DNA of 54,165 nt from a virus, in the IMG/VR virus record IMGVR_UViG_3300044846_002556, positions 1 through 54,165 of that record; one strand, written 5' to 3'. The notes beneath the pieces were generated by a model that ran no database searches, was not told the DNA's origin, and saw nothing but the letters and a program-made list of their open reading frames with translations. Below, one piece after another: positions 1 to 54,165 of this stretch (its first letter is position 1; each line of letters opens with the position of its first letter). A program made the position numbers and the translations under genes.

Positions 1-156
1 CCTTGCGGCTGCGCGTTACGGCGGGGCCAAAGGCTTTGAGGCTGCAAAACATCGCATGTTGACTTCGCCCTATTATTCCCGTGCAATCATGCAAGGCGAG
101 GCCCCTGCGCTACATAATGTGCTTGCTGGCCCTGTCGGTGTGTCGGGCGCGGTCAG
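1..156. repeat. Terminal overlap, left copy (same as 54010-54165)
   Basis: Bases 1-156 match 54010-54165 except at 127 (T versus C), 130 (C versus A) and 154 (C versus T). The repeat lies inside one open reading frame, and two of the three differences (127 and 154) fall in third codon positions. This is what an assembler leaves when it closes a circular or circularly permuted genome. The mismatches suggest a mixed population rather than a true fixed terminal repeat. Confidence 0.9.
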
Positions 157-193
157 TGCTGCGGAAACTTATAAATCTCGGAGAAAGAAATGA
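1..193 (+). CDS. 3' end of the large ejection/transglycosylase virion protein
   Basis: This is the last part of the protein that begins at 51848 and leaves the right edge of the window. Reading frame 2 gives about 63 residues ending in SRRKK and a TGA at 191-193. Bases 1-156 duplicate the window end, and the frame stays open across the join, so the complete protein would have about 784 residues. The stop overlaps the ATG of the next gene in an ATGA. Role is described under the 5' part (gp16-like protein with a lytic transglycosylase domain). Confidence 0.85.
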   Translation, partial: LAAARYGGAKGFEAAKHRMLTSPYYSRAIMQGEAPALHNVLAGPVGVSGAVSAAETYKSRRKK

Positions 194-1278
194 AAAAGGT
201 AATAGGAGCCTTTGCGGCATTTTTATATAGCACGTCAGCCCTGTGGGGTGCGACTTTGTTGCCGAATGGGCAGCAGCAGTTTATCGACGCGAACGGCAAG
301 CCTTATGCTGCAGGCAAGGTTTTCTTTTACAGCAACTTTCCGACCTGCACGGTTCTGAAAAACACTTATCAGAATGAAGCTGGGACGGTTCTCAATACCA
401 ATCCTGTTATCCTGTCTGCGATGGGCACCGCCACGATCTTTGGCACTGGCGCTTACTGCCAAGTGCTAAAAGACGCAAACAACAATACGATCTGGACAAA
501 ATACACGTCCGACACGTCGAGCGCCTCGAACCTTGGCTGGGGCGGAACGTCTGGTGGCACGGCTAACGCGCAGACTGTAACCGTATCGTCGTTTGCTAGC
601 CTCAACGGGCAGACGTTTTATTTTATCGCAGGTTACACAAATACCGCATCAATGACACTGGCGATCAACGGTGGATCGCCTTTGGCTGTTGTGCGTGACA
701 CCCCGACTGGCACAGCCTTTCTGTCCGGGGGCGAGGTTGTCGCCGGAAACGTGATCGGCATGACCTATACTGCATCAACCGGACAGTTGCATCTTATTAC
801 CAGCAATGTGCAAGCGGGTTATACAGGTGAAGTTCGGACGTTTGCGATGGCATCTTGCCCCGGTGGCTGGCTTTATGCAAACGGTGCATCTGTAAGCGCG
901 ACGACTTACTCAAATCTTTATGCAGCAATCGGCACGACTTGGGGCACGAGCGCTGGCAATGTTGTGCTGCCGGACTTTAGAAATGAGTTTCTGCGGGGTG
1001 ATGGTGCGAGTGCTGTTGGCACTTACGAGGCAAACACTTTTACAAGCCATACGCATACGCCGACTGTGACAAACCCGACTCATACGCATACTTACACGGC
1101 TGGTGGATCTGCGACTGTTGCACTGTCGGCAGGTGGTGTGCCTGTGAACCAATCAGCGCCTGCGGGTGGCAGTGTAACAAGTGCCGATGCTCAGAACACG
1201 TCAGTTACGATTGCAAATACGGGTGGCACGGAAACTCGGCCTAACAACTATCGTGTGAGATTCTGCATTAAGTATTAA
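190..1278 (+). CDS. Tail fibre with collar domain and N-terminal signal-like peptide
   Basis: A 362-residue fibre. Residues 1-20 look like a Sec signal peptide (MKK, hydrophobic core, small residues before ATLLPNG). Residues 21-110 match the adaptor domain seen at the start of many phage fibres (LPNGQQQF, GKVFFY, QVLKDANNNTIW). Residues 218-275 carry the phage tail-collar fold (GEVRTFAMASCPGGWLYANG, VVLPDFRNEFLRG). A His-rich HTHT pair follows, like the iron-binding HxH motifs of T4-type fibre tips, and the end (ETRPNNYRVRFCIKY) is typical of collar fibres. It is the last gene of the late arm and overlaps the previous stop by ATGA. Role: distal receptor binding, inferred. The signal-like start is unusual for a virion protein. 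Confidence 0.85.
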   Translation: MKKVIGAFAAFLYSTSALWGATLLPNGQQQFIDANGKPYAAGKVFFYSNFPTCTVLKNTYQNEAGTVLNTNPVILSAMGTATIFGTGAYCQVLKDANNNTIWTKYTSDTSSASNLGWGGTSGGTANAQTVTVSSFASLNGQTFYFIAGYTNTASMTLAINGGSPLAVVRDTPTGTAFLSGGEVVAGNVIGMTYTASTGQLHLITSNVQAGYTGEVRTFAMASCPGGWLYANGASVSATTYSNLYAAIGTTWGTSAGNVVLPDFRNEFLRGDGASAVGTYEANTFTSHTHTPTVTNPTHTHTYTAGGSATVALSAGGVPVNQSAPAGGSVTSADAQNTSVTIANTGGTETRPNNYRVRFCIKY

Positions 1279-1297
1279 GCCCATCTGATAGGAAGTG

Positions 1298-1320
1298 TGG
1301 GGTGGCTCTAGCCCACCCCA
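1298..1320. terminator. Bidirectional hairpin between convergent arms
   Basis: TGGGGTGG (1298-1305) pairs with CCACCCCA (1313-1320), with a short loop. It sits between the stop of the rightward fibre gene and the stop of the leftward helicase gene, whose TAG lies in the loop. There is no long T-run. A shared terminator for the two converging transcripts is the simplest reading. Confidence 0.6.
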
Positions 1321-2498
1321 TGCAATTCTCTTGCGCGCGGGACGTAGTTATCAGACCCCGCTTGACGCTCTAAAATCCCAGACTTTTCCATCAACGACAT
1401 GATCTTTTCGGCTTTCTCGGCAGGGGTGCGCTGCGAGAGGAAGCGCAGGATTGTTGCGCCTGCGATTGGTGTGCGCGCTTTCATATACATGCTGAATAGA
1501 TACTGGAAAGTTTCTTCGATCACTTGGTCGTCGGAGCGCATAATCATGTCGCGGAAGATTTGTGGCATGAGAGCCTCGATCTCTAACAACCAACCGCGAG
1601 CGCGTTCGACATCTTGTAGGCGAATGGCGAGTTCTTCACCGCGAGAAAGCGCAGAAACCATTGCGAGCTTGACGGCAAAGATCGTCCCCCGGCGCGGCAC
1701 GTAGTTGGCAAGTTTGGGATGGTCTGGTATCGGCCCCCATTTGTCTTTGCGCCAACGCTCCATGTCAGCAATCGCTGCTGCATCCCATTTCATTTCGCCA
1801 TAATAATCAGCGCAATCGTTTAGCTTTGCCACGAGTTTCTTTTGCAGCCCATCCATATTTTTGTATTCACCAAAGAGCGCAACGTCTGGCATGGTGGATG
1901 AATAGACCATGAGCATTCGAGAGGTCCAACCCATTGTCCAAGCGGCCTCCGGGAGCAAGGTCGCAAGAAATCCTGGCTGCGAGCCTATGAGGAGCGTGGT
2001 CATGGGATTTGAAATGTCGATTGGCTCTTTGAGGGAATGGCGGCGTTCTTCTCGATAGGACTCTTTGTGGTCGAACAATTCGTTGATGATGGAAAGAAAG
2101 TTTAGATCGTGCGAGTTAATAAAGACCCCTAGCTCTGCGGCGAACACGAAAAGGTGATGGTATGTCAGAGTGCCGGAGTTGTTGGGTTTTAGTTTGATAC
2201 GTGCGGCGTTTGTTAAAGCGTCGATGTAGGAAGCTGCGGTGACGCTGTTCGGTGCAATCGCAAACTTCTTTGTGGCCTTGAGCAACTGTTCAGCAGGATT
2301 GATCGCCTGTGATTTGCCGACTCCCGGCGGGGCGACGAGCATAGTGTAGAGGTTTGCGTATTGCGGGCCAGCTTTGGTCTTGGTCCAGACACGCTTTTCG
2401 AGAGCGCCAGAAAGGGTCGTGATCGCGGCCCATTTGCGGAAAAGTTCTGGCGAGGGGCGTTCGTCTGTGAACGCCACATAAGTGTCGATGAAATCCAA
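1308..2498 (-). CDS. DUF3987-type replicative helicase/ATPase
   Basis: 396 residues. The N-terminus (FIDTYVAFTDERPSPELFRKW) and Walker A at 56-63 (APPGVGKS) match phage proteins of the DUF3987/primase-helicase ATPase group. A hydrophobic strand with FVFAAELGVF is a plausible Walker B region, and residues 165-200 contain LLIGSQPGFLATLLP. The C-terminal 80 residues look like a winged-helix tail. The start is TTG at 2498, six bases after AAGGGG; no ATG is available nearby. It is the last gene of the leftward replication operon, directly after the polymerase. Role: DNA unwinding at the phage fork, inferred from family and position. Confidence 0.75.
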   Translation of the reverse strand: MDFIDTYVAFTDERPSPELFRKWAAITTLSGALEKRVWTKTKAGPQYANLYTMLVAPPGVGKSQAINPAEQLLKATKKFAIAPNSVTAASYIDALTNAARIKLKPNNSGTLTYHHLFVFAAELGVFINSHDLNFLSIINELFDHKESYREERRHSLKEPIDISNPMTTLLIGSQPGFLATLLPEAAWTMGWTSRMLMVYSSTMPDVALFGEYKNMDGLQKKLVAKLNDCADYYGEMKWDAAAIADMERWRKDKWGPIPDHPKLANYVPRRGTIFAVKLAMVSALSRGEELAIRLQDVERARGWLLEIEALMPQIFRDMIMRSDDQVIEETFQYLFSMYMKARTPIAGATILRFLSQRTPAEKAEKIMSLMEKSGILERQAGSDNYVPRARELHGVG

Positions 2499-2519
2499 CG
2501 GAGGCCCCTTAAAATATTT

Positions 2520-4001
2520 TTATAGTTTCTGGGAAAGGAATGGAGTGCGTTTGCGCTCGTCCTTTTTGTTTTTCCATTTAGCAAGGCCATCGGGGTTGGA
2601 TTGAGGATCAAAGTTTCCCCAATTCCAGCCGACTTTGGCCTCTCCCGGCACCACAAGTTTGTGCCCAGAGTGTTCAAACGCGAGATCGAAATACGAAAGG
2701 GCTTGTGTTATGACTTCAACTTCATCGAGCTTTTCAGGATACTGGAAGTAAACGGCATCGTGCACTTGAGCGATCAACTGTATTTCAGGCATGTGATACC
2801 ATATGCGCCACATGACCAAATTCAACCTGTCCGCCGTCGCGCTCTGCGGTGAAAATGCAATCGCCTCCCGTAGTGTCGTGTCGTCGTTCGAGCGCCCGAA
2901 GAACGTGCGTTCTCGTCCGAGCGGAGTGACGATGCGGTGGGAGGTTTGGAGTTGTTGAGCGACCCATCTATGCCACTTTGGTATTCCGGCAAATCTGTCG
3001 AAGTATCGCTTTTGGAATTGCTCTGCGACTGCAACGGGGAGCTTGGCATGTCGGGCCATGGTCGGAGGTAGTCCGCGATAATTGCTTCCGTGGCCGAGTT
3101 TCTTCGCCATGTCGCGGTAGGTGAGGTGACGGTAGAAGGGTGTGTCTGCGATTGCGCGGTCTTTTTTGGGATCGTCTGTCCATTCCAATTCGGGCCAAGC
3201 AGTCCGTGCAACAAGAGTGTGAAGATCGCCACTATAGCAGGCGTCCAGATAAGACCAATCACCACAAATGGTGCCTGAAAGCCATCCCACTTCTCTGGAC
3301 TCTGCTTGTTCAAGGTCGATGCCGCAGATTTTGTATCCAGGGTCAGCCACAAACATCTTACGCAAAGACGATGTAATATTTTGTAAGTTTGTGCCAGTGC
3401 CGAAAGCATTTGTGCTCGAAGAAAAGCGGCCTGTTTCTGTTCCTGCGACATTGTAAGAAGTCCTCATTCGCCCGTCAGCATCGACTTCGGTGTTAAGAAC
3501 TGAGAGTTGTTTGACGGCATCTCGTATAGATAAGATTGTTGCAACAATAGGTCTGGCGTGAAAATAATTGTCGAGCTTTTCAAGGGCCTCTCGATCCATG
3601 GAGAGTTTTCGCTCTCCTTTCTTTGAGGTCCAGATTTCAGGAATGCCCATTGCGCCGAAGAAAAATTCTTGCAGCATTTTAGGGGAGTTGGCTTTGAGAG
3701 GCTTGTCCCAAACAGCGTTAGACAAACGGTTGAGCAAAATAGTAAGACGTTCGATCTCGACATTGAGAGCCTCGATACCTTTTTGACGTTCGTAGTTGTC
3801 GATGCGGAAGCCTAACTGCATCATCGCCATGACAGGTGCTTGCAGGGCGCGGGCGAAATTGTAAATGCGCGGGGGAGCGCCGAGCGCTCGAATGGCGTCC
3901 AAGACTTCATGCGTGATGCAATTATCTAATCCATTATAGATCTGCTCATTCTCAGGCAGCGTAATGCCTTCTTGCAAAAGCGATGTATCAATAATTGGCA
4001 T
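2520..4001 (-). CDS. Family A DNA polymerase, polymerase half carrying Exo III
   Basis: 493 residues. Motif A is DLEQAESR (D229), motif B is RDMAKKLGHGSNYRG (R296-Y308) and motif C is QVHDAVYF (H414, D415), where the usual HDE glutamate is Ala. TGRFSSS near 189-196 and LQNI at 206-209 are also typical. The N-terminus carries YNGLDN (Y22-x3-D26), which is the Exo III motif of the 3'-5' exonuclease domain; Exo I and Exo II lie in the separate UDG-exonuclease gene 780 bp upstream. The two frames are in phase, suggesting one ancestral gene. ATG at 4001 lies inside the end of the HNH gene. Role: replicative synthesis, probably as a two-chain enzyme. Confidence 0.9.
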   Translation of the reverse strand: MPIIDTSLLQEGITLPENEQIYNGLDNCITHEVLDAIRALGAPPRIYNFARALQAPVMAMMQLGFRIDNYERQKGIEALNVEIERLTILLNRLSNAVWDKPLKANSPKMLQEFFFGAMGIPEIWTSKKGERKLSMDREALEKLDNYFHARPIVATILSIRDAVKQLSVLNTEVDADGRMRTSYNVAGTETGRFSSSTNAFGTGTNLQNITSSLRKMFVADPGYKICGIDLEQAESREVGWLSGTICGDWSYLDACYSGDLHTLVARTAWPELEWTDDPKKDRAIADTPFYRHLTYRDMAKKLGHGSNYRGLPPTMARHAKLPVAVAEQFQKRYFDRFAGIPKWHRWVAQQLQTSHRIVTPLGRERTFFGRSNDDTTLREAIAFSPQSATADRLNLVMWRIWYHMPEIQLIAQVHDAVYFQYPEKLDEVEVITQALSYFDLAFEHSGHKLVVPGEAKVGWNWGNFDPQSNPDGLAKWKNKKDERKRTPFLSQKL

Positions 4002-4446
4002 TTCGTGCCTCGTTGACTCTGAGTTCAGCTTCTTCTTTTGTTTTTGTATAACCTAAATACTTTCGAGGTTTATCAGACATGTCGATATAACATGACCAAA
4101 GATTTGCTCGTTTATTATAGCAATAGCCAATCCTGTTTTTGTGGCGAGACGTATTTCGCATGTTAGTAAAATGGTCAACTATTCTTAAGTTCTCTTTTCG
4201 ATTGTCGAGAGGATTACCGTTTATGTGATCTACTTCTTTGCCTTCTGCTTTTAATTGAGCAGGGTCTACATTAAGAACAGCATGATGTAAGTATATTTGT
4301 TTTACTTTTCCTTCCACACGGTATTGACGGCAAGCTCTAACTTGATACCCATTAACATTAGCCATCCATTTATTTGCAGATAGTTTTTCAAAATCAGCGT
4401 CATCAAGTAACGCGGAATATCCACGAGTAAGCTGAAGTTCTTTCAT
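3988..4446 (-). CDS. HNH homing-type endonuclease inside the polymerase locus
   Basis: 152 residues. LHHAVL (H54/H55), VDHINGN (D73, H74) and the DNRKENLR stretch at 81-88 form an HNH nuclease site. The C-terminal third (RIGYCYNKRANLWSCYI, RKYLGYTKTKEEAE) looks like an AP2 DNA-binding domain, a common pairing in phage free-standing homing endonucleases. It starts at ATG 4446 directly after the preceding stop and ends 14 bp inside the polymerase frame. Its base composition is clearly more AT-rich than the neighbours, a sign of recent arrival. It is probably what split the polymerase gene. Confidence 0.9.
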   Translation of the reverse strand: MKELQLTRGYSALLDDADFEKLSANKWMANVNGYQVRACRQYRVEGKVKQIYLHHAVLNVDPAQLKAEGKEVDHINGNPLDNRKENLRIVDHFTNMRNTSRHKNRIGYCYNKRANLWSCYIDMSDKPRKYLGYTKTKEEAELRVNEARNANY

Positions 4447-4557
4447 TTAGAATATCCAGATTAAAGCCGAGAAGAAAAGCCACGCAGCAAGAGCACTTTC
4501 GCTGCCCGTCATAACGTAATGTGCCATAGCAGCAACAGATAAAATAGCTACAATCAT
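4447..4557 (-). CDS. 36-residue single-pass membrane peptide
   Basis: A short gene from ATG 4557 to the TAA ending at 4447. It begins MIVAILSVAAMAHYVM, then GSES, then a second hydrophobic stretch ending SALIWIF, so one or two membrane segments. GGGAG lies nine bases upstream and the preceding gene stops two bases before the start, which is why this start is preferred over a longer frame back to 4704 that would overlap that gene by 145 bp. Part of the cassette between the exonuclease and polymerase halves. Function unknown. Confidence 0.6.
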   Translation of the reverse strand: MIVAILSVAAMAHYVMTGSESALAAWLFFSALIWIF

Positions 4558-4559
4558 GC

Positions 4560-4781
4560 CTATAATCTCCCACGCACTTGAAGAGCGTTGAATATTCTGC
4601 GCCAAATATAGCTCCTTACAATACTTACAGCAGTAAATATTGCGGTGATTGTTAGATTTTGGTGGAATGAAGGGTAAAATTGAAACCATGGGAATACCAC
4701 CCATTGAGTTAAAAGTGAAGTCAAAAAGCCCGAACTGGTATTTAACAGGGCTTCGATAAGAGAGTGTTTTCTGGATTGCAT
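4560..4781 (-). CDS. DUF7220-like small membrane protein
   Basis: 73 residues with the family pattern SRKHSLIEALLNTSSGF, LLTQWVVFPWF and TAVSIVRSYIWRRIFNAL. Two hydrophobic segments (about 17-33 and 45-60) suggest an inner-membrane hairpin. Such proteins are frequent in phages and prophages; I recall the family as DUF7220 and its function is unknown. ATG 4781 follows directly on the TAA of the UDG-exonuclease gene. It lies in the cassette that separates the exonuclease and polymerase genes, so it may have arrived with the HNH gene. Confidence 0.75.
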   Translation of the reverse strand: MQSRKHSLIEALLNTSSGFLTSLLTQWVVFPWFQFYPSFHQNLTITAIFTAVSIVRSYIWRRIFNALQVRGRL

Positions 4782-5837
4782 TTAATCATCCTTCTTCATC
4801 TCCGTAATTTTCTTTCCTCGCATCATTTTCCAAGCAGGTTCACTTGTATAAATCGAGCCTAAAAAGCCTAAACCCTTTTGCATCTCCGGGTAGAGTGCAT
4901 GATGGTATAACATAGTGTCCTCTGAACAATTTCTGGGACGATACCCTTCCTTCATTAAATACTGGAGATCATAAAGACCGTTTTGAAATATCTTTACGAT
5001 GGCTGGATTTTCCAAAAGGCTTCGCACAATGTTACGAGCGTCTTTTTCAAGCGAGGCGCTAGGCCAGTAGTTGCCCCCTTTTGTGCGATCCCAGAAGGGA
5101 ACGACCATTGCGTGAGTGTGATCTGCAGAAAATCCAACCATCTCGATCATGCCGTATTTTGTTTCGATGTCGCAGGCACATTCGTTTTTGACATGAGTTG
5201 TAATCCACTCTTGGCATTCTGCTATAGTGGGGTTTACAAGTATGAAACGCTGCGGGCGTCTAATCTCTGGATAAGCACTTTCACGCTTCGCCTTTATTAA
5301 ATCCGCGAGGGCAATCGGTCGCCAGGCCCAATTACGCAAGACCGCCGCTGGGTGATAGGTTGGGAGGACTTTGCTGCTAACAAGAGTTCCTGTTGCCACT
5401 GTTCCGCGTAAAGCTCCAATACCGTTAGTGCCAAGCAAAGCCCAACAAGCTGTAGCGCCCAAAGCGATAACGAGATTAGGACGAACTTCTTCCAATTCTT
5501 CACGGAGGCGCTCCAACTCTGAAAGGTATTCGGGGGCGAGGTATTGACCGACTTTGCCCAGATGGGGATGGGGATAATCGTCACCGCAATCTGCTTTCTT
5601 CACGCAGAGTGCTTGAAGGTCGTTGTTCGGGGGGCGCAGCGCCAGCACGTTTGTCAAAAAGCATTCGCGTCGGGAAAGGCCAGCCTCTTGCAACATGCGA
5701 GTCAATTCTTGACCGCTGTAGCCTTGGAATGGTTTTCCGATGAGTGCCTCTTGTTCACCCCATGCTTCTCCCACTATCGCAATCTTTGCGTCTTTGGGTC
5801 CGCTGGTGTGTGCAAATGCTGGCGCTGCGTTGTGCAT
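4782..5837 (-). CDS. Uracil-DNA glycosylase fused to a 3'-5' exonuclease half-domain
   Basis: 351 residues. Residues 15-185 form a family 4/5-like UDG: GEAWGEQEALIGKPFQGYSG (23-42), ECFLTNVLALRPP (58-70) and the C-terminal motif PTYHPAAVLR (H162, P163). No N-terminal iron-sulfur cysteine pair is evident. Residues 200-351 are the start of a DnaQ-like exonuclease of a family A polymerase: Exo I DIET (D223, E225) and Exo II NGLYDLQYL (N286, D290). Exo III is missing here and is found at the start of the polymerase gene. Role: uracil removal coupled to proofreading at the phage fork, inferred. It sits two bases after the Acb2-like gene. Confidence 0.85.
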   Translation of the reverse strand: MHNAAPAFAHTSGPKDAKIAIVGEAWGEQEALIGKPFQGYSGQELTRMLQEAGLSRRECFLTNVLALRPPNNDLQALCVKKADCGDDYPHPHLGKVGQYLAPEYLSELERLREELEEVRPNLVIALGATACWALLGTNGIGALRGTVATGTLVSSKVLPTYHPAAVLRNWAWRPIALADLIKAKRESAYPEIRRPQRFILVNPTIAECQEWITTHVKNECACDIETKYGMIEMVGFSADHTHAMVVPFWDRTKGGNYWPSASLEKDARNIVRSLLENPAIVKIFQNGLYDLQYLMKEGYRPRNCSEDTMLYHHALYPEMQKGLGFLGSIYTSEPAWKMMRGKKITEMKKDD

Positions 5838-5838
5838 T

Positions 5839-6081
5839 TTACTGCTGCTTTACAGTTAGTGCCTTGACAAGCCACATGCAGCCTTCTTCAAAAGCTGTGG
5901 CGGCGTTTCCAAACAATCTTTCTTCTTCTTGCAGAAGAACGGTGTCTGGTTTGGCGGGAGTCATGTTGTAGCAAAAGTCGATCATTTCCGCGCACAGACG
6001 TTTTGCTTCTTTCACGTCTGCTTGCTCGGAAGGGTTGAAGGACTTGCGGACGATTTTCTCGCCATAGGTTAATTCAGGCAT
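5839..6081 (-). CDS. Acb2/Tad1-hairpin-like (DUF7681-like) small protein
   Basis: 80 residues. The pattern GEKIVRKSFNPSEQADVKEAKRLCAEMIDFC followed by AATAFEEGCMWLVKALT matches small phage proteins that, as I recall, are classed with the Acb2/Tad1 hairpin domain: two antiparallel helices that assemble into a hexamer and sequester cyclic nucleotides made by CBASS or Thoeris defence. The match is by pattern only, and many members of the wider family have no tested function. ATG overlaps the stop of the upstream gene (TGATG). Position in the replication operon is typical for this family. Confidence 0.5.
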   Translation of the reverse strand: MPELTYGEKIVRKSFNPSEQADVKEAKRLCAEMIDFCYNMTPAKPDTVLLQEEERLFGNAATAFEEGCMWLVKALTVKQQ

Positions 6082-6518
6082 CAGCGGTTTTCCTCGGCCA
6101 CAATCGCCAGCAGCAGCAGGCTGTAAACAACCATGTCGTCGATGCGATCACGGATGGGCTCGCTCCGGGCGCGGTTTTTGTTTTCACGAACATCCTTCAC
6201 ATACTGCGTGATGGTGTCGATGTGCTTGCCAGCAAGAAAGAACCATGCGGTTGACATGGGGACGCCCTGCTGATCCGCGAGGCGACGGAAGTTCGCCAAA
6301 ATATCAGCCTTGTCGCCATACTCAGCGTTCTTCGTGGCGAAAAGTTTTTCAGCCCGCTTCATGGCGTCTGCAATGATGGTGAGCTGCGGGTTGCTGTTTG
6401 TAACGGGGGTCGGGACTTTGTTCACGGCAGGCTCCTTGTTGGCTGTCGGCTTGATGTCAGCAATGGTTTCGTAAAGTTCGTGAATGTTGATGCGTTCAGC
6501 TAGATTTTCCTGTGTCAT
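6081..6518 (-). CDS. MazG/Nmad1-like (DUF1599) nucleotide-metabolism protein
   Basis: 145 residues. The conserved part is residues 50-140: AMKRAEKLFATKNAEYGDKADILANFRRLA, then GKHIDTITQYV and RDRIDDMVVYSLLLLAIV. This is the pattern of nucleotide-modification-associated domain 1 (DUF1599), an all-alpha fold related to MazG pyrophosphohydrolases. Substrate is unknown. AGGAG eight bases upstream fixes the start at ATG 6518; upstream in-frame codons would overlap the previous gene far more. It overlaps the ParB-methyltransferase gene by 23 bp. The first 40 residues are likely disordered. Confidence 0.65.
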   Translation of the reverse strand: MTQENLAERINIHELYETIADIKPTANKEPAVNKVPTPVTNSNPQLTIIADAMKRAEKLFATKNAEYGDKADILANFRRLADQQGVPMSTAWFFLAGKHIDTITQYVKDVRENKNRARSEPIRDRIDDMVVYSLLLLAIVAEENR

Positions 6519-7947
6519 TCTTTTGCTCCTTTTGCATGGACGATGCTTTGCGTAAAACACGAGAGTGATTGAGGGCTCGCCTCGCGTTCGCCACGTAGTC
6601 ATCGTCAATCTCGAGGCCAAGAACATACTCGGCACCAAGGGCTTCGGCTGCGCGAAGGGATGATCCGCCTCCGCATGTCGGGTCCAGCATACGAGTGTTG
6701 CTGTCCACGAACATTTGTAGGAAGTGCTTTAGAACTGGCTCGGGTTTGGTGTGGGGATGGTTCTCCTTGTTTGTGGGGGACGCAATCGCATTACTGACGG
6801 GTTTCACCAACAGCCGATCCTCTCGGCTGGCGATTAGGGCCGTCTCGTAAATTCTTCTGGGCTCGCGCTTGGGATCAGGCACGATGCCTACGTTGTCGCT
6901 TTTGACCCAGATCAATGGGAAATTGCAGAACGAAAGCTGCGGGGCCAACTCGGCAAACATTTCGAGGGTTTTGGCTTGGATTTTGATGTCGCCAGATAGC
7001 CAAAAGACCAGATGCCCGCTGTGCGCCATGATGCGGTCGAGGTTGGTGCAAAGCGCGTGGATTAGTTTTTCGTAAACGTCCGCAGCGTCGTCGTAGTTGG
7101 ACCAAGACTTTTTGCCTGACCAAGCGCCGCCGAAAACATTCACGCCATAGGGGAAGTCGCAGTGGATGAGATTAAAGGGTTCGCCGCGATAGGCTGGAGC
7201 CCACTCCAAAAAGGACTGCTGGAGGATTGAAGCCTCGGCGGGGGTGATTAGGGGCGCATGTCGGGCACTTTTAGCGGGCGCATCCGGGGATAGGCCGGAG
7301 GATTGATTTTCCGGGGCCGTGGTTGCGTTCAATAGGTCGTCTAGGGGGTCTATACCGGATTGACCCGAAAGCCTATCAGCGACCGCCTCTGTGGCTGTTG
7401 ACAATAGATTGCTAACGGCGTCCGCCGCCACCCGTTCATCCTCTCGCGAGATAAAATTATACGCCCGCGTTGCCGACTCCATCTGGCGCACGTTGTCCCG
7501 GTAAAGTTCCTTGGCGACCCGGCAGCATCGCTGCACCCACGCCGGGGAATACCCCAGGTTTTCGGCGGTCTTTGTGTAATTCCACTCAGGGCCGTTCTGC
7601 TGACCCAGCACTTCATGCAATCCGGCCATCGCCAAACACTGGTCCTGCCAGCCCAAATCTTTGCGGCGCAGATTTTCTTCAAATTCCACAACCCGCTGCT
7701 CGATGGGGGAAAGTTCTGTCAGCAAATGGGCGGGGATTGTGTCGCGACCCAGTTTGGTGCTGGCCGTGTAGCGCCGTTCACCGGCTACAAGTTTGTAAGG
7801 TTGCCCTGCGGGGCCTTCCTCCGGCAAAACAATAATCGGCACCAGCACACCATTGCGCGGAATGCTTTCAAGCAGATCGTCAACGATGATTTCTTTCCGC
7901 TGGCGACTGGCGCGGTCAATCCAAATGTCTTTGAGGGCGATTTCCAT
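6496..7947 (-). CDS. ParB-like domain fused to a DNA amino-methyltransferase
   Basis: 483 residues. Residues 1-100 are a ParB/Srx-fold domain with LVAGERRYTAS (GERR 56-59) and NLRRKDL, followed by a KorB-like helical segment to about 190. A low-complexity linker leads to a methyltransferase (about 235-465) with motif IV CDFPYGVN (264-267, DFPY rather than the usual DPPY) and motif I DPTCGGGSS (422-430), order IV before I, which is the beta-class arrangement. The likely product is a base-methylated adenine or cytosine, perhaps for anti-restriction. Target site is unknown. ATG 7947 is preceded by a hairpin that separates it from the ssDNA-binding candidate. Confidence 0.8.
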   Translation of the reverse strand: MEIALKDIWIDRASRQRKEIIVDDLLESIPRNGVLVPIIVLPEEGPAGQPYKLVAGERRYTASTKLGRDTIPAHLLTELSPIEQRVVEFEENLRRKDLGWQDQCLAMAGLHEVLGQQNGPEWNYTKTAENLGYSPAWVQRCCRVAKELYRDNVRQMESATRAYNFISREDERVAADAVSNLLSTATEAVADRLSGQSGIDPLDDLLNATTAPENQSSGLSPDAPAKSARHAPLITPAEASILQQSFLEWAPAYRGEPFNLIHCDFPYGVNVFGGAWSGKKSWSNYDDAADVYEKLIHALCTNLDRIMAHSGHLVFWLSGDIKIQAKTLEMFAELAPQLSFCNFPLIWVKSDNVGIVPDPKREPRRIYETALIASREDRLLVKPVSNAIASPTNKENHPHTKPEPVLKHFLQMFVDSNTRMLDPTCGGGSSLRAAEALGAEYVLGLEIDDDYVANARRALNHSRVLRKASSMQKEQKNDTGKSS

Positions 7948-7970
7948 TTGTAAATTCCTGACAGGTGAGT

Positions 7971-7999
7971 GGGGGAGGCAAAAGGCTCCTGCCTCCCCC
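7971..7999 (-). terminator. Hairpin between leftward genes
   Basis: GGGGGAGGCA (7971-7980) and TGCCTCCCCC (7990-7999) form a perfect 10-bp stem with a 9-base loop. It lies in the 78-bp gap between the ssDNA-binding candidate and the ParB-methyltransferase gene. There is no clear T-run, so it may be a partial terminator or an mRNA-processing or stability element. Confidence 0.5.
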
Positions 8000-8025
8000 G
8001 TTGTTAGGCCAAGGGCCTGTGGCGA

Positions 8026-8463
8026 TTACGCCTCGCCCTTCACGCTCTTGATGTTGTTACGCGGCGGATCATCCGGGCGCTCCGGGTTAAAACGCTGCGT
8101 GATGTAAGCAAGAACGCTCTGTCCAACGGCCTCCGGGATCAACTCGTCAAAAGAAGAACCTTCGGTCTGGAGTCCGAGGCTGACGAGAAAATCTTTCAAG
8201 CGAAAGCGAGCGTCCGGCGTGAGGTAAAAGTCCGTGGACAGCTTGCGGCTCGACAGGTCAATGTCCGCGAGGTCCTTCGGGTCAACGTCATCGCTGGCCG
8301 AATGGAACTTCAAACCAAAACGCACGTAAGGGGTTTTGTTCTTGTTATTGTCTCCGTATTCGAAAGAAGCGATAGTGCCGTGATAAGTGCCTTCGGGGAG
8401 AGCGAGAGGAGCCTTGACATCATCGAGTTTGGTTGAGAGCAGTTCTTTGAAATTAACAGACAT
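8026..8463 (-). CDS. Putative ssDNA-binding protein of a phage recombination module
   Basis: 145 residues. It begins NFKELLSTKLDDVKAPLALPEGTYHGTI and contains YVRFGLKFHS and DFYLTPDARFRLKDFLVSLG. This resembles small phage proteins of the DUF669 type found beside RecA-like ATPases and RecB-like nucleases, which are often considered single-strand binding proteins. The neighbours here are exactly those two genes. No acidic C-terminal tail is present (it ends SVKGEA), although several other leftward proteins do carry one. A substrate-binding fold is not proven; the assignment rests on context and overall look. Confidence 0.5.
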   Translation of the reverse strand: MSVNFKELLSTKLDDVKAPLALPEGTYHGTIASFEYGDNNKNKTPYVRFGLKFHSASDDVDPKDLADIDLSSRKLSTDFYLTPDARFRLKDFLVSLGLQTEGSSFDELIPEAVGQSVLAYITQRFNPERPDDPPRNNIKSVKGEA

Positions 8464-8501
8464 GGTTTACTCCATAGTGATATGCCCCGTGAGGGGCGAG
8501 C

Positions 8502-8521
8502 ATTGACGCATTCGCGTCAAT
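8502..8521. terminator. Hairpin overlapping the end of the ATPase gene
   Basis: ATTGACGC (8502-8509) and GCGTCAAT (8514-8521) form an 8-bp stem with loop ATTC. A second, shorter hairpin, GCCCC and GGGGC, lies just beyond at about 8484-8497. They fill the gap between the ATPase and the ssDNA-binding candidate. No T-run; function as a weak terminator or processing site is a guess. Confidence 0.35.
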
Positions 8522-9320
8522 TCCTGACAGCTGCGAAATAGTCGGCTAGACCTGTTTCGAGCGGATAAGATGGCTGCACTTTAGACGGCGCAGTATTCTT
8601 GCATTCAATCGTGCCTTGAGAGGTCGTGAAAATCTGGCGCTTGAGCGATGTCCCACGACCGGAACTTTGGGCGAGCAGGACTGTGTTGAAATAACGTCCG
8701 ACTTTCGGAGGTAACGCTTTTCCCAAGGTGTTAGGATAGTAACGCTCCGGCCCACTATCATCTCCCATCGGTTTGATGTGGCAGTTGATTATGACATTGC
8801 ATTTTACGGACTCGTCGTAGAGCATACGCAGAAGGTTCTCGACCAAAACCTGAGCCAAACCCCAATCGCTTTGATGCGGGTGTTGACCAAGTCTCCCGTT
8901 CATGGCGAGGATGTATGAAAGCGCAGCGTCGGAAAGCATTGTCAGGCTGTCAATCACGAGGACTGTTTTGCTGTCCCATGTGGTAATGGGGCCGAGGTTC
9001 GTGTCGCCGTCTTTCCATTCGCCCAACATGCCTGCAGTGCGCTGCCAAACGCTGGCCTTTGCGGGGATCAATTTGCCGCCGACGTTTTTCATGGGCTCTG
9101 TGATCGTCACGTAGTCCACGTTCGCAATGCAGTCCTTTGCATAGCGGCCTGATGTGAGCAGGTCGCGCAGCACGTCCACGCCGTTGTCGAGGTCGAGGAT
9201 GCGAACTTTGTAACCGGCGGCTGCAAGGGACGCCAAAGCTCCTGTTTTGCCCGAGCCACTGTCACCTACAAAAAGTAGTTTGGTTGTGTCTGCGGAATGA
9301 TGATCTTTGAGGGAAGGCAT
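8517..9320 (-). CDS. RecA-like (Sak4-type) ATPase
   Basis: 267 residues with Walker A GDSGSGKT (19-26), a RecA-like second strand (VRILDLDNGVDVLRDLL) and a Walker B region (TVLVIDSLTMLSDAAL). NVIINCHIK and the region near ALPPKVGRYFN fit AAA_24/Sak4 single-strand annealing ATPases found in many phages. ATG 9320 is chosen because AAGGA is about eight bases upstream and the stop of the preceding small gene overlaps it (TAATG); a longer frame to 9407 would overlap that gene. Role: single-strand annealing or strand exchange together with the adjacent nuclease and ssDNA-binding candidate. Confidence 0.8.
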   Translation of the reverse strand: MPSLKDHHSADTTKLLFVGDSGSGKTGALASLAAAGYKVRILDLDNGVDVLRDLLTSGRYAKDCIANVDYVTITEPMKNVGGKLIPAKASVWQRTAGMLGEWKDGDTNLGPITTWDSKTVLVIDSLTMLSDAALSYILAMNGRLGQHPHQSDWGLAQVLVENLLRMLYDESVKCNVIINCHIKPMGDDSGPERYYPNTLGKALPPKVGRYFNTVLLAQSSGRGTSLKRQIFTTSQGTIECKNTAPSKVQPSYPLETGLADYFAAVRN

Positions 9321-9496
9321 TACTTTTTGTCCTTCTTGCTGCCTAAAGTCTGTTCGGCATGATTTAACGCGGTGTGGAGCGCTTCGGCTTGCGCTCTTGT
9401 TTCGCACGAAGCAAACAGGCGATAGCTTCCGTCTCGCTGCTCAACAAGAATGTGATAATGAGTGTTGCAATCAGGCTCGAAGATTATGAATTTCAT
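9320..9496 (-). CDS. Small conserved-type protein, 58 residues
   Basis: ATG 9496 to a TAA that shares its last base with the ATPase start. AGGAG lies six bases upstream of the ATG. The product begins MKFIIFEPDCNTHYHILVEQ and contains SYRLFASCETRAQAEALHTALN, a two-part layout of a beta-rich start and a helix seen in many small phage proteins. It ends in a lysine-rich tail. Translational coupling to both neighbours (ATGA upstream, TAATG downstream) makes it a confident gene, but no function is known. Confidence 0.7.
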   Translation of the reverse strand: MKFIIFEPDCNTHYHILVEQRDGSYRLFASCETRAQAEALHTALNHAEQTLGSKKDKK

Positions 9497-9642
9497 GTCA
9501 GGCTCCTTTGAAGTGCGACTGATATTTGTTTGGCGAGGTTAAGGTTTGGCGTTGTGGCGACTGCGATCCAGTTCTGGGTTTTGCGATCAAAGACGATGAT
9601 TATGAAACCATCGTCAGAGTGTTGGGCAATGTGGACGCTCAT
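9493..9642 (-). CDS. Small protein, 49 residues
   Basis: ATG 9642 overlaps the stop of the nuclease gene (ATGA) and its own stop overlaps the next start (ATGA). The product begins MSVHIAQHSDDGFIIIVFDR and continues TQNWIAVATTPNLNLAKQI, and looks like a paralogue in layout of the following 58-residue protein (beta strands then a helix). It has no recognisable domain. Support comes from its fit between two coupled genes. Confidence 0.6.
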   Translation of the reverse strand: MSVHIAQHSDDGFIIIVFDRKTQNWIAVATTPNLNLAKQISVALQRSLT

Positions 9643-10583
9643 ATGTCACCACGAACTTGCAGAGGGTCCCAAATGCGTTTTGTAAAGTCAGCCCTTAACC
9701 ACTCATGCCTAACGCTGGGCGGAAGGCCGCAGATTTTGCGGAACGGACAGCCGCCATACATGCCGCATGATTTGTCGTTCATGGGCCAATAGTTCTGGGC
9801 GGCATACAATTCTGCAGTCGCAATGTATTGGCCGAGGTCGAAATACCATTCCTCAAGGCCAGACTCCGTGCGCGGAACGACTCCTCGCAAGAAGCGTGTA
9901 AAGGTCTGTGCGATCTGCGCGCCATCCACAATGATGCCTTCGATCTGCACGTTGTAAACGATCTTCCCTGCGATGGCGTAGAGCGACATCTGGTTGTCGG
10001 GCGTGAACTTGTCGAAGAACGACTGGTTGATTGTGCTTTTGGTGGTCTTGCGGTCGAGCACGAAGGCTTTGCCGTTTAGCGAGGCAAGGCGATCCAAGTG
10101 CCCGCAGAGCAAAATCGTCTCCCCGTTGCGGGATTGATAGCCGCTGTCGAAACGGAACGAAAGTTCGACCGCAGGCTTGCCATTCGCGAGGCGCACCGTT
10201 TCAATCGGATCGTCTTTGAACTGATCCAAATACCAAACGACCGATCGCAGGAGCGTCATGCGGTTTTTGTTCGGATCGTCTGAAAACCAAGGACGATTTT
10301 TTTTCTCGTCCCAGGTAATTGTCAACACATATTTAACCACTTCGCGCACAGCTTGGGCATAATCCATCCCGCCAAAGCGTAAATGGTCATATCGCTCAAG
10401 CGCGGAATGAAAATGCAGACCAAAAGTAAGGTGAACGGAAATTTCACGGGGCTGCCATCCTTCCAAGATGCTGAGTTGGTAGTAGCGCGGGCACGTCTTA
10501 AACGCACCGATTGATGTGGAGTCCCACGCAAACTGGAAGCGGGGGCTGATAAGCGAAAGGGAATTGTTGACAACTTCTGACAT
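9639..10583 (-). CDS. PD-(D/E)XK exonuclease with Fe-S cysteines (Cas4/RecB-like)
   Basis: 314 residues. The catalytic core is GHLDRLA (D164) and VLDRKTT (D177, K179), with QMSLYAIA after it as the usual QxxxY-like motif. Cys31 (CPRYYQ) and Cys273, Cys279 and Cys285 near the C-terminus (CGMYGGCPFRKIC) form the four-cysteine iron-sulfur pattern of Cas4/AddB-type nucleases. An early GLHFHSALE matches the conserved His of this group. It precedes the ATPase and the ssDNA-binding candidate, forming a recombination module. Role: DNA end resection to 3' tails, inferred. Confidence 0.88.
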   Translation of the reverse strand: MSEVVNNSLSLISPRFQFAWDSTSIGAFKTCPRYYQLSILEGWQPREISVHLTFGLHFHSALERYDHLRFGGMDYAQAVREVVKYVLTITWDEKKNRPWFSDDPNKNRMTLLRSVVWYLDQFKDDPIETVRLANGKPAVELSFRFDSGYQSRNGETILLCGHLDRLASLNGKAFVLDRKTTKSTINQSFFDKFTPDNQMSLYAIAGKIVYNVQIEGIIVDGAQIAQTFTRFLRGVVPRTESGLEEWYFDLGQYIATAELYAAQNYWPMNDKSCGMYGGCPFRKICGLPPSVRHEWLRADFTKRIWDPLQVRGDI

Positions 10584-10599
10584 GGGGAGTCCCTGTCTG

Positions 10600-10803
10600 T
10601 TAGGATTTGCGAGGATCAGAACCGACTTGGATCATGCGATAACCGTTGACCAGCATTTGCTGCACATTGTCGTGGTGGCCGCGAAGAAACATTGTGTGCG
10701 CGATTAAACGCTCGATCTTTTCACACGCCTCATCACCAAGCCACGTTGATGACTGCTGCCGAATGTCCTGCACAAGTGCGTCAAGTTCGTCTTTGGTCAG
10801 CAT
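10600..10803 (-). CDS. Hypothetical protein, 67 residues
   Basis: Begins MLTKDELDALVQDIRQQ and contains ACEKIERLIAHTMFLRGHHDNVQQML, so mostly helical. AAGGTG is just upstream of the ATG. It lies between the nuclease and a protein with an acidic Phe-ending tail, in the same orientation with short gaps. No domain recognised. Confidence 0.6.
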   Translation of the reverse strand: MLTKDELDALVQDIRQQSSTWLGDEACEKIERLIAHTMFLRGHHDNVQQMLVNGYRMIQVGSDPRKS

Positions 10804-10811
10804 AGGGCACC

Positions 10812-11102
10812 TTAAAAGTTCAAGTCGATGTCTTTGAGAAGATCGTCTGCGGAAAGGATCGGGCCTTTCTGGCGTGGAGTCTTTTTGACTTTCGGTGTCG
10901 CCTCTTGCGTTGCGAACTTTTCGCGTTGTGCTCGGAGGTATTCGATGATGCGGTCGGCCTCGGCGTCTGTGATCTGCGGGGCGCGGTTCATCAGTTCTTC
11001 AAGGCTCGCGGGGGAAGCCTCTGCCAAAAGGTCCGCGCCGTCAGTTGTTGCCTTCTCCGACGAGGGCTGTGATTGAGGGGTCGAAGGGGACTGGTTTTGC
11101 AT
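10812..11102 (-). CDS. Hypothetical protein with acidic C-terminal tail (DDLLKDIDLNF)
   Basis: 96 residues. The first 35 are Ser/Pro/Gln-rich and likely disordered; residues 36-65 (EELMNRAPQITDAEADRIIEYLRAQREKF in sense) look helical; a basic stretch follows (PKVKKTPRQKG). The end, SADDLLKDIDLNF, belongs to a group of acidic, Phe-terminated tails shared by several leftward genes. GGAG lies ten bases before the ATG, and the gene overlaps the ribbon-helix-helix gene by 62 bp. Function unknown. Confidence 0.65.
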   Translation of the reverse strand: MQNQSPSTPQSQPSSEKATTDGADLLAEASPASLEELMNRAPQITDAEADRIIEYLRAQREKFATQEATPKVKKTPRQKGPILSADDLLKDIDLNF

Positions 11103-11274
11103 TTGACTTTCGCTCCAAGTGCTGAATGTAAGCGTGAATGATTAGGCGAAGGGCTTTTGACCTACCGACTGTGCGAATGCCGGGGCGGCAGAAAAGCGCG
11201 TCGATTTTTTCCAGATCCTTCGTGTAAATGTGGAAATGGATTTTCGTGGTTTCGTCATCGAGGCGCGCAGCCAT
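11041..11274 (-). CDS. Ribbon-helix-helix-like small DNA-binding protein
   Basis: 77 residues. KIHFHIYTKDLEKIDALF is a plausible RHH strand plus helix 1, and VGRSKALRLIIHAYIQHLE is a plausible helix 2, giving a MetJ/Arc-type layout. AGGAG sits nine bases upstream of the ATG. A dimeric DNA-binding regulator is inferred. It is the only small regulator of this type seen in the leftward arm, so it is a candidate reader of the palindromes at 24.1-24.3 kb. Confidence 0.6.
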   Translation of the reverse strand: MAARLDDETTKIHFHIYTKDLEKIDALFCRPGIRTVGRSKALRLIIHAYIQHLERKSNAKPVPFDPSITALVGEGNN

Positions 11275-11275
11275 T

Positions 11276-11572
11276 TTAATCGTCTCCTAAAAGGTCGGCC
11301 AAATTGTAAAGTGGGCCGTCACCTGTGGGGTTTTGTTTGAGTGCCTCGCCCTGCGGGGGCTGGGAAGTGACTTGCGGCTTGTCGGTTTTGACGATCCAGA
11401 TGTGTGTGGGTGAGGTCGGGGAACGGGAGATTTGTAGAATGTCGAGATCAGGGTCTTTGCGTTTCGCGGTGTAAAGGCGCTGCAAGGACACTTGGTAGTT
11501 GCCCAGAAGCTCCACTTCAATTCCAAACTCGGAATGGTAGGCTTCGTATAGCAACTCTGCTTCCTTGCTCAT
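11276..11572 (-). CDS. Hypothetical protein ending LADLLGDD
   Basis: 98 residues starting MSKEAELLYEAYHSEFG, with AAGAGG as ribosome site. Contains GIEVELLGNYQVSLQRLY and HIWIVKT; the C-terminal 30 residues are Pro/Gln-rich and end PLYNLADLLGDD. The tail resembles the acidic tails of neighbouring genes but lacks the final Phe. The stop is one base from the next ATG. Function unknown. Confidence 0.65.
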   Translation of the reverse strand: MSKEAELLYEAYHSEFGIEVELLGNYQVSLQRLYTAKRKDPDLDILQISRSPTSPTHIWIVKTDKPQVTSQPPQGEALKQNPTGDGPLYNLADLLGDD

Positions 11573-11594
11573 TGCGACCTCTTGCAAAAAAGAA

Positions 11595-11612
11595 GCGGGG
11601 GCAGACCCCCGC
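11595..11612 (-). terminator. Intrinsic terminator, leftward
   Basis: GCGGGGG (11595-11601) and CCCCCGC (11606-11612) form a 7-bp GC stem with a 4-base loop. On the minus strand it is followed by TTCTTTTTTG, a good U-tract. It lies after the gene at 11734-12219 and before the gene at 11276-11572, dividing the leftward transcript. Confidence 0.75.
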
Positions 11613-11690
11613 TCGCCAGTAGTTTCGAAAGACCATCTTCTGGCTGACGGTCAGCGGGGAAGGGAGGAAACGAAAACCCCGCCTTTCAAA

Positions 11691-11726
11691 CGGGCAACCC
11701 AGACCAGCAGGACGCTGGGTTGCCCG
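11691..11726 (-). terminator. 10-bp inverted repeat after a leftward gene
   Basis: CGGGCAACCC (11691-11700) and GGGTTGCCCG (11717-11726) form a perfect stem with a 16-base loop, just past the stop of the gene at 11734. It has no U-tract, so it may protect the 3' end or add to the terminator at 11595-11612. Confidence 0.5.
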
Positions 11727-11733
11727 AAGGGCA

Positions 11734-12219
11734 TTAGGCGGCCTCGTCGAACAGGTCGGACAGAAGGTCGCCCGCCATCTTGCGGCTGGACTCAATACGG
11801 CGCGCAGCCTCGTCACGGATTTCTGGTTTGTGCTGCAGCACCTTGCCGACATACTCCGCAATCTGCTCGGCAGAATAGTCGCTCGGATTTCCACCCTTGC
11901 GGCGGATAGCGGCGAAAACCTGCTCCTTGGCGATTTTGTTCGCCTCTTTCGCAATCGGGTCGGCAGACGCCTTCGGGGTGCGAACGGCAAACTCGTAAGC
12001 ATCAGCGTAGGACTGAAACTCGGCGGACGCGGCAGTTGCATCAATCTCGCCCGACTCAGCGAGGCGCTTTAGCTTGGCAATGATCGAGGTGCGAATGTTG
12101 TCCGCAAGAACGTGGTTCAGCTTCTCGGCTTCGAGCGCGGTCAGGACATGGCCTTCAGCGTAGGGCTGATCGACGGAGACGTTGACGCCGTGCGGGAGTT
12201 TAAGATCGCGTTTTGACAT
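11734..12219 (-). CDS. Hypothetical mostly helical protein ending GDLLSDLFDEAA
   Basis: 161 residues. Predominantly helical, Ala- and Glu-rich: TALEAEKLNHVLADNIRT, AKEANKIAKEQVFAAIRR, SAEQIAEYVGKVLQHKP. No catalytic motif seen. The tail (KMAGDLLSDLFDEAA) has the same acidic DLLSD core as several other leftward proteins, but does not end in Phe. Hairpins lie on both sides, so it may be expressed as its own unit. Confidence 0.65.
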   Translation of the reverse strand: MSKRDLKLPHGVNVSVDQPYAEGHVLTALEAEKLNHVLADNIRTSIIAKLKRLAESGEIDATAASAEFQSYADAYEFAVRTPKASADPIAKEANKIAKEQVFAAIRRKGGNPSDYSAEQIAEYVGKVLQHKPEIRDEAARRIESSRKMAGDLLSDLFDEAA

Positions 12220-12237
12220 ATTACTGGTTCCTTAAAA

Positions 12238-12269
12238 GGCGCTATGCGCCGATTGATGGGCGTTCGCCC
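12238..12269 (-). terminator. Two hairpins upstream of the 161-residue gene
   Basis: GGCGC and GCGCC (12238-12250, loop TAT) are followed on the minus strand by TTTT, and GGGCG and CGCCC (12258-12269) form a second short stem. They lie in the leader of the gene at 11734-12219 and so act as a terminator or attenuator of leftward transcription. The wider gap 12220-12402 holds no gene that I can support. Confidence 0.5.
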
Positions 12270-12402
12270 CTTTTGCCATTGGATAGTGCCATCACCTTTG
12301 GCCCATTGCAAATGAAAAGTCACTCGCTGGGGATAAAATGTTAGGGCCATTTGATACACCCTAGCGAGGGGTGCTAACCGTGTGCCTTGCACCCGTCAGC
12401 CA

Positions 12403-12945
12403 TTACCAACCGTTCCAGCCGCAGAGGGCTATCAGCCGTCCGGGCTTTTTGATTTTCCACTTGGGCGCAGCTTTTTGGGCCTCGGTCAAAACATTGGGCT
12501 TGGGTGCAGGACGCTTCGCGTCTGGGGGTGTGCCCATTTCCGCACGACGCTGTGCGGCCTTTGCAGCTGACGCTCTGACGGCTTTAACTTGTGCTTCGCG
12601 GCGTTGCTGCAGGCGTCTGGCTTTTTGTTCTTCTGTAAGCACAGGCTTGCGTTTGTCACGAGAAACCTTTGCGTTCGCAAGTTGGCGTTCACGAAATTCT
12701 GGGTCATTTGCGTAGCGTTCCTTCCGACGCGCTGCACGTTGTTCTTTGTTCTCACGGTTCCAGCGACGGTTTGCTTCACGGCGCTTTTCTAAACCTGCCG
12801 CTTTCTTTTCCTCACGGAGTCGCTCGAGTTCTGCCAATGTCTCAGGCGGAAGGTCGAGTCCTTTCTTGCGTAAGCGATAGCGGGCGGAGTGCAGCTTTGC
12901 GCGCTCTTTGTTTTGCTCCCGCCATGATTTTTTATCGAATGGCAT
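12403..12945 (-). CDS. Highly basic Arg/Lys-rich helical protein
   Basis: 180 residues from ATG 12945, with AAGGAG upstream. Begins MPFDKKSWREQNKERAKLHS and is dominated by Arg, Lys, Glu and Ala (REANRRWNRENKEQRAARR, KARRLQQRREAQVKAVRAS), so a long charged helix is likely. The ending (RLIALCGWNGW) is hydrophobic. It could bind nucleic acid, and resembles some phage proteins near HNH families, but no HNH site is visible. Function unknown. Confidence 0.65.
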   Translation of the reverse strand: MPFDKKSWREQNKERAKLHSARYRLRKKGLDLPPETLAELERLREEKKAAGLEKRREANRRWNRENKEQRAARRKERYANDPEFRERQLANAKVSRDKRKPVLTEEQKARRLQQRREAQVKAVRASAAKAAQRRAEMGTPPDAKRPAPKPNVLTEAQKAAPKWKIKKPGRLIALCGWNGW

Positions 12946-13108
12946 GAAACAACTCCTTCGGAACACAGGCGAAACCGATCTTGTAGCCGAGGCCACCTTG
13001 CTCGGACACAACTTTGCCTGCATTGTCACAGGCTTCTTTCGAAAGAAACTCGTGTGTCGTGATGGCGCTGCTTGTGCCAGCAAACCAGATGATTAAAACC
13101 CAGGGCAT
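12932..13108 (-). CDS. Small exported or membrane-anchored protein, 58 residues
   Basis: Begins MPWVLIIWFAGTSSAITTHEF, a signal-peptide-like start with a weak cleavage site (SSA-I). The rest (SKEACDNAGKVVSEQ, GFACVPK) has two cysteines in a pattern common to small phage proteins with one disulfide. GGAG is seven bases before the ATG, which is why this start is preferred to a longer frame. It overlaps the basic-protein gene by 14 bp. Function unknown. Confidence 0.6.
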   Translation of the reverse strand: MPWVLIIWFAGTSSAITTHEFLSKEACDNAGKVVSEQGGLGYKIGFACVPKELFHAIR

Positions 13109-13109
13109 T

Positions 13110-13283
13110 TTATTGCTCCGTCTTGCGGCCACGTTGGGCAATCGCGTATTCCACAAATGCTTCGTAAACGTAAGGGTCGAGATAAACAACATGATCTTCG
13201 TTATCTCGCGGGACGCGTAGACAGAATTGATAGCCGTCGAAAGAAACGTAAAGGCCGTCTCCGAGGTAGGTTTCTTTATCCAT
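13110..13283 (-). CDS. Conserved-type small phage protein, 57 residues
   Basis: Begins MDKETYLGDGLYVSFDGYQF and contains CLRVPRDNEDHVVYLDPYVYEAFVEYA. Proteins with the YLGDGLY, SFDG, LRxPR and VYLDP pattern are very widespread in phages and prophages. Fold and function are not known to me. GGAG is eight bases before the ATG. It overlaps the end of the coiled-coil gene by 8 bp, and one base separates its stop from the next ATG. Confidence 0.75.
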   Translation of the reverse strand: MDKETYLGDGLYVSFDGYQFCLRVPRDNEDHVVYLDPYVYEAFVEYAIAQRGRKTEQ

Positions 13284-13662
13284 GTTTATTCTCCAAAGCG
13301 GCGCGGGCGGCTTGCACTAAATTATCGTCCTCGCCGCAGTGTGCGTATTCCGCCAATTCGTCGGCCAATTCTTTAACGAGCGCTTCAAGTTCCGCGATGC
13401 GGGCTTTCAAGGCGTCAACGTCAACCGCCAGACGATGAACAGCGAGCATCTTTTCCAATTCCGCGATGCGCTGCCGCAGAGCATATTGCTCATCATACAA
13501 AGTTATCTTGTCATCTGTTTGCTTTTTGACAAAAGAAATCGCCTTATCACGCGCTTCTTCCAACTCCGCAATCCGCCGCTCCTTCGCCTCTAATGCGTCG
13601 GCGGCGGCTATCTGCCATATGTTTCCACTCTTTCTCAGATGAGCAATCAATTCGTCAGTCAT
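13276..13662 (-). CDS. Coiled-coil protein with RIAELE repeats
   Basis: 128 residues from ATG 13662. MTDELIAHLRKSG is followed by three RIAELE units (ERRIAELEEA, RQRIAELEKM, KARIAELEAL) and a helical C-terminus. It is a coiled coil. The start resembles the protein at 14224-14430 (MTDDLIKALQ, ARIAELENLL), so the two are probably paralogues, sharing short DNA repeats around 13386, 13453 and 14360. ATGA overlap with the upstream stop. Confidence 0.6.
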   Translation of the reverse strand: MTDELIAHLRKSGNIWQIAAADALEAKERRIAELEEARDKAISFVKKQTDDKITLYDEQYALRQRIAELEKMLAVHRLAVDVDALKARIAELEALVKELADELAEYAHCGEDDNLVQAARAALENKHG

Positions 13663-13817
13663 TCCTTCACCCCCAGATAAGCGGCGCTGGCGGCGCGGGC
13701 GGTGCACTTGGTGTGGTTGTCAGGGAAAGCCATTTCGTCAAACGCAGTCGTTAGGATGACGCCTATTATGCTACCTGCGATAAAGCCTATGAATATCTTA
13801 GAAAATGTCTCGCTCAT
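13659..13817 (-). CDS. Small membrane protein, 52 residues
   Basis: Begins MSETFSKIFIGFIAGSIIGVILTTAF, one membrane segment (about 8-25), then a short soluble tail DEMAFPDNHTKCTARAASAAYL. GGAG is six bases upstream. Its stop overlaps the next start (ATGA). Function unknown; topology suggests an inner-membrane anchor. Confidence 0.6.
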   Translation of the reverse strand: MSETFSKIFIGFIAGSIIGVILTTAFDEMAFPDNHTKCTARAASAAYLGVKE

Positions 13818-13843
13818 CACTTCTCTCCCGTATAAGCTGCGTG

Positions 13844-14227
13844 TTACTTTTTGAGCGATTGATACGCCCGTTTGACACGAATACGATTGATGATGTTTGC
13901 GACGGAGCCGCGAAGGATGCCAAGACGATCTGCGACCTGTTGCTGCGTTGCACCGTCGTTGACCATTCGTTCTGCGATAAGTTCGATCTCCGTGATGGGA
14001 AGCGTTTTGATCGCGTTGCACCACGCAGTTGTGTAAGTGGGGTTCTCGATGTTCGGGTCGTCATCTGGACTTTTGAATTTGTCGTAATAGTCGTTGTCGC
14101 CTCCTTCGAGGAAGCGAACGCGAGGGATTGAAAGAAGCATTTGCCGCATGGTGCTTCCCGCTTGGACGCCCTGAGACTTGAGGCCCTGCACGATTGGCAC
14201 GTAGCGGCAGACTTTCTCGATCTTCAT
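13844..14227 (-). CDS. Putative HTH transcriptional regulator
   Basis: 127 residues. The C-terminal part (IELIAERMVNDG, then TQQQVADRLGILRGSVANII, then NRIRVKRAYQ) is a helix-turn-helix of the homeodomain-like type: helix 2 TQQQVADRLG, turn IL, helix 3 RGSVANIINRI. The N-terminal half has no domain that I recognise. It starts at ATG 14227 with GGAG nine bases away and overlaps the previous stop by ATGA. A regulator of leftward genes is plausible. Confidence 0.6.
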   Translation of the reverse strand: MKIEKVCRYVPIVQGLKSQGVQAGSTMRQMLLSIPRVRFLEGGDNDYYDKFKSPDDDPNIENPTYTTAWCNAIKTLPITEIELIAERMVNDGATQQQVADRLGILRGSVANIINRIRVKRAYQSLKK

Positions 14228-14430
14228 GTTTTTTGCTCCGAAAAGTATTTTGAAGCGTGGAGGACCGGCAGAGGTTCGACGGGAATAGACTTGAGTTGGA
14301 GTGGCATTTTATCACCAAACCAATTTGCGTTTAAGCGAGCAAAAGGTTTTAGGAGATTTTCAAGTTCCGCGATGCGGGCGTCAGCTTCGCGTAATTCTTT
14401 TTGCAGGGCTTTGATTAGGTCGTCAGTCAT
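14224..14430 (-). CDS. Short coiled-coil protein, paralogue of the 13276 gene
   Basis: 68 residues. MTDDLIKALQKELREADARIAELENLL is a coiled coil (in sense: MTDDLIKALQ, then ARIAELENLL) that resembles the start of the 128-residue protein at 13276-13662. The rest (PVEPLPVLHASKYFSEQ) is unlike it. The gene is linked by ATGA overlaps to both neighbours. Function unknown. Confidence 0.55.
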   Translation of the reverse strand: MTDDLIKALQKELREADARIAELENLLKPFARLNANWFGDKMPLQLKSIPVEPLPVLHASKYFSEQKT

Positions 14431-14678
14431 TCTTCTTCTCCGAAGCCGTTTGAGGAACCTGCGAAACCACCTTCGGAATTATAATAGGTGGTATAATTCC
14501 CGATGGTGTTGGCGCTCCCCGCGTATTGACCCGATGGGCCATAGAATTGTGAATAGCCTGCGATGGTGTTTGCGGAGCCTTCAAGTTGCCCTTGGGGGCC
14601 GTAGAAGGTGGTGTAGCCGTCACAGAGGCCGATGCAAACGGCCAAGGCCGTGAGGCTCGTGGTGTAAGTGTTAAGCAT
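14427..14678 (-). CDS. Tandem-repeat small protein (Tyr-Gly-rich)
   Basis: 83 residues from ATG 14678, with AGGAG seven bases upstream. After a hydrophobic start (MLNTYTTSLTALAVCIGLC) come three repeats of about 20 residues: GYTTFYGPQGQLEGSANTIA, GYSQFYGPSGQYAGSANTIG and NYTTYYNSEGGFAGSSNGFG. The repeats suggest a small beta-solenoid or adhesive fold; the start could be a signal or anchor. It overlaps the methyltransferase end by 8 bp. Unknown function. Confidence 0.6.
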   Translation of the reverse strand: MLNTYTTSLTALAVCIGLCDGYTTFYGPQGQLEGSANTIAGYSQFYGPSGQYAGSANTIGNYTTYYNSEGGFAGSSNGFGEEE

Positions 14679-15219
14679 CGTTCGCTCCTTTGAAAGCAAT
14701 GCGGGAAGGTTTGACGGCCCGCAGAATAAATTCAATCGTATGGGGGCTATAGGTGGCTCGGATCAAATCAAAGTCCGCCTTGTAAATATGCCGAAAGTCG
14801 CTCATCGCGGTCAAGCCAATTTCGGCTGTGTATTTAGGTTGGTTCAAAAACGAAAGTGTTTCGAGTTGGATGATGCGAGTGTGCGATGGGTCGCCCCACG
14901 CCCAGACGCTATCACGGCGCGGAACGCTCGCACACAAAAATCCACCCGGCTTGAGCACTCGCCAAAAGTCTGAAAACTGCGCGAAGAAAAATTTGTAATC
15001 GCCCTGAGCCCCCGTGTGTTCGAGCACTTCATACGCATGGATTTCATCAAACGTCTCGTCCCCAAACGGTAACGGCAAGTCGAGAAGATCGTGCACAACG
15101 TCTGGGTTGTGCGATGGGTTGATGTCGAGCGTGGTCACGTTTTGGAAGGAGGTTGTGTCGTCGGGGGAGACGGCTTTGAGCCGTCTCGATCCGCAGCCGA
15201 TTAAGAGTTCGCGGAACAT
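14671..15219 (-). CDS. Class I SAM-dependent methyltransferase
   Basis: 182 residues. Motif I LIGCGSRR, acidic LDINP, then DLPLPFGDETFDEIHAYEVLEH and FWRVLKPGGFLCASVP match the Methyltransf_11 fold. Substrate is unknown; no DNA-methylase NPPY-type motif is present, so a small molecule, protein or RNA target is more likely. ATG 15219 shares its first base with the stop of the preceding gene (TAATG), so this start is preferred over longer upstream frames. Confidence 0.7.
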   Translation of the reverse strand: MFRELLIGCGSRRLKAVSPDDTTSFQNVTTLDINPSHNPDVVHDLLDLPLPFGDETFDEIHAYEVLEHTGAQGDYKFFFAQFSDFWRVLKPGGFLCASVPRRDSVWAWGDPSHTRIIQLETLSFLNQPKYTAEIGLTAMSDFRHIYKADFDLIRATYSPHTIEFILRAVKPSRIAFKGANDA

Positions 15220-15572
15220 TAGAAGTCTCCTAATAGGTCGTCGAGGTCGAGCGTTGCAGCGGGCGCTTTGACGGGTTGTGCCGCGAGCGGCACCCAGCCA
15301 AATTCCTTTTCGGCCACGCCTTCTGGATTGGTGAGCCATCGTTGCCAAAAGTCTGCAAAGTCATCGGCGCGGAGGACAAGCACTTTGCGGGTCGAGCGGT
15401 TGGGGCCGGACGAAAAGAACCCGGAGACTTCGATCTCTGTGCCGTCGCCTATGGGGCTGCAATACAGGCCGGGGATGATCGAGAGTCCGCCGGGGTTGCT
15501 TTCCGGCGCGAACGCCGGAAGCCCTGATATGCGAGGACGAGATGGGTCGAGGAAATGCAGCGGTGCAGCCAT
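15219..15572 (-). CDS. Hypothetical protein ending LDLDDLLGDF
   Basis: 117 residues from ATG 15572, coupled to the helicase stop (TGATG) with AAAGGA nine bases upstream. It contains GLSIIPGLYCSPIGDGTEIEV and a strand-rich middle, then FADFWQRWL. After a Pro/Ala linker it ends TLDLDDLLGDF, the best match to the DDLLSDF tail of the gene at 22898. It sits directly after a UvrD-like helicase, so a role in DNA metabolism is possible. No domain recognised. Confidence 0.7.
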   Translation of the reverse strand: MAAPLHFLDPSRPRISGLPAFAPESNPGGLSIIPGLYCSPIGDGTEIEVSGFFSSGPNRSTRKVLVLRADDFADFWQRWLTNPEGVAEKEFGWVPLAAQPVKAPAATLDLDDLLGDF

Positions 15573-17065
15573 CACGAAAAATCCTTTAGGTTTGCCAGAA
15601 TGAGGGTGTGCTTTGTCCGGGTTTCCAGCACGTAGCGTAAGTTGTTTTCTTGTGTGATCTCGTCGTCTTTTTTGGCCCACTTGGATGGAATGCGCCACGG
15701 GTCGAGATGGAGAACGGTGTCCCATTCGAGGCCCTTTGCCTTGTGGCCTGTGGCGAGCGTCACAAGGCCGTTGTCACGGGCGAAAAGGTTGTCGAGTTCG
15801 CCTATCAGGTCGCGCACAGTTCGGGGTTTGCGGTTTTCCACGACCGCAAGAATGCACTCGTAGCGATCCGTTACGGAGTCGATCTTAGCTGCGTCCTCAT
15901 TCACTTCGGCCTTCGAGCGTTCTGTCTCAAACCAATTCGTGAGGACAAGCTGGAAGTCGGCACAAAGCACCGTTTGGTCAGGGGAAAGTTTCTTGCAGAG
16001 GCTTGATAACCCTTTGCCGATGTCCCGTCCGAGCATGTTCACGCCCACACCTTTACGCAGCAACTTGAAGGCCATGCTTAGAAGCGGCGCGTTGTTGCGG
16101 CAGAGGATGGCAAGTTCGGTTGTGGCGTAAGGCTTTAAGGTATCAACTGTCCAAGCGTTGCCCGTTAGATCGACGATCTCGCCCATGGGGTTGCTGGGCG
16201 CAGCACGGTATTGCGGGGCGTGAACGTGCTGACGATCAACCACCCGCTGCGGGCATCTGAAAGTTGTGTTGAGCGGGAGTTCGATCCATTCCTTTTTGAG
16301 CGCCTTGAGGTTGTTCATGCTGTTATGGTCCGCGCCACGGAAAGCGTAGATCGCCTGTCGCGGATCGCCCACGACTATGAGTTTCCCTGCGGCGACCTTA
16401 CGGAGCATTTCGTGATTAAGCGGTGACAAGTCTTGGGCTTCGTCAACCAGCACAACAGGAAATCTTGGGAACGCCCCAGAAAATACAACAGGGAGATAGA
16501 TTTGGTCGTCATAGGAGATACAGCCATTGAAACCTTCCTCGATGGACGCAATCAATATGCGCCTTGCTAATTTGCGCTCGTCAGGGCTCAAGCCTGAGTC
16601 AAGTTCGTAGTCGAGTTGCTCCCATGTGGCCGGGGTGTCAGGCAGAAGGCTGCGCGCATGTTGGAATTGTGACGGCACAAGGCCGCGCTGCATCGCCATC
16701 ACGACCATGGTTTTGATCGAGGCCCACTGGTTGCGGCTTTCAGGAAATGGCTGCAAGGCTGCGGTCGTCAGTCGTCCAAGTTTGTTCGCGTCGATCAGCA
16801 TTTTCTTCTTGTTGATTGTGAAAGACCATGCGCGATGCCCGAGGCCGTTCATGGTCATGACTGTGAAGTTCTTGGGGAAGCGTTTTTCGAGTTCTTCTTT
16901 GATTTTCTTGTTGAAAGCCAAGGCTAACGCAGGTTCGGGCGGGAGGGCCTTTGCCAGCATGGTGAGGGTTGTGGTTTTGCCAGTGCCTGCGAGGGCGTTG
17001 ACGATGAGGGACTGGGGCTGCGTTGCGGCCTCGATGATAGCGGACTGTTCCGGGGTGGGTGTCAC
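15572..17065 (-). CDS. UvrD/Rep-like SF1A DNA helicase
   Basis: 497 residues. Q-motif-like start (PTPEQSAIIEA), Walker A ALAGTGKTTT (24-33), motif Ia LALAFNKK, motif II VLVDEAQDLSP, motif III VGDPRQAIYAFRGADH, motif IV LNTTFRCP, motif V ATGHKAKGLEWDTVLHL and motif VI NNLRYVLETRT are all present. It is short for UvrD (about 720 residues), with reduced 1B/2B domains, as is usual for phage forms. The start is GTG 17065, with AAAGG upstream. Role: 3'-5' unwinding in replication or recombination, inferred. Confidence 0.9.
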   Translation of the reverse strand: MTPTPEQSAIIEAATQPQSLIVNALAGTGKTTTLTMLAKALPPEPALALAFNKKIKEELEKRFPKNFTVMTMNGLGHRAWSFTINKKKMLIDANKLGRLTTAALQPFPESRNQWASIKTMVVMAMQRGLVPSQFQHARSLLPDTPATWEQLDYELDSGLSPDERKLARRILIASIEEGFNGCISYDDQIYLPVVFSGAFPRFPVVLVDEAQDLSPLNHEMLRKVAAGKLIVVGDPRQAIYAFRGADHNSMNNLKALKKEWIELPLNTTFRCPQRVVDRQHVHAPQYRAAPSNPMGEIVDLTGNAWTVDTLKPYATTELAILCRNNAPLLSMAFKLLRKGVGVNMLGRDIGKGLSSLCKKLSPDQTVLCADFQLVLTNWFETERSKAEVNEDAAKIDSVTDRYECILAVVENRKPRTVRDLIGELDNLFARDNGLVTLATGHKAKGLEWDTVLHLDPWRIPSKWAKKDDEITQENNLRYVLETRTKHTLILANLKDFS

Positions 17066-17107
17066 GACACAAACCTTTCTGAGTTACTGCTGGGTGTTAG
17101 TTGGCCG

Positions 17108-17452
17108 TTAGGCCGTGCGAAAAACTGCGATGGCAAAAGCGCCTTTGTGAATGGCGGCGCGGGTGCTTACACGAAAGCCAGCTTTGTGCTTTTCACGAAA
17201 GCGCCTCGCGGCGTTGTGGATTTTAGTTTGCTCATTATTTCGCAAGTCTCGTAGGCATGGCACATAGAAAGCGTCTCCGATTTGCATTTGGGCGAAGGGA
17301 TAGCGAGAGAGCGGAGCGGGCTTTGCCCCGCGCACGATCTTGAAAGGCTGCACGTCAGATGTTGAAGGCGACAAGGGGCTTACCGGAGCCGTCGAAGGAA
17401 AGTTTTGCGGGGAAGCCTGTCCAGAGAAAACCTTCGCCGGAGACTGCGGCAT
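17108..17452 (-). CDS. Conserved-type phage protein (VRGAKP / YPFAQMQIGD type)
   Basis: 114 residues as drawn; the conserved portion starts near residue 37 (KIVRGAKPAPLSRYPF), followed by QMQIGDAFYVPC, NAARRFREKHKAGFRVSTR and a short end AIAVFRTA. This pattern is common in phages and plasmids; function is unknown. The ATG at 17452 has AAGGA ten bases upstream, but the gene then overlaps the HIRAN gene by 98 bp and the first 35 residues look unconserved, so a later GTG or TTG start is possible. Confidence 0.55.
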   Translation of the reverse strand: MPQSPAKVFSGQASPQNFPSTAPVSPLSPSTSDVQPFKIVRGAKPAPLSRYPFAQMQIGDAFYVPCLRDLRNNEQTKIHNAARRFREKHKAGFRVSTRAAIHKGAFAIAVFRTA

Positions 17453-17792
17453 CTTCGTTGTGTCCTTCTATTAGGTGGCCGATGTCAGATTGGTGTTTGG
17501 CTGCATGTTCTTTCGCCATGTAGCCGATGTGCCAGAAGCGCGTGGAGCAAAGGTCGTCGATGTCAGAACCCTGGCCCGGAAGGGTGTGGCGCAGTTCCTC
17601 CATCGCGTCGTCCGAAAGGTGCGAGGCGTCGAACCAGACGGCGACGGCGTTTGCATCGTATGGGTTGGAAGGTTCTGGCCGGAGTTCTAACGGGTAGTCG
17701 GAAGGAAGCGACTGCAAGATCGCTTTGGCCGGGGGCCGAAAGTGCATTCCGACAAGCGGGGCCGTCTGGCGTGTGAATGGATTAGAAATCAT
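17355..17792 (-). CDS. HIRAN-domain protein
   Basis: 145 residues. VGMHFRPPAKAILQSL, LELRPEPSNPYDANAVAVW and FWHIGYMAKEHAAKH follow the HIRAN pattern (G-x-x-F/Y-R, EPxNPYDxNAVxV, IGYxxxxxA). In eukaryotic HLTF this domain binds 3'-OH ends of single-stranded DNA. Stand-alone HIRAN proteins occur in phages and bacteria. It sits just upstream of the helicase in the leftward transcript, consistent with a DNA-end role. The C-terminal 25 residues are poorly conserved. Confidence 0.75.
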   Translation of the reverse strand: MISNPFTRQTAPLVGMHFRPPAKAILQSLPSDYPLELRPEPSNPYDANAVAVWFDASHLSDDAMEELRHTLPGQGSDIDDLCSTRFWHIGYMAKEHAAKHQSDIGHLIEGHNEDAAVSGEGFLWTGFPAKLSFDGSGKPLVAFNI

Positions 17793-17825
17793 GTTTGGAC
17801 TCCTATTGGGGCCTGTTGTGGCCTG

Positions 17826-18068
17826 TTAATGTGCGGTTGATTGATGTTCGTTGAGTTCCACGCCGTCGAGCGCGATTGAAAGCATGGCGTGTTGCTGTTC
17901 TGACGGCACGTTTGCTCCAGAGCAAATGCAGGTCGTCTCAGGGTCTGGTGTGGGAAATGCGATGATGCACATGAGCGGGAGGTCGGGGACGGCAGCTTTA
18001 AGCGCGGCCATCGCTGCGTCCATGACTTTTTTCATGTCAGCATCACGTTTGTTGGTGCGGTCAGTCAT
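17826..18068 (-). CDS. Hypothetical protein, 80 residues
   Basis: Begins MTDRTNKRDADMKKVMDAAM and contains PLMCIIAFPTPDPETTCICSGANV and EQQHAMLSIALDG. The CIIAF and CICSG pieces look like buried strands. It overlaps the next gene upstream by 8 bp. No domain recognised. Confidence 0.55.
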   Translation of the reverse strand: MTDRTNKRDADMKKVMDAAMAALKAAVPDLPLMCIIAFPTPDPETTCICSGANVPSEQQHAMLSIALDGVELNEHQSTAH

Positions 18069-18372
18069 GGTGTTCCTTTGCGTATTGTTGGGCAGCGTCG
18101 AAACCTTTAGTCATCATTTCAAATTCCTTCTGCATAGTTTCGCCCCAGATGGCATAGAGGCGCTGCGGGGAGATTTCTGGGCCGTGTTTGATGCGGGCCG
18201 CGCAGTAAAGCATGAGGAACGAGGCGTTCATGCTCGCAGATGCTGCAAGGGCTAGAAAGTCGCTCGTGTTGTCGAACGTATCGCAGATGCGGTTGATCGA
18301 CTCGATGGCGCGGTCGTATGCGAGACGCTGCACGTCATGTTTGATGTGCTTTGGGATTTTACTCTCGGCCAT
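18061..18372 (-). CDS. Hypothetical helical protein, 103 residues
   Basis: Begins MAESKIPKHIKHDVQRLAYD and contains LALAASASMNASFLMLYCAARI, a long, mostly apolar helix without clear membrane character. It overlaps both neighbours by a few bases, typical of this operon. Function unknown. Confidence 0.55.
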   Translation of the reverse strand: MAESKIPKHIKHDVQRLAYDRAIESINRICDTFDNTSDFLALAASASMNASFLMLYCAARIKHGPEISPQRLYAIWGETMQKEFEMMTKGFDAAQQYAKEHHD

Positions 18373-18592
18373 TGCGGCAATCCTGAATTAGTGTTTCCAG
18401 ATAGTCGATGATCTCGTCCACTTCGAGCGGGGTGAATGGGATCGGGACGCCGCGAGTGTGGAGGTTAAGTTGGCGTGTCCAGTGCGCGATTAGACGGCGG
18501 AGAAAATCCTCGCGGTCGGAAAGGCTCGCGAGAGCGGGGCGAGCGCACATGGCGCTCACCTTTTGTTGGTAGTTGCAGACGCGGGATGGCAT
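18359..18592 (-). CDS. Hypothetical protein, 77 residues
   Basis: ATG 18592 shares its first base with the previous stop (TAATG). It contains SLSDREDFLRRLIAHWTRQL and PFTPLEVDEIIDYLETLIQD; helical. No domain recognised. A longer frame to 18691 exists but would overlap the upstream gene by 100 bp. Confidence 0.55.
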   Translation of the reverse strand: MPSRVCNYQQKVSAMCARPALASLSDREDFLRRLIAHWTRQLNLHTRGVPIPFTPLEVDEIIDYLETLIQDCRNGRE

Positions 18593-18867
18593 TAGGACAC
18601 ATGCTCGGGGGCGGAAAGGAGTGGGAGATTGAGGGCCTTGATGATGTCGGGGGAGGCAGTCATGGTTTCGAGTTTGGCAAACGCCTTGCAAATCGCCTCA
18701 TCTCCGTTCGCAGCGGTTGCGCGAAGTTTGAGTTCAGTCCCTTCATTGTTCATAGTGATCGTGCAGCCCCAGCGTTCATCTTCGTCACGCCATGATGCTA
18801 CATCGCGGAAAAGGCCGACCTCAGCGTTGAGGATGTTGAGCTTTGAAAAGATTTGGGAAAGTGTCAT
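18592..18867 (-). CDS. Hypothetical protein, 91 residues
   Basis: Begins MTLSQIFSKLNILNAEVGLF and contains DERWGCTITMNNEGTELKL (strand-rich) and ATAANGDEAICKAFAKLETM, a layout close to small phage proteins with a beta sheet and one helix. GGAG lies upstream. Function unknown. Confidence 0.6.
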   Translation of the reverse strand: MTLSQIFSKLNILNAEVGLFRDVASWRDEDERWGCTITMNNEGTELKLRATAANGDEAICKAFAKLETMTASPDIIKALNLPLLSAPEHVS

Positions 18868-18914
18868 GTTAGGCTCCTGTTATAGTGAGTAGAGGGTGGG
18901 TTTAACCGGCAGTG

Positions 18915-19289
18915 TTAGAAGTCAAAGTTGGGGTCGTCAAAGAGGGCAGCTAACTCATTCATTTGCTCCTTGGGTGGCTTGGCCGCGAAGCGCTCCTTGT
19001 CAGCGCGTTCTTTGGCGCGGGACAGCTTGTCCGCTGCGTTCGGAGCGGATTTGTTCCAAGAGTCCACGACAAACTGGATCGGCATGGACGGGCCTGCTAT
19101 GCGGTGCGGGGCGGTTGCCCCGGCCATCTCGCGCTCCCGGAGAACGCGCATCAGCGCTGCCATGCCGCCTGGTGTGGCGGGGAAGGAAAGCTCCTGCGTG
19201 TAGCCCTTGGTGGCGCGGAGCTGGAGGTAGATGAAATCGCCTTCTGAGTAGATGGCGGTGGCAGCGTGGTAAGGGGCAGTGCGGGACAT
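18915..19289 (-). CDS. Hypothetical protein ending ALFDDPNFDF
   Basis: 124 residues from ATG 19289. The N-terminal half is strand-rich (AIYSEGDFIYLQLRATKGY, QELSFPATPGGMAALMRVLR), followed by IQFVVDSWNK and a basic helical stretch (AKERADKERFAAKPPKEQ). The end (LAALFDDPNFDF) is one of the acidic Phe-terminated tails. Upstream (19320-19400) lies a promoter-like region with a GGGTCTAA element. Function unknown. Confidence 0.65.
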   Translation of the reverse strand: MSRTAPYHAATAIYSEGDFIYLQLRATKGYTQELSFPATPGGMAALMRVLREREMAGATAPHRIAGPSMPIQFVVDSWNKSAPNAADKLSRAKERADKERFAAKPPKEQMNELAALFDDPNFDF

Positions 19290-19344
19290 AGCAGACTGGC
19301 TCCGGGTAGTGGGGTGGGACAAAAACGGGACAAGTTCACATATC

Positions 19345-19387
19345 ATAGTCGCACAAGTAGGGACAAAATGCAAGGGGTCTAACCTTG
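19345..19387 (-). promoter_or_regulatory. Candidate leftward promoter with GGGTCTAA element
   Basis: The plus strand has GGGGTCTAACCTT at 19374-19386. On the minus strand, TTGCAT overlaps it and TATGAT follows after about 20 bases, a weak -35/-10 pair with a long spacer. The GGGTCTAA(C/G) element recurs in other intergenic gaps at 23.3, 24.2, 24.36 and 25.25 kb. Support comes mainly from this repetition. Confidence 0.35.
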
Positions 19388-19443
19388 CAAAATGCCTGTC
19401 TGGGGATTTTGTGAAGGGAACAGAGCCGCAGGCGCACAGGCGC

Positions 19444-19626
19444 TTAGTGGTCGTATAGGATGGCCGAGAGAAGCCCATGGGGGCAAATCGCCCTTCGTGT
19501 TCGGTCATCCCAGACCACACAATACGAAAAGATCAGGGAGCCGTAGATCAGGCTATAGGCCACAAGTGAAAAGAAGAGCCACGAGGCGATGCCGCAGAGC
19601 ATGACCAGTATGAAAGCCACGAGCAT
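19444..19626 (-). CDS. Small membrane protein, 60 residues
   Basis: ATG 19626 with AAGGA about nine bases upstream. Residues 1-37 (MLVAFILVMLCGIASWLFF, SLVAYSLIYGSLIFSYCVVW) give two close membrane segments; the C-terminus is polar with a Cys. It is next to a region rich in promoter-like sequence. Function unknown. Confidence 0.55.
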   Translation of the reverse strand: MLVAFILVMLCGIASWLFFSLVAYSLIYGSLIFSYCVVWDDRTRRAICPHGLLSAILYDH

Positions 19627-19627
19627 G

Positions 19628-19831
19628 TCAATAATCCTTTTCCTCAAGGGGGCGGAGATGGAGTTCAACAAGGCCATCTGAAAGGCAGATGATCTGCGCC
19701 CAGAAGTTTTTGGGTTTGTGGGCGCGGATTATTTCGAAAGCCTCGTCGCAGGTTTTGCATTTGAAGATTAGCGTCTGGCGCTTGGTGTCATCGGTCACGG
19801 TAGTAGTCCTCGTCTGGATAAGTGTCCTCAT
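19628..19831 (-). CDS. Small protein with CKTC motif, 67 residues
   Basis: Starts MRTLIQTRTTTVTDDTKRQT and contains LIFKCKTCDEAFEIIRAHK, a single CxxC pair of the kind seen in small zinc ribbons, but no second pair. It overlaps the upstream gene by 44 bp in another frame, so the exact start is less certain. Function unknown. Confidence 0.5.
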   Translation of the reverse strand: MRTLIQTRTTTVTDDTKRQTLIFKCKTCDEAFEIIRAHKPKNFWAQIICLSDGLVELHLRPLEEKDY

Positions 19832-20111
19832 CTTCGCCCCACTCCCCGATGTAATCAAGGATTGCGTCGTCAACTGCGCGATGGGTTGCGAGGAGTTCGA
19901 GCAGCGCGCCAGTCGCCTTAAAGAGCGGGGCGTCCGGTTTGTCGGGGTCGTCGAGTTTGAGGTGGATCGAGTTAACTTCCCACTCCGGGTCGTCCCCCTC
20001 GTAGCAATTCTCCGGCGGGCCGTAAAGCTGCGGCTTGGTGCCGGGATGGGTGAGCGTCCAGTCGATGTCGAGGATGAAGTCGTGGCCCATGAAATAGATG
20101 CCGGTCTGCAT
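19788..20111 (-). CDS. Hypothetical acidic protein, 107 residues
   Basis: Begins MQTGIYFMGHDFILDIDWTL and contains PENCYEGDDPEWEVNSIHLKL, a strand-rich pattern found in small phage proteins whose start reads as a beta sheet. The end is very acidic (GEWGEDEDTYPDEDYYRDR in sense, shortened here). Function unknown. Confidence 0.55.
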   Translation of the reverse strand: MQTGIYFMGHDFILDIDWTLTHPGTKPQLYGPPENCYEGDDPEWEVNSIHLKLDDPDKPDAPLFKATGALLELLATHRAVDDAILDYIGEWGEDEDTYPDEDYYRDR

Positions 20112-20143
20112 GATTTTGCTCCGTGATATGAAAGGTGTGGGGA

Positions 20144-20362
20144 TTAGCGAAAGAGGATGCCTGCCGGAAAGTCCTCGTCGATTTTAAGATCGGGGCGGGA
20201 GACTCCCGCTTTATTCAAAGCATCTCGCAGTTCCTCGAAAAATTTGCGAGGAGGTGCACCTTTGTCTCCTCCGATGAGCGCACAAACGAAGCGGAGATAT
20301 TCGGCTTCTGTCTGTGTGAGGGTAAGAGTGTGAATGGTTTCTGTTTTGGAGGTGAGTTGCAT
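20144..20362 (-). CDS. Hypothetical protein, 72 residues
   Basis: Begins MQLTSKTETIHTLTLTQTEA, followed by EYLRFVCALIGGDKGAPPRK and FFEELRDALNKAGV. The start has TLTLTQTEAEYL, typical of small phage proteins with one strand and helices. No domain recognised. Confidence 0.55.
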   Translation of the reverse strand: MQLTSKTETIHTLTLTQTEAEYLRFVCALIGGDKGAPPRKFFEELRDALNKAGVSRPDLKIDEDFPAGILFR

Positions 20363-20411
20363 GTTAAGACTCCGTGTTGAAGGTTAGAACCGCAGGTGCC
20401 TGGGTCGCCTG

Positions 20412-20828
20412 TTAGGGTTGGGGCCAGACGTAGGGCAGGTCGGGGCCTTCGACCCAGTGGAATTGCTTGTAATGTTCGGGCTCCTTGCGGAGAAGGTTGG
20501 AGCGGTGAGAGGCGTGAAATTCCGCGTTGCCGAGCCATGCGGGTTTGGAGGTGAGAAGTTCGCTGGTTGAAAACGCCGCAATCTTTTCTGCGCATGTGTC
20601 GTTAAACCCGCGTCGTTTCCACTCCTCGCAAATGGCAAGGCCGTAGATGCAAAGGAGCGGGGCGTGGCCGCGCCACATTTTGACGGCGGGGTGATTGGCC
20701 CACCCATAATTCGGGACAGTCAAAGCCTTCAAGATTTGTAAGGTTTCAACTCTTTGTTTTCCTAAACGCCTATTGTCTAAACAACGGGCGCTCATAGGGA
20801 AATCTGCGTAAGGTAAGAAAGTCTGAAT
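20412..20828 (-). CDS. Pyrimidine-dimer glycosylase-like protein (ATT start proposed)
   Basis: With the proposed start the product has 138 residues. SARCLDNRRLGKQRVETLQI, NYGWANHPAVKMWRGHAPLL and CEEWKRRGF match the MSMEG_6728/Pyr_excise family related to T4 endonuclease V. Members normally begin QTFLPY, and that sequence is encoded here just upstream of the first ATG (20795), preceded by ATT at 20828-20826 rather than ATG. AGGAGG is five to six bases before the ATT. Starting at the internal ATG would delete the conserved N-terminus that carries the catalytic amino group in endonuclease V. Role: UV damage repair, inferred. Confidence 0.7.
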   Translation of the reverse strand: MQTFLPYADFPMSARCLDNRRLGKQRVETLQILKALTVPNYGWANHPAVKMWRGHAPLLCIYGLAICEEWKRRGFNDTCAEKIAAFSTSELLTSKPAWLGNAEFHASHRSNLLRKEPEHYKQFHWVEGPDLPYVWPQP

Positions 20829-20840
20829 GGCAGCCTCCTG

Positions 20841-21335
20841 TTAGGTTCGAGCAAATTCGCCAAAGTAATCTTCCGCAGCTTTTGCATAAGCAGCAGCAGC
20901 TTCTTTGGCAGTGTTGTATCGTCCAAGGTTTTTGGTTTTCCCTTGGCGGCGAATATATGCAACAAATTTCATACGAGCTTTGTCAAAGCAAACTCCTTTA
21001 ATTTTGGACTCGCTGTTATTGGCAGCAATTCGGTTGCCTTGGTTTTGAGAAAGTGTAGCCTCGCGGAGGTTGGAGATTGCGTTGTTGGTTATATTTCGGT
21101 CGATGTGGTCGATGACTCCGACAGGCCATTGGCGGTTCATGTAAAACCAAGCGAGTCTTGCGACTCTATATTCGTTTCCAGAAATTGCGATGCGGAGATA
21201 ACCGTTTTTATCCGGGCGACCTGCAGGTGTTCCGGCACAAGCATTTCTGCCTCGGTTCACTCGCCAAGTGAAAATGCCGGTGAGCGGACTGTAGTGGAGC
21301 ATATTTTGCAGCTCTTCGTGGGTTAAGCGGGCCAT
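20841..21335 (-). CDS. HNH-AP2 homing-type endonuclease
   Basis: 164 residues. LHYSPLTGIFTWRV and RVARLAWFYM are typical of this family, IDHIDRN (D76, H77) and NNAISNLREAT complete the HNH site, and residues 108-155 (GVCFDKARMKFVAYIRRQG, LGRYNTAKEAAAAYAKAA) form an AP2 DNA-binding domain. It sits 12 bp upstream of the ATT-start glycosylase gene. Mobile free-standing endonuclease, inferred. Confidence 0.9.
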   Translation of the reverse strand: MARLTHEELQNMLHYSPLTGIFTWRVNRGRNACAGTPAGRPDKNGYLRIAISGNEYRVARLAWFYMNRQWPVGVIDHIDRNITNNAISNLREATLSQNQGNRIAANNSESKIKGVCFDKARMKFVAYIRRQGKTKNLGRYNTAKEAAAAYAKAAEDYFGEFART

Positions 21336-21336
21336 G

Positions 21337-21531
21337 TCAGTCTCCTGAATAAGAGTTGCGAAGCAGCCACTGGCGTTCGGCCTCGTTGTCGAGACATTCT
21401 TGCAGATCGGAGATGAATTGCTCCAAGTCCAGCCTCTCGTCTTTTGTGATTTTGAAGTTGGGGTTTTGCAGGTTGGCGACGAGAACGCGAATGGCTGTTT
21501 GCGCGCCGTCTGGGTAAAGTTCTGCGATCAT
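21337..21531 (-). CDS. Hypothetical protein, 64 residues
   Basis: Begins MIAELYPDGAQTAIRVLVAN and contains DERLDLEQFISDLQECLDNE and RQWLLRNSYSGD; helical. It overlaps the upstream stop by 4 bp and ends one base before the HNH gene. No function known. Confidence 0.55.
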   Translation of the reverse strand: MIAELYPDGAQTAIRVLVANLQNPNFKITKDERLDLEQFISDLQECLDNEAERQWLLRNSYSGD

Positions 21532-21794
21532 TCCGAGTCCTCCGGGAAAGTTGCGTCGTTGATCAGGTGCTGGGCGATTTCGTGCCAGTTCACGTCGGAG
21601 ATGAAAGCCATGGCGTAGTCGAACGCCAGACCTTTTCCGACTTCTTCCAGATGATATTCGACGTATTCACGGCACCAATCAGCAGCCTCAGATAAAGAAG
21701 GCTTGTCTGGAAAGTCGTCGGAGAGGTCGAGTCCGTCGAAGATTTCGAGATTGATCCGCCATGTGGCGTAGTTCGTCCAGCCGTTATATGACAT
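21528..21794 (-). CDS. DUF7249-like (WTNYATW) phage protein
   Basis: 88 residues. The start (MSYNGWTNYATWRINLEIFD) carries the NGWTNYATW pattern seen in many phage proteins, followed by DWCREYVEYHLEEVG and DVNWHEIAQHLI. Family name DUF7249 is from memory. Function unknown; often found in the early region of phages. Confidence 0.65.
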   Translation of the reverse strand: MSYNGWTNYATWRINLEIFDGLDLSDDFPDKPSLSEAADWCREYVEYHLEEVGKGLAFDYAMAFISDVNWHEIAQHLINDATFPEDSE

Positions 21795-22074
21795 AGTTCG
21801 CTCCTTTCAGAATGTCTCTAAGTTCCTGCTTGATGCGCCTTGCGTGTTCTCCGCGCCATGTGGCAGCGTTTGCGAGAAAGTAGGCCACAACGCTGACGCC
21901 AGAATCGAGGCCGTAAGGCTCCGAGACTTGGTTAAGATGTCGGAGCGCGAAGATGTAGGGGACTGCGCCGAAGTAGGGTTTGGGCCAGTTGGCGCGTATG
22001 TCTGCAGCTATCACATACAAAGGTCTGTGATGCGTGTCGGCTGGAGCGCCTTCGGCGGGGGATGTCTGGGTCAT
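21784..22074 (-). CDS. Conserved-type phage protein, 96 residues
   Basis: From ATG 22074. IAADIRANWPKPYFGAVPYI, FALRHLNQVSEPYGLDSG and VAYFLANAATWRGEHARR follow a pattern shared by many phage proteins (AADIRxxW, AVPYxxAM, DSGxxxVxYFLANAxTWRG), which helps place the start. Unknown function; helical. It overlaps the next gene (21528-21794) by 11 bp. Confidence 0.65.
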   Translation of the reverse strand: MTQTSPAEGAPADTHHRPLYVIAADIRANWPKPYFGAVPYIFALRHLNQVSEPYGLDSGVSVVAYFLANAATWRGEHARRIKQELRDILKGANYVI

Positions 22075-22075
22075 G

Positions 22076-22363
22076 TCATTCGTCCGAGGTGATGGGCAGG
22101 GCGGACTGCATGGTGGCGATCCAGATGGTGAGGTCGTCGATGGCTTGAGCAGCTTGTGTGCGTTTGTATTTGGTGTTTGTGATCTCGCCCGCAGCGCGCA
22201 GCATATTGGTGATGCCCATGCCGCGAGTTGGGATGATCTGGCCGTTGGTTTTGACGTAGAGCTGCAGGGCGGAGCGCAGTGAGCGGGCGCGGAAGTATGC
22301 AACAGCGTCGGGGCCGACAAAGCTGTGGCCGGATTTGGAGAGGTGGATATATGAGTCGGTCAT
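22076..22363 (-). CDS. Hypothetical protein, 95 residues
   Basis: Begins MTDSYIHLSKSGHSFVGPDA and contains SALQLYVKTNGQIIPTRGMG and KRTQAAQAIDDLTIWIATM. Mostly helical. Function unknown. Its stop overlaps the start region of the next gene. Confidence 0.55.
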   Translation of the reverse strand: MTDSYIHLSKSGHSFVGPDAVAYFRARSLRSALQLYVKTNGQIIPTRGMGITNMLRAAGEITNTKYKRTQAAQAIDDLTIWIATMQSALPITSDE

Positions 22364-22378
22364 GGCTGGGCCTTGAGG

Positions 22379-22594
22379 TTAGTTGGAAATGGTCTGGATG
22401 ACGAAGCGGCGGTTGTCTCGCACGAGCCACTTGGTGCCACGCCAGACGTTAATGGCTGACGCGACAGGCCAAAGGGGTGTCTGGAAGCGAAAGCGTTTGC
22501 CAGCGCGGGTCTTGCCAGTGACGAGGTAGAGGTCGCCGGGGGCGGGAGTCCAAGAGACTGCGCCGTTTGGCTGGTGGGTGATGGGAGATTGCAT
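22379..22594 (-). CDS. Hypothetical protein, 71 residues
   Basis: Begins MQSPITHQPNGAVSWTPAPG and continues LYLVTGKTRAGKRFRFQT, then VASAINVWRGTKWLVRDNRR. The pattern is that of small beta-rich phage proteins, like conversion of a strand sheet followed by a basic end. No domain recognised. Confidence 0.5.
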   Translation of the reverse strand: MQSPITHQPNGAVSWTPAPGDLYLVTGKTRAGKRFRFQTPLWPVASAINVWRGTKWLVRDNRRFVIQTISN

Positions 22595-22605
22595 GGAAGG
22601 GCTCC

Positions 22606-22842
22606 TTACATGGCGGGGGTTATGAAAATGCAGATGGGATTATTGACCAAATCCAGACGTAAAAGGTCGCCCCAGTCTTGGGTGCGGTGGCGGCAGGGCG
22701 CGAGGCCCAGTGCGCGTTTGGCACGGCGGATCAGCGTCTGGGAGGTGGCGTCGGCTGGGGCGTCGATCTCGACGCGATGCACCCAGCAGTAGTTGGCTTC
22801 GCCAGCGAAAGTGTCAGTCATTTCGACAGAATAGCGGCACAT
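22606..22842 (-). CDS. Hypothetical protein, 78 residues
   Basis: ATG 22842 is preferred because GGAG is six bases upstream; an ATG twelve bases earlier has no ribosome site. The product starts MCRYSVEMTDTFAGEANYCW and contains VHRVEIDAPADATSQTLIRR and AKRALGLAPCRHRTQDWGD, close to small phage proteins with the pattern NYCWVxR. Function unknown. Confidence 0.6.
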   Translation of the reverse strand: MCRYSVEMTDTFAGEANYCWVHRVEIDAPADATSQTLIRRAKRALGLAPCRHRTQDWGDLLRLDLVNNPICIFITPAM

Positions 22843-22897
22843 TTTGGACTCCATAAGGTTAGAGGTGAGGAGATGCAGTGGCATCGCTTCGCACTGG

Positions 22898-23215
22898 TTA
22901 AAAGTCGGAGAGAAGGTCGTCGGCGTCAGCGAGTTCGACGATTTTGTTGCGTCTGACGGCGACTTTTTGCTGAGCTGCTTGCACGGCTGGGTGGTCAGCG
23001 CCCCAGACGTTTTTGAGGTTGGCGAGGTAACGCTTGTGCGCCTCTGCGAAGCCGTGGAAGTGGTCGGAGTAGCTGTTCGGCCAGAGGTTTTCGGGGAAGT
23101 CTTGGAAGAGCTTGCGGGTGGCCGCAGGCTGCGCGTCATAGAACGCGAAAAGCTGGTCTGTGCTTTTGCGGACTGTGGACTGGTGGCGATTGCGTTGGGA
23201 GTTGGTGGAAGTCAT
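22898..23215 (-). CDS. Hypothetical protein ending ADADDLLSDF
   Basis: 105 residues from ATG 23215 (AGGA nine bases upstream). STDQLFAFYDAQPAATRKLF, FPENLWPNSYSDHFHGFAEA and HKRYLANLKNVWGADHPAVQ are helical; the end, KIVELADADDLLSDF, is the clearest member of the acidic Phe-ended tail group. A promoter (23301-23329) and a 9-bp hairpin precede it, so it likely starts its own transcript. No domain recognised. Confidence 0.65.
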   Translation of the reverse strand: MTSTNSQRNRHQSTVRKSTDQLFAFYDAQPAATRKLFQDFPENLWPNSYSDHFHGFAEAHKRYLANLKNVWGADHPAVQAAQQKVAVRRNKIVELADADDLLSDF

Positions 23216-23267
23216 CTGCAAGTGTCCTGGCCTTGGAGGCTGCCGCGTTAGCGGCTCGGGGTTGCTG

Positions 23268-23299
23268 GGCAACGGGCGAAAAACAAATCACCCGTTGCC
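23268..23299 (-). promoter_or_regulatory. 9-bp inverted repeat in a leftward leader
   Basis: GGCAACGGG (23268-23276) and CCCGTTGCC (23291-23299) pair perfectly around a 14-base loop. The repeat starts next to the -10 of the promoter at 23301-23329 and would be at or near the start of the transcript. It could be a regulator site, a 5' stabilising hairpin or an attenuator. No U-tract is present. Confidence 0.45.
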
Positions 23300-23300
23300 T

Positions 23301-23329
23301 TTTATCGCAAAAGATGGGTCTAACGTCAA
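23301..23329 (-). promoter_or_regulatory. Sigma-70-like leftward promoter
   Basis: On the minus strand TTGACG (23324-23329) and GATAAA (23301-23306) are separated by exactly 17 bases. The spacer contains GTTAGACCCAT, the complement of the ATGGGTCTAAC element that recurs in this arm. It would drive the gene at 22898-23215 and genes beyond. Confidence 0.55.
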
Positions 23330-23367
23330 GACATGAAATGGTGGGCTGGTTGTGGGGCGGTCTGGTG

Positions 23368-24102
23368 TTAGAAGGGCGAGTCGTCGTCCTCGATCTCGTA
23401 GCCGAGGGCGCGAGCATCCTCTGCGGTGAGTGGGATGCTGTCGTCGGTTGGATCGTCATAGAGCGGTTTCATGTTGAATTTCACGCGCTGTGCGTTGAGT
23501 TCGATTTTGTCCTGCCCCAGTTTGGTGATGTAGCCTCTCGCCCGCATTTCATCTGTCGAGAGTTCTGCGCCTGCGGATCGGAGTGGTTTTTTGGTGGTGT
23601 AAAGTTCGAGCGGTTTTTTAAGCAGAATGTTGTGCGGCGAGGTCGGGGCGTTTTTGCCTTGCAGAGCGGATTGCTGGTCGGGGGTGGAGAGTCCGGCAGA
23701 GATTGCGCGTTCCGCGTGTTCGTAATGGAGCGCCTTATCTTCGTCCGAGATTGACATGAGGTCATCGACGCGGGAGGGCGCGTGTCCTTGTGAAAATGAA
23801 ATGCTGGAAGAAAGTCCAGCGCGGCGGCGTCTGGCGTATGCGGCTGTTCGCTGGTTTTTGCGGAAGGCGGCGCGGAAGTGCTGTTCTTCGGCCACGAGAA
23901 GGGAAAGGTCTGCTTCGGAGATGAAAGGTTGGTCTGCGAGGAATTGCAGGGATTGGAGCGCCTCGCGGAAGTCGTCGATTGTGGAGGTGGAGGTGAGGGA
24001 GGATGCGATAGTGCGGATCTCCCGTTTGAGGATGTTGGCTGTGTCGTATGTGCGGCGAAGGGCAGATAGAAGGGTTATCATGCGCTCTTGGGTTATTGCC
24101 AT
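23368..24102 (-). CDS. Hypothetical protein with SSB-like tail EIEDDDSPF
   Basis: 244 residues from ATG 24102 (AGGAG upstream). The first half is helical and Ser/Thr-rich (TLLSALRRTYDTANILKREI, RTAAYARRRRAGL); the second half includes DEMRARGYITKLGQDKIELN and AQRVKFNMKPLYDD. It ends ARALGYEIEDDDSPF, close to the DDDIPF end of bacterial SSB proteins, although no OB-fold is visible. The upstream control region makes it one of the first leftward genes. Function unknown; interaction with SSB-binding host proteins is inferred. Confidence 0.65.
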   Translation of the reverse strand: MAITQERMITLLSALRRTYDTANILKREIRTIASSLTSTSTIDDFREALQSLQFLADQPFISEADLSLLVAEEQHFRAAFRKNQRTAAYARRRRAGLSSSISFSQGHAPSRVDDLMSISDEDKALHYEHAERAISAGLSTPDQQSALQGKNAPTSPHNILLKKPLELYTTKKPLRSAGAELSTDEMRARGYITKLGQDKIELNAQRVKFNMKPLYDDPTDDSIPLTAEDARALGYEIEDDDSPF

Positions 24103-24137
24103 GGTGGGGGCTCCTTTGTAGGTAGTGAATGTTGCAT

Positions 24138-24151
24138 GGTCTATATAGACC
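24138..24151. promoter_or_regulatory. Perfect palindrome, candidate operator
   Basis: GGTCTATATAGACC is its own reverse complement. It lies 36 bp upstream of the start of the gene at 23368-24102 (minus strand), beside TATAAA (minus strand, about 24154-24159), and it is flanked by GTAGTGAAT (24122) and GTGGTGAAT (24161), a nearly exact repeat. A repressor or activator site is likely; the RHH protein at 11041 and the HTH protein at 13844 are candidate readers. Confidence 0.55.
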
Positions 24152-24209
24152 GTTTTATAGGTGGTGAATAGCACAAACCACCCTTTGTGTGCTGGATTTG
24201 GGGTTGGGT

Positions 24210-24373
24210 GGGTCTAAGGTTAAAAGGGTAGAGCAGGTGGGGGTGTAGTTGACATTCGATTTTTAAAAAAAAATATATACTTAAAGAGGGGCCTAACCCT
24301 CTGCCTTCTTAAATATATATTAGAGAGAAGGTTAGAGCCACCATATACTGGGTATCAGAGGGGTCTAAGGTTA
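24210..24373. repeat. 13-bp direct repeat GGGTCTAAGGTTA (two copies)
   Basis: Exact copies at 24210-24222 and 24361-24373. A shorter inverted relative lies at 24330-24337 (GGTTAGAG). The core GGGTCTAA also occurs at 19.38, 23.32 and 25.25 kb. They look like binding sites for one regulator. Confidence 0.6.
24249..24302 (+). promoter_or_regulatory. Candidate rightward promoter with downstream inverted repeat
   Basis: TTGACA (24249-24254) precedes an A/T-rich stretch; ATATAT or TATATA falls 18-19 bases later (24273-24279). AGAGGG (24285-24290) and CCCTCT (24297-24302) form an inverted repeat around GCCTAA immediately downstream, a natural operator position. No rightward gene follows within the gap, so the sequence may instead serve origin melting or an RNA primer. 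Confidence 0.35.
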
Positions 24374-24453
24374 GAACCATTTAAGACCATCTGGAGAGGG
24401 GAAAGGGCGGTTTGTGCTATTTGCCGCCTATGTAGTCGCCCATAAAATCCCAG

Positions 24454-24509
24454 CCATTTACCATTTGCCCAGCATCAACCATTTGCCAGCCATTTGCCCA
24501 CCATTTTCG
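24454..24509. repeat. Iteron-like CCATTTGCC cluster
   Basis: Units begin at 24454 (CCATTTACC), 24461 (CCATTTGCC), 24479 (CCATTTGCC), 24490 (CCATTTGCC) and 24501 (CCATTTTCG). The last three are spaced exactly 11 bp, one helical turn, so a protein could bind all three on the same face. They lie 130 bp from the AT-rich tract and just before the terminators, which is a typical origin or partition-site arrangement. Confidence 0.55.
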
Positions 24510-24516
24510 AGCCAAT

Positions 24517-24592
24517 AAAAAAGCCCCACGCTGGTCGGCATGGGGCGCGCAAGCGCAGGGCAATAAAAAACCCCCCAGATTGCTCCGGGGGG
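24517..24592 (-). terminator. Tandem leftward intrinsic terminators
   Basis: Terminator A: TGGGGC and GCCCCA arms (24541-24546 and 24523-24528) followed on the minus strand by TTTTTT (24517-24522). Terminator B: CCCCCC and GGGGGG arms (24571-24576 and 24587-24592), with TTTTTT at 24565-24570. Both lie just after the leftward gene at 24600-25157 and shield the iteron region from its transcription. Confidence 0.85.
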
Positions 24593-24599
24593 TTTGTGC

Positions 24600-25157
24600 T
24601 TAGAATATGTCGTCCAGACCGTCGATTGACTGCGCTGCCTTTTTCTTGCGCGCCAAAAATTCCTTTTCGACTGCGGCAGCAAACTTGTCGTTCTGCAGCG
24701 CTTTGGCGAGCATCTCGTCGAAAGCGGCCTTTTCGTCCGGCTTGCTGCGCTTTGGCAGGGCCTTGCCTTTAGCTTTGGCAATGTTGCTCAACATCTCAAT
24801 CGCCACGCCCTGACGCAGCTTGTCGTCGTCGGATAGTCTGGGGGATGAGGCGCGACCCTTTCGCGCAACGCCAGAAACAATGCTGTCAAACATTTCCTTC
24901 TGGATTGCCGCGCAAATGGCTGCGGCTGTTTCCTCATCCCGGCGCGCGTTAGGGATACCAAAACGCTGCGCCTCGTTTGCTATGTCATCATCGCTCCATG
25001 GATTAGCGCCGTTGCCCATAATACCGGCCTTCACGCCTGCTATCGAGTTCTTGATAGCAGTCGAAAAACCAAGCTGGAGCAAATGCTCCAAGCTGTTGGA
25101 CGGCAGAACACTGGAGTCGATTGAATGACCTGCGAACAAAAGATTGATAGAAACCAT
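24600..25157 (-). CDS. Hypothetical protein ending SIDGLDDIF
   Basis: 185 residues. The start (MVSINLLFAGHSIDSSVLPS) is followed by helical, charged stretches: FSTAIKNSIAGVKAGIMG, DDIANEAQRFGIPNARRDEE, AAAICAAIQKEMFDSIVSGV and a basic end (LARKKKAAQ). It ends SIDGLDDIF, an acidic Phe-terminated tail. It is the rightmost leftward gene and is bounded by two strong terminators, so it is a separate transcription unit. Function unknown; location next to the proposed origin is suggestive. Confidence 0.7.
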   Translation of the reverse strand: MVSINLLFAGHSIDSSVLPSNSLEHLLQLGFSTAIKNSIAGVKAGIMGNGANPWSDDDIANEAQRFGIPNARRDEETAAAICAAIQKEMFDSIVSGVARKGRASSPRLSDDDKLRQGVAIEMLSNIAKAKGKALPKRSKPDEKAAFDEMLAKALQNDKFAAAVEKEFLARKKKAAQSIDGLDDIF

Positions 25158-25533
25158 AACTAGCTCCTGCTGGTTAAGGCCCTATCGGGTTCACGATTTC
25201 AAACAGCGGAAACCCGGTAGGGCTCAGGACGACAAGGCGTCGTCCATGGGTCTAACCGTATCAGAAAAAAATCACATTGCAAGAAAAATCTGCAGAATTT
25301 TGAAAAATATTTTAGGCCCATCTAATCGCACAAGGAAGGCCGTGGATTGATCCGGGGTCGATCCGGTAGGATAGCACCAGAGCCCTTGTAAAAACGCGCC
25401 ACGGGTTATTTTTGGGGCTCTGGGTCGATCCACAATAAAATGCGTCCGATTGCGTTTTTCTTCGTCCAGCCCCGTTGACACAATGGGCCTAACATGAAAT
25501 AAGGGGATATGGTTTGAAACGAAAGGAGCTTAC
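25158..25533. other. Intergenic stretch between divergent transcripts
   Basis: No supportable gene. It contains a weak leftward promoter (TTGCAA at 25277-25282 and TACGGT at 25255-25260, 16-base spacer), an ATGGGTCTAACCG element at 25247-25259, two GGTCGATCC copies (about 25356 and 25423), a 9-bp inverted repeat CCAGAGCCC (25377-25385) / GGGCTCTGG (25415-25423) with a 29-base loop, and the rightward promoter at 25475. Confidence 0.6.
25475..25503 (+). promoter_or_regulatory. Candidate rightward promoter for the late arm
   Basis: TTGACA (25475-25480) and AATAAG (25498-25503) are separated by 17 bases. The spacer contains CAATGGGCCTAACATG, a close relative of the ATGGGTCTAAC element. The first rightward gene starts at 25534, about 25 bases downstream of the expected start of transcription. 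The -35 is perfect and the -10 matches four of six positions. Confidence 0.5.
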
Positions 25534-25638
25534 ATGCAACGAGATGAACATGTCTGGGCCTATGCCTTCTGGCACGGCTCCAGATACGCTGCCACCGAGA
25601 GCGCGCTGCTTAAATATGCGGCAGCACTCTGGCATTGA
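25534..25638 (+). CDS. 34-residue leader-type small protein
   Basis: ATG 25534 follows AGGAG by five bases. The product begins MQRDEHVWAYAFWHGSRYAA and ends LLKYAAALWH, rich in aromatic residues and Ala, so a short amphipathic helix. It lies directly after the candidate promoter and before a hairpin, the layout of a small first gene or a leader peptide. No family recognised. Confidence 0.55.
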   Translation: MQRDEHVWAYAFWHGSRYAATESALLKYAAALWH

Positions 25639-25645
25639 GCAGGCT

Positions 25646-25663
25646 GGAGCCCTACGGGGCTCC
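25646..25663 (+). terminator. Hairpin with TACG loop after the 34-residue gene
   Basis: GGAGCCC (25646-25652) and GGGCTCC (25657-25663) form a 7-bp stem with a TACG tetraloop. No T-run follows, so a processing site, attenuator or weak terminator is possible. Confidence 0.45.
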
Positions 25664-25766
25664 AATCCCTCAAATCATCTGGTTGGCCGAAGGCCGGGGG
25701 TATGGCCCAGCGGGGGATTGTTGTAATGCTTTGCCGATCCCCAATTTGCAGGAGTGAAAAATAAGT

Positions 25767-25788
25767 GATGGGTCTATTTTGACCCATC
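25767..25788. promoter_or_regulatory. 8-bp inverted repeat upstream of the late genes
   Basis: GATGGGTC (25767-25774) and GACCCATC (25781-25788) surround TATTTT. Each arm contains GATGGGTC, the start of the GATGGGTCTAAC element found elsewhere, so the repeat may be a double regulator site. It could also form an RNA hairpin. It lies about 100 bp before the terminase small subunit candidate. Confidence 0.45.
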
Positions 25789-25887
25789 CCCTTGTGCTGG
25801 TTGCCTTGCAGTCAGACCCATGATATACTCAGTCCCAAATGGAACTAACCCTGCGCGTCCCGCGCAGACCATTTGGAGTCCCCCGAC

Positions 25888-26736
25888 ATGTATATCGCAC
25901 CCCCCGGCAAGGGTCGTCGCCCCGCCCCGATTGTTTATGGGCCTCCCCGCGCCCTTTCGGAAACCGACATCGCCAGCATGTGGGACCGGCAGGCGGACGG
26001 CGCGAAGGGCATCCCGCGCATCAAGACGCTGCGCTACAACCACCACATGCTCGCCAAGGCGGTCGCCAGCGGCAAAAGCCTGCTCGAATGCTCCCAGCTC
26101 ACGGGCCTGACAGGCTCTCGCATCTCGGACCTCAAAAACGACCCAGCCTTTCAGGAACTTGTAAGTTTTTACTCCGAAGAGTTGCATGAAGTTTATGTGG
26201 ACGTGCACCAGCGCATGGCGGCGTTCGGCACGTCCGTGCTGGAAGAACTTACCGAGCGGTTTGAGGCCGAACCCGAAAAGTTCACCAAGCGGGAACTCAT
26301 GGATTTGTTCACCACCATGGCCGACAGGTCGATCCCGACCGCAAAAGGCGGACCGTCGCCCCAACAGGGCCTTTCGCTGGGCGGAGGTGCAGGGGGCGGC
26401 CTTGCGCTCCAGATCAACTTCGTCGCCCCAGCCACCGGGGAGCCCGAAACCCTCGAGGCGCGTGTCACACCCCAAACCCAGGCGCCTGCGGCTCTGCCAG
26501 GTCAAAGTGACGCACTGTTGGTTAGACCCCCGCTGGCGGACGAATTGGGAATGCCCCCCGGACTCGACATTGACGGCGAGCCTTTCGTCCCGCACACTCC
26601 ACAACCAGTCCCCTCCCCCGCCGATCTCCAACAGGCCAAATTCGACGCCACCGGGGCCGCAATCGAAAAGCGCGAGGCGGAAGCTGCGGAGCGAGAGCGC
26701 ATCTACCGCGAGCATATGGCAAAAAGAGGTTTCTGA
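25888..26736 (+). CDS. Putative terminase small subunit
   Basis: 282 residues. Residues 48-90 (HHMLAKAVASGKSLLECSQL, TGLTGSRISDLKNDPAFQEL) form a helix-turn-helix DNA-binding segment, followed by a helical oligomerisation-like region (ELHEVYVDVHQRMAAFGTSV) and a long Pro/Gly-rich, probably disordered linker. Such an HTH-plus-helix layout at the start of late genes fits a small terminase or pac-recognition protein. The large subunit is 11.5 kb away, so the pairing is not proven. ATG 25888 has GGAG nine bases upstream. ATG overlap with the next gene. Confidence 0.6.
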   Translation: MYIAPPGKGRRPAPIVYGPPRALSETDIASMWDRQADGAKGIPRIKTLRYNHHMLAKAVASGKSLLECSQLTGLTGSRISDLKNDPAFQELVSFYSEELHEVYVDVHQRMAAFGTSVLEELTERFEAEPEKFTKRELMDLFTTMADRSIPTAKGGPSPQQGLSLGGGAGGGLALQINFVAPATGEPETLEARVTPQTQAPAALPGQSDALLVRPPLADELGMPPGLDIDGEPFVPHTPQPVPSPADLQQAKFDATGAAIEKREAEAAERERIYREHMAKRGF

Positions 26737-27272
26737 TGGCGAAAACCCCAGCATGGCAACGATTTTTGCCCCAAGGCGATGGATATACGCCTCGATCATA
26801 TAAATTACCTGAGTGGTCCGGGCAGTGCACATCATGCGGAAATGACTCTACTGTAGTGAAATTCGGCAGGGGTCGTGCGGGAGTTTGCAATTCTTGTTAC
26901 AAGAAAGAATGGGAACTCAACAATAGTTTGAAGGTTAGGTGCCAGCGTTTATATGGGAATGCACAAAAACGTGCAAAAGCGCGAGGTTGGCCTCCACCAG
27001 ATTTTACTTCTGAATGGATTGAAGAAAAAATATTAAATGGAGTCTGTGAGGTTACAGGCATTCCATTCGATTTAACTACTTATGTATCGGAGACTCACGC
27101 AGCTAATCCTTGGGTGCCCTCTTTAGATAGGATAGACAGCTCTAAGCCTTATTTGAAAGATAATGTTCAAGTAGTGGTTTATATGTATAATGTATGTAAA
27201 GGTGAATTTTCACAAGAAGATGTGATGCTTTTTGCGAGAATGCTGGTGCGTGGAGAGACAGATGCCTTATAA
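26736..27272 (+). CDS. Zinc-finger HNH-like endonuclease
   Basis: 178 residues. C31-x2-C34 and C51-x2-C54 form a zinc finger. CEVTGIPFDL (104-113), PSLDRIDSSKPYLKDNVQVV (128-147) and the later YNVCKGEF (N152, K155) follow a phage endonuclease family with the LDRID signature, taken as HNH-related. Codon use is AT-rich compared with its neighbours, which indicates recent transfer. It lies between the terminase candidate and the DUF6321-like gene and overlaps both by 1-11 bp. Homing nuclease, inferred. Confidence 0.75.
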   Translation: MAKTPAWQRFLPQGDGYTPRSYKLPEWSGQCTSCGNDSTVVKFGRGRAGVCNSCYKKEWELNNSLKVRCQRLYGNAQKRAKARGWPPPDFTSEWIEEKILNGVCEVTGIPFDLTTYVSETHAANPWVPSLDRIDSSKPYLKDNVQVVVYMYNVCKGEFSQEDVMLFARMLVRGETDAL

Positions 27273-27528
27273 GACACAGGCTTGGCAAAGAAAGGCTGGC
27301 AAAAACCCAGCGGGCGGGCTAAATGAAAAAGGCCGCGCTTCCTACAACAAAGCCAATCCCGGCAAACCCGGACTAAAACCTCCAGCGCCTCATCCAAAAA
27401 CTGAAAAGGATGCCATGCGGCGCAAATCATTCTGCGCGAGAATGTCTGGAATGCCGGGACCAATGAAGGATGAAAAGGGCAAGCCTACACGCAAAGCTCT
27501 TTCACTGAAAGCGTGGAACTGCAAATGA
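27262..27528 (+). CDS. DUF6321-like small protein
   Basis: 88 residues from ATG 27262. AWQRKAGKNPAGGLNEKGRA, FCARMSGMPGPMKDEKGKPT and ALSLKAWNC match a phage family I recall as DUF6321. It is basic and Gly-rich, with an invariant FCARMxGM core. Function unknown. It overlaps the endonuclease end by 11 bp and the endolysin start by ATGA. Confidence 0.75.
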   Translation: MPYKTQAWQRKAGKNPAGGLNEKGRASYNKANPGKPGLKPPAPHPKTEKDAMRRKSFCARMSGMPGPMKDEKGKPTRKALSLKAWNCK

Positions 27529-28073
27529 ACGAGGCTTATTTCTTCGAGCGCCTCAGGCGGGCGGTTTTTGGCGGGCGACTGACGGCCCGTCAGGTGGACG
27601 GCATCAACCAGATCCTCGCCTACCGCGCCGCGAAATGGCCGAAAATGTCCGACGACGAGCTTTCGTATGTGCTGGCGACAGTCGTGCATGAAACCGCGTT
27701 TGAAATGCAGCCCATTCGTGAGCGGGGCGGGCAAAAATATCTGCAGTCAAAACCCTATTACCCGTTTTACGGGCGAGGTTTGGTCCAGATCACCTGGGAG
27801 CGAAACTACAAACTTTTCAAAGTTTCACCCCCGGATGCAGCATTAGATTGGCCCATTGCCCTCGACGTGGCTTTTAGGGGCATGGTGCTGGGCATGTTCA
27901 CGGGCAAAAAGCTGGCCGACTACATCGCCAATGGGCGCTGCGATTATATCGGGGCGCGGCGCATTATCAACGGGACCGATCGCGCCCGCCTGATCGCAGG
28001 CTATGCCAGATCCTTTCAGGATGCTTTCAAGCAGGCGTCCGCACAAAAGTCCGCTTCGAAAGGAGCTGCGTGA
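27525..28073 (+). CDS. GH19-like endolysin
   Basis: 182 residues. VLATVVHETAFEMQPIRERG carries the catalytic-type HET, and YYPFYGRGLVQITWERNYKL is the typical chitinase-like lysozyme core (GRGLVQITWxxNY). MVLGMFTGKKLADYI and ARRIINGTDRARLIAGYA complete the fold. It lacks a signal peptide, so it depends on a holin. It opens the lysis cassette: endolysin, lipoprotein, holin, spanins. Start at ATG 27525 overlaps the previous stop. Confidence 0.88.
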   Translation: MNEAYFFERLRRAVFGGRLTARQVDGINQILAYRAAKWPKMSDDELSYVLATVVHETAFEMQPIRERGGQKYLQSKPYYPFYGRGLVQITWERNYKLFKVSPPDAALDWPIALDVAFRGMVLGMFTGKKLADYIANGRCDYIGARRIINGTDRARLIAGYARSFQDAFKQASAQKSASKGAA

Positions 28074-28219
28074 TGCTGCAAGAGACTGTAAGATTTGTGA
28101 TTTGCGCGACGTTGGCGTGTTTGGTGCTGTTTGGGACGGCCACATTGTTGACCGGATGCTCGGATTTGAAATATGCAGAGTGCGTTGCGCGAGATCGCAC
28201 GGCAAACCCCTGTAATTGA
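28073..28219 (+). CDS. Small lipoprotein of the lysis cassette
   Basis: 48 residues. A hydrophobic stretch (FVICATLACLVLFGTATLL) leads to a lipobox LTGC (Cys29), then DLKYAECVARDRTANPCN. The closing RDRTANPCN is shared by small lipoproteins located after endolysins in many phages. AGGAG lies seven bases upstream of the ATG. It may be an extra outer-membrane lysis factor; the o-spanin proper is proposed two genes downstream. Confidence 0.7.
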   Translation: MLQETVRFVICATLACLVLFGTATLLTGCSDLKYAECVARDRTANPCN

Positions 28220-28230
28220 AAGGTGCTAAT

Positions 28231-28440
28231 ATGAACGCGATTATCCAGAATTACTTCATCAAAAATTGGCGGACGACTGCAAGTGGGTTGGCGCTGATTG
28301 TGCTGGTTGGTTTGCATTATGCGGGGATTAACATTCCCGGCCTTACTATCCCGAACGACCCCGGTTCGCAGATTGCGATGATCCTTGCAGCGCTTGGATT
28401 GGTTTCCGCGAAGGACGGCGGAACGACCGGGGCGGTGTAA
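28231..28440 (+). CDS. Putative holin
   Basis: 69 residues. FIKNWRTTASGLALIVLVGL is the familiar start of small phage holin-like proteins (KNWRTTxxG), followed by a second hydrophobic stretch (IAMILAALGLVSAKDGGTTG). Two membrane segments, short ends, location right after the endolysin. Start ATG 28231 is preceded by AAAGGTG. Confidence 0.7.
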   Translation: MNAIIQNYFIKNWRTTASGLALIVLVGLHYAGINIPGLTIPNDPGSQIAMILAALGLVSAKDGGTTGAV

Positions 28441-28679
28441 TGGGTATTTCCACAATCCTGAGCCTGCTTTCCAGCATCGCTTCGGTTTTGGTGAAGTTTA
28501 TGGGCTGGCTCCACGATCAAAAACTCGTGGAGTCGGGAAAAGCGCAGCAAAAGCTGGATGCGCTGAAGGGGCAAATCCATGATGAGCAAGTGGCTATCGC
28601 GGCGCGGGAAGCTGTGCGGGCTTCTATTGCTGCCAACCCTGACGGGGTGCCAGACGACGACCCATTCAGACGGGACTGA
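28440..28679 (+). CDS. Putative i-spanin (Rz-like)
   Basis: 79 residues. A hydrophobic N-terminal segment (ISTILSLLSSIASVLVKFMG) is followed by a charged helix (QKLVESGKAQQKLDALKGQI, EQVAIAAREAVRASIA). The lipoprotein gene at 28582 starts inside it in another frame, the classical nested spanin layout. Assignment rests on topology and arrangement. Confidence 0.6.
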   Translation: MGISTILSLLSSIASVLVKFMGWLHDQKLVESGKAQQKLDALKGQIHDEQVAIAAREAVRASIAANPDGVPDDDPFRRD

Positions 28680-28842
28680 GGCGCTCCAAGGGGCCTCGTT
28701 CTGTCAGGCAGCACGGGCCATCTATTACTCCCGGCATGATACGCCCCCGACGATTGCCCAGATCCGAGAACACAATGCGGTTGGTGCGGCGCTGAAATGC
28801 GGGTGGTTGCCAGCCAAAAAGCAAAAGGGGGCGAAGCCTTGA
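28582..28842 (+). CDS. Putative o-spanin lipoprotein (Rz1-like), overlapping
   Basis: 86 residues. MSKWLSRRGKLCGLLLLPTL ends in lipobox LTGC (Cys about 24). The mature part (ASFCQAARAIYYSRHDTPPT, IAQIREHNAVGAALKCGW) matches small phage proteins of the lysis region. It shares 98 bp with the i-spanin candidate in a different frame. ATG 28579 is an alternative start one codon upstream. Confidence 0.65.
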   Translation: MSKWLSRRGKLCGLLLLPTLTGCQTTTHSDGTEALQGASFCQAARAIYYSRHDTPPTIAQIREHNAVGAALKCGWLPAKKQKGAKP

Positions 28843-29198
28843 CAAAAGCGGTTTATTGGTATGACGAGCCTGAGGATCATAATTACCCTGCGGCGGAAGA
28901 ATATTTGACGCTGCATTTTGGGCGAGACACAGCAAAAGGTTTGTCGGATAGACTTCGCCGGGAAAGTGTGCAATATTTCAAGGCGAAAGATATTTTTAGG
29001 GCGTCAAAACTTTCACATGCAGGGATTTCAAATCAGCAAGTGGAAAAGACTCTTGAAAAGATCGAGGACGGGAAAAAGCTGTCGCCTGTGCTGTTGGTGC
29101 GAAGCAGTAACGCGCTCATTATTGCAGACGGTTATCACAGGGTTTGCGCGGTTTATTCGCACGACCAAGACGTTAAAATCCCCTGTAAAATCATATAA
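28839..29198 (+). CDS. ParB/Srx-fold protein
   Basis: 119 residues if started at TTG 28839, which overlaps the previous stop; ATG 28797 is an alternative. YWYDEPEDHNYPAAEEYL, RRESVQYFKAKDIFRASKLS, DGKKLSPVLLVRSSNALIIA and DGYHRVCAVYSHDQDVKIPC follow the pattern of stand-alone ParB N-terminal domain proteins, with DGYHR in place of the GxxR site. Enzyme activity and partner are unknown. Confidence 0.65.
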   Translation: MTKAVYWYDEPEDHNYPAAEEYLTLHFGRDTAKGLSDRLRRESVQYFKAKDIFRASKLSHAGISNQQVEKTLEKIEDGKKLSPVLLVRSSNALIIADGYHRVCAVYSHDQDVKIPCKII

Positions 29199-29213
29199 CT
29201 GAGAGGCAAAAAG

Positions 29214-29381
29214 ATGCCAGCTAAAAGCAAAGCGCAAGCGAAAATGATGGCGATGGTCGCGCATGACCCCAAGGCCGCAAAGCGACTGGGCATTCCGCAG
29301 AGTGTCGGGAAAGAATTTGAGGTTAAAGGCAAAGGGGCGATGAAAAAGCTGCCCGCAAAGGTGAAAGCTAAGAAAAAATGA
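29214..29381 (+). CDS. Small Lys-rich protein (DUF3008-like)
   Basis: 55 residues: MPAKSKAQAKMMAMVAHDPK, then AAKRLGIPQSVGKEF, ending in a basic tail (KLPAKVKAKKK). The start PAKSKAQ is typical of DUF3008-like proteins, small and basic. GAGGC is about nine bases upstream. Stop overlaps the next ATG (ATGA). DNA-compacting or virion-internal role is a guess. Confidence 0.65.
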   Translation: MPAKSKAQAKMMAMVAHDPKAAKRLGIPQSVGKEFEVKGKGAMKKLPAKVKAKKK

Positions 29382-29587
29382 CGCGGTATCGGCTCGGCAC
29401 GTTTGAAGGGCTGCTCGAAATCGAGGCGGTAGAAAGTGGCCCTTTTCCGCTCCGGGCGTATGGATTTTTGCAGTTCTCGCAAAAAGATCATCCGAATGGT
29501 GAATTGATGCTGGAAGTGCGGAATAAGGAAATCTGGGTTTGGGTTGCGGAGAGAAAAGATGGCAAAACTGACGACCAAAGCGCGTAA
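29378..29587 (+). CDS. Hypothetical protein, 69 residues
   Basis: MTRYRLGTFEGLLEIEAVES, then LQFSQKDHPNGELMLEVRNK and EIWVWVAERKDG. Strand-rich, with an acidic/basic mix. It overlaps both neighbours (4 and 29 bp). Function unknown. Confidence 0.5.
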   Translation: MTRYRLGTFEGLLEIEAVESGPFPLRAYGFLQFSQKDHPNGELMLEVRNKEIWVWVAERKDGKTDDQSA

Positions 29588-29777
29588 GGCGATCCCGAAA
29601 AGCGAGTTTGGACTGCCCGCAACGCGGGCATATCCGATGCCTGACAGGGCTCATGCCGCGAACGCGAAAGCACGGGCCACGCAGATGGTAAAAGCTGGCA
29701 AACTTTCAGAAGGGTCTGCTGCCAAGATCAAAGCGAAGGCCAATAAGGTGCTTGCGAAGGGCAAAAAGGGGGCGTAA
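29559..29777 (+). CDS. Small Lys-rich protein (DUF6582-like)
   Basis: 72 residues from ATG 29559. MAKLTTKARKAIPKSEFGLP and RAYPMPDRAHAANAKARATQ match the pattern KLTxKxRxxIPxSxFxxPxxRxYPxPDxxHAxNAxxR known from many phage and plasmid proteins, recalled as DUF6582. The C-terminus is Lys/Ala-rich. Function unknown; possibly a DNA-packaging or capsid-associated basic protein. Confidence 0.65.
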   Translation: MAKLTTKARKAIPKSEFGLPATRAYPMPDRAHAANAKARATQMVKAGKLSEGSAAKIKAKANKVLAKGKKGA

Positions 29778-29780
29778 GCC

Positions 29781-30251
29781 TTGAGTTTTAGGTATTTGGC
29801 GGGGTTGCAGTATGCAGCGATGTGCCTGCGCCCCGCCCATATCCCGAAAAGTCGCCCGAAAGGGGCGAAAGCGGCGGGGCTGCGCTATGAAAAGGCGTTA
29901 GCGGCGGCGATCCCACGCGCCGATCATGGGCAGTGGTTTGAATTTAGGGATTTGAACGGGCCTGGGCATTGCCAGATGGACTTGGTGATTGAGGGGCAAA
30001 AGCGGATTGTGATAATTGAGTGTAAGCTGACGGATATTGAACAGGGAATGGCGCAACTGCGCCATTTGTATTTCCCGATTGCGGAGATGATTTGGCCGGA
30101 TAAGAAGCCGCTGGGGATTGTGGCGGCGAGACATTTAAGCAAATGCCCCGACACAGGGCTCGTGGAAAGCACCCTCAAGGCCGCAATTCTCCGGGCCGAG
30201 ACGCAAAAGATCATCCCGGTTCTGCATTGGATGGAGCGGATGCCGCTCTGA
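29781..30251 (+). CDS. PD-(D/E)XK-like nuclease-fold protein
   Basis: 156 residues starting with TTG 29781. GHCQMDLVIEGQKRIVIIECKLTDIEQG contains a D-(x)n-ECK type core (in sense: QMDLVIEGQKRIVIIECKLT), typical of small PD-(D/E)XK proteins in phages, followed by AQLRHLYFPIAEMIWPDKKP. Whether it is an active nuclease (resolvase-like) is unknown. It sits just before a hairpin and the fibre genes. Confidence 0.6.
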   Translation: MSFRYLAGLQYAAMCLRPAHIPKSRPKGAKAAGLRYEKALAAAIPRADHGQWFEFRDLNGPGHCQMDLVIEGQKRIVIIECKLTDIEQGMAQLRHLYFPIAEMIWPDKKPLGIVAARHLSKCPDTGLVESTLKAAILRAETQKIIPVLHWMERMPL

Positions 30252-30256
30252 CGAGC

Positions 30257-30271
30257 GAGTGCGAAGCACTC
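30257..30271 (+). terminator. Small hairpin after the nuclease-fold gene
   Basis: GAGTGC (30257-30262), GAA, GCACTC (30266-30271), then about 8 bases and TTTTT. It may end the lysis-region transcript. The 145-bp gap that follows (30252-30396) holds no other element I can support apart from TTGACG at about 30307. Confidence 0.5.
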
Positions 30272-30396
30272 AGGGCCATTTTTGAGAGATTTTGCGGGGA
30301 AAAGGATTGACGCGAAGCGGCAACGCGGCCAGTATGCTGATAGGCCAAGGCCCGTGAGCGTGAGGCTCCCTGTGCCCAAAAGGCAAGGTGCAAAAC

Positions 30397-30663
30397 ATGG
30401 CAAAAGAGACAAGTGGCAAGGTTTTGGCGGGAAAGCCCCTTCGAGGCGTCCGCACAAACAACATCCAGCATTCTACAAGCTGGGATCTTTCCAAAAATGG
30501 AATGTTTGAGAAGGTTGCCCGTAAAGGCAATGCGAATTATCAGGCTGCTGATCGGTTTACCCCGTCAAATCCTGATTATCAGTCTGGCGTCACCCAGAAT
30601 GTTGGAAATCCCGTGCAGAGTGACGGGCTGCGCGGAGCAATCTCGCTCATAAGAGGCAAATGA
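30397..30663 (+). CDS. Hypothetical protein, 88 residues
   Basis: MAKETSGKVLAGKPLRGVRT, then GMFEKVARKGNANYQAADRF and SGVTQNVGNPVQSDGLRG. Gly/Asn-rich and possibly a virion decoration or small structural protein. Its stop overlaps the next start region (ATGATG). No family recognised. Confidence 0.55.
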   Translation: MAKETSGKVLAGKPLRGVRTNNIQHSTSWDLSKNGMFEKVARKGNANYQAADRFTPSNPDYQSGVTQNVGNPVQSDGLRGAISLIRGK

Positions 30664-31136
30664 TGAAAAAAGTTGCTTTTATTGGCGGTCTGCTTGCGCT
30701 TGTGGGTGTAAGTGCCGCTTTGGCTCAGGGTCAGTTTCCGGGTTATCCGCTTGCTACGGCTTCGCCGTCCTCTGGAAATGCTGTTACGCTCCCGCTGACG
30801 GGTGTGGAGCAGATTCCGGCTGACACGATGCTGTCATATGGCATTCAGCCGCAGACGGAAGTTATTCAGACGCAGCAGTTGAAGGCGTATATCCTGTCGG
30901 GTTCGACGGTTACGACCTACATTCTGCCGACTGCCGTTACGATTGCTACGCTGCCGACTTGCACTTCGGCGCTGAATGGCGCTCGTGCGAACATCACGAA
31001 TGGCGTGGCGTATAGCCTGACGCTGGCGGCTGCGGGTGCTACTGGCACGGCGGTTGGTTCCAGCACCGGCACGGTCACTCGCGCCGTTCTGTGTGGCTCC
31101 ACGGACCAGTCCACGTTCGCGTGGGTTTATAACTAA
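30663..31136 (+). CDS. Secreted-type or virion protein with signal-like start
   Basis: 157 residues from ATG 30663. MKKVAFIGGLLALVGVSAAL with ALA-Q is a textbook Sec signal peptide. The rest is Ser/Thr/Ala-rich and strand-forming (EVIQTQQLKAYILSGSTVTT, YSLTLAAAGATGTAVGS) with two cysteines. It sits at the start of the fibre cluster, before a terminator. Sequences like this occur in phages with no known function; its export signal parallels that of the fibre at 190. Confidence 0.6.
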   Translation: MKKVAFIGGLLALVGVSAALAQGQFPGYPLATASPSSGNAVTLPLTGVEQIPADTMLSYGIQPQTEVIQTQQLKAYILSGSTVTTYILPTAVTIATLPTCTSALNGARANITNGVAYSLTLAAAGATGTAVGSSTGTVTRAVLCGSTDQSTFAWVYN

Positions 31137-31151
31137 GCCTTTGGGCGAAAT

Positions 31152-31172
31152 GAAGGGGGCCTCGCCCCCTTC
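31152..31172 (+). terminator. Strong hairpin after the signal-peptide gene
   Basis: GAAGGGGGC (31152-31160) and GCCCCCTTC (31164-31172), loop CTC, followed by ACCTTTTAGGG. Nine base pairs, seven of them with G or C. A good intrinsic terminator although the T-run is short. Confidence 0.75.
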
Positions 31173-31192
31173 ACCTTTTAGGGAATTTTCAA

Positions 31193-34178
<2,986 letters not shown>

Positions 34179-34187
34179 GAGGGAAAG

Positions 34188-35285
34188 ATGGGAGCTTTGA
34201 AAATTTGTGTGTATGCAATCGCCAAGAACGAGGGAAAGTTCGTTGAGCGATTTTGCGAAAGTGCCTTACAGGCGGACTTGATTGTGATTGCAGATACAGG
34301 TTCAACAGATAATACCGTTGCGTTAGCAAAAAAAGCTGGCGCAACGGTTTTCAACATTTGCGTCACACCTTGGCGGTTTGACAAGGCGCGAGATGCAGCT
34401 CTTGCTTTAGTTCCCGGCGATTTTGATGTTTGTATAGCACTCGATCTTGATGAAGTGCTGGAACCGGGCTGGCGAGAAGAAATTGAAAGAGTTTGGACTC
34501 CAGGAACAACTCGTTTAAAATATGGATATGACTGGGGTAGAGGGCATTTCTTTTTAGCAGAAAAAATACACGCAAGAAAAGGATATTTTTGGCACCATCC
34601 TTGTCATGAATATCCACGACTTGATCCCCGCTGCACACAAATAATGACTGAAACTACAAAACTTTTAATTAGGCATTTGCCGGATGCTGAAAAAAGTCGA
34701 GGAACTTATTTAGAATTATTGGAAATGTCGGTAAAAGAGGATCAGCATTGCTCTAGAAACTCGTTTTATTATGCAAGAGAATTGCATTTTTATGGACGAG
34801 TTGATGACTGTATTGCAGAATGTAAAAGATATTTAGCGTTACCAGATGCTGTTTGGAACCATGAGCGCTGTTATGCTTCTCGTCTGATTGGAAAATGTCT
34901 CGAAATTAAAGGACAGCTTAAAGACGCAGAATCTTGGTATTATAAAGCTGCAATGGAAGCACCGGAGACTCGGGAACCTTGGTGTGCCCTTGCGAGTTTA
35001 TTCTATACGCAAGGACGCTGGGCAGATTGCTACGCCGCCGCCTTGCGGGCTCTCCAAATTACCCATAAAGAACTGGTTTACACTATTGATCCGGTTGCAT
35101 GGGGATTTCAGCCTTTTGATTTAGCGGCGATTTCCGCGTGGAATTTAGGGTTGAAAATGGAGGCTCTTAGGTATGCAAAAGAGGCACTTGCTTGTGATCC
35201 GCAAGACCCTCGCCTTGCAAATAATGTAAAATTGATGGAAAATGTTAACCCCACTATGAGTGGGGAATTTTTCTGGGCCTCGTGA
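34188..35285 (+). CDS. Family 2 glycosyltransferase with TPR-like helices
   Basis: 365 residues. ICVYAIAKNEGKFVERF, ADTGSTDNTVALAKKAG and CIALDLDEVLEPGWREEI form the GT2 nucleotide-sugar site (DLD as the DxD-type motif). The C-terminal half (about 190-350) is helical, with TPR-like spacing (RLIGKCLEIKGQLKDAESWY, ALASLFYTQGRWADCYAAAL). Codon use is AT-rich. Located between two receptor-binding proteins, it may modify the fibre, the host surface or phage DNA; the target is unknown. Confidence 0.85.
   Translation: MGALKICVYAIAKNEGKFVERFCESALQADLIVIADTGSTDNTVALAKKAGATVFNICVTPWRFDKARDAALALVPGDFDVCIALDLDEVLEPGWREEIERVWTPGTTRLKYGYDWGRGHFFLAEKIHARKGYFWHHPCHEYPRLDPRCTQIMTETTKLLIRHLPDAEKSRGTYLELLEMSVKEDQHCSRNSFYYARELHFYGRVDDCIAECKRYLALPDAVWNHERCYASRLIGKCLEIKGQLKDAESWYYKAAMEAPETREPWCALASLFYTQGRWADCYAAALRALQITHKELVYTIDPVAWGFQPFDLAAISAWNLGLKMEALRYAKEALACDPQDPRLANNVKLMENVNPTMSGEFFWAS
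35249..35271 (+). terminator. Intrinsic terminator inside the 3' end of the glycosyltransferase gene
   Basis: CCCCACT (35249-35255), ATG, AGTGGGG (35259-35265), followed by AATTTTTC. It lies within the last dozen codons (the stop is at 35285), so termination would truncate the message before the stop codon unless the hairpin acts weakly or is prevented by translating ribosomes. Confidence 0.6.
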
Positions 35286-35334
35286 AATACAAAAAGCGAT
35301 GTGATAGGCTGAAGCCGAACAGAGGATTGTAAGT

Positions 35335-37572
35335 ATGACTACGCCAGAGTCGTTTGCCCCCGGTTATCGCCTTACGGATGGCAACCAGTTAAATTTCCGC
35401 ATTGCAAATCCGCAATGGTCTACGACATCAGCGGTATCTGCGACTTCTGGCGGCACAATGTTAACTTCCGCTAAAGTTGTTAATGCTGTGACTAACATCA
35501 CTAATGCTTCAGTGCCGGGGGCCGGAATAACATTACCACAGGCGATTGAAGGCACTGCGCTTTTGTTGTCGAATAATAGTTCAAATGATGTCCGTGTATT
35601 TGCTGATGGAAATTCCACGATCAACGGACTTGACGGGCAAATCGGGATTATGTTGGCAAAGGGCACAACGGGTATTTTTATCGCAGTTGCCACGAAACAA
35701 TGGTCGCAATTAAACACCACAAATGCGACGAGCATTTTCACGGTGGACTCTATCGCAACGCTGCGAGCTTTAGGTGTAAATCTGTTTAGTGCTGTGCTGG
35801 TGGAAGGTTATTATACTCCCGGTGATGGCGGTGGCGGGTATTTTTATGGAAAAACTGGGGGATCGTTTACGGATAACGGTGGCACGATTATTGTTTACGG
35901 TGGCGGAACTGGAACAAGTGCGTGGGTGCGAGAAAGCACTGAAAATGTAAATGTTAAAGAGTTTGGTGCGAAAGGTGATGATGTTCAAGATGACGCTCCA
36001 TTTATTCAAAATGCGATAACAGCTGCAGCCTCAAACAATTCTATCTATTTTCCTCCCGGCAAATATCGTGTTGGAAGTCAGATTAACATATCTGCGTCAA
36101 ATCTTACGATTTACGGGAATGGAGCGCTTATCGACTCGCGAGTTGGAGTCTATGCTGGAACATTTTATCTTAGCGGCACAGCTGGTTCGCTTCTGCCGGT
36201 AACGTCAGACATTACCGCAGGCACCACGACATTTACGCTTTCATCTGGAGATGCGGCATCATTAAGCGTAGGAGATTATGTAAAAATCCTCTCCGATGAA
36301 AATTATTTCACTATGACTGGGCGCGATTACAAGAAGGGCGAAATCGCACAAGTTGCGTCAGTTTCAGGCACGACAGTTACCATTGTTGGTTATGGATTTG
36401 TGCTTGGCTATACCGTTTCTGGCTATACCGTTACTGCCCAGAAGATCACTCCGATTGAAAATATTGTGATCGAAGGTTTAGATATTGAGGGTCAGGGCTC
36501 TACTTTTGCGATCGCGCAGATAGGCATTTGGGCTAAGTATTGTAAGAACTTAATTATAAATTCTTGCAAACTTTCCAACTTTTTAGTCGGAACTGAACTG
36601 GATACCTGCTTATTCTCAACGGTCGAGTCTTGCTTTATTAGTAAATGCAATGAGCCTACGACCGGATATGGAATAGCGGTGGGCAATTCAAGCCAAAACA
36701 TTAATGTGCTGAATTGCTCGTTTGATAATAATCGACATGCGTGGACTACCGGTGGATATGATGGTGTTTGTATGTATTTGTCGGTAAGAAATTGTTTGTT
36801 ACAGAACCATCTGGTGACAACGACAATTCAATCCCATGGCAATGCCAGATATGTGGATATAAGCAATAACATCATATCAAATTGTTTTAGCGGGATAGGC
36901 ACGTCTAATCCTTATACGACAATTCATGGTAATTATATCGCCAATATCCATGGCACGGGTATTTATTCAGATGAAGCAGGCAATATCAATGTTGATGTGC
37001 AGAATAATGTCATCGACACATGCTCGACGGCATTCCTTTCTGCCATTTTCATCACAAATGATGTGATTACGTCTGAACAAAATCAATTTGTGGTGGTGAA
37101 TAATAATACTGTTAGAAACTGCCCGAATGGGGGCGGAATAGCCATTAACGCGAACAATCCGCTCGTAGTTAATGTGGCGAATAATGTTATTTCTCACTAT
37201 GGGTATCAAGGGATTGTCGTGAATAACGGCGATCAGATCAATGTGAATAACAATCTGATCTTCAATCCCGCGAGAAGTGGATATTACGGAATTTCTGTCA
37301 CAGCTACCGCCTCTCCCAATCCAATATCAGTCTATGGATCGTCAGCGGTTATTACAAATAATAACTTGCCGAACGTCGCATATGGCATAAAAGTTGATAA
37401 ACCGACAACTTTAGTGCTGCAGGGTAATTTAGTAAACAGCGATCCAAGTTACGTTTACACGATTACCAATGTGACGACTGTGTTGGGTCTTGATGTTCTT
37501 CAATCGCCAAATGGTTCCCTTTGGCGCGTAGCCGTCAGCAATGCTGGCGTGTTGTCTGCAACTTCGATATAA
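35335..37572 (+). CDS. Beta-helix tailspike (pectate-lyase-like)
   Basis: 745 residues. Residues 1-130 share a domain with the protein at 47407 (TP-x2-F, RLxDG, PQW, GG, AVAT/AVTNGVW). The middle starts NVKEFGAKGDDVQDDAPFIQ, the classic entry to a right-handed beta-helix with FPPGKYRV. Repeated short strands with Asn ladders follow (NVLNCSFDNNRHAW, ISNNIISNCFSGIG, VNNNTVRNCPNGGG, VNNGDQINVNNNLIF). Likely a capsule/LPS-binding or degrading trimeric spike; the catalytic residues are not evident. Confidence 0.85.
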   Translation: MTTPESFAPGYRLTDGNQLNFRIANPQWSTTSAVSATSGGTMLTSAKVVNAVTNITNASVPGAGITLPQAIEGTALLLSNNSSNDVRVFADGNSTINGLDGQIGIMLAKGTTGIFIAVATKQWSQLNTTNATSIFTVDSIATLRALGVNLFSAVLVEGYYTPGDGGGGYFYGKTGGSFTDNGGTIIVYGGGTGTSAWVRESTENVNVKEFGAKGDDVQDDAPFIQNAITAAASNNSIYFPPGKYRVGSQINISASNLTIYGNGALIDSRVGVYAGTFYLSGTAGSLLPVTSDITAGTTTFTLSSGDAASLSVGDYVKILSDENYFTMTGRDYKKGEIAQVASVSGTTVTIVGYGFVLGYTVSGYTVTAQKITPIENIVIEGLDIEGQGSTFAIAQIGIWAKYCKNLIINSCKLSNFLVGTELDTCLFSTVESCFISKCNEPTTGYGIAVGNSSQNINVLNCSFDNNRHAWTTGGYDGVCMYLSVRNCLLQNHLVTTTIQSHGNARYVDISNNIISNCFSGIGTSNPYTTIHGNYIANIHGTGIYSDEAGNINVDVQNNVIDTCSTAFLSAIFITNDVITSEQNQFVVVNNNTVRNCPNGGGIAINANNPLVVNVANNVISHYGYQGIVVNNGDQINVNNNLIFNPARSGYYGISVTATASPNPISVYGSSAVITNNNLPNVAYGIKVDKPTTLVLQGNLVNSDPSYVYTITNVTTVLGLDVLQSPNGSLWRVAVSNAGVLSATSI

Positions 37573-37583
37573 TAGGGTTAAAA

Positions 37584-37817
37584 ATGCCGATAAATCACAA
37601 TAGCCAGACTCCAGACATCATAGGCACGATGTTCGCTACGACCAGTGAAAAAATTGGAGGGGCCGTATCAGCAGCTGCCATTACATCACCTTTATGGCTG
37701 CAGCAAATAAAACCTTACTCAGATGTTGCTGCGGTTTTTGTGCCTATTCTCGGCTGCATTTATCTGTCCATGCAGATCGGGTTTAAGTTGTGGGACAGGG
37801 CGAAGAACGAGGATTAA
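37584..37817 (+). CDS. Small membrane protein, second holin candidate
   Basis: 77 residues. TMFATTSEKIGGAVSAAAIT, then SPLWLQQI, then VAAVFVPILGCIYLSMQIGF. One clear and one weaker membrane segment, with the SPLWL, PILGCIY pattern seen in small phage holin-like proteins. It lies after the tailspike, far from the endolysin, so its role could differ. ATG 37584. Confidence 0.6.
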   Translation: MPINHNSQTPDIIGTMFATTSEKIGGAVSAAAITSPLWLQQIKPYSDVAAVFVPILGCIYLSMQIGFKLWDRAKNED

Positions 37818-37819
37818 TT

Positions 37820-37996
37820 ATGAAAAAGTGCTGTTCAGGAACCCATGCGGACGGGCGGACGAGTCATGTCATGTCCGTTCATCACGATATGAAAAAGTTG
37901 ATGTCTGCGAAAGCGAATAAGGGCGGGATTGCTCCGAATACGGTGCAGAAAGAACTTAAAACGCTGAAGGCTGACAAAAAACTTGGGGGTAATTGA
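37820..37996 (+). CDS. Small basic protein, 58 residues
   Basis: MKKCCSGTHADGRTSHVMSV, then HHDMKKLMSAKANKGGIAPN and TVQKELKTLKADKKLGGN. Lys/His-rich, with a CC pair near the start. Three bases separate the previous stop from its ATG. Unknown function; belongs to the group of small basic proteins of the late arm. Confidence 0.55.
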   Translation: MKKCCSGTHADGRTSHVMSVHHDMKKLMSAKANKGGIAPNTVQKELKTLKADKKLGGN

Positions 37997-37997
37997 G

Positions 37998-38171
37998 ATG
38001 GCTAAAGGCAAGATGACGATGGCTGAGTGGGAACGCTCCCCGATGGACAAGAAAAAGGATGCAGCGCTCAAGAAAAAGGGCGTCAAAGAAGGTTCTGCAA
38101 AGGACGTGGCGATGGACAAAAAAGCCCTTGCGGCCTACAATGCCAAAGCTGCCAAGGCAAAAAAGAAGTAA
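37998..38171 (+). CDS. Lys/Ala-rich small protein, 57 residues
   Basis: MAKGKMTMAEWERSPMDKKK, then KKKGVKEGSAKDVAMDKKAL and AAYNAKAAKAKKK. Histone-like composition (about a third Lys). Conserved-looking EWERSPMDKKKD core. Perhaps DNA compaction in the capsid or cell; no test possible here. Confidence 0.55.
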   Translation: MAKGKMTMAEWERSPMDKKKDAALKKKGVKEGSAKDVAMDKKALAAYNAKAAKAKKK

Positions 38172-38194
38172 GCCCACCACGGATTGAGTATAAC

Positions 38195-39559
38195 ATGGAC
38201 CTAACCACGCAAAATGCGAAGGTTGTCGAGTGGCCGGAGAAGCTCCAATGCTTGTTCTGGCCGCAGGTCAATGGTATGCCTGTGCGCTATCGGGTGCTTT
38301 ACGGCGGGCGCGGCGGGGCGAAGTCTTGGGGCATCGCTCGCGCGCTCGTCATTCTTGCCGCAAAGCGCAACATTCGCGTTCTTTGTGCTCGTGAATTACA
38401 GAACTCTATACGAGACTCTGTGCATAGAATTTTAAGTGACCAGATTGAATTGCTGGGATTGAATGGCTTTTATCAAATCGAGCAGGCGCGTATTTATTGC
38501 CCGTCTACAGGCTCTGAGTTCTCCTTCGAAGGCATTCGCAACAATGTCACGAAGATTAAGTCATATGAAGGTGTGGACGTTTGCTGGGTGGAAGAAGCGA
38601 ACAAGGTCACTAAAAACTCGTGGGACGTTCTCATTCCGACGATCCGCAAGGAAGGTTCTGAAATCTGGGCTTCGTTTAACCCGGAGCTTGAAAGCGACGA
38701 CACGTATGTGCGTTTTGTCCTGCACCCGCCGAAAAACGCGATTGTGCAAAAAATTTCATGGCGCGATAATCCGTGGTTTCCGCAGGTTCTTAAACAGGAA
38801 ATGTTAGACCTAAAGGCCCGCGACCGGGACGCTTATCTGCATGTGTGGGAAGGCGAGTGCCGGAAAAGTTTGGAGGGCGCGGTCTATGCGGACGAACTTC
38901 GTGATTGCGCTGAAGAAGGTCGTATCACACACGTTCCTCATCATTCTAGCTCTGCTGTTAATCTATATTTCGATCTTGGCAGGTCTGACAGCACGTCAAT
39001 TATCTTTGAACAGTATGTCGGAATGCAAAGACGGGTTGTTGATTTTTACGAGAATAGGCTTAAAGGGCTAGACCATTACATTCATGTGTTGAGAACACGT
39101 CGCGGCTCCACGGGCGAGTTGTATGATTATGGCACTTGCTGGCTTCCTCACGATGCCCGCGCTAAAACGCTAGGATCGAAAAAGTCTATCGAGGAGCAGA
39201 TGCGGGACGCGGGTTTCCAAGTCCGTATTGTTCCGCGTTTGTCAAAGTTCGACGGGATCATCGCGGCGCGGAGTATTTTCCCTACGTGCTGGTTTGACGC
39301 TTCTCGTTGTGAAAAAGGGTTGCTTCATGCCCTTCGCCATTATCATTACGAAGAAAATCCGACGACTGAGACCTTATCCAACGAGCCGGTCCACGACTGG
39401 TCATCCCATGCAGCCGACGCCTTTCGTTACATGGCAATCGCCTCGAATGAAGGAGGCTCGGATGGGCGTAGTCGTAAAGTTGCTGGAGCGTTGAAGCGGC
39501 AAAGCGGTTTGATGGGCAAATTACAGGGCTTTACCGAGAGCCTGGGATGGATGGGATAA
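38195..39559 (+). CDS. terL: Large terminase subunit
   Basis: 454 residues from ATG 38195. Walker A YGGRGGAKSWG (36-46), Walker B VDVCWVEEANKV with the coupling Glu, and nuclease residues LYFDLGRSDST (D in a strand) and HDWSSHAADAFRY (C-terminal His/Asp). Pattern is the Terminase_3/PBSX-type family (ATPase plus RNase H-like nuclease). It packages DNA through the portal encoded just downstream, with ATG directly after its stop. An upstream frame to 38027 is an artefact of an open region. Confidence 0.95.
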   Translation: MDLTTQNAKVVEWPEKLQCLFWPQVNGMPVRYRVLYGGRGGAKSWGIARALVILAAKRNIRVLCARELQNSIRDSVHRILSDQIELLGLNGFYQIEQARIYCPSTGSEFSFEGIRNNVTKIKSYEGVDVCWVEEANKVTKNSWDVLIPTIRKEGSEIWASFNPELESDDTYVRFVLHPPKNAIVQKISWRDNPWFPQVLKQEMLDLKARDRDAYLHVWEGECRKSLEGAVYADELRDCAEEGRITHVPHHSSSAVNLYFDLGRSDSTSIIFEQYVGMQRRVVDFYENRLKGLDHYIHVLRTRRGSTGELYDYGTCWLPHDARAKTLGSKKSIEEQMRDAGFQVRIVPRLSKFDGIIAARSIFPTCWFDASRCEKGLLHALRHYHYEENPTTETLSNEPVHDWSSHAADAFRYMAIASNEGGSDGRSRKVAGALKRQSGLMGKLQGFTESLGWMG

Positions 39560-41761
39560 ATGGCACGGCAAGCAGTTGACAGCGAAAAATACCAGAAAGT
39601 CCTGAAAAGAGCGCAGGAGCGGTTCAAACGCTGCGAGGCGTGGGAGTCCTATGCTCGTCGTTTGTTCATGGATGATATTCGCTTTGCGAACGCTGACCCG
39701 GACAATAAATATCAGTGGCCGACAAGAATGTGGAATGATCGGCAGCGCGATGAACGCCCAGCGCTGACGATTAACAAGACCCGTCAGCACAATCTGAACA
39801 TCATCAATGATGCGAAGATGAATAAGCCGGGTATTAAGTATCGTGCGGCAGGCAATGGTGCGACGGCTGAAAGCGCCCGTATTTGGGACGGCATTGCACG
39901 GCATATTGAATATCAGTCGAACGCTGCGGCACACTATGATGTTGCCACGACTTTTCAGGTCGAAGCGGGCATCGGCTATTTGCGGGTCGTAACAGACTAT
40001 GTGGACGAAAACTCTTTCGATCAAGAGATTTTTGTCACGAGCATTCCTGACCCACTGACGGTTTACATGGACCCGGACGCGAAGGCTCCTGCGAAAGAGG
40101 ACGCGAGGTTCGGGTTTATCTTTGAGGATATGCCGAAGGAAGTTTTCGACCAGAAGTATCCGCAGTATAAGCAGTTTGCTGGGCAGGAAGTTCTGGTTGG
40201 AGAAAAAGGCTGGTTTGATGAGGATCATGTTCGCGTTGCGGAATATTTTGAAGCAGAAGATGTGAGTGATGAACTGCTGATGTTTAATGGGCCGGATGGT
40301 CAGCCTATGACGTTGATGGCTTCTGATTTGCGTAAGGTTGATCCTAAGAGCGCAATCTTCGATGACCCCCAGACTCGCAAACGCCCGACAACTCGCCGCA
40401 CAATTCATTATCACCTGATAATCGGCAATCACGTTATTACTGAGGAAGAAAAGATCTGGATTGGCAAGACCATTCCGATTATCCCGGTGATTGGTGAAGA
40501 AACTGTTATTGAGGGTCGTATGGATCGTAAGGGTCATACCCGTGCGATGAAAGACCCTCAGCGTATGTATAACTATTGGGCGTCTGCTGCAGTAGAATAC
40601 GGAGCCTTGCAGTCCAAAACCCCGTGGCTTGTCGGGGTGGAAAGCGTTGAAGGCTTTGAGGAATACTGGGCTACGGCTAATCGCCAAAATCACGCTTATC
40701 TGCCTTACAAGTCTGTTGGAGATGATGGTAAGCCTCTTGCTCCACCTACTCGTGTGGAGCCACCTGTTCCTTCGCCAGTCGCGTTGAAGGGCATGGAAGT
40801 TGCCAACGTCGAAATGCAGATGGTTTCGGGGCAATACGAAAACCAACTGGGGATGCAAGGCAATGAGCGCACGGGTAAGGCGATTGCTGAAAGGCAGCGT
40901 CAGGGCGACCGTGCGACTTATCACTTTATTGATAATCTGGCTATCGCCATTCGTCAGGTCGGCAAGATCATTTTGGATTTGGTGCCCAAAATCTACGACA
41001 CCAATCGTATCATTATGATCCTTGCTGAAAACAATGAGAGCCTTGAGGTCAAGCTCGACCCCCAACTCCAGCAGGCGCACATGCTGGAACTTAATGAGAA
41101 TAATGAGGTCATCGGGCGCTTGTTAAACCCTGCGATTGGTAAGTATGAAGTCACGGCAGATGTGGGTCCGGGTTACGCCACGAGGCGCGAGGAAGCGTTT
41201 AATGCGCTCACCTTGATCCTTACGCAGAACCCCGGCCTTACCAGCATCATTGGTGACATCATGTTCCGCGCTGGTGATTTCCCGATGGCGGAAGAAGCTG
41301 CAGAACGCCTCAAGCGTATGGTGCCGCCGCAGGCGTTGGGTCAAGGTCCGTCGCAGAACGAGCAGATGCTTGCCCAGCAGGCGCAGCAACTGCAACAAGC
41401 CTTGCAGGCCACAATGGACGAACTTGCCAAGGAAAAGGGCAAATCGCAGGCTCGTCTGGAAAAGCGCGAAGTCGAGGTTTACGACGCGATTACCAAGCGT
41501 CTCGACGTGCTTATCAAAAACGTGGGGCTTACTGCTCCGCAGACGGCGCTGGTGTCCGATCAGGCTGTCGAGGAAAGCACCGAAGTTCCGATCAGCGATA
41601 CCTACGAAGGTCATCAGGATCAGATGCCTGGACGCCAGATGTCTTTGGCGCTCGAAGATCACGAAATTCCGCCGGGAGGCTCACGCGGTCCCGATGGTGA
41701 AGTGTATGCCCCGCACCCACAGATGCCGGGTGTGCTGGCCCGTGTAACGAAGGAACTTTGA
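39560..41761 (+). CDS. P22-type portal protein
   Basis: 733 residues, the same class as P22 gp1 (725 residues). Contains ARRLFMDDIRFANADPDNKYQWP, RPALTINKTRQHNLNIIND (in sense), VEAGIGYLRVVTDY, DPDAKAPAKEDARFGFIFED, MDRKGHTRAMKDPQRMYNYW and KVKLDPQ-like segments typical of the family, and a long helical Gln/Glu-rich end (about 590-665) that matches the barrel. ATG follows the terminase stop directly. Confidence 0.92.
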   Translation: MARQAVDSEKYQKVLKRAQERFKRCEAWESYARRLFMDDIRFANADPDNKYQWPTRMWNDRQRDERPALTINKTRQHNLNIINDAKMNKPGIKYRAAGNGATAESARIWDGIARHIEYQSNAAAHYDVATTFQVEAGIGYLRVVTDYVDENSFDQEIFVTSIPDPLTVYMDPDAKAPAKEDARFGFIFEDMPKEVFDQKYPQYKQFAGQEVLVGEKGWFDEDHVRVAEYFEAEDVSDELLMFNGPDGQPMTLMASDLRKVDPKSAIFDDPQTRKRPTTRRTIHYHLIIGNHVITEEEKIWIGKTIPIIPVIGEETVIEGRMDRKGHTRAMKDPQRMYNYWASAAVEYGALQSKTPWLVGVESVEGFEEYWATANRQNHAYLPYKSVGDDGKPLAPPTRVEPPVPSPVALKGMEVANVEMQMVSGQYENQLGMQGNERTGKAIAERQRQGDRATYHFIDNLAIAIRQVGKIILDLVPKIYDTNRIIMILAENNESLEVKLDPQLQQAHMLELNENNEVIGRLLNPAIGKYEVTADVGPGYATRREEAFNALTLILTQNPGLTSIIGDIMFRAGDFPMAEEAAERLKRMVPPQALGQGPSQNEQMLAQQAQQLQQALQATMDELAKEKGKSQARLEKREVEVYDAITKRLDVLIKNVGLTAPQTALVSDQAVEESTEVPISDTYEGHQDQMPGRQMSLALEDHEIPPGGSRGPDGEVYAPHPQMPGVLARVTKEL

Positions 41762-41762
41762 A

Positions 41763-43202
41763 ATGGCTAATCGTGACCGCAGAAATGAGGCTTTCCGGGC
41801 TGGCTTTGAAAACCCGTTGATGGGTGACATTGGACCGTTGCAGCGTCTTTATGGCACCGTGAGTGCTATTGGTGAGGAATTAGGCGGGGGCGATATGGGC
41901 ACCCCATTTGGGCAGCGTTTTGCCGAACGCCAGAAAGCGACGAAGGCTGACATCAAGCGTCTGCAGGAACTTCGTGCCAGACACCCAGAGGAGTTCGGGC
42001 GCGGCATGATGCATGCGCAGGAACAGATGGACCCTTACATGCTGGGTCTGGGAACGGGTGCGGTCGGCGGTATGCGTCCGATGGGATCGACCCGCTTTAC
42101 GCCAGCTCCCGGTGAAGCGCCTATTCGTGCTCTTGAAGGTCCGGGTGGAATGCAGGCTTTGCCCGCCCCGGCTCCGCGTATGATGGCTGCGCCGCAAGGA
42201 ATGGCAGAGGCTGCGCCCGCTGCGCCTTATTATCGCAACGTCCCGCCGGAAATGGGCACGTCGATGCGTCCGATGACGCCGTTCCAGCAGAACCAAGTCG
42301 GCCTTTCGACGGGGCGTTTTGGTATGCAGGGTTATGCCCCGGAGATGGCTGTCACGGATTTTGAGACTTACGCTCCGGGTGGCATGGGTCGCACAACCAG
42401 CGGCCCGACCCCGATTAATAAGTTCGACCAGAACATGATGGACGCTTATCGCCGTGGGCGTATGGGCACAGGTGCCTCGCGTGGAATGTATGGTGAATAT
42501 ACTCCAGAGGAAATGGGTTCGGCCATTACGCCTTATCGTCAGGGCGGGCTGGTTTATGAACCTGTTGGGCAGCAAGGCGCTGCGCCTCGGCAGATTGGTG
42601 GCCCGCAGGGTGCGCCGCGTCTGGGTTATGAAAGAGGTCCGATTGAGGGCCAGTGGTCGGAGGTTTATGGCCTGCAGGGTCCCCAAGGTCGTCCCGGTTA
42701 TGGCGGCGGCATGGATTTCGGCGTGACTCGTGAAGGCATGGCGATGTCGCCTACGGGTATGCGTTTTGATCCGCGACTTGCGGCTGCAGCGATTGGCGGC
42801 ACGACCGGCTACATGGCAGGACGTGGCGGCGAGCCTCGTGCAGAGTTGCCCGTCATGGACGTTTACGCTCGTCGTGGTCCCCATGCGTATGGCCCGGAGA
42901 TGCCGCGTAACTATGGCCCGGAAATGTCTTTGATGACGCTTCCGAACAATCCGATGCAGGGGCCTGTCGGCGGCGCAACGCTGCGTAGCGAGAACATGCC
43001 GATGTCGCCAGCAGAGGGCCGGACTGCAAAAGGCAAAGGTGGAAAGAAAGAAGAAAAAGCTGCGCCACAGCAGCAGCCTGCATTTGAAGGCAACTTGAAC
43101 TATTACGTGACGCAGGCTCTTGATCGTCTTTTCGGTCAGGGCGAGGCCGAACGTGGACGGCAGTATCAAGAATATTACGCTACAAACCCCTGGCCGTATT
43201 GA
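41763..43202 (+). CDS. Met/Gly/Pro-rich disordered structural-type protein
   Basis: 479 residues, strongly biased to Met, Gly and Pro with repeated short patterns: YGPEMP, YGPEMS, YAPEMA, YTPEEMG, PPEMGTSM. Only the first 60 residues (MANRDRRNEAFRAGFENPLM, then RLYGTVSAIGEELG) and the last 50 (GNLNYYVTQALDRLFGQGEA) look folded. It lies between portal and scaffold. A virion or assembly role is inferred from the position; no family recognised. Confidence 0.6.
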   Translation: MANRDRRNEAFRAGFENPLMGDIGPLQRLYGTVSAIGEELGGGDMGTPFGQRFAERQKATKADIKRLQELRARHPEEFGRGMMHAQEQMDPYMLGLGTGAVGGMRPMGSTRFTPAPGEAPIRALEGPGGMQALPAPAPRMMAAPQGMAEAAPAAPYYRNVPPEMGTSMRPMTPFQQNQVGLSTGRFGMQGYAPEMAVTDFETYAPGGMGRTTSGPTPINKFDQNMMDAYRRGRMGTGASRGMYGEYTPEEMGSAITPYRQGGLVYEPVGQQGAAPRQIGGPQGAPRLGYERGPIEGQWSEVYGLQGPQGRPGYGGGMDFGVTREGMAMSPTGMRFDPRLAAAAIGGTTGYMAGRGGEPRAELPVMDVYARRGPHAYGPEMPRNYGPEMSLMTLPNNPMQGPVGGATLRSENMPMSPAEGRTAKGKGGKKEEKAAPQQQPAFEGNLNYYVTQALDRLFGQGEAERGRQYQEYYATNPWPY

Positions 43203-43212
43203 GGGTTGAATA

Positions 43213-43791
43213 ATGGCTGAGCCCAAATTGCGCGGGGGCGTTTATGAAGCCCCTGCCGGACAAGACCTTTTCAAACTCCAAGAGGAGTTCTATGCACTCC
43301 ACCCGGAGTCGAGGGTAACTCCGGGTGAGAATGTGCTTTATGGTCAGCAAGAACGTGAGCAGATGAATGCCCTGTATGGCACCCCGTCACAGACTGAAAA
43401 CCTGTTCAACACCCTCATGCCCGCAAACTTGCGAGCGGCCTTTGGCACATACATCGGGGGCGATCAGCCTTACACCCAGCATGACTTTACCCCAGAAGAT
43501 CTCGCAGCGATGCGTGAGCATTATTTGCGTGAGCAAGCGGCTTACGCGCAGCATCCTGCAATCCCTGATATGCCTTTCACGGAATATTCTGGGCTCCGAC
43601 ACAGTTTGCCGCCTGTGCAAAGCCTTCCGGGTTTAGGCAACGTCTTGCAATCTTACACAGATCAGAATTATCGCCTTGCTCCGTTCACAAGCGGGGCGTA
43701 TTATGAGCATAGCCCAGAGGGCACTTACTTACGAAATGAGTATCGTGTGGGCGAATATCAGCGACCTGTCCGGGTTTTGCTGCCACAATAG
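43213..43791 (+). CDS. Hypothetical structural-region protein, 192 residues
   Basis: MAEPKLRGGVYEAPAGQDLF, then LYGTPSQTENLFNTLMPANL and DFTPEDLAAMREHYLREQAA. Tyr- and Pro-rich C-terminal half. Helical N-terminal part. No family recognised; location suggests a head-assembly accessory. Confidence 0.55.
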   Translation: MAEPKLRGGVYEAPAGQDLFKLQEEFYALHPESRVTPGENVLYGQQEREQMNALYGTPSQTENLFNTLMPANLRAAFGTYIGGDQPYTQHDFTPEDLAAMREHYLREQAAYAQHPAIPDMPFTEYSGLRHSLPPVQSLPGLGNVLQSYTDQNYRLAPFTSGAYYEHSPEGTYLRNEYRVGEYQRPVRVLLPQ

Positions 43792-43800
43792 GAGCCAAGA

Positions 43801-44133
43801 TTGTCGAGAGAACCGTTGATAAGACTGCCCGGAAAAGGGGCACACGCGCACAAGTTAGTCGCACAGACCGCCAAGGAAATGGCGCAAGAAGTCTATGAAA
43901 AGAACGCTGGTCGTTCAAACGACTTCTACAAAGAATATCCTGACATAAATTCTTATGTCGAAAATTGCTGGGCTCTTTATCTTGATGCGGCTAGAGCCAC
44001 GTTGGCGCAGTTATTAACCACCAACATGGATGAGTCCTTGAAAGAACAGATACATGAGGCATTAGTAAGAGACGCGACATTGCGTCGAGGACGTGAGGGC
44101 GTCCTTCAAATGAAGAAAGGTGCAGGAGCCTAG
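43801..44133 (+). CDS. Hypothetical structural-region protein, 110 residues
   Basis: The start is TTG 43801, with AGGAG six bases upstream. MSREPLIRLPGKGAHAHKLV, then SVENCWALYLDAARATLAQL-like segment (YVENCWALYLDAARATLAQL) and SLKEQIHEALVRDATLRRG. Helical. It lies just before the scaffold and has two bases between its stop and the next ATG. Function unknown. Confidence 0.6.
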   Translation: MSREPLIRLPGKGAHAHKLVAQTAKEMAQEVYEKNAGRSNDFYKEYPDINSYVENCWALYLDAARATLAQLLTTNMDESLKEQIHEALVRDATLRRGREGVLQMKKGAGA

Positions 44134-44135
44134 CC

Positions 44136-44924
44136 ATGAACACCATGCAGAAATTCTGGGAAGCCGCGATGCGGCAAAGTGACGGGGAAAGCGGCGCGGC
44201 AACGCCAGAAGCACCAGCCGCTGCCGAAACACCCGTTGTGGCCGATGCGGCTCAAGACACAGCGGTTGCGGGTGAGGCGCTCGGTAACGACGAGTCCATA
44301 ACTGCTGAAAGCTCTGCAAAACCCCCGCAGGGCCTTTTGGATCGCATCGGCCAGCTTACCCGACAGAAGCGGGAACTTGAGGAACGCCTGCAGCAGGCTG
44401 AATATTATCAGCAGCAGCAATACGCTCCGCAGCAGCAGCCCGCTGGCGAAGTCCCGTATGACCCGCGCCAGATACAGCTTGAAGTCCACCGTCAGGCGCA
44501 GGAACTTGCCAAGCAGCAACAGTGGAAAGACACCACTGATAAAATCTGGAATGACGGGCTCGGCAAGTATGGCGACTGGGCTCCGCAGTTAAACAACATG
44601 GCGCAGATTTTAGGGGGCATTCCGACGACCCTCACGGAAGCTGCGATTGAAACTGGAAATCCGCAGGACGTGCTTTATCATCTGGCGAAGAACCCGGATG
44701 AAGCGGCGCGGATTGCCATGCTGCCTCCGACAAGACAGGCAGTTGCGGTGGCGAAGTTGGCGCAGGGACTTAATGCCCCCAAGCGCGTAAGCAGCGCCCC
44801 GCCTCCCATCACCCCGAAAGTGCAGGGCATCGGTGCGGCTCCGGCCACACTTGACGACCCGGACATTTCCATGGAAGAATGGGCGAGATTACGCAACGCG
44901 AGCACTTCGCGTCGTAGAAGGTAG
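44136..44924 (+). CDS. Scaffolding protein
   Basis: 262 residues. The first 65 are acidic and Ala/Glu/Pro-rich, followed by a coiled coil (LDRIGQLTRQKRELEERLQQ, AEYYQQQQYAPQQQPAGEVP) and a helical C-terminal half ending in a basic tail (RNASTSRRRR). Composition, size and position directly before the P22-type coat gene match P22 gp8-like scaffolds, whose C-terminal basic helix-turn-helix binds the coat. No sequence motif is diagnostic. Confidence 0.75.
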   Translation: MNTMQKFWEAAMRQSDGESGAATPEAPAAAETPVVADAAQDTAVAGEALGNDESITAESSAKPPQGLLDRIGQLTRQKRELEERLQQAEYYQQQQYAPQQQPAGEVPYDPRQIQLEVHRQAQELAKQQQWKDTTDKIWNDGLGKYGDWAPQLNNMAQILGGIPTTLTEAAIETGNPQDVLYHLAKNPDEAARIAMLPPTRQAVAVAKLAQGLNAPKRVSSAPPPITPKVQGIGAAPATLDDPDISMEEWARLRNASTSRRRR

Positions 44925-45083
44925 GCGGGATCACCTTACGATCCCCCCTCTCTGGCCGTGGGGCAAACGGTCTGGGCTGGCCCGACAAAGTGACGGACGC
45001 GGGCACCGTCGAAACGCAGGGGACTCCCCCATGCTTTTTGATGTTAGTAGTAGCGCGTCCGCGCTTAACCAGAGGTCAGTAAA
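44925..45083 (+). promoter_or_regulatory. Leader region of the coat gene
   Basis: 159 bp without a gene. Short inverted repeats: GGGATC and GATCCC (44927-44932 and 44940-44945), GGGG and CCCC (around 45019-45029), and GCGCG and CGCGC (45053-45064). AGAGG about eight bases before the ATG is the coat ribosome site. The long structured leader may raise or tune coat expression. Confidence 0.45.
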
Positions 45084-46295
45084 ATGTCCAATACAATTCT
45101 TACAATTAACATGATTACCCGTGAGGCCGTTCGCCTCTGGGTCAATACCAACTCGTTCCTCCAGCACATCGACACGCAGTATGACGACCAGTTCGCCATC
45201 ACTGGCGCGAAGATCGGCCAGAGCCTGCGTATCCGCCTGCCGAACGACTATACCGTTCGCACGGGTCCGGTCGCGCAGATTCAGGACACGGCGGAAACCA
45301 GCACCACGCTGACGCTCGCCACCCAGAAGGGCGTGGACGTTTCGTTCAATTCTGCCGAGCGCACCATGAGCTTGGACGATTACTCGAAGCGCATTCTTGC
45401 CCCGGCGGTGAACAATCTGGTCGGCGCGGTTGCTGCGGACGTTATGTCTGGTTCTGAGGGCGGCGTTTCCAACCTTGTCGGTAATTTCGACTCGGCTGGC
45501 AATCTGCTGAAGCCGACGCTGGAAACCTGGCTGAATGCCAAGGCCCTGCTGTCGCAGCGTTCGGCTCCCACCGATAACCGCAAGTTCATTCTGGACCCGG
45601 TTACGATGGCCCGCACGGTGCAGAACCTGTCTGGCCTGCTGAACCCGGCTACGGAAATCTCCGAGCAGTATCGCAGCGGTGAAGTTTATAACGCGATTGG
45701 CTTCGACTGGTTCGAAGATCAGACCGTTATCAAGCACACGGCTGGCACCTATGTCGTCGGCACGTCGCCCACGGTCAACGGTGCGGGTCAGACTGGCACG
45801 AGCATCAATGTCACGATTGGCGCTTCGTCCTTCACGGTTGGCGACATCATCACGTTCGCTGGTGTGAACGCTGTCAACCGCATCACCAAGGTTTCGACCG
45901 GCGAGCTGCAGCAGTTCGTTGTGACGAGCTACGCTGGTGGTGTTCTTGGCATCTATCCTGCGATTGTGCCGCCGGTTGGTGGTTCGACTGTCCAGTATCA
46001 GACGGTGACGGCTTCCCCGGCGAACGGTGCGGCCATCAACTCGCTGATCCTGTCGGGCGTCACCTATCGCAAGAACATCGCGTTCATCCCCGACGCGGTG
46101 ACGATGGCGACTGCCGATCTGGAAATGCCGAAGAACATGCAGGAAGTTGCGCGTGAGCGTATGGATGGTGTGTCGCTTCGTATGGTGACGGGCTTCGACA
46201 TTAAGTCGGATCAGTTCATCACCCGTCTGGACGTTCTTTACGGTTATCTCTGGGTTCGCCCGGAATGGGCCGTGGTCGTCGCGGACATCATCTAA
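45084..46295 (+). CDS. P22-type major coat protein
   Basis: 403 residues (P22 gp5 has 430). MSNTILTINMITREAVRLWV, SFLQHIDTQYDDQFAITGAK, IGQSLRIRLPNDYTVRTG, GVDVSFNSAERTMSLDDYSK, PTDNRKFILDPVTMARTVQ and RMVTGFDIKSDQFITRLDVL match the P22 coat family. HK97-like fold with an inserted region around 225-310. It follows the scaffold after a structured leader and precedes a GC-rich hairpin. Confidence 0.93.
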   Translation: MSNTILTINMITREAVRLWVNTNSFLQHIDTQYDDQFAITGAKIGQSLRIRLPNDYTVRTGPVAQIQDTAETSTTLTLATQKGVDVSFNSAERTMSLDDYSKRILAPAVNNLVGAVAADVMSGSEGGVSNLVGNFDSAGNLLKPTLETWLNAKALLSQRSAPTDNRKFILDPVTMARTVQNLSGLLNPATEISEQYRSGEVYNAIGFDWFEDQTVIKHTAGTYVVGTSPTVNGAGQTGTSINVTIGASSFTVGDIITFAGVNAVNRITKVSTGELQQFVVTSYAGGVLGIYPAIVPPVGGSTVQYQTVTASPANGAAINSLILSGVTYRKNIAFIPDAVTMATADLEMPKNMQEVARERMDGVSLRMVTGFDIKSDQFITRLDVLYGYLWVRPEWAVVVADII

Positions 46296-46307
46296 TCACA
46301 AAAGGCT

Positions 46308-46323
46308 GGGGGCTTCGGCCCCC
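46308..46323 (+). terminator. GC hairpin with TTCG loop after the coat gene
   Basis: GGGGGC (46308-46313), TTCG, GCCCCC (46318-46323). A very stable UUCG tetraloop. No T-run follows, so it probably stabilises the coat message 3' end or partly ends transcription. Confidence 0.6.
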
Positions 46324-46347
46324 GCCACCTTTCAAGGAGCAGGTAAA

Positions 46348-46671
46348 ATGGCTAAAGCAAGACAGCAGTATCTGGGCGTTTACGAAAACATCGACTTCCC
46401 AGAATACAAGTTTCAGGAATATCCGAAAGTGGTCGGATATAAAGACGAGAAAAAGAAAGAGCCCATCATCGTTGCAGATGCGCGTGAGGAAGTGGAGTTT
46501 ATCACCACTGGATCGCCGGGGGCGCATATTTCTCGTGAGGACGAATTGCAGGCTGAACTTGATCGCAAGGCTATGGAACTTGAAGCCGCCAAGAAACAGC
46601 TTGCCGAACTTAAATCGCAGCAGGATAAGGCAAAAGCCTCTGTTCTGACGCCTGCGAAGAAAGAAGGTTAA
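46348..46671 (+). CDS. Hypothetical structural-region protein, 107 residues
   Basis: MAKARQQYLGVYENIDFPEY, then EYPKVVGYKDEKKKEPIIVA and SREDELQAELDRKAMELEAA, ending in a Lys-rich tail. The C-terminal half is a coiled coil. Located between coat and gp4-like adaptor. No family recognised; possible head accessory. Confidence 0.55.
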   Translation: MAKARQQYLGVYENIDFPEYKFQEYPKVVGYKDEKKKEPIIVADAREEVEFITTGSPGAHISREDELQAELDRKAMELEAAKKQLAELKSQQDKAKASVLTPAKKEG

Positions 46672-46673
46672 GG

Positions 46674-47402
46674 ATGACAACGACTGCCAATGACATCATA
46701 ACTCTAGCGTTTAAGGACGCTGGTATTCTCGGTGTCGGGCAGTCGATGCTCCCCGAAGATTATAATGATGCGCTGACCCGCATGAACATGATGATCGCAC
46801 AGTGGCGTGTTAAACGCTGGCTTGTGTGGCATCTTGTTGATAAAAGTGTGCTGTCAACGGGGGCGCAGAGTTATACAGTTGGTCCGGGCGGAGACATTGA
46901 TGTGTCTTGGCGACCGGATAAACTGGAAAGTGCTTTCTTTCGAATGCTTCCGGGGTCCACAGGCACACAGTCTGTGGACTACCCCTTACAAATTTTGTTC
47001 TCGTATGAGGACTACGCGAGGATCACGCTGAAAAGCCTCGTGTCGTTTTCGCAATGTATCTTTTATGACTCTGGGTATCCACTGGGAAGAATATATCCGT
47101 GGCCGATCCCGCAAGCGAACCTTTACTCAGTTCACATTATTCTAAAAGAAGTGCTGAATGAGTTCGCAGACTTAACGTCCACTTTCGATTTTCCTCCAGA
47201 GTATCTGGCTGCGCTGCATTACAATATGGTTGTGAGATTGCGCGCTGCGTATCGTATGCCAGAGGACCCAGGGTTTAATGGTTTGGCTGCAGATGCGATG
47301 CAAACGCTGCGTTCTGCGAACGCGCAGATTCCAAGTCTTGTAATGCCGGATAATCTGGTCCGTCCGAGCGTTTACAACATTTACTCTGACCAGACGAGGT
47401 AA
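46674..47402 (+). CDS. P22 gp4-like head-to-tail adaptor
   Basis: 242 residues. TANDIITLAFKDAGILGVGQ, LPEDYNDALTRMNMMIAQWR, SYEDYARITLKSLVSFSQCI, FYDSGYPLGRIYPWPIPQAN and FPPEYLAALHYNMVVRLRAA match the P22 tail-accessory family (gp4). In P22 this protein binds the portal and extends the tail tube. It precedes the gp10-like gene as in P22. Confidence 0.85.
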   Translation: MTTTANDIITLAFKDAGILGVGQSMLPEDYNDALTRMNMMIAQWRVKRWLVWHLVDKSVLSTGAQSYTVGPGGDIDVSWRPDKLESAFFRMLPGSTGTQSVDYPLQILFSYEDYARITLKSLVSFSQCIFYDSGYPLGRIYPWPIPQANLYSVHIILKEVLNEFADLTSTFDFPPEYLAALHYNMVVRLRAAYRMPEDPGFNGLAADAMQTLRSANAQIPSLVMPDNLVRPSVYNIYSDQTR

Positions 47403-47406
47403 TACA

Positions 47407-47808
47407 ATGGCAACTCCTAATCGTTTTCAGTCAGGCTTTCGTCTTGAGGATGGTGACGCTCTTAATAAGGCGCTTGCTGGTCCCCAGTGGGAGACGAATT
47501 ATGGTATCACTGCTTTGGCTGGTGGTGCTTTATCATCGGCTACGCCGGTCCTAAGCCTTGGCGCGAATGTTGTCACGGTTGTGGCTACTGCGGGTGACAG
47601 CGTTGTTCTGCCGAGCGCGGTTGCGGGCAGCGTTGTTTACATGCTGAACGCCGATAGCGCGGACTCGGTGAAGGTTTACGCTAAGAGCCTCGACACCATC
47701 AACGGCACGGCGGGCGCGACTGGCGTTTCGTATGCGGCTGCGAAGCGTGTGCTTTTCATCGCTGTGACGAACGGCGTGTGGATTGCGAATGTGCTTGCTG
47801 CCAGCTAA
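47407..47808 (+). CDS. Small tail-cluster protein sharing the tailspike N-terminal domain
   Basis: 133 residues. ATPNRFQSGFRLEDGDALNK, AGPQWETNYGITALAGGALS and VFIAVTNGVWIAN-type end (RVLFIAVTNGVWIANV) correspond, in order, to residues 1-130 of the tailspike at 35335 (TTPESFAPGYRLTDGNQLNF, ANPQWSTTSAVSATSGGTML, GIFIAVATKQWS). It may be a spike-attachment or decoy module. It lies between the gp4-like and gp10-like genes, a site with no equivalent in P22. Confidence 0.7.
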   Translation: MATPNRFQSGFRLEDGDALNKALAGPQWETNYGITALAGGALSSATPVLSLGANVVTVVATAGDSVVLPSAVAGSVVYMLNADSADSVKVYAKSLDTINGTAGATGVSYAAAKRVLFIAVTNGVWIANVLAAS

Positions 47809-47828
47809 TATTTGGTAAAGGGTTTAAG

Positions 47829-49244
47829 ATGCCTCAGATCCAATTAGTTCAAGGTGCATATGAAGCGCGGAGCGTGATCGCAAATGCCCAGCGCTGCATC
47901 AATCTATACCCGGAACTAAATACAAAAGATGCTGAGGTGCCTTATACGCATTACTGCACCCCTGGGCTAGTTACGCTGGCTCAGGGGATTATTTCGGAAG
48001 TAAGACAACTTTACACCGCGAGCAATGGTTTGCTTTTTGCGGTGATTGGTAATCTGGTCTACTACGTGCCGGATAACTTTGTTTTGCAGGTGTTGGGGGC
48101 AATCAATACGCAGTCTGGTCTTGTGTCCATGTATGATAACAAGTTTGAAGTTATCATTCTGGATGGATCGACGATTGGCTGGAGCATTGATCTGACTACG
48201 CTGGCGTTTAATGTTTTTAATCCCACGAATTTTGTGGGTGGAAATCAAGTAAGATATATTGATACGTTTTTGGTATCGAGCACTTTGGATGGTAATATTC
48301 AGTCAAGTGACTCGAATGCCACGACCTACACCGCGTTGGCTGAAGCCACGATGTCGGGAGACGCTGACAGGCTCCAGATCATCGACGTGGTGCACAAGGA
48401 AATCTGGAGTTTTGGTCGAAGAACTACAGAAGTCTGGAGTAATGTCGGCGGGTTCCCGTTCCCCTTCTCGCCTATTCCCGGTGTTTTTCTGCAGCATGGT
48501 ATTGCGGCGTTAAGATCGCTGGCGAAGTGGGGCCTTAACATTTTCTGGCTTTCGCAGGACAACAACGGCGAAGCGTTGGTGATGATGGGCACGGCCTATA
48601 AGGCTGACATTATCTCGACTCCTGCCATCAGTGATGCCATCGGTGGGTATGAGACGATTAGTGATGCAATCGGGTTCACCTATCAGCAGGGCTCGCACAT
48701 TTTCTATGTGCTGACTTTTCCGACTGCCGATCATACTTGGGTTTACGATCTGTCCACCCAACTTTGGCATGAGCGGGCGTGGCTCGACAACAACGGGGCG
48801 CTCCATCGTCATCGTGCAAACTGCGTGGCTTTTGCTTACGGCAAAACAATCTGCGGTGACTGGCAAAACGGAAAACTTTATAACTGGGACCTTCACGCTT
48901 ACACGGATGATGGCGCTGCGATTATGCGGCTTCGCTCTTTCCCGCATCTTGTGAGCAGCCTTGACCGCATTAGCTATAAGCAATTCATGGCTGATATTGA
49001 GGTCGGCACGGAGCCTGATCCTGCGATTGACCCGTTTCTAAATCTCCGCTGGAGCGATGATCGTGGCGTGAGTTTTGGAAATGGTGTGCAGCAATCTTTA
49101 GGCAAGGTTGGACAATATCAAACTATTCCAAGTTGGAATAGACTGGGTTTTGCGAGAGATCGTGTTTTTGAGTTGTCGTGGACTGCTGCTTGCGCGACTG
49201 CGCTGAACGGCGCGTTCATTGATATTGAGAAGATGGAGACGTAG
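47829..49244 (+). CDS. P22 gp10-like packaged-DNA stabilisation protein
   Basis: 471 residues from ATG 47829 (P22 gp10 has 472). PQIQLVQGAYEARSVIANAQ, RCINLYPELN, YCTPGLVTLAQ, DGNIQSSDSNATTYTALAEA, VVHKEIWSFGRRTTEVWSNV, FWLSQDNNGEALVMM and HTWVYDLSTQLWHERAWLDN are characteristic of the tail-hub beta-propeller family. It plugs the portal and holds the tail needle in P22. Confidence 0.9.
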   Translation: MPQIQLVQGAYEARSVIANAQRCINLYPELNTKDAEVPYTHYCTPGLVTLAQGIISEVRQLYTASNGLLFAVIGNLVYYVPDNFVLQVLGAINTQSGLVSMYDNKFEVIILDGSTIGWSIDLTTLAFNVFNPTNFVGGNQVRYIDTFLVSSTLDGNIQSSDSNATTYTALAEATMSGDADRLQIIDVVHKEIWSFGRRTTEVWSNVGGFPFPFSPIPGVFLQHGIAALRSLAKWGLNIFWLSQDNNGEALVMMGTAYKADIISTPAISDAIGGYETISDAIGFTYQQGSHIFYVLTFPTADHTWVYDLSTQLWHERAWLDNNGALHRHRANCVAFAYGKTICGDWQNGKLYNWDLHAYTDDGAAIMRLRSFPHLVSSLDRISYKQFMADIEVGTEPDPAIDPFLNLRWSDDRGVSFGNGVQQSLGKVGQYQTIPSWNRLGFARDRVFELSWTAACATALNGAFIDIEKMET

Positions 49245-49245
49245 G

Positions 49246-49497
49246 ATGCTTCGTGCGCTCGTCCCAAACTCCTTGAAGAACCTGATACAGCCGGATGGGT
49301 CTATTTCCCGACAATTACAGCTTTTGCTTACCGCTTTGGTTGCAAATTCTGTCCCGGTAACGGAAAATGCGACCACTGGTGCGCCCTTGGCGGGGGCGGT
49401 TTTGTTGCCGAATGCAGCTAAAATTCCCCCCGGATGGACACAAATAGACACACTGACCATAGGTGCGAACACCTATAAAGTCATAACGCTTAGTTAG
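49246..49497 (+). CDS. Small tail-region protein, 83 residues
   Basis: From ATG 49246. MLRALVPNSLKNLIQPDGSI, then RQLQLLLTALVANSVPVTEN and LLPNAAKIPPGWTQIDTLTI, ending TYKVITLS. IPPGWTQ is a collar-fibre-like turn. It occupies the place of a tail-needle gene but is too short to be gp26-like. Function unknown. Confidence 0.5.
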   Translation: MLRALVPNSLKNLIQPDGSISRQLQLLLTALVANSVPVTENATTGAPLAGAVLLPNAAKIPPGWTQIDTLTIGANTYKVITLS

Positions 49498-49506
49498 GAG
49501 AGCGGT

Positions 49507-50376
49507 ATGGACCCTGTAACACTAGCAATGATGGGCGGCACCGCGCTCTCTGGTATCGGTAGTATTTTAGGCGCTGGGACGCAGGCCAGATCGGCACAAA
49601 GTGCTGGGCAGATGGGTTGGCTTGGCTCCTTGTTGGCCGCACAGGCTGCGGATCAGGGCTATCAACGGGCGCAGACGGCCCTTTCGCCTTATACGACTGC
49701 TGGCTCGAAGTCGATGGAACTTCTGCAGTCCTATCTGACCGGCGATGCTGCGCAAAAGGCTGGCGTCGGTGGTGGCGGTCCGTCGCTGATTAGCACCTTT
49801 CAGCCTACGCAAGCGCAGCTTGAACAGACTCCAGGTTATCAGTGGGCACGGAGTCAGGCGCTTGGTGCGATGTCAAACGCCGGAGCGGCGAGGGGCCTTG
49901 GCACTTCTGGCAATCTGGTTCAGCAAATCGGCCAGACTGCAACAGGGCTTGCCTCGCAGACCTTTCAAGATCAGTTGAAAAACTATCTTGCTCAAAATCA
50001 GCAAGCCTACAATATGCTTTACGGGCCGTCCCAGTTGGGCGCGTCTGCGGCGGGTGGCATTGCTAATGCGGCGATGGGCGCGGCGGGGCAGATCGGACAG
50101 GCTGCGACGGGCGCAGGAACTGCATTGGGCCAAGGCATCATGGGTGCAGGCAATGCCATGGCGCAAGGCACAAATGCGCTTTTCGGCGGCATCGGCTCGG
50201 CTGCGTCCATTCCGTATTTTGCTGCGAACTTTGGTCAACGTCAGACGGGCACGACTGGTTCGCCCACGACCGGCGCTCCGGCTGGACTTTTCGATTGGTT
50301 CGGGGCTGGAACTCCGACACGCCAGATGAACCCAATGAATTACGGTCCGCAACTCCCCGGCATTGGCGGCTACTAA
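49507..50376 (+). CDS. P22 gp7-like ejection (DNA transfer) protein
   Basis: 289 residues. LAMMGGTALSGIGSILGAGT, LEQTPGYQWARSQALGAMSN, AGAARGLGTSGNLVQQIGQT, ATGLASQTFQDQLKNYLAQN and Gly/Ala-rich membrane-active-looking middle (AAGGIANAAMGAAGQIGQAA). This is the DNA-transfer protein pattern found with P22-like tails. Virion-borne, ejected into the host to build the DNA channel. First of three ejection genes. Confidence 0.8.
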   Translation: MDPVTLAMMGGTALSGIGSILGAGTQARSAQSAGQMGWLGSLLAAQAADQGYQRAQTALSPYTTAGSKSMELLQSYLTGDAAQKAGVGGGGPSLISTFQPTQAQLEQTPGYQWARSQALGAMSNAGAARGLGTSGNLVQQIGQTATGLASQTFQDQLKNYLAQNQQAYNMLYGPSQLGASAAGGIANAAMGAAGQIGQAATGAGTALGQGIMGAGNAMAQGTNALFGGIGSAASIPYFAANFGQRQTGTTGSPTTGAPAGLFDWFGAGTPTRQMNPMNYGPQLPGIGGY

Positions 50377-50387
50377 GGAATTAAAAG

Positions 50388-51848
50388 ATGGCTGATGGCA
50401 TTCCGTATCCGCAGGCTCCGACCTATAGTGCGCCGAACCCTCTGCAGCAGATGGAGCAATTTCAGGCTCTTGGTCTGCGTGGTGCAGAAATGCAGCGCGT
50501 TCAACAGGCCGTTGAGCAGCAGGAACTTGTAAATAAGTCGAAGCGCGCGATTGGCGGCCTGGCGCAACATGCTTTGGACCCTGCGACGGGTGAAGTTGAC
50601 ATGCACAAATTGCTGGGCATGGCGGCGCAGCACCCAGATGCGGCTTTGGGGTATGTGGATTTAGCACAGCAGGCTCTCAACATGGGCCTTGTTGACGCGC
50701 AGCGGCACAATCAGCAGCTTGAGGCACAGGCGAAAGAATTAGATTTCACCGCAAAAGCCATGGCTGGCCTCGCAGATGACCCGGACGTTCGGGATAATTC
50801 ACCTGCCGCCAATGGCAAAATCTTCGGAGCCTTTGCACAGATCGGTATGGCGACTGGCAAGCCGCGCAACTGGGCAATGCAGCAAGTTCTTAACTATCAG
50901 CAACTGCAGCAAAAAGGCGGTGTCATGCCGTCGCAGTTTGTAAAGAACGCTTTGGCGGGCTCGGAAGCCGGACGTGCTGCGACCACGCAGGCGATGGAAA
51001 AGTTTAAGACGATGACCGAGCCTGTTCAGGTCGTGGAATATGACCCGGTGACAGGTGAAAGAGTGCCTACGACTATTCCGCGTTCGGAATGGATGAAACG
51101 ACAGGCTGCTCGCGGAAATCTTGTTGGTGTTGGGTCGGCTCCTCCTGGCACCGCAAGTAGGCAGGGAGAGTCACCCTCGGCTCTCCCTGCTGCCGACTAT
51201 GCCCAGCGTAGTGTGGCGACGGGACTTCCAGCTGGTGAAGCGGAAGCGATCAAGGGGCAGACCGACGCATGGAACAAACTGCGTGGTGAAGTGCAGGAAG
51301 GGGCGCAGAACGCGACCGCCAGCATGATGCAGATTGAGGACATGGAAGGGAAATTGAAAAGCATGGGGTATCGGACTGGCACGTTCAGCCCGGAACAACT
51401 CCAGTTGGCGAAGGCCGCGCTGTTCTTTGATCCGCAGGATACGAGCGGCGCGCTTAACGCTGTGCTTGGCACGAAGGACCCGAAAGAGGCTGCTAAAGTT
51501 ATCGGCACGATGGAGGCGTTTGATAAGCAAGCGATCATCCAGAAAACCGAGGCGCTTCGCACGGCCATGGGCTCTGCGAACAAACTTACAAACACTGAGT
51601 TCAAGACTTTCCAAGATGCACTTGTTGGTCTGCGGACTTCGCCGCAAGGCATTCAGGAAATCTATAAATACATGACCAAGCTGAACAAGATCGTGCAGGA
51701 ACGTGCGAACTTTCTTGAAGATTATACTGCAGAACTTGGTCATACGCCTCATGGCAGGGACGCGGTGCGGTTTGAAAAAGAATGGTTTGAGTTTGTGAAG
51801 CGCCACCCGCAGCTTTACAAATACGAAGGGCCGAAGGGAGAAGAATGA
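50388..51848 (+). CDS. P22 gp20-like ejection protein
   Basis: 486 residues, long and helical. PNPLQQMEQFQALGLRGAEM, QRVQQAVEQQELVNKSKRAI, MHKLLGMAAQHPDAALGYVD and QRHNQQLEAQAKELDFTAKA are coiled-coil or helix bundle segments; the C-terminus (NFLEDYTAELGHTPHGRDAV, RFEKEWFEFVKRHPQLYKYE) is folded. Placement between the gp7-like gene and the transglycosylase gene fits P22 gp20. The end overlaps the next ATG by one base. Confidence 0.65.
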   Translation: MADGIPYPQAPTYSAPNPLQQMEQFQALGLRGAEMQRVQQAVEQQELVNKSKRAIGGLAQHALDPATGEVDMHKLLGMAAQHPDAALGYVDLAQQALNMGLVDAQRHNQQLEAQAKELDFTAKAMAGLADDPDVRDNSPAANGKIFGAFAQIGMATGKPRNWAMQQVLNYQQLQQKGGVMPSQFVKNALAGSEAGRAATTQAMEKFKTMTEPVQVVEYDPVTGERVPTTIPRSEWMKRQAARGNLVGVGSAPPGTASRQGESPSALPAADYAQRSVATGLPAGEAEAIKGQTDAWNKLRGEVQEGAQNATASMMQIEDMEGKLKSMGYRTGTFSPEQLQLAKAALFFDPQDTSGALNAVLGTKDPKEAAKVIGTMEAFDKQAIIQKTEALRTAMGSANKLTNTEFKTFQDALVGLRTSPQGIQEIYKYMTKLNKIVQERANFLEDYTAELGHTPHGRDAVRFEKEWFEFVKRHPQLYKYEGPKGEE

Positions 51849-54165
51849 TGGCAAGAAATTTTGACGTTTCTTACAATCCTCTCCAGACGCTCAAGGCTGG
51901 CATCGGTCGGGTTGAAAGTGGCAATAACTATCAGGCGCTTGGTCAGGAAATTAAGCGCAAGGGTGGAACGACAGATCGCGCTTATGGCAAATATCAGGTC
52001 ATGGGCGCGAATATTCCGTCTTGGACTGAGCAAGCCCTTGGCCGCAAGCTGACGCCTTTTGAGTTTTTGCACAGCCCGGAAGCACAAGAGGCTGTGTTTG
52101 AAAACCAGATGATTAACAACTTGCATAAGTATGGCAATCTGCAGGACGCTGCGTCGGTGTGGTTTTCGGGAAGGCCCTTAGCGCAAGCCCAGAAGGCTGG
52201 TGCACACGACATCAACATGGGTGTTGGGCAATACGTTGCCTCTGCATTAGGGCCGCAGGCTGGGGCTGCGCCGGGTGTGCAAGTTGCTGGTGGAGATCAG
52301 GCACTTTTTGATCGTTTACAGGCTCGTGCTGCACAGCGTTTGAGCCCGGAAGTGCAGGGCGAAGTCACGGCTGGTGTGCCGGGGGCGGAAGATGCTTTTG
52401 CTCGTTTGCAAGAACGTGCTGCCCAGCGCCTCACACCTACGCCGTTGCCAGAACAAGCACCTGTTTCTGTGCCTCATCCGGCACCGCCGATTAGTGTCAC
52501 CCCGCCGCCGTCACCTGTTCCCCCGGTTGAGTGGGGAGCGGGTAAGGAATTTTTGAATGCTGTTACGATGGGCGCGGTGCCATCGGTCATGGCTGCGACA
52601 GGGCCTTATACGACGCAGCAAGTTCAAGCGGCGCGCAAGGCTTATGAGCAGGAATATCCGTATCGGAGCGCTGCGGCTGAAATCGGCGGCGGCATTGCAC
52701 AAGGCATTGGGTTGGCGGCGGCGGCTCCTTATGCCGGGGCGGCGCTATTAGGTTCTAAGGCCATACAGGCGCTTCCTTATGTGTCGAAGGCCCTTCCCTA
52801 TGTCGAACGCCTTGCTGCCTATCGTCCGGGCATGGCAGGGCCGTTTCCAAGCGGCGGATACGTGGCGAAGCCCGGAGTGTCGGGTGCGGTCGAGCGCCTT
52901 GTGGGTGGCGGCGCTATTGGCGCAGGCAAGGGTGCCACACAGGCAGCGCTCAATGTCGGCGTTCACCCGGAAGTCCCGGCTGGCGAGCAGATCGCCACGG
53001 GCGCTACGATGGGAGCATTTGCCGAACCTGCCGCCCGTTACATGATGGGCGCTGCCGGTCCTGCTATGGCCCCTCGCATTGAGGAGCCTGTGCGTGACAT
53101 TGGCCGCATGGCGCAAGGCAAATACAATATCTCCTTGATGCCTTGGCAGTTGTCGAACATGCCTGCCGAGCAGCAGCTTTCTAGCAAGTTGCTGACGCCG
53201 GAAGTTGCCACCAAACAGGCGAAGGAATTTAGTAAGGCTGTCGGGGATTTGTTTGGGCACACTGGTGAGTTCACGCCACGGGCTATCGAAGTGACGCGAG
53301 ACGCCATTGGCAAAGACATCAGCAACATCGCTAAGAATACCCCCATAAACCTTACAACGACTGGTCTGGGCCGCACTGTTCGTCGTGACATCGACGCGCT
53401 TGTGCATCAGGCCATCACGACTGTAAGCGATCCTGCGGACTTGAACAAAATCCTCCGCACCATCGCTCATGTGGACAATGCGGTTTTCCAAAAAGGTCTG
53501 CGTGGCGATGTGATCCAGAACTTAGTCCAGAAAAATGGCACGATCAATCACGGGCTGCCGCCCACAAGCAACTCTCTCTATCAGTTCTATAACACCCAAC
53601 TCCAGCGCATCGCTGACAAAGTGTTTGATGGGGCGACAATTCCTGGCAAGGCTGACGCTTGGCGTGACGCCAGACGGAAATACAAAACCGCGCTTATGGC
53701 TGAAGATGCGGCGACCGTCGCTGGCATTCTCGACCCGAAGAAGTTTGCGTCTGCGGCTGAAAAGAAAGGCGCAGGCGGGGCGGAACGTGAATTGCAGGAC
53801 ATCGGCAATGTCATGTTCAGTGTGAATGAAAAAGGTATGCCGATTGTGCCGGGGCGGGCGCAGGAAGGAAGATTTTTTGAAAATCCGATGGTCCAGATTT
53901 TGGGCGCGGCTGTGGCACCTTATGCGGCTGGCAGCATGTCGGAGTTGGGACAAGCGGCGCTTTCGACCATCGGCTTTAGCTCGTTGACGGCGGCTGCTGG
54001 CGGTGCGGCCCTTGCGGCTGCGCGTTACGGCGGGGCCAAAGGCTTTGAGGCTGCAAAACATCGCATGTTGACTTCGCCCTATTATTCCCGTGCAATCATG
54101 CAAGGCGAGGCCCCTGCGCTACATAATGTGCTTGCCGGACCTGTCGGTGTGTCGGGCGCGGTTAG
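51848..54165 (+). CDS. P22 gp16-like ejection protein with lytic transglycosylase domain (5' part)
   Basis: The coding part in view gives 772 residues; the rest is at 1-193 (total about 784). Residues 15-130 form an SLT-type transglycosylase (LKAGIGRVESGNNYQ with catalytic Glu, GKYQVMGANIPSW, SVWFSGRPLAQA, DINMGVGQYV). Then come a Pro-rich linker, Gly/Ala-rich hydrophobic stretches (GGGIAQGIGLAAAAPYAGAA, MMGAAGPAM) and a helical domain. Ejected with the DNA, it likely cuts peptidoglycan and crosses the membrane. ATG 51848 is preferred over 51845 because GGAG is seven bases away. Confidence 0.85.
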   Translation, partial: MARNFDVSYNPLQTLKAGIGRVESGNNYQALGQEIKRKGGTTDRAYGKYQVMGANIPSWTEQALGRKLTPFEFLHSPEAQEAVFENQMINNLHKYGNLQDAASVWFSGRPLAQAQKAGAHDINMGVGQYVASALGPQAGAAPGVQVAGGDQALFDRLQARAAQRLSPEVQGEVTAGVPGAEDAFARLQERAAQRLTPTPLPEQAPVSVPHPAPPISVTPPPSPVPPVEWGAGKEFLNAVTMGAVPSVMAATGPYTTQQVQAARKAYEQEYPYRSAAAEIGGGIAQGIGLAAAAPYAGAALLGSKAIQALPYVSKALPYVERLAAYRPGMAGPFPSGGYVAKPGVSGAVERLVGGGAIGAGKGATQAALNVGVHPEVPAGEQIATGATMGAFAEPAARYMMGAAGPAMAPRIEEPVRDIGRMAQGKYNISLMPWQLSNMPAEQQLSSKLLTPEVATKQAKEFSKAVGDLFGHTGEFTPRAIEVTRDAIGKDISNIAKNTPINLTTTGLGRTVRRDIDALVHQAITTVSDPADLNKILRTIAHVDNAVFQKGLRGDVIQNLVQKNGTINHGLPPTSNSLYQFYNTQLQRIADKVFDGATIPGKADAWRDARRKYKTALMAEDAATVAGILDPKKFASAAEKKGAGGAERELQDIGNVMFSVNEKGMPIVPGRAQEGRFFENPMVQILGAAVAPYAAGSMSELGQAALSTIGFSSLTAAAGGAALAAARYGGAKGFEAAKHRMLTSPYYSRAIMQGEAPALHNVLAGPVGVSGAV
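54010..54165. repeat. Terminal overlap, right copy (same as 1-156)
   Basis: Identical to 1-156 except at 54136 (C versus T), 54139 (A versus C) and 54163 (T versus C). It lies inside the ejection-protein frame, which continues uninterrupted from the left copy. Evidence that the contig closes into a circle of about 54,009 bp. Confidence 0.9.

Follow-up and report, generated by a model that had tools for sequence, protein, structure and literature searches.

In the viral record IMGVR_UViG_3300044846_002556 from IMG/VR, analysed over its whole stretch of 54,165 nucleotides (the window), short acidic-hydrophobic peptides close the C-termini of otherwise unrelated early proteins. Judged from sequence, these tails are present, shared beyond chance and carried by early-arm genes; they are conserved as peptides rather than as DNA, and within any one phage they alter jointly. 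They probably form a genome-specific docking tag that is read by one common, co-evolving and probably phage-encoded partner; selection would then retain one such tag on several otherwise unrelated early proteins.

A sequence-only reading had listed acidic C-termini on eight leftward genes of the window, and each translates exactly as it was given. The gene caller assigns identical stop codons to all eight, and in several of them (15219–15572, 18915–19289, 22898–23215 and 23368–24102) its starts lie downstream of the longest-ORF starts. When an F-tail is defined as a terminal Phe with at least two acidic residues in the last seven and no Lys or Arg in the last five, it is found on 6 of the 47 leftward proteins, compared with a mean of 0.23 expected from shuffled proteins (maximum 3 in 200) and 0.25 for random internal ends (maximum 2). 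None of the 33 rightward (late-arm) proteins has it, in agreement with the earlier remark that the structural proteins lack the tail. The tailed proteins had also been described as mutually unrelated; hhalign gives at most 1% for every pair except 11734 and 24600, which score 100% even without their last 16 residues. Since these two are distant homologues, the tags belong to seven independent families, not eight. PHROG and Pfam searches with the eight proteins gave no matches, and a near-identity DNA search for the window among phages returned none.

All features described here are on the minus strand. F1 (10812..11102) is a small protein made of a helical segment, a basic linker and the tag SADDLLKDIDLNF; it is the most widespread tagged family, with 90 members in about 74 genomes and genome-specific tags. 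F9 (11041..11274) is a small protein that by eye resembles ribbon-helix-helix (RHH) DNA binders, with no Pfam match; its tag is degenerate in the window (SITALVGEGNN), and the family is tagged in many relatives, for example IKVEVEL in L157 and GELDL in L141. The tail of F2 (11276..11572), YNLADLLGDD, is confined to the close clade of the window phage, while elsewhere the family stops, untagged, at LWIVK. F3 (11734..12219) contains a beta-hairpin and five helices, the last of which ends in the tag MAGDLLSDLFDEAA (AlphaFold mean pLDDT 93). It has 117 homologues; a fold search of the PDB and viral models gave no significant match, and GTDB genomes yielded 21 pattern matches, none of them a relative. 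F8 (24600..25157, tag SIDGLDDIF) is its distant paralogue.

F4 (15219..15572), with the tag LDLDDLLGDF, adjoins an untagged UvrD-type helicase (15572..17065) that served as the anchor in the search for relatives, and F5 (18915..19289) ends in ALFDDPNFDF. F6 (22898..23215) has the tag LADADDLLSDF, and its relatives end in ITADDLSDLF, LNDLDDFDF, TIDDLADLF or LTIDDLDL. F7 (23368..24102) carries EIEDDDSPF, of all the tails the closest to the C-terminal peptide of bacterial SSB (SSB-Ct, DDDIPF); its relatives end in DDELF, DDEGVF or ADDGLF, and the homologue in genome G011, TITLESIGLDVSGDEA, matches the tag of its own genome.

The sequence-only reading had described the tail as an acidic peptide closed by Phe, which is correct for the window phage but not in general, since the terminal Phe is a local trait of its close clade. 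Relatives retain the acidic-hydrophobic core, roughly hydrophobic-x-hydrophobic-[DES]-[DE]-[LI]-[LGD]-x-hydrophobic, placed at the tip of a flexible and often basic linker and spelled in a genome-specific way. The Phe is replaced by GL, GLD, GLE, DL, DI or by extra residues past the core, and in G010_40489, G011_50839 and F3 of phage Kuura the tag lies a few residues inward of the C-terminus. DDS[IV]TLEDLGL ends three proteins of G012, and SDIGL, ADIGL or TDIGL end F1, F4 and a zinc-ribbon-like protein in G009–G011. Kuura, a cultured podophage of Caulobacter (PMC9959647), has LNIDDLFSE and LSIDDLLSTL, and a Manatee phage DELLAGLE and DALLAGLE. The eight tails of the window are more diverse than those of G012. 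Tags already differ at about 85% polymerase identity, between the window clade and G004/G005.

The survey of shared tails was extended to about 65 deduplicated loci, and concerted change was measured by a permutation test of cross-family tail similarity in the same versus different genomes. Similarity is higher within than between genomes for F1–F5 (18.6 and 12.9, n=18, p=2e-4) and F1–F4 (25.7 and 16.4, n=14, p=2e-4), and also significant for F4–F5 (p=0.002) and F1–F3 (p=4e-4). The controls F1–PDDEXK (0.68), F1–AAA (0.91), F1–polymerase (0.49) and F1–F2 (0.33) are null, while F1–methyltransferase (p=0.02) and F1–helicase (0.013) in the first control set are mildly non-null, so part of the covariation signal could reflect shared ancestry. 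With their tails trimmed, the families are unrelated to one another by hhalign, F3–F8 excepted, and identical tail peptides are encoded by different codons.

Counting, per genome, all C-end pairs with a score of 22 or more was too loose to stand out from shuffles, and the measure was exchanged for the score of the top pair compared with that of internal ends. By this measure 24 of 64 loci contain a high-scoring non-paralogous C-end pair, and the corresponding figure with internal ends is 2 of 64 (Fisher 5e-7); in 40 of the 64 loci no pair passes the cut-off. Such pairs are rarer in other phages, which could have undone the earlier proposal had they been as common: among T7-like phages they occur in 2 of 29 loci, both times only between gp2.5 and gp4 (EEEDDF with HEEDDY in L213, GGDYDF with WEDTDF in L257). 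The proposal also withstood two further checks named with it: the tails are conserved in relatives, and they exceed the number expected from shuffled proteins.

All tagged proteins of a phage would very likely bind a single receptor, since unrelated tails would be respelled in concert only if they fitted the same co-evolving pocket. This receptor is likely to be encoded by the phage, as the spelling diverges fast between phages while SSB-Ct ends of the same genomes keep DDxIPF. The presence of one tag on several early proteins and on no structural protein likewise points to one probable common partner, as the sequence-only reading had proposed; its suggestion of host SSB-binding factors in that role was not supported. 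More tentatively, the receptor may lie within the replisome, and the tag would then gather small early factors (predicted DNA binders, zinc-ribbon proteins and orphans) at the replication machinery.

The leading candidate, we infer, is the family-A DNA polymerase (2520..4001; PF00476, E=7.6e-35), which lacks an exonuclease domain. An alternative candidate is the phage's own OB-fold single-strand DNA-binding protein (8026..8463; pLDDT 93.5), for which PrgE is the closest solved structure and 14 of 46 homologues are assigned to PHROG 378 SSB, and another is the untagged DUF3987 protein of the replication block (1308..2498). A mirror-tree search for the receptor by partial Mantel tests gave winners that were inconsistent between runs, PDDEXK (0.02) and F3 (0.03) in the first and F3 (0.01) and the methyltransferase (0.046) in another; the polymerase had a partial value of 0.04 (p=0.32), and SSB and AAA were negative. 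A search for internal tags in conserved replication proteins found nothing clear in SSB, AAA, PDDEXK, the helicase or F2. Excesses were seen in the polymerase (p=0.011) and in the methyltransferase (p=0.036), but they were rejected because their positions are scattered within folded domains. Only the RHH-like F9 family shows a convincing excess of its own genome's tag (p=4e-4).

The tags could instead address a common host receptor other than the SSB partners, such as RNA polymerase, the sliding clamp or a protease adaptor, with a spelling that tracks the host. This appears rather unlikely: concerted change alone fits a phage receptor as well as a host receptor altered by host switching, and typical host-takeover factors are small early proteins, but the spelling differs between phages with about 85% identical polymerases. 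Host identity among the phages compared is known for Kuura only. The clamp motif (QLxLF or QxxLxL) requires a Gln that the tails lack at that position, and most tags do not have the AA ending of ssrA-like degrons.

Imitation of the host SSB C-terminus, by which the tails would dock on RecQ, PriA, ExoI, RecO, chi and similar partners, is less probable still. Like SSB-Ct, the tag is a short acidic-hydrophobic end on a disordered linker that would recruit partners, it often ends in Phe, and EDDDSPF of F7 and LDDIF of F8 are near DDDIPF. Genuine DDEIPF or DDDIPF ends are found on non-SSB proteins of related phages, indicating that the SSB-Ct route is used in the group. However, in the same genomes (L126, L134, L195 and L196) DDxIPF is constant while the tag varies; in L126, a HIRAN-domain protein has a true SSB-Ct end, F1 ends in MTIEDLGL and F4 in LTIEDLGL. 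The terminal Phe is essential to SSB-Ct recognition, yet it is missing from most relatives, which end in GL, GLD, DL, DI, DD, DEAA or extra residues, and in the window only EDDDSPF approaches a Pro-Phe end. A host target conserved across bacteria would not predict genome-specific spelling, and the tag is unconserved across phages. SSB is one protein recruiting many, whereas here many tagged proteins presumably share one receptor. The single-strand DNA-binding protein itself (P0009) has no such end, as noted earlier for the window, and the same is true of its homologues in the listed relatives. The sequences fit poorly with a simple imitation of host SSB.

Loading of the tagged proteins into the prohead for injection is very improbable: encapsulins, whose shell has the HK97 capsid fold, recognize their cargo by short C-terminal peptides, but the tagged genes belong to the early arm, many next to replication genes, and none of the 33 late-arm proteins of the window has the F-ended tail. 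That the tails are functionless, a product of common descent combined with convergence on acidic ends or with low-complexity bias, is the least credible, for although phage proteins commonly have acidic ends and a loose motif count (criterion B) is weak in several genomes, the tails covary across families within genomes, remain near-identical over 8–11 residues with different codons, and form shared pairs far above the internal-end count.

The proposed docking tag most resembles the situation in T7, where two early proteins with no relation to each other, gp2.5 (SSB; EADEDGDF) and gp4 (primase-helicase; WSNDTDF), have acidic, aromatic-ended tails that dock on the polymerase gp5. Work by Ghosh in 2009, cited in PMC9917605, is said to have found the C-terminal Phe of gp2.5 to be required for strand displacement with T7 polymerase. 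The gp4 tails contact the family-A polymerase at positive patches (PMC8472574). The window phage likewise encodes such a polymerase and has acidic, hydrophobic-ended tails on at least two unrelated early proteins. Unlike T7, it tags seven or more families, mostly small orphans, and leaves its SSB, helicase and DUF3987 protein untagged, and the tag of its group is less purely acidic, often ends in GL or DL and varies between genomes in concert. The acidic C-terminal domain of T4 gp32 is another tail through which a phage replication protein contacts other proteins, but it is longer and belongs to a single protein. Encapsulin cargo-loading peptides and clamp-binding motifs are short peptides common to unrelated proteins and read by one hub; the phage tag differs in having neither capsid-linked expression nor the QLxLF signature. 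Literature searches that reached few subscription papers turned up no account of a phage tag shared in this way.

The tag may, as a more speculative extension, be a phage-private addressing code, in which a phage receptor reads a lineage-specific C-terminal address (DDLLxDF, LSDIGL, TLEDLGL, DFMRSL or DYLPKGF in different phages) and gathers many structurally unrelated early proteins into one complex. If so, address and receptor would co-evolve fast and the codes of related phages would be mutually incompatible, which would also stop phages in a coinfection from using each other's parts. No class of genes without an assigned function is larger than that of the small early phage proteins, and a genome-specific tag would let such orphan genes be grouped by tail rather than by homology, with the tag peptide as a single bait for their common partner. 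It would widen the docking principle of T7 from two proteins to a full set and would show a fast-evolving peptide-receptor pair inside the replisome.

The window has its replication and early arm leftward, at about 1.3–25.2 kb, and its structural arm rightward, within 54,165 bases of viral sequence. The sequence-only reading had listed eight acidic C-terminal tails on leftward proteins, and these are present letter for letter in families F1 (10812), F2 (11276), F3 (11734), F4 (15219), F5 (18915), F6 (22898), F7 (23368) and F8 (24600). An independent codon-based gene caller retained all eight stop codons and moved several starts inward. By that reading's own criterion (F-terminal, acidic), such ends close 6 of the 47 leftward proteins, where shuffling would give 0.23, and none of the 33 rightward proteins. 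None of the eight tailed proteins has a match in Pfam or PHROGs. The families were assembled from the window and its relatives and compared profile against profile with the last 16 residues cut off; all pairs are mutually unrelated (probability ≤1%) except F3–F8 (100%). Because only this pair is related once the tails are removed, the tag is carried in the window by seven independent families.

F2 is tagged only in the window's close clade and ends at LWIVK in other relatives. Many relatives also tag an RHH-like ninth family (11041-11274), which is barely tagged in the window. Of the tagged proteins F3 is the best modelled; it is predicted to form a β-hairpin and five helices, and no known fold relative of the model was found.

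Relatives were collected as 61 loci from helicase and polymerase searches and about 95 more through F3 and helicase alignments; in the complete genomes examined, it is the early strand that bears tags. Every tail is preserved with small changes in the near clade: SADDLLKDIDLNF/SADELLKDIDLNF on F1, LDLDDLLGDF/LDLNDLLGDF on F4 and DDPNFDF/NDPNFEF on F5. In the G004/G005 clade, whose polymerases are 83-85% identical, F1 and F4 have shifted jointly to LSVDELLSGLD and LDFDELLEGLE. Genome G012 carries DDSVTLEDLGL on F1 and DDSITLEDLGL on both F5 and a helicase-adjoining protein that sits where F4 would be; in G009-G011, SDIGL, ADIGL or TDIGL closes F1, F4 and a zinc-ribbon-like protein. The Caulobacter phage Kuura has LNIDDLFSE on F1 and also LSIDDLLSTL. 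More distant loci have their own spellings (L120, LSLDDLGL/VNLDDLGL/LGLEDLGL; L157, GLNIAIDI/GLNIELDI; L160, LDLGDFKL/LDLGGFKL; L170, two copies of DMELDL), as does the Manatee-Spring polymerase group (L339, EDFMRSL/KDFMRNL; L318, LKDSLRGL/LKASLRGL; L341, IDYLPKGFI/IDYLPKGFV).

Independent drift of two unrelated families would leave same-genome tails no more alike than cross-genome ones. Tail similarity is instead 18.6 within genomes against 12.9 between for F1-F5 (n=18, p=2e-4) and 25.7 against 16.4 for F1-F4 (n=14, p=2e-4), and same-genome tails are likewise more alike for F4-F5 (p=0.002) and F1-F3 (p=4e-4); near-duplicate genomes were thinned out, and the p values ignore tree kinship. Control C-ends of the PDDEXK protein, AAA protein, polymerase and F2 (p≥0.33) and of SSB (0.08) lack this likeness, and those of the methyltransferase (0.02) and helicase (0.013) show it mildly. 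F1 tails match 2.5% (60/2400) of the other C-ends in their own genome against 0.65% of those in other genomes. The best non-paralogous C-end pair reaches at least 28 in 24 of 64 loci, a few of these pairs being clearly other than the tag (e.g. L178, L199), against 2 of 64 for internal ends (Fisher 5e-7); at 32 the counts are 15 of 64 and 0. The three tails of G012, identical or nearly so, differ in their synonymous codons, so it is selection on the peptide that maintains the sharing, rather than recent copying of DNA.

The same per-locus screen of 29 deduplicated T7-like loci, serving as specificity and positive control, returned only two matches, both gp2.5 with gp4, whose acidic aromatic-ended tails are already known to work on T7 polymerase. 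These tails read EEEDDF and HEEDDY in L213 (4967-5665 and 7386-8912), and GGDYDF and WEDTDF in L257; the T7 pair may itself co-vary. Docking through short acidic tails is already known. What is new is how many families are tagged, that their tags diverge in concert and that SSB-Ct ends coexist with them; no description of a genome-specific tag common to many unrelated phage proteins was found in the literature searched, which had few subscription journals.

Covariation tests for a receptor among phage proteins gave no stable winner. Since T7 and all tagged groups have a family-A polymerase, the phage's own is, by analogy with T7, the preferred candidate partner, a tentative guess. The ssDNA-binding candidate (8026) is, as had been noted, without the tag; it is modelled confidently as an OB fold, and its nearest structural match is PrgE, an ssDNA-binding protein from a plasmid.

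The replication gene is split at 2520-5837 of the window, where an HNH endonuclease gene (3988-4446) separates uracil-DNA glycosylase and 3'-5' exonuclease (4782-5837) from the polymerase (2520-4001); in Manatee Spring phage (L104) all three activities are fused in a single 779-residue protein. The 778-residue G017 polymerase (L095:2690-5023) has an in-frame interruption of ~280 residues after about residue 304, which looks like an intein or similar element. The early arm also holds an HNH endonuclease with an AP2 domain (20841-21335) and a DNA methyltransferase with a fused ParB N-terminal domain (6496-7947), whose linker contains an internal tag-like stretch, PLDDLLNATTAPE.

The tags had been likened to the bacterial SSB C-terminal peptide (SSB-Ct, DDDIPF), in whose recognition the terminal Phe is central. 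They are not just SSB-Ct ends: across relatives the Phe is dispensable, the tag sometimes lies a few residues inside the C-end (G010_40489, G011_50839), and genuine DDEIPF/DDDIPF ends occur separately on proteins of the very genomes bearing tags. Ends of the DDEIPF, NDEIPF or DDDIPF types close non-SSB proteins at L126:3796-4221 (HIRAN domain, Pfam E=2e-6), L134:5373-5816, L154:5593-5871, L195:12207-13445 and L196:11601-11948. Because SSB-Ct ends are constant across these phages whereas the tag differs from phage to phage, the two would be separate codes, the former fitting a conserved host target and the latter a co-evolving phage target.
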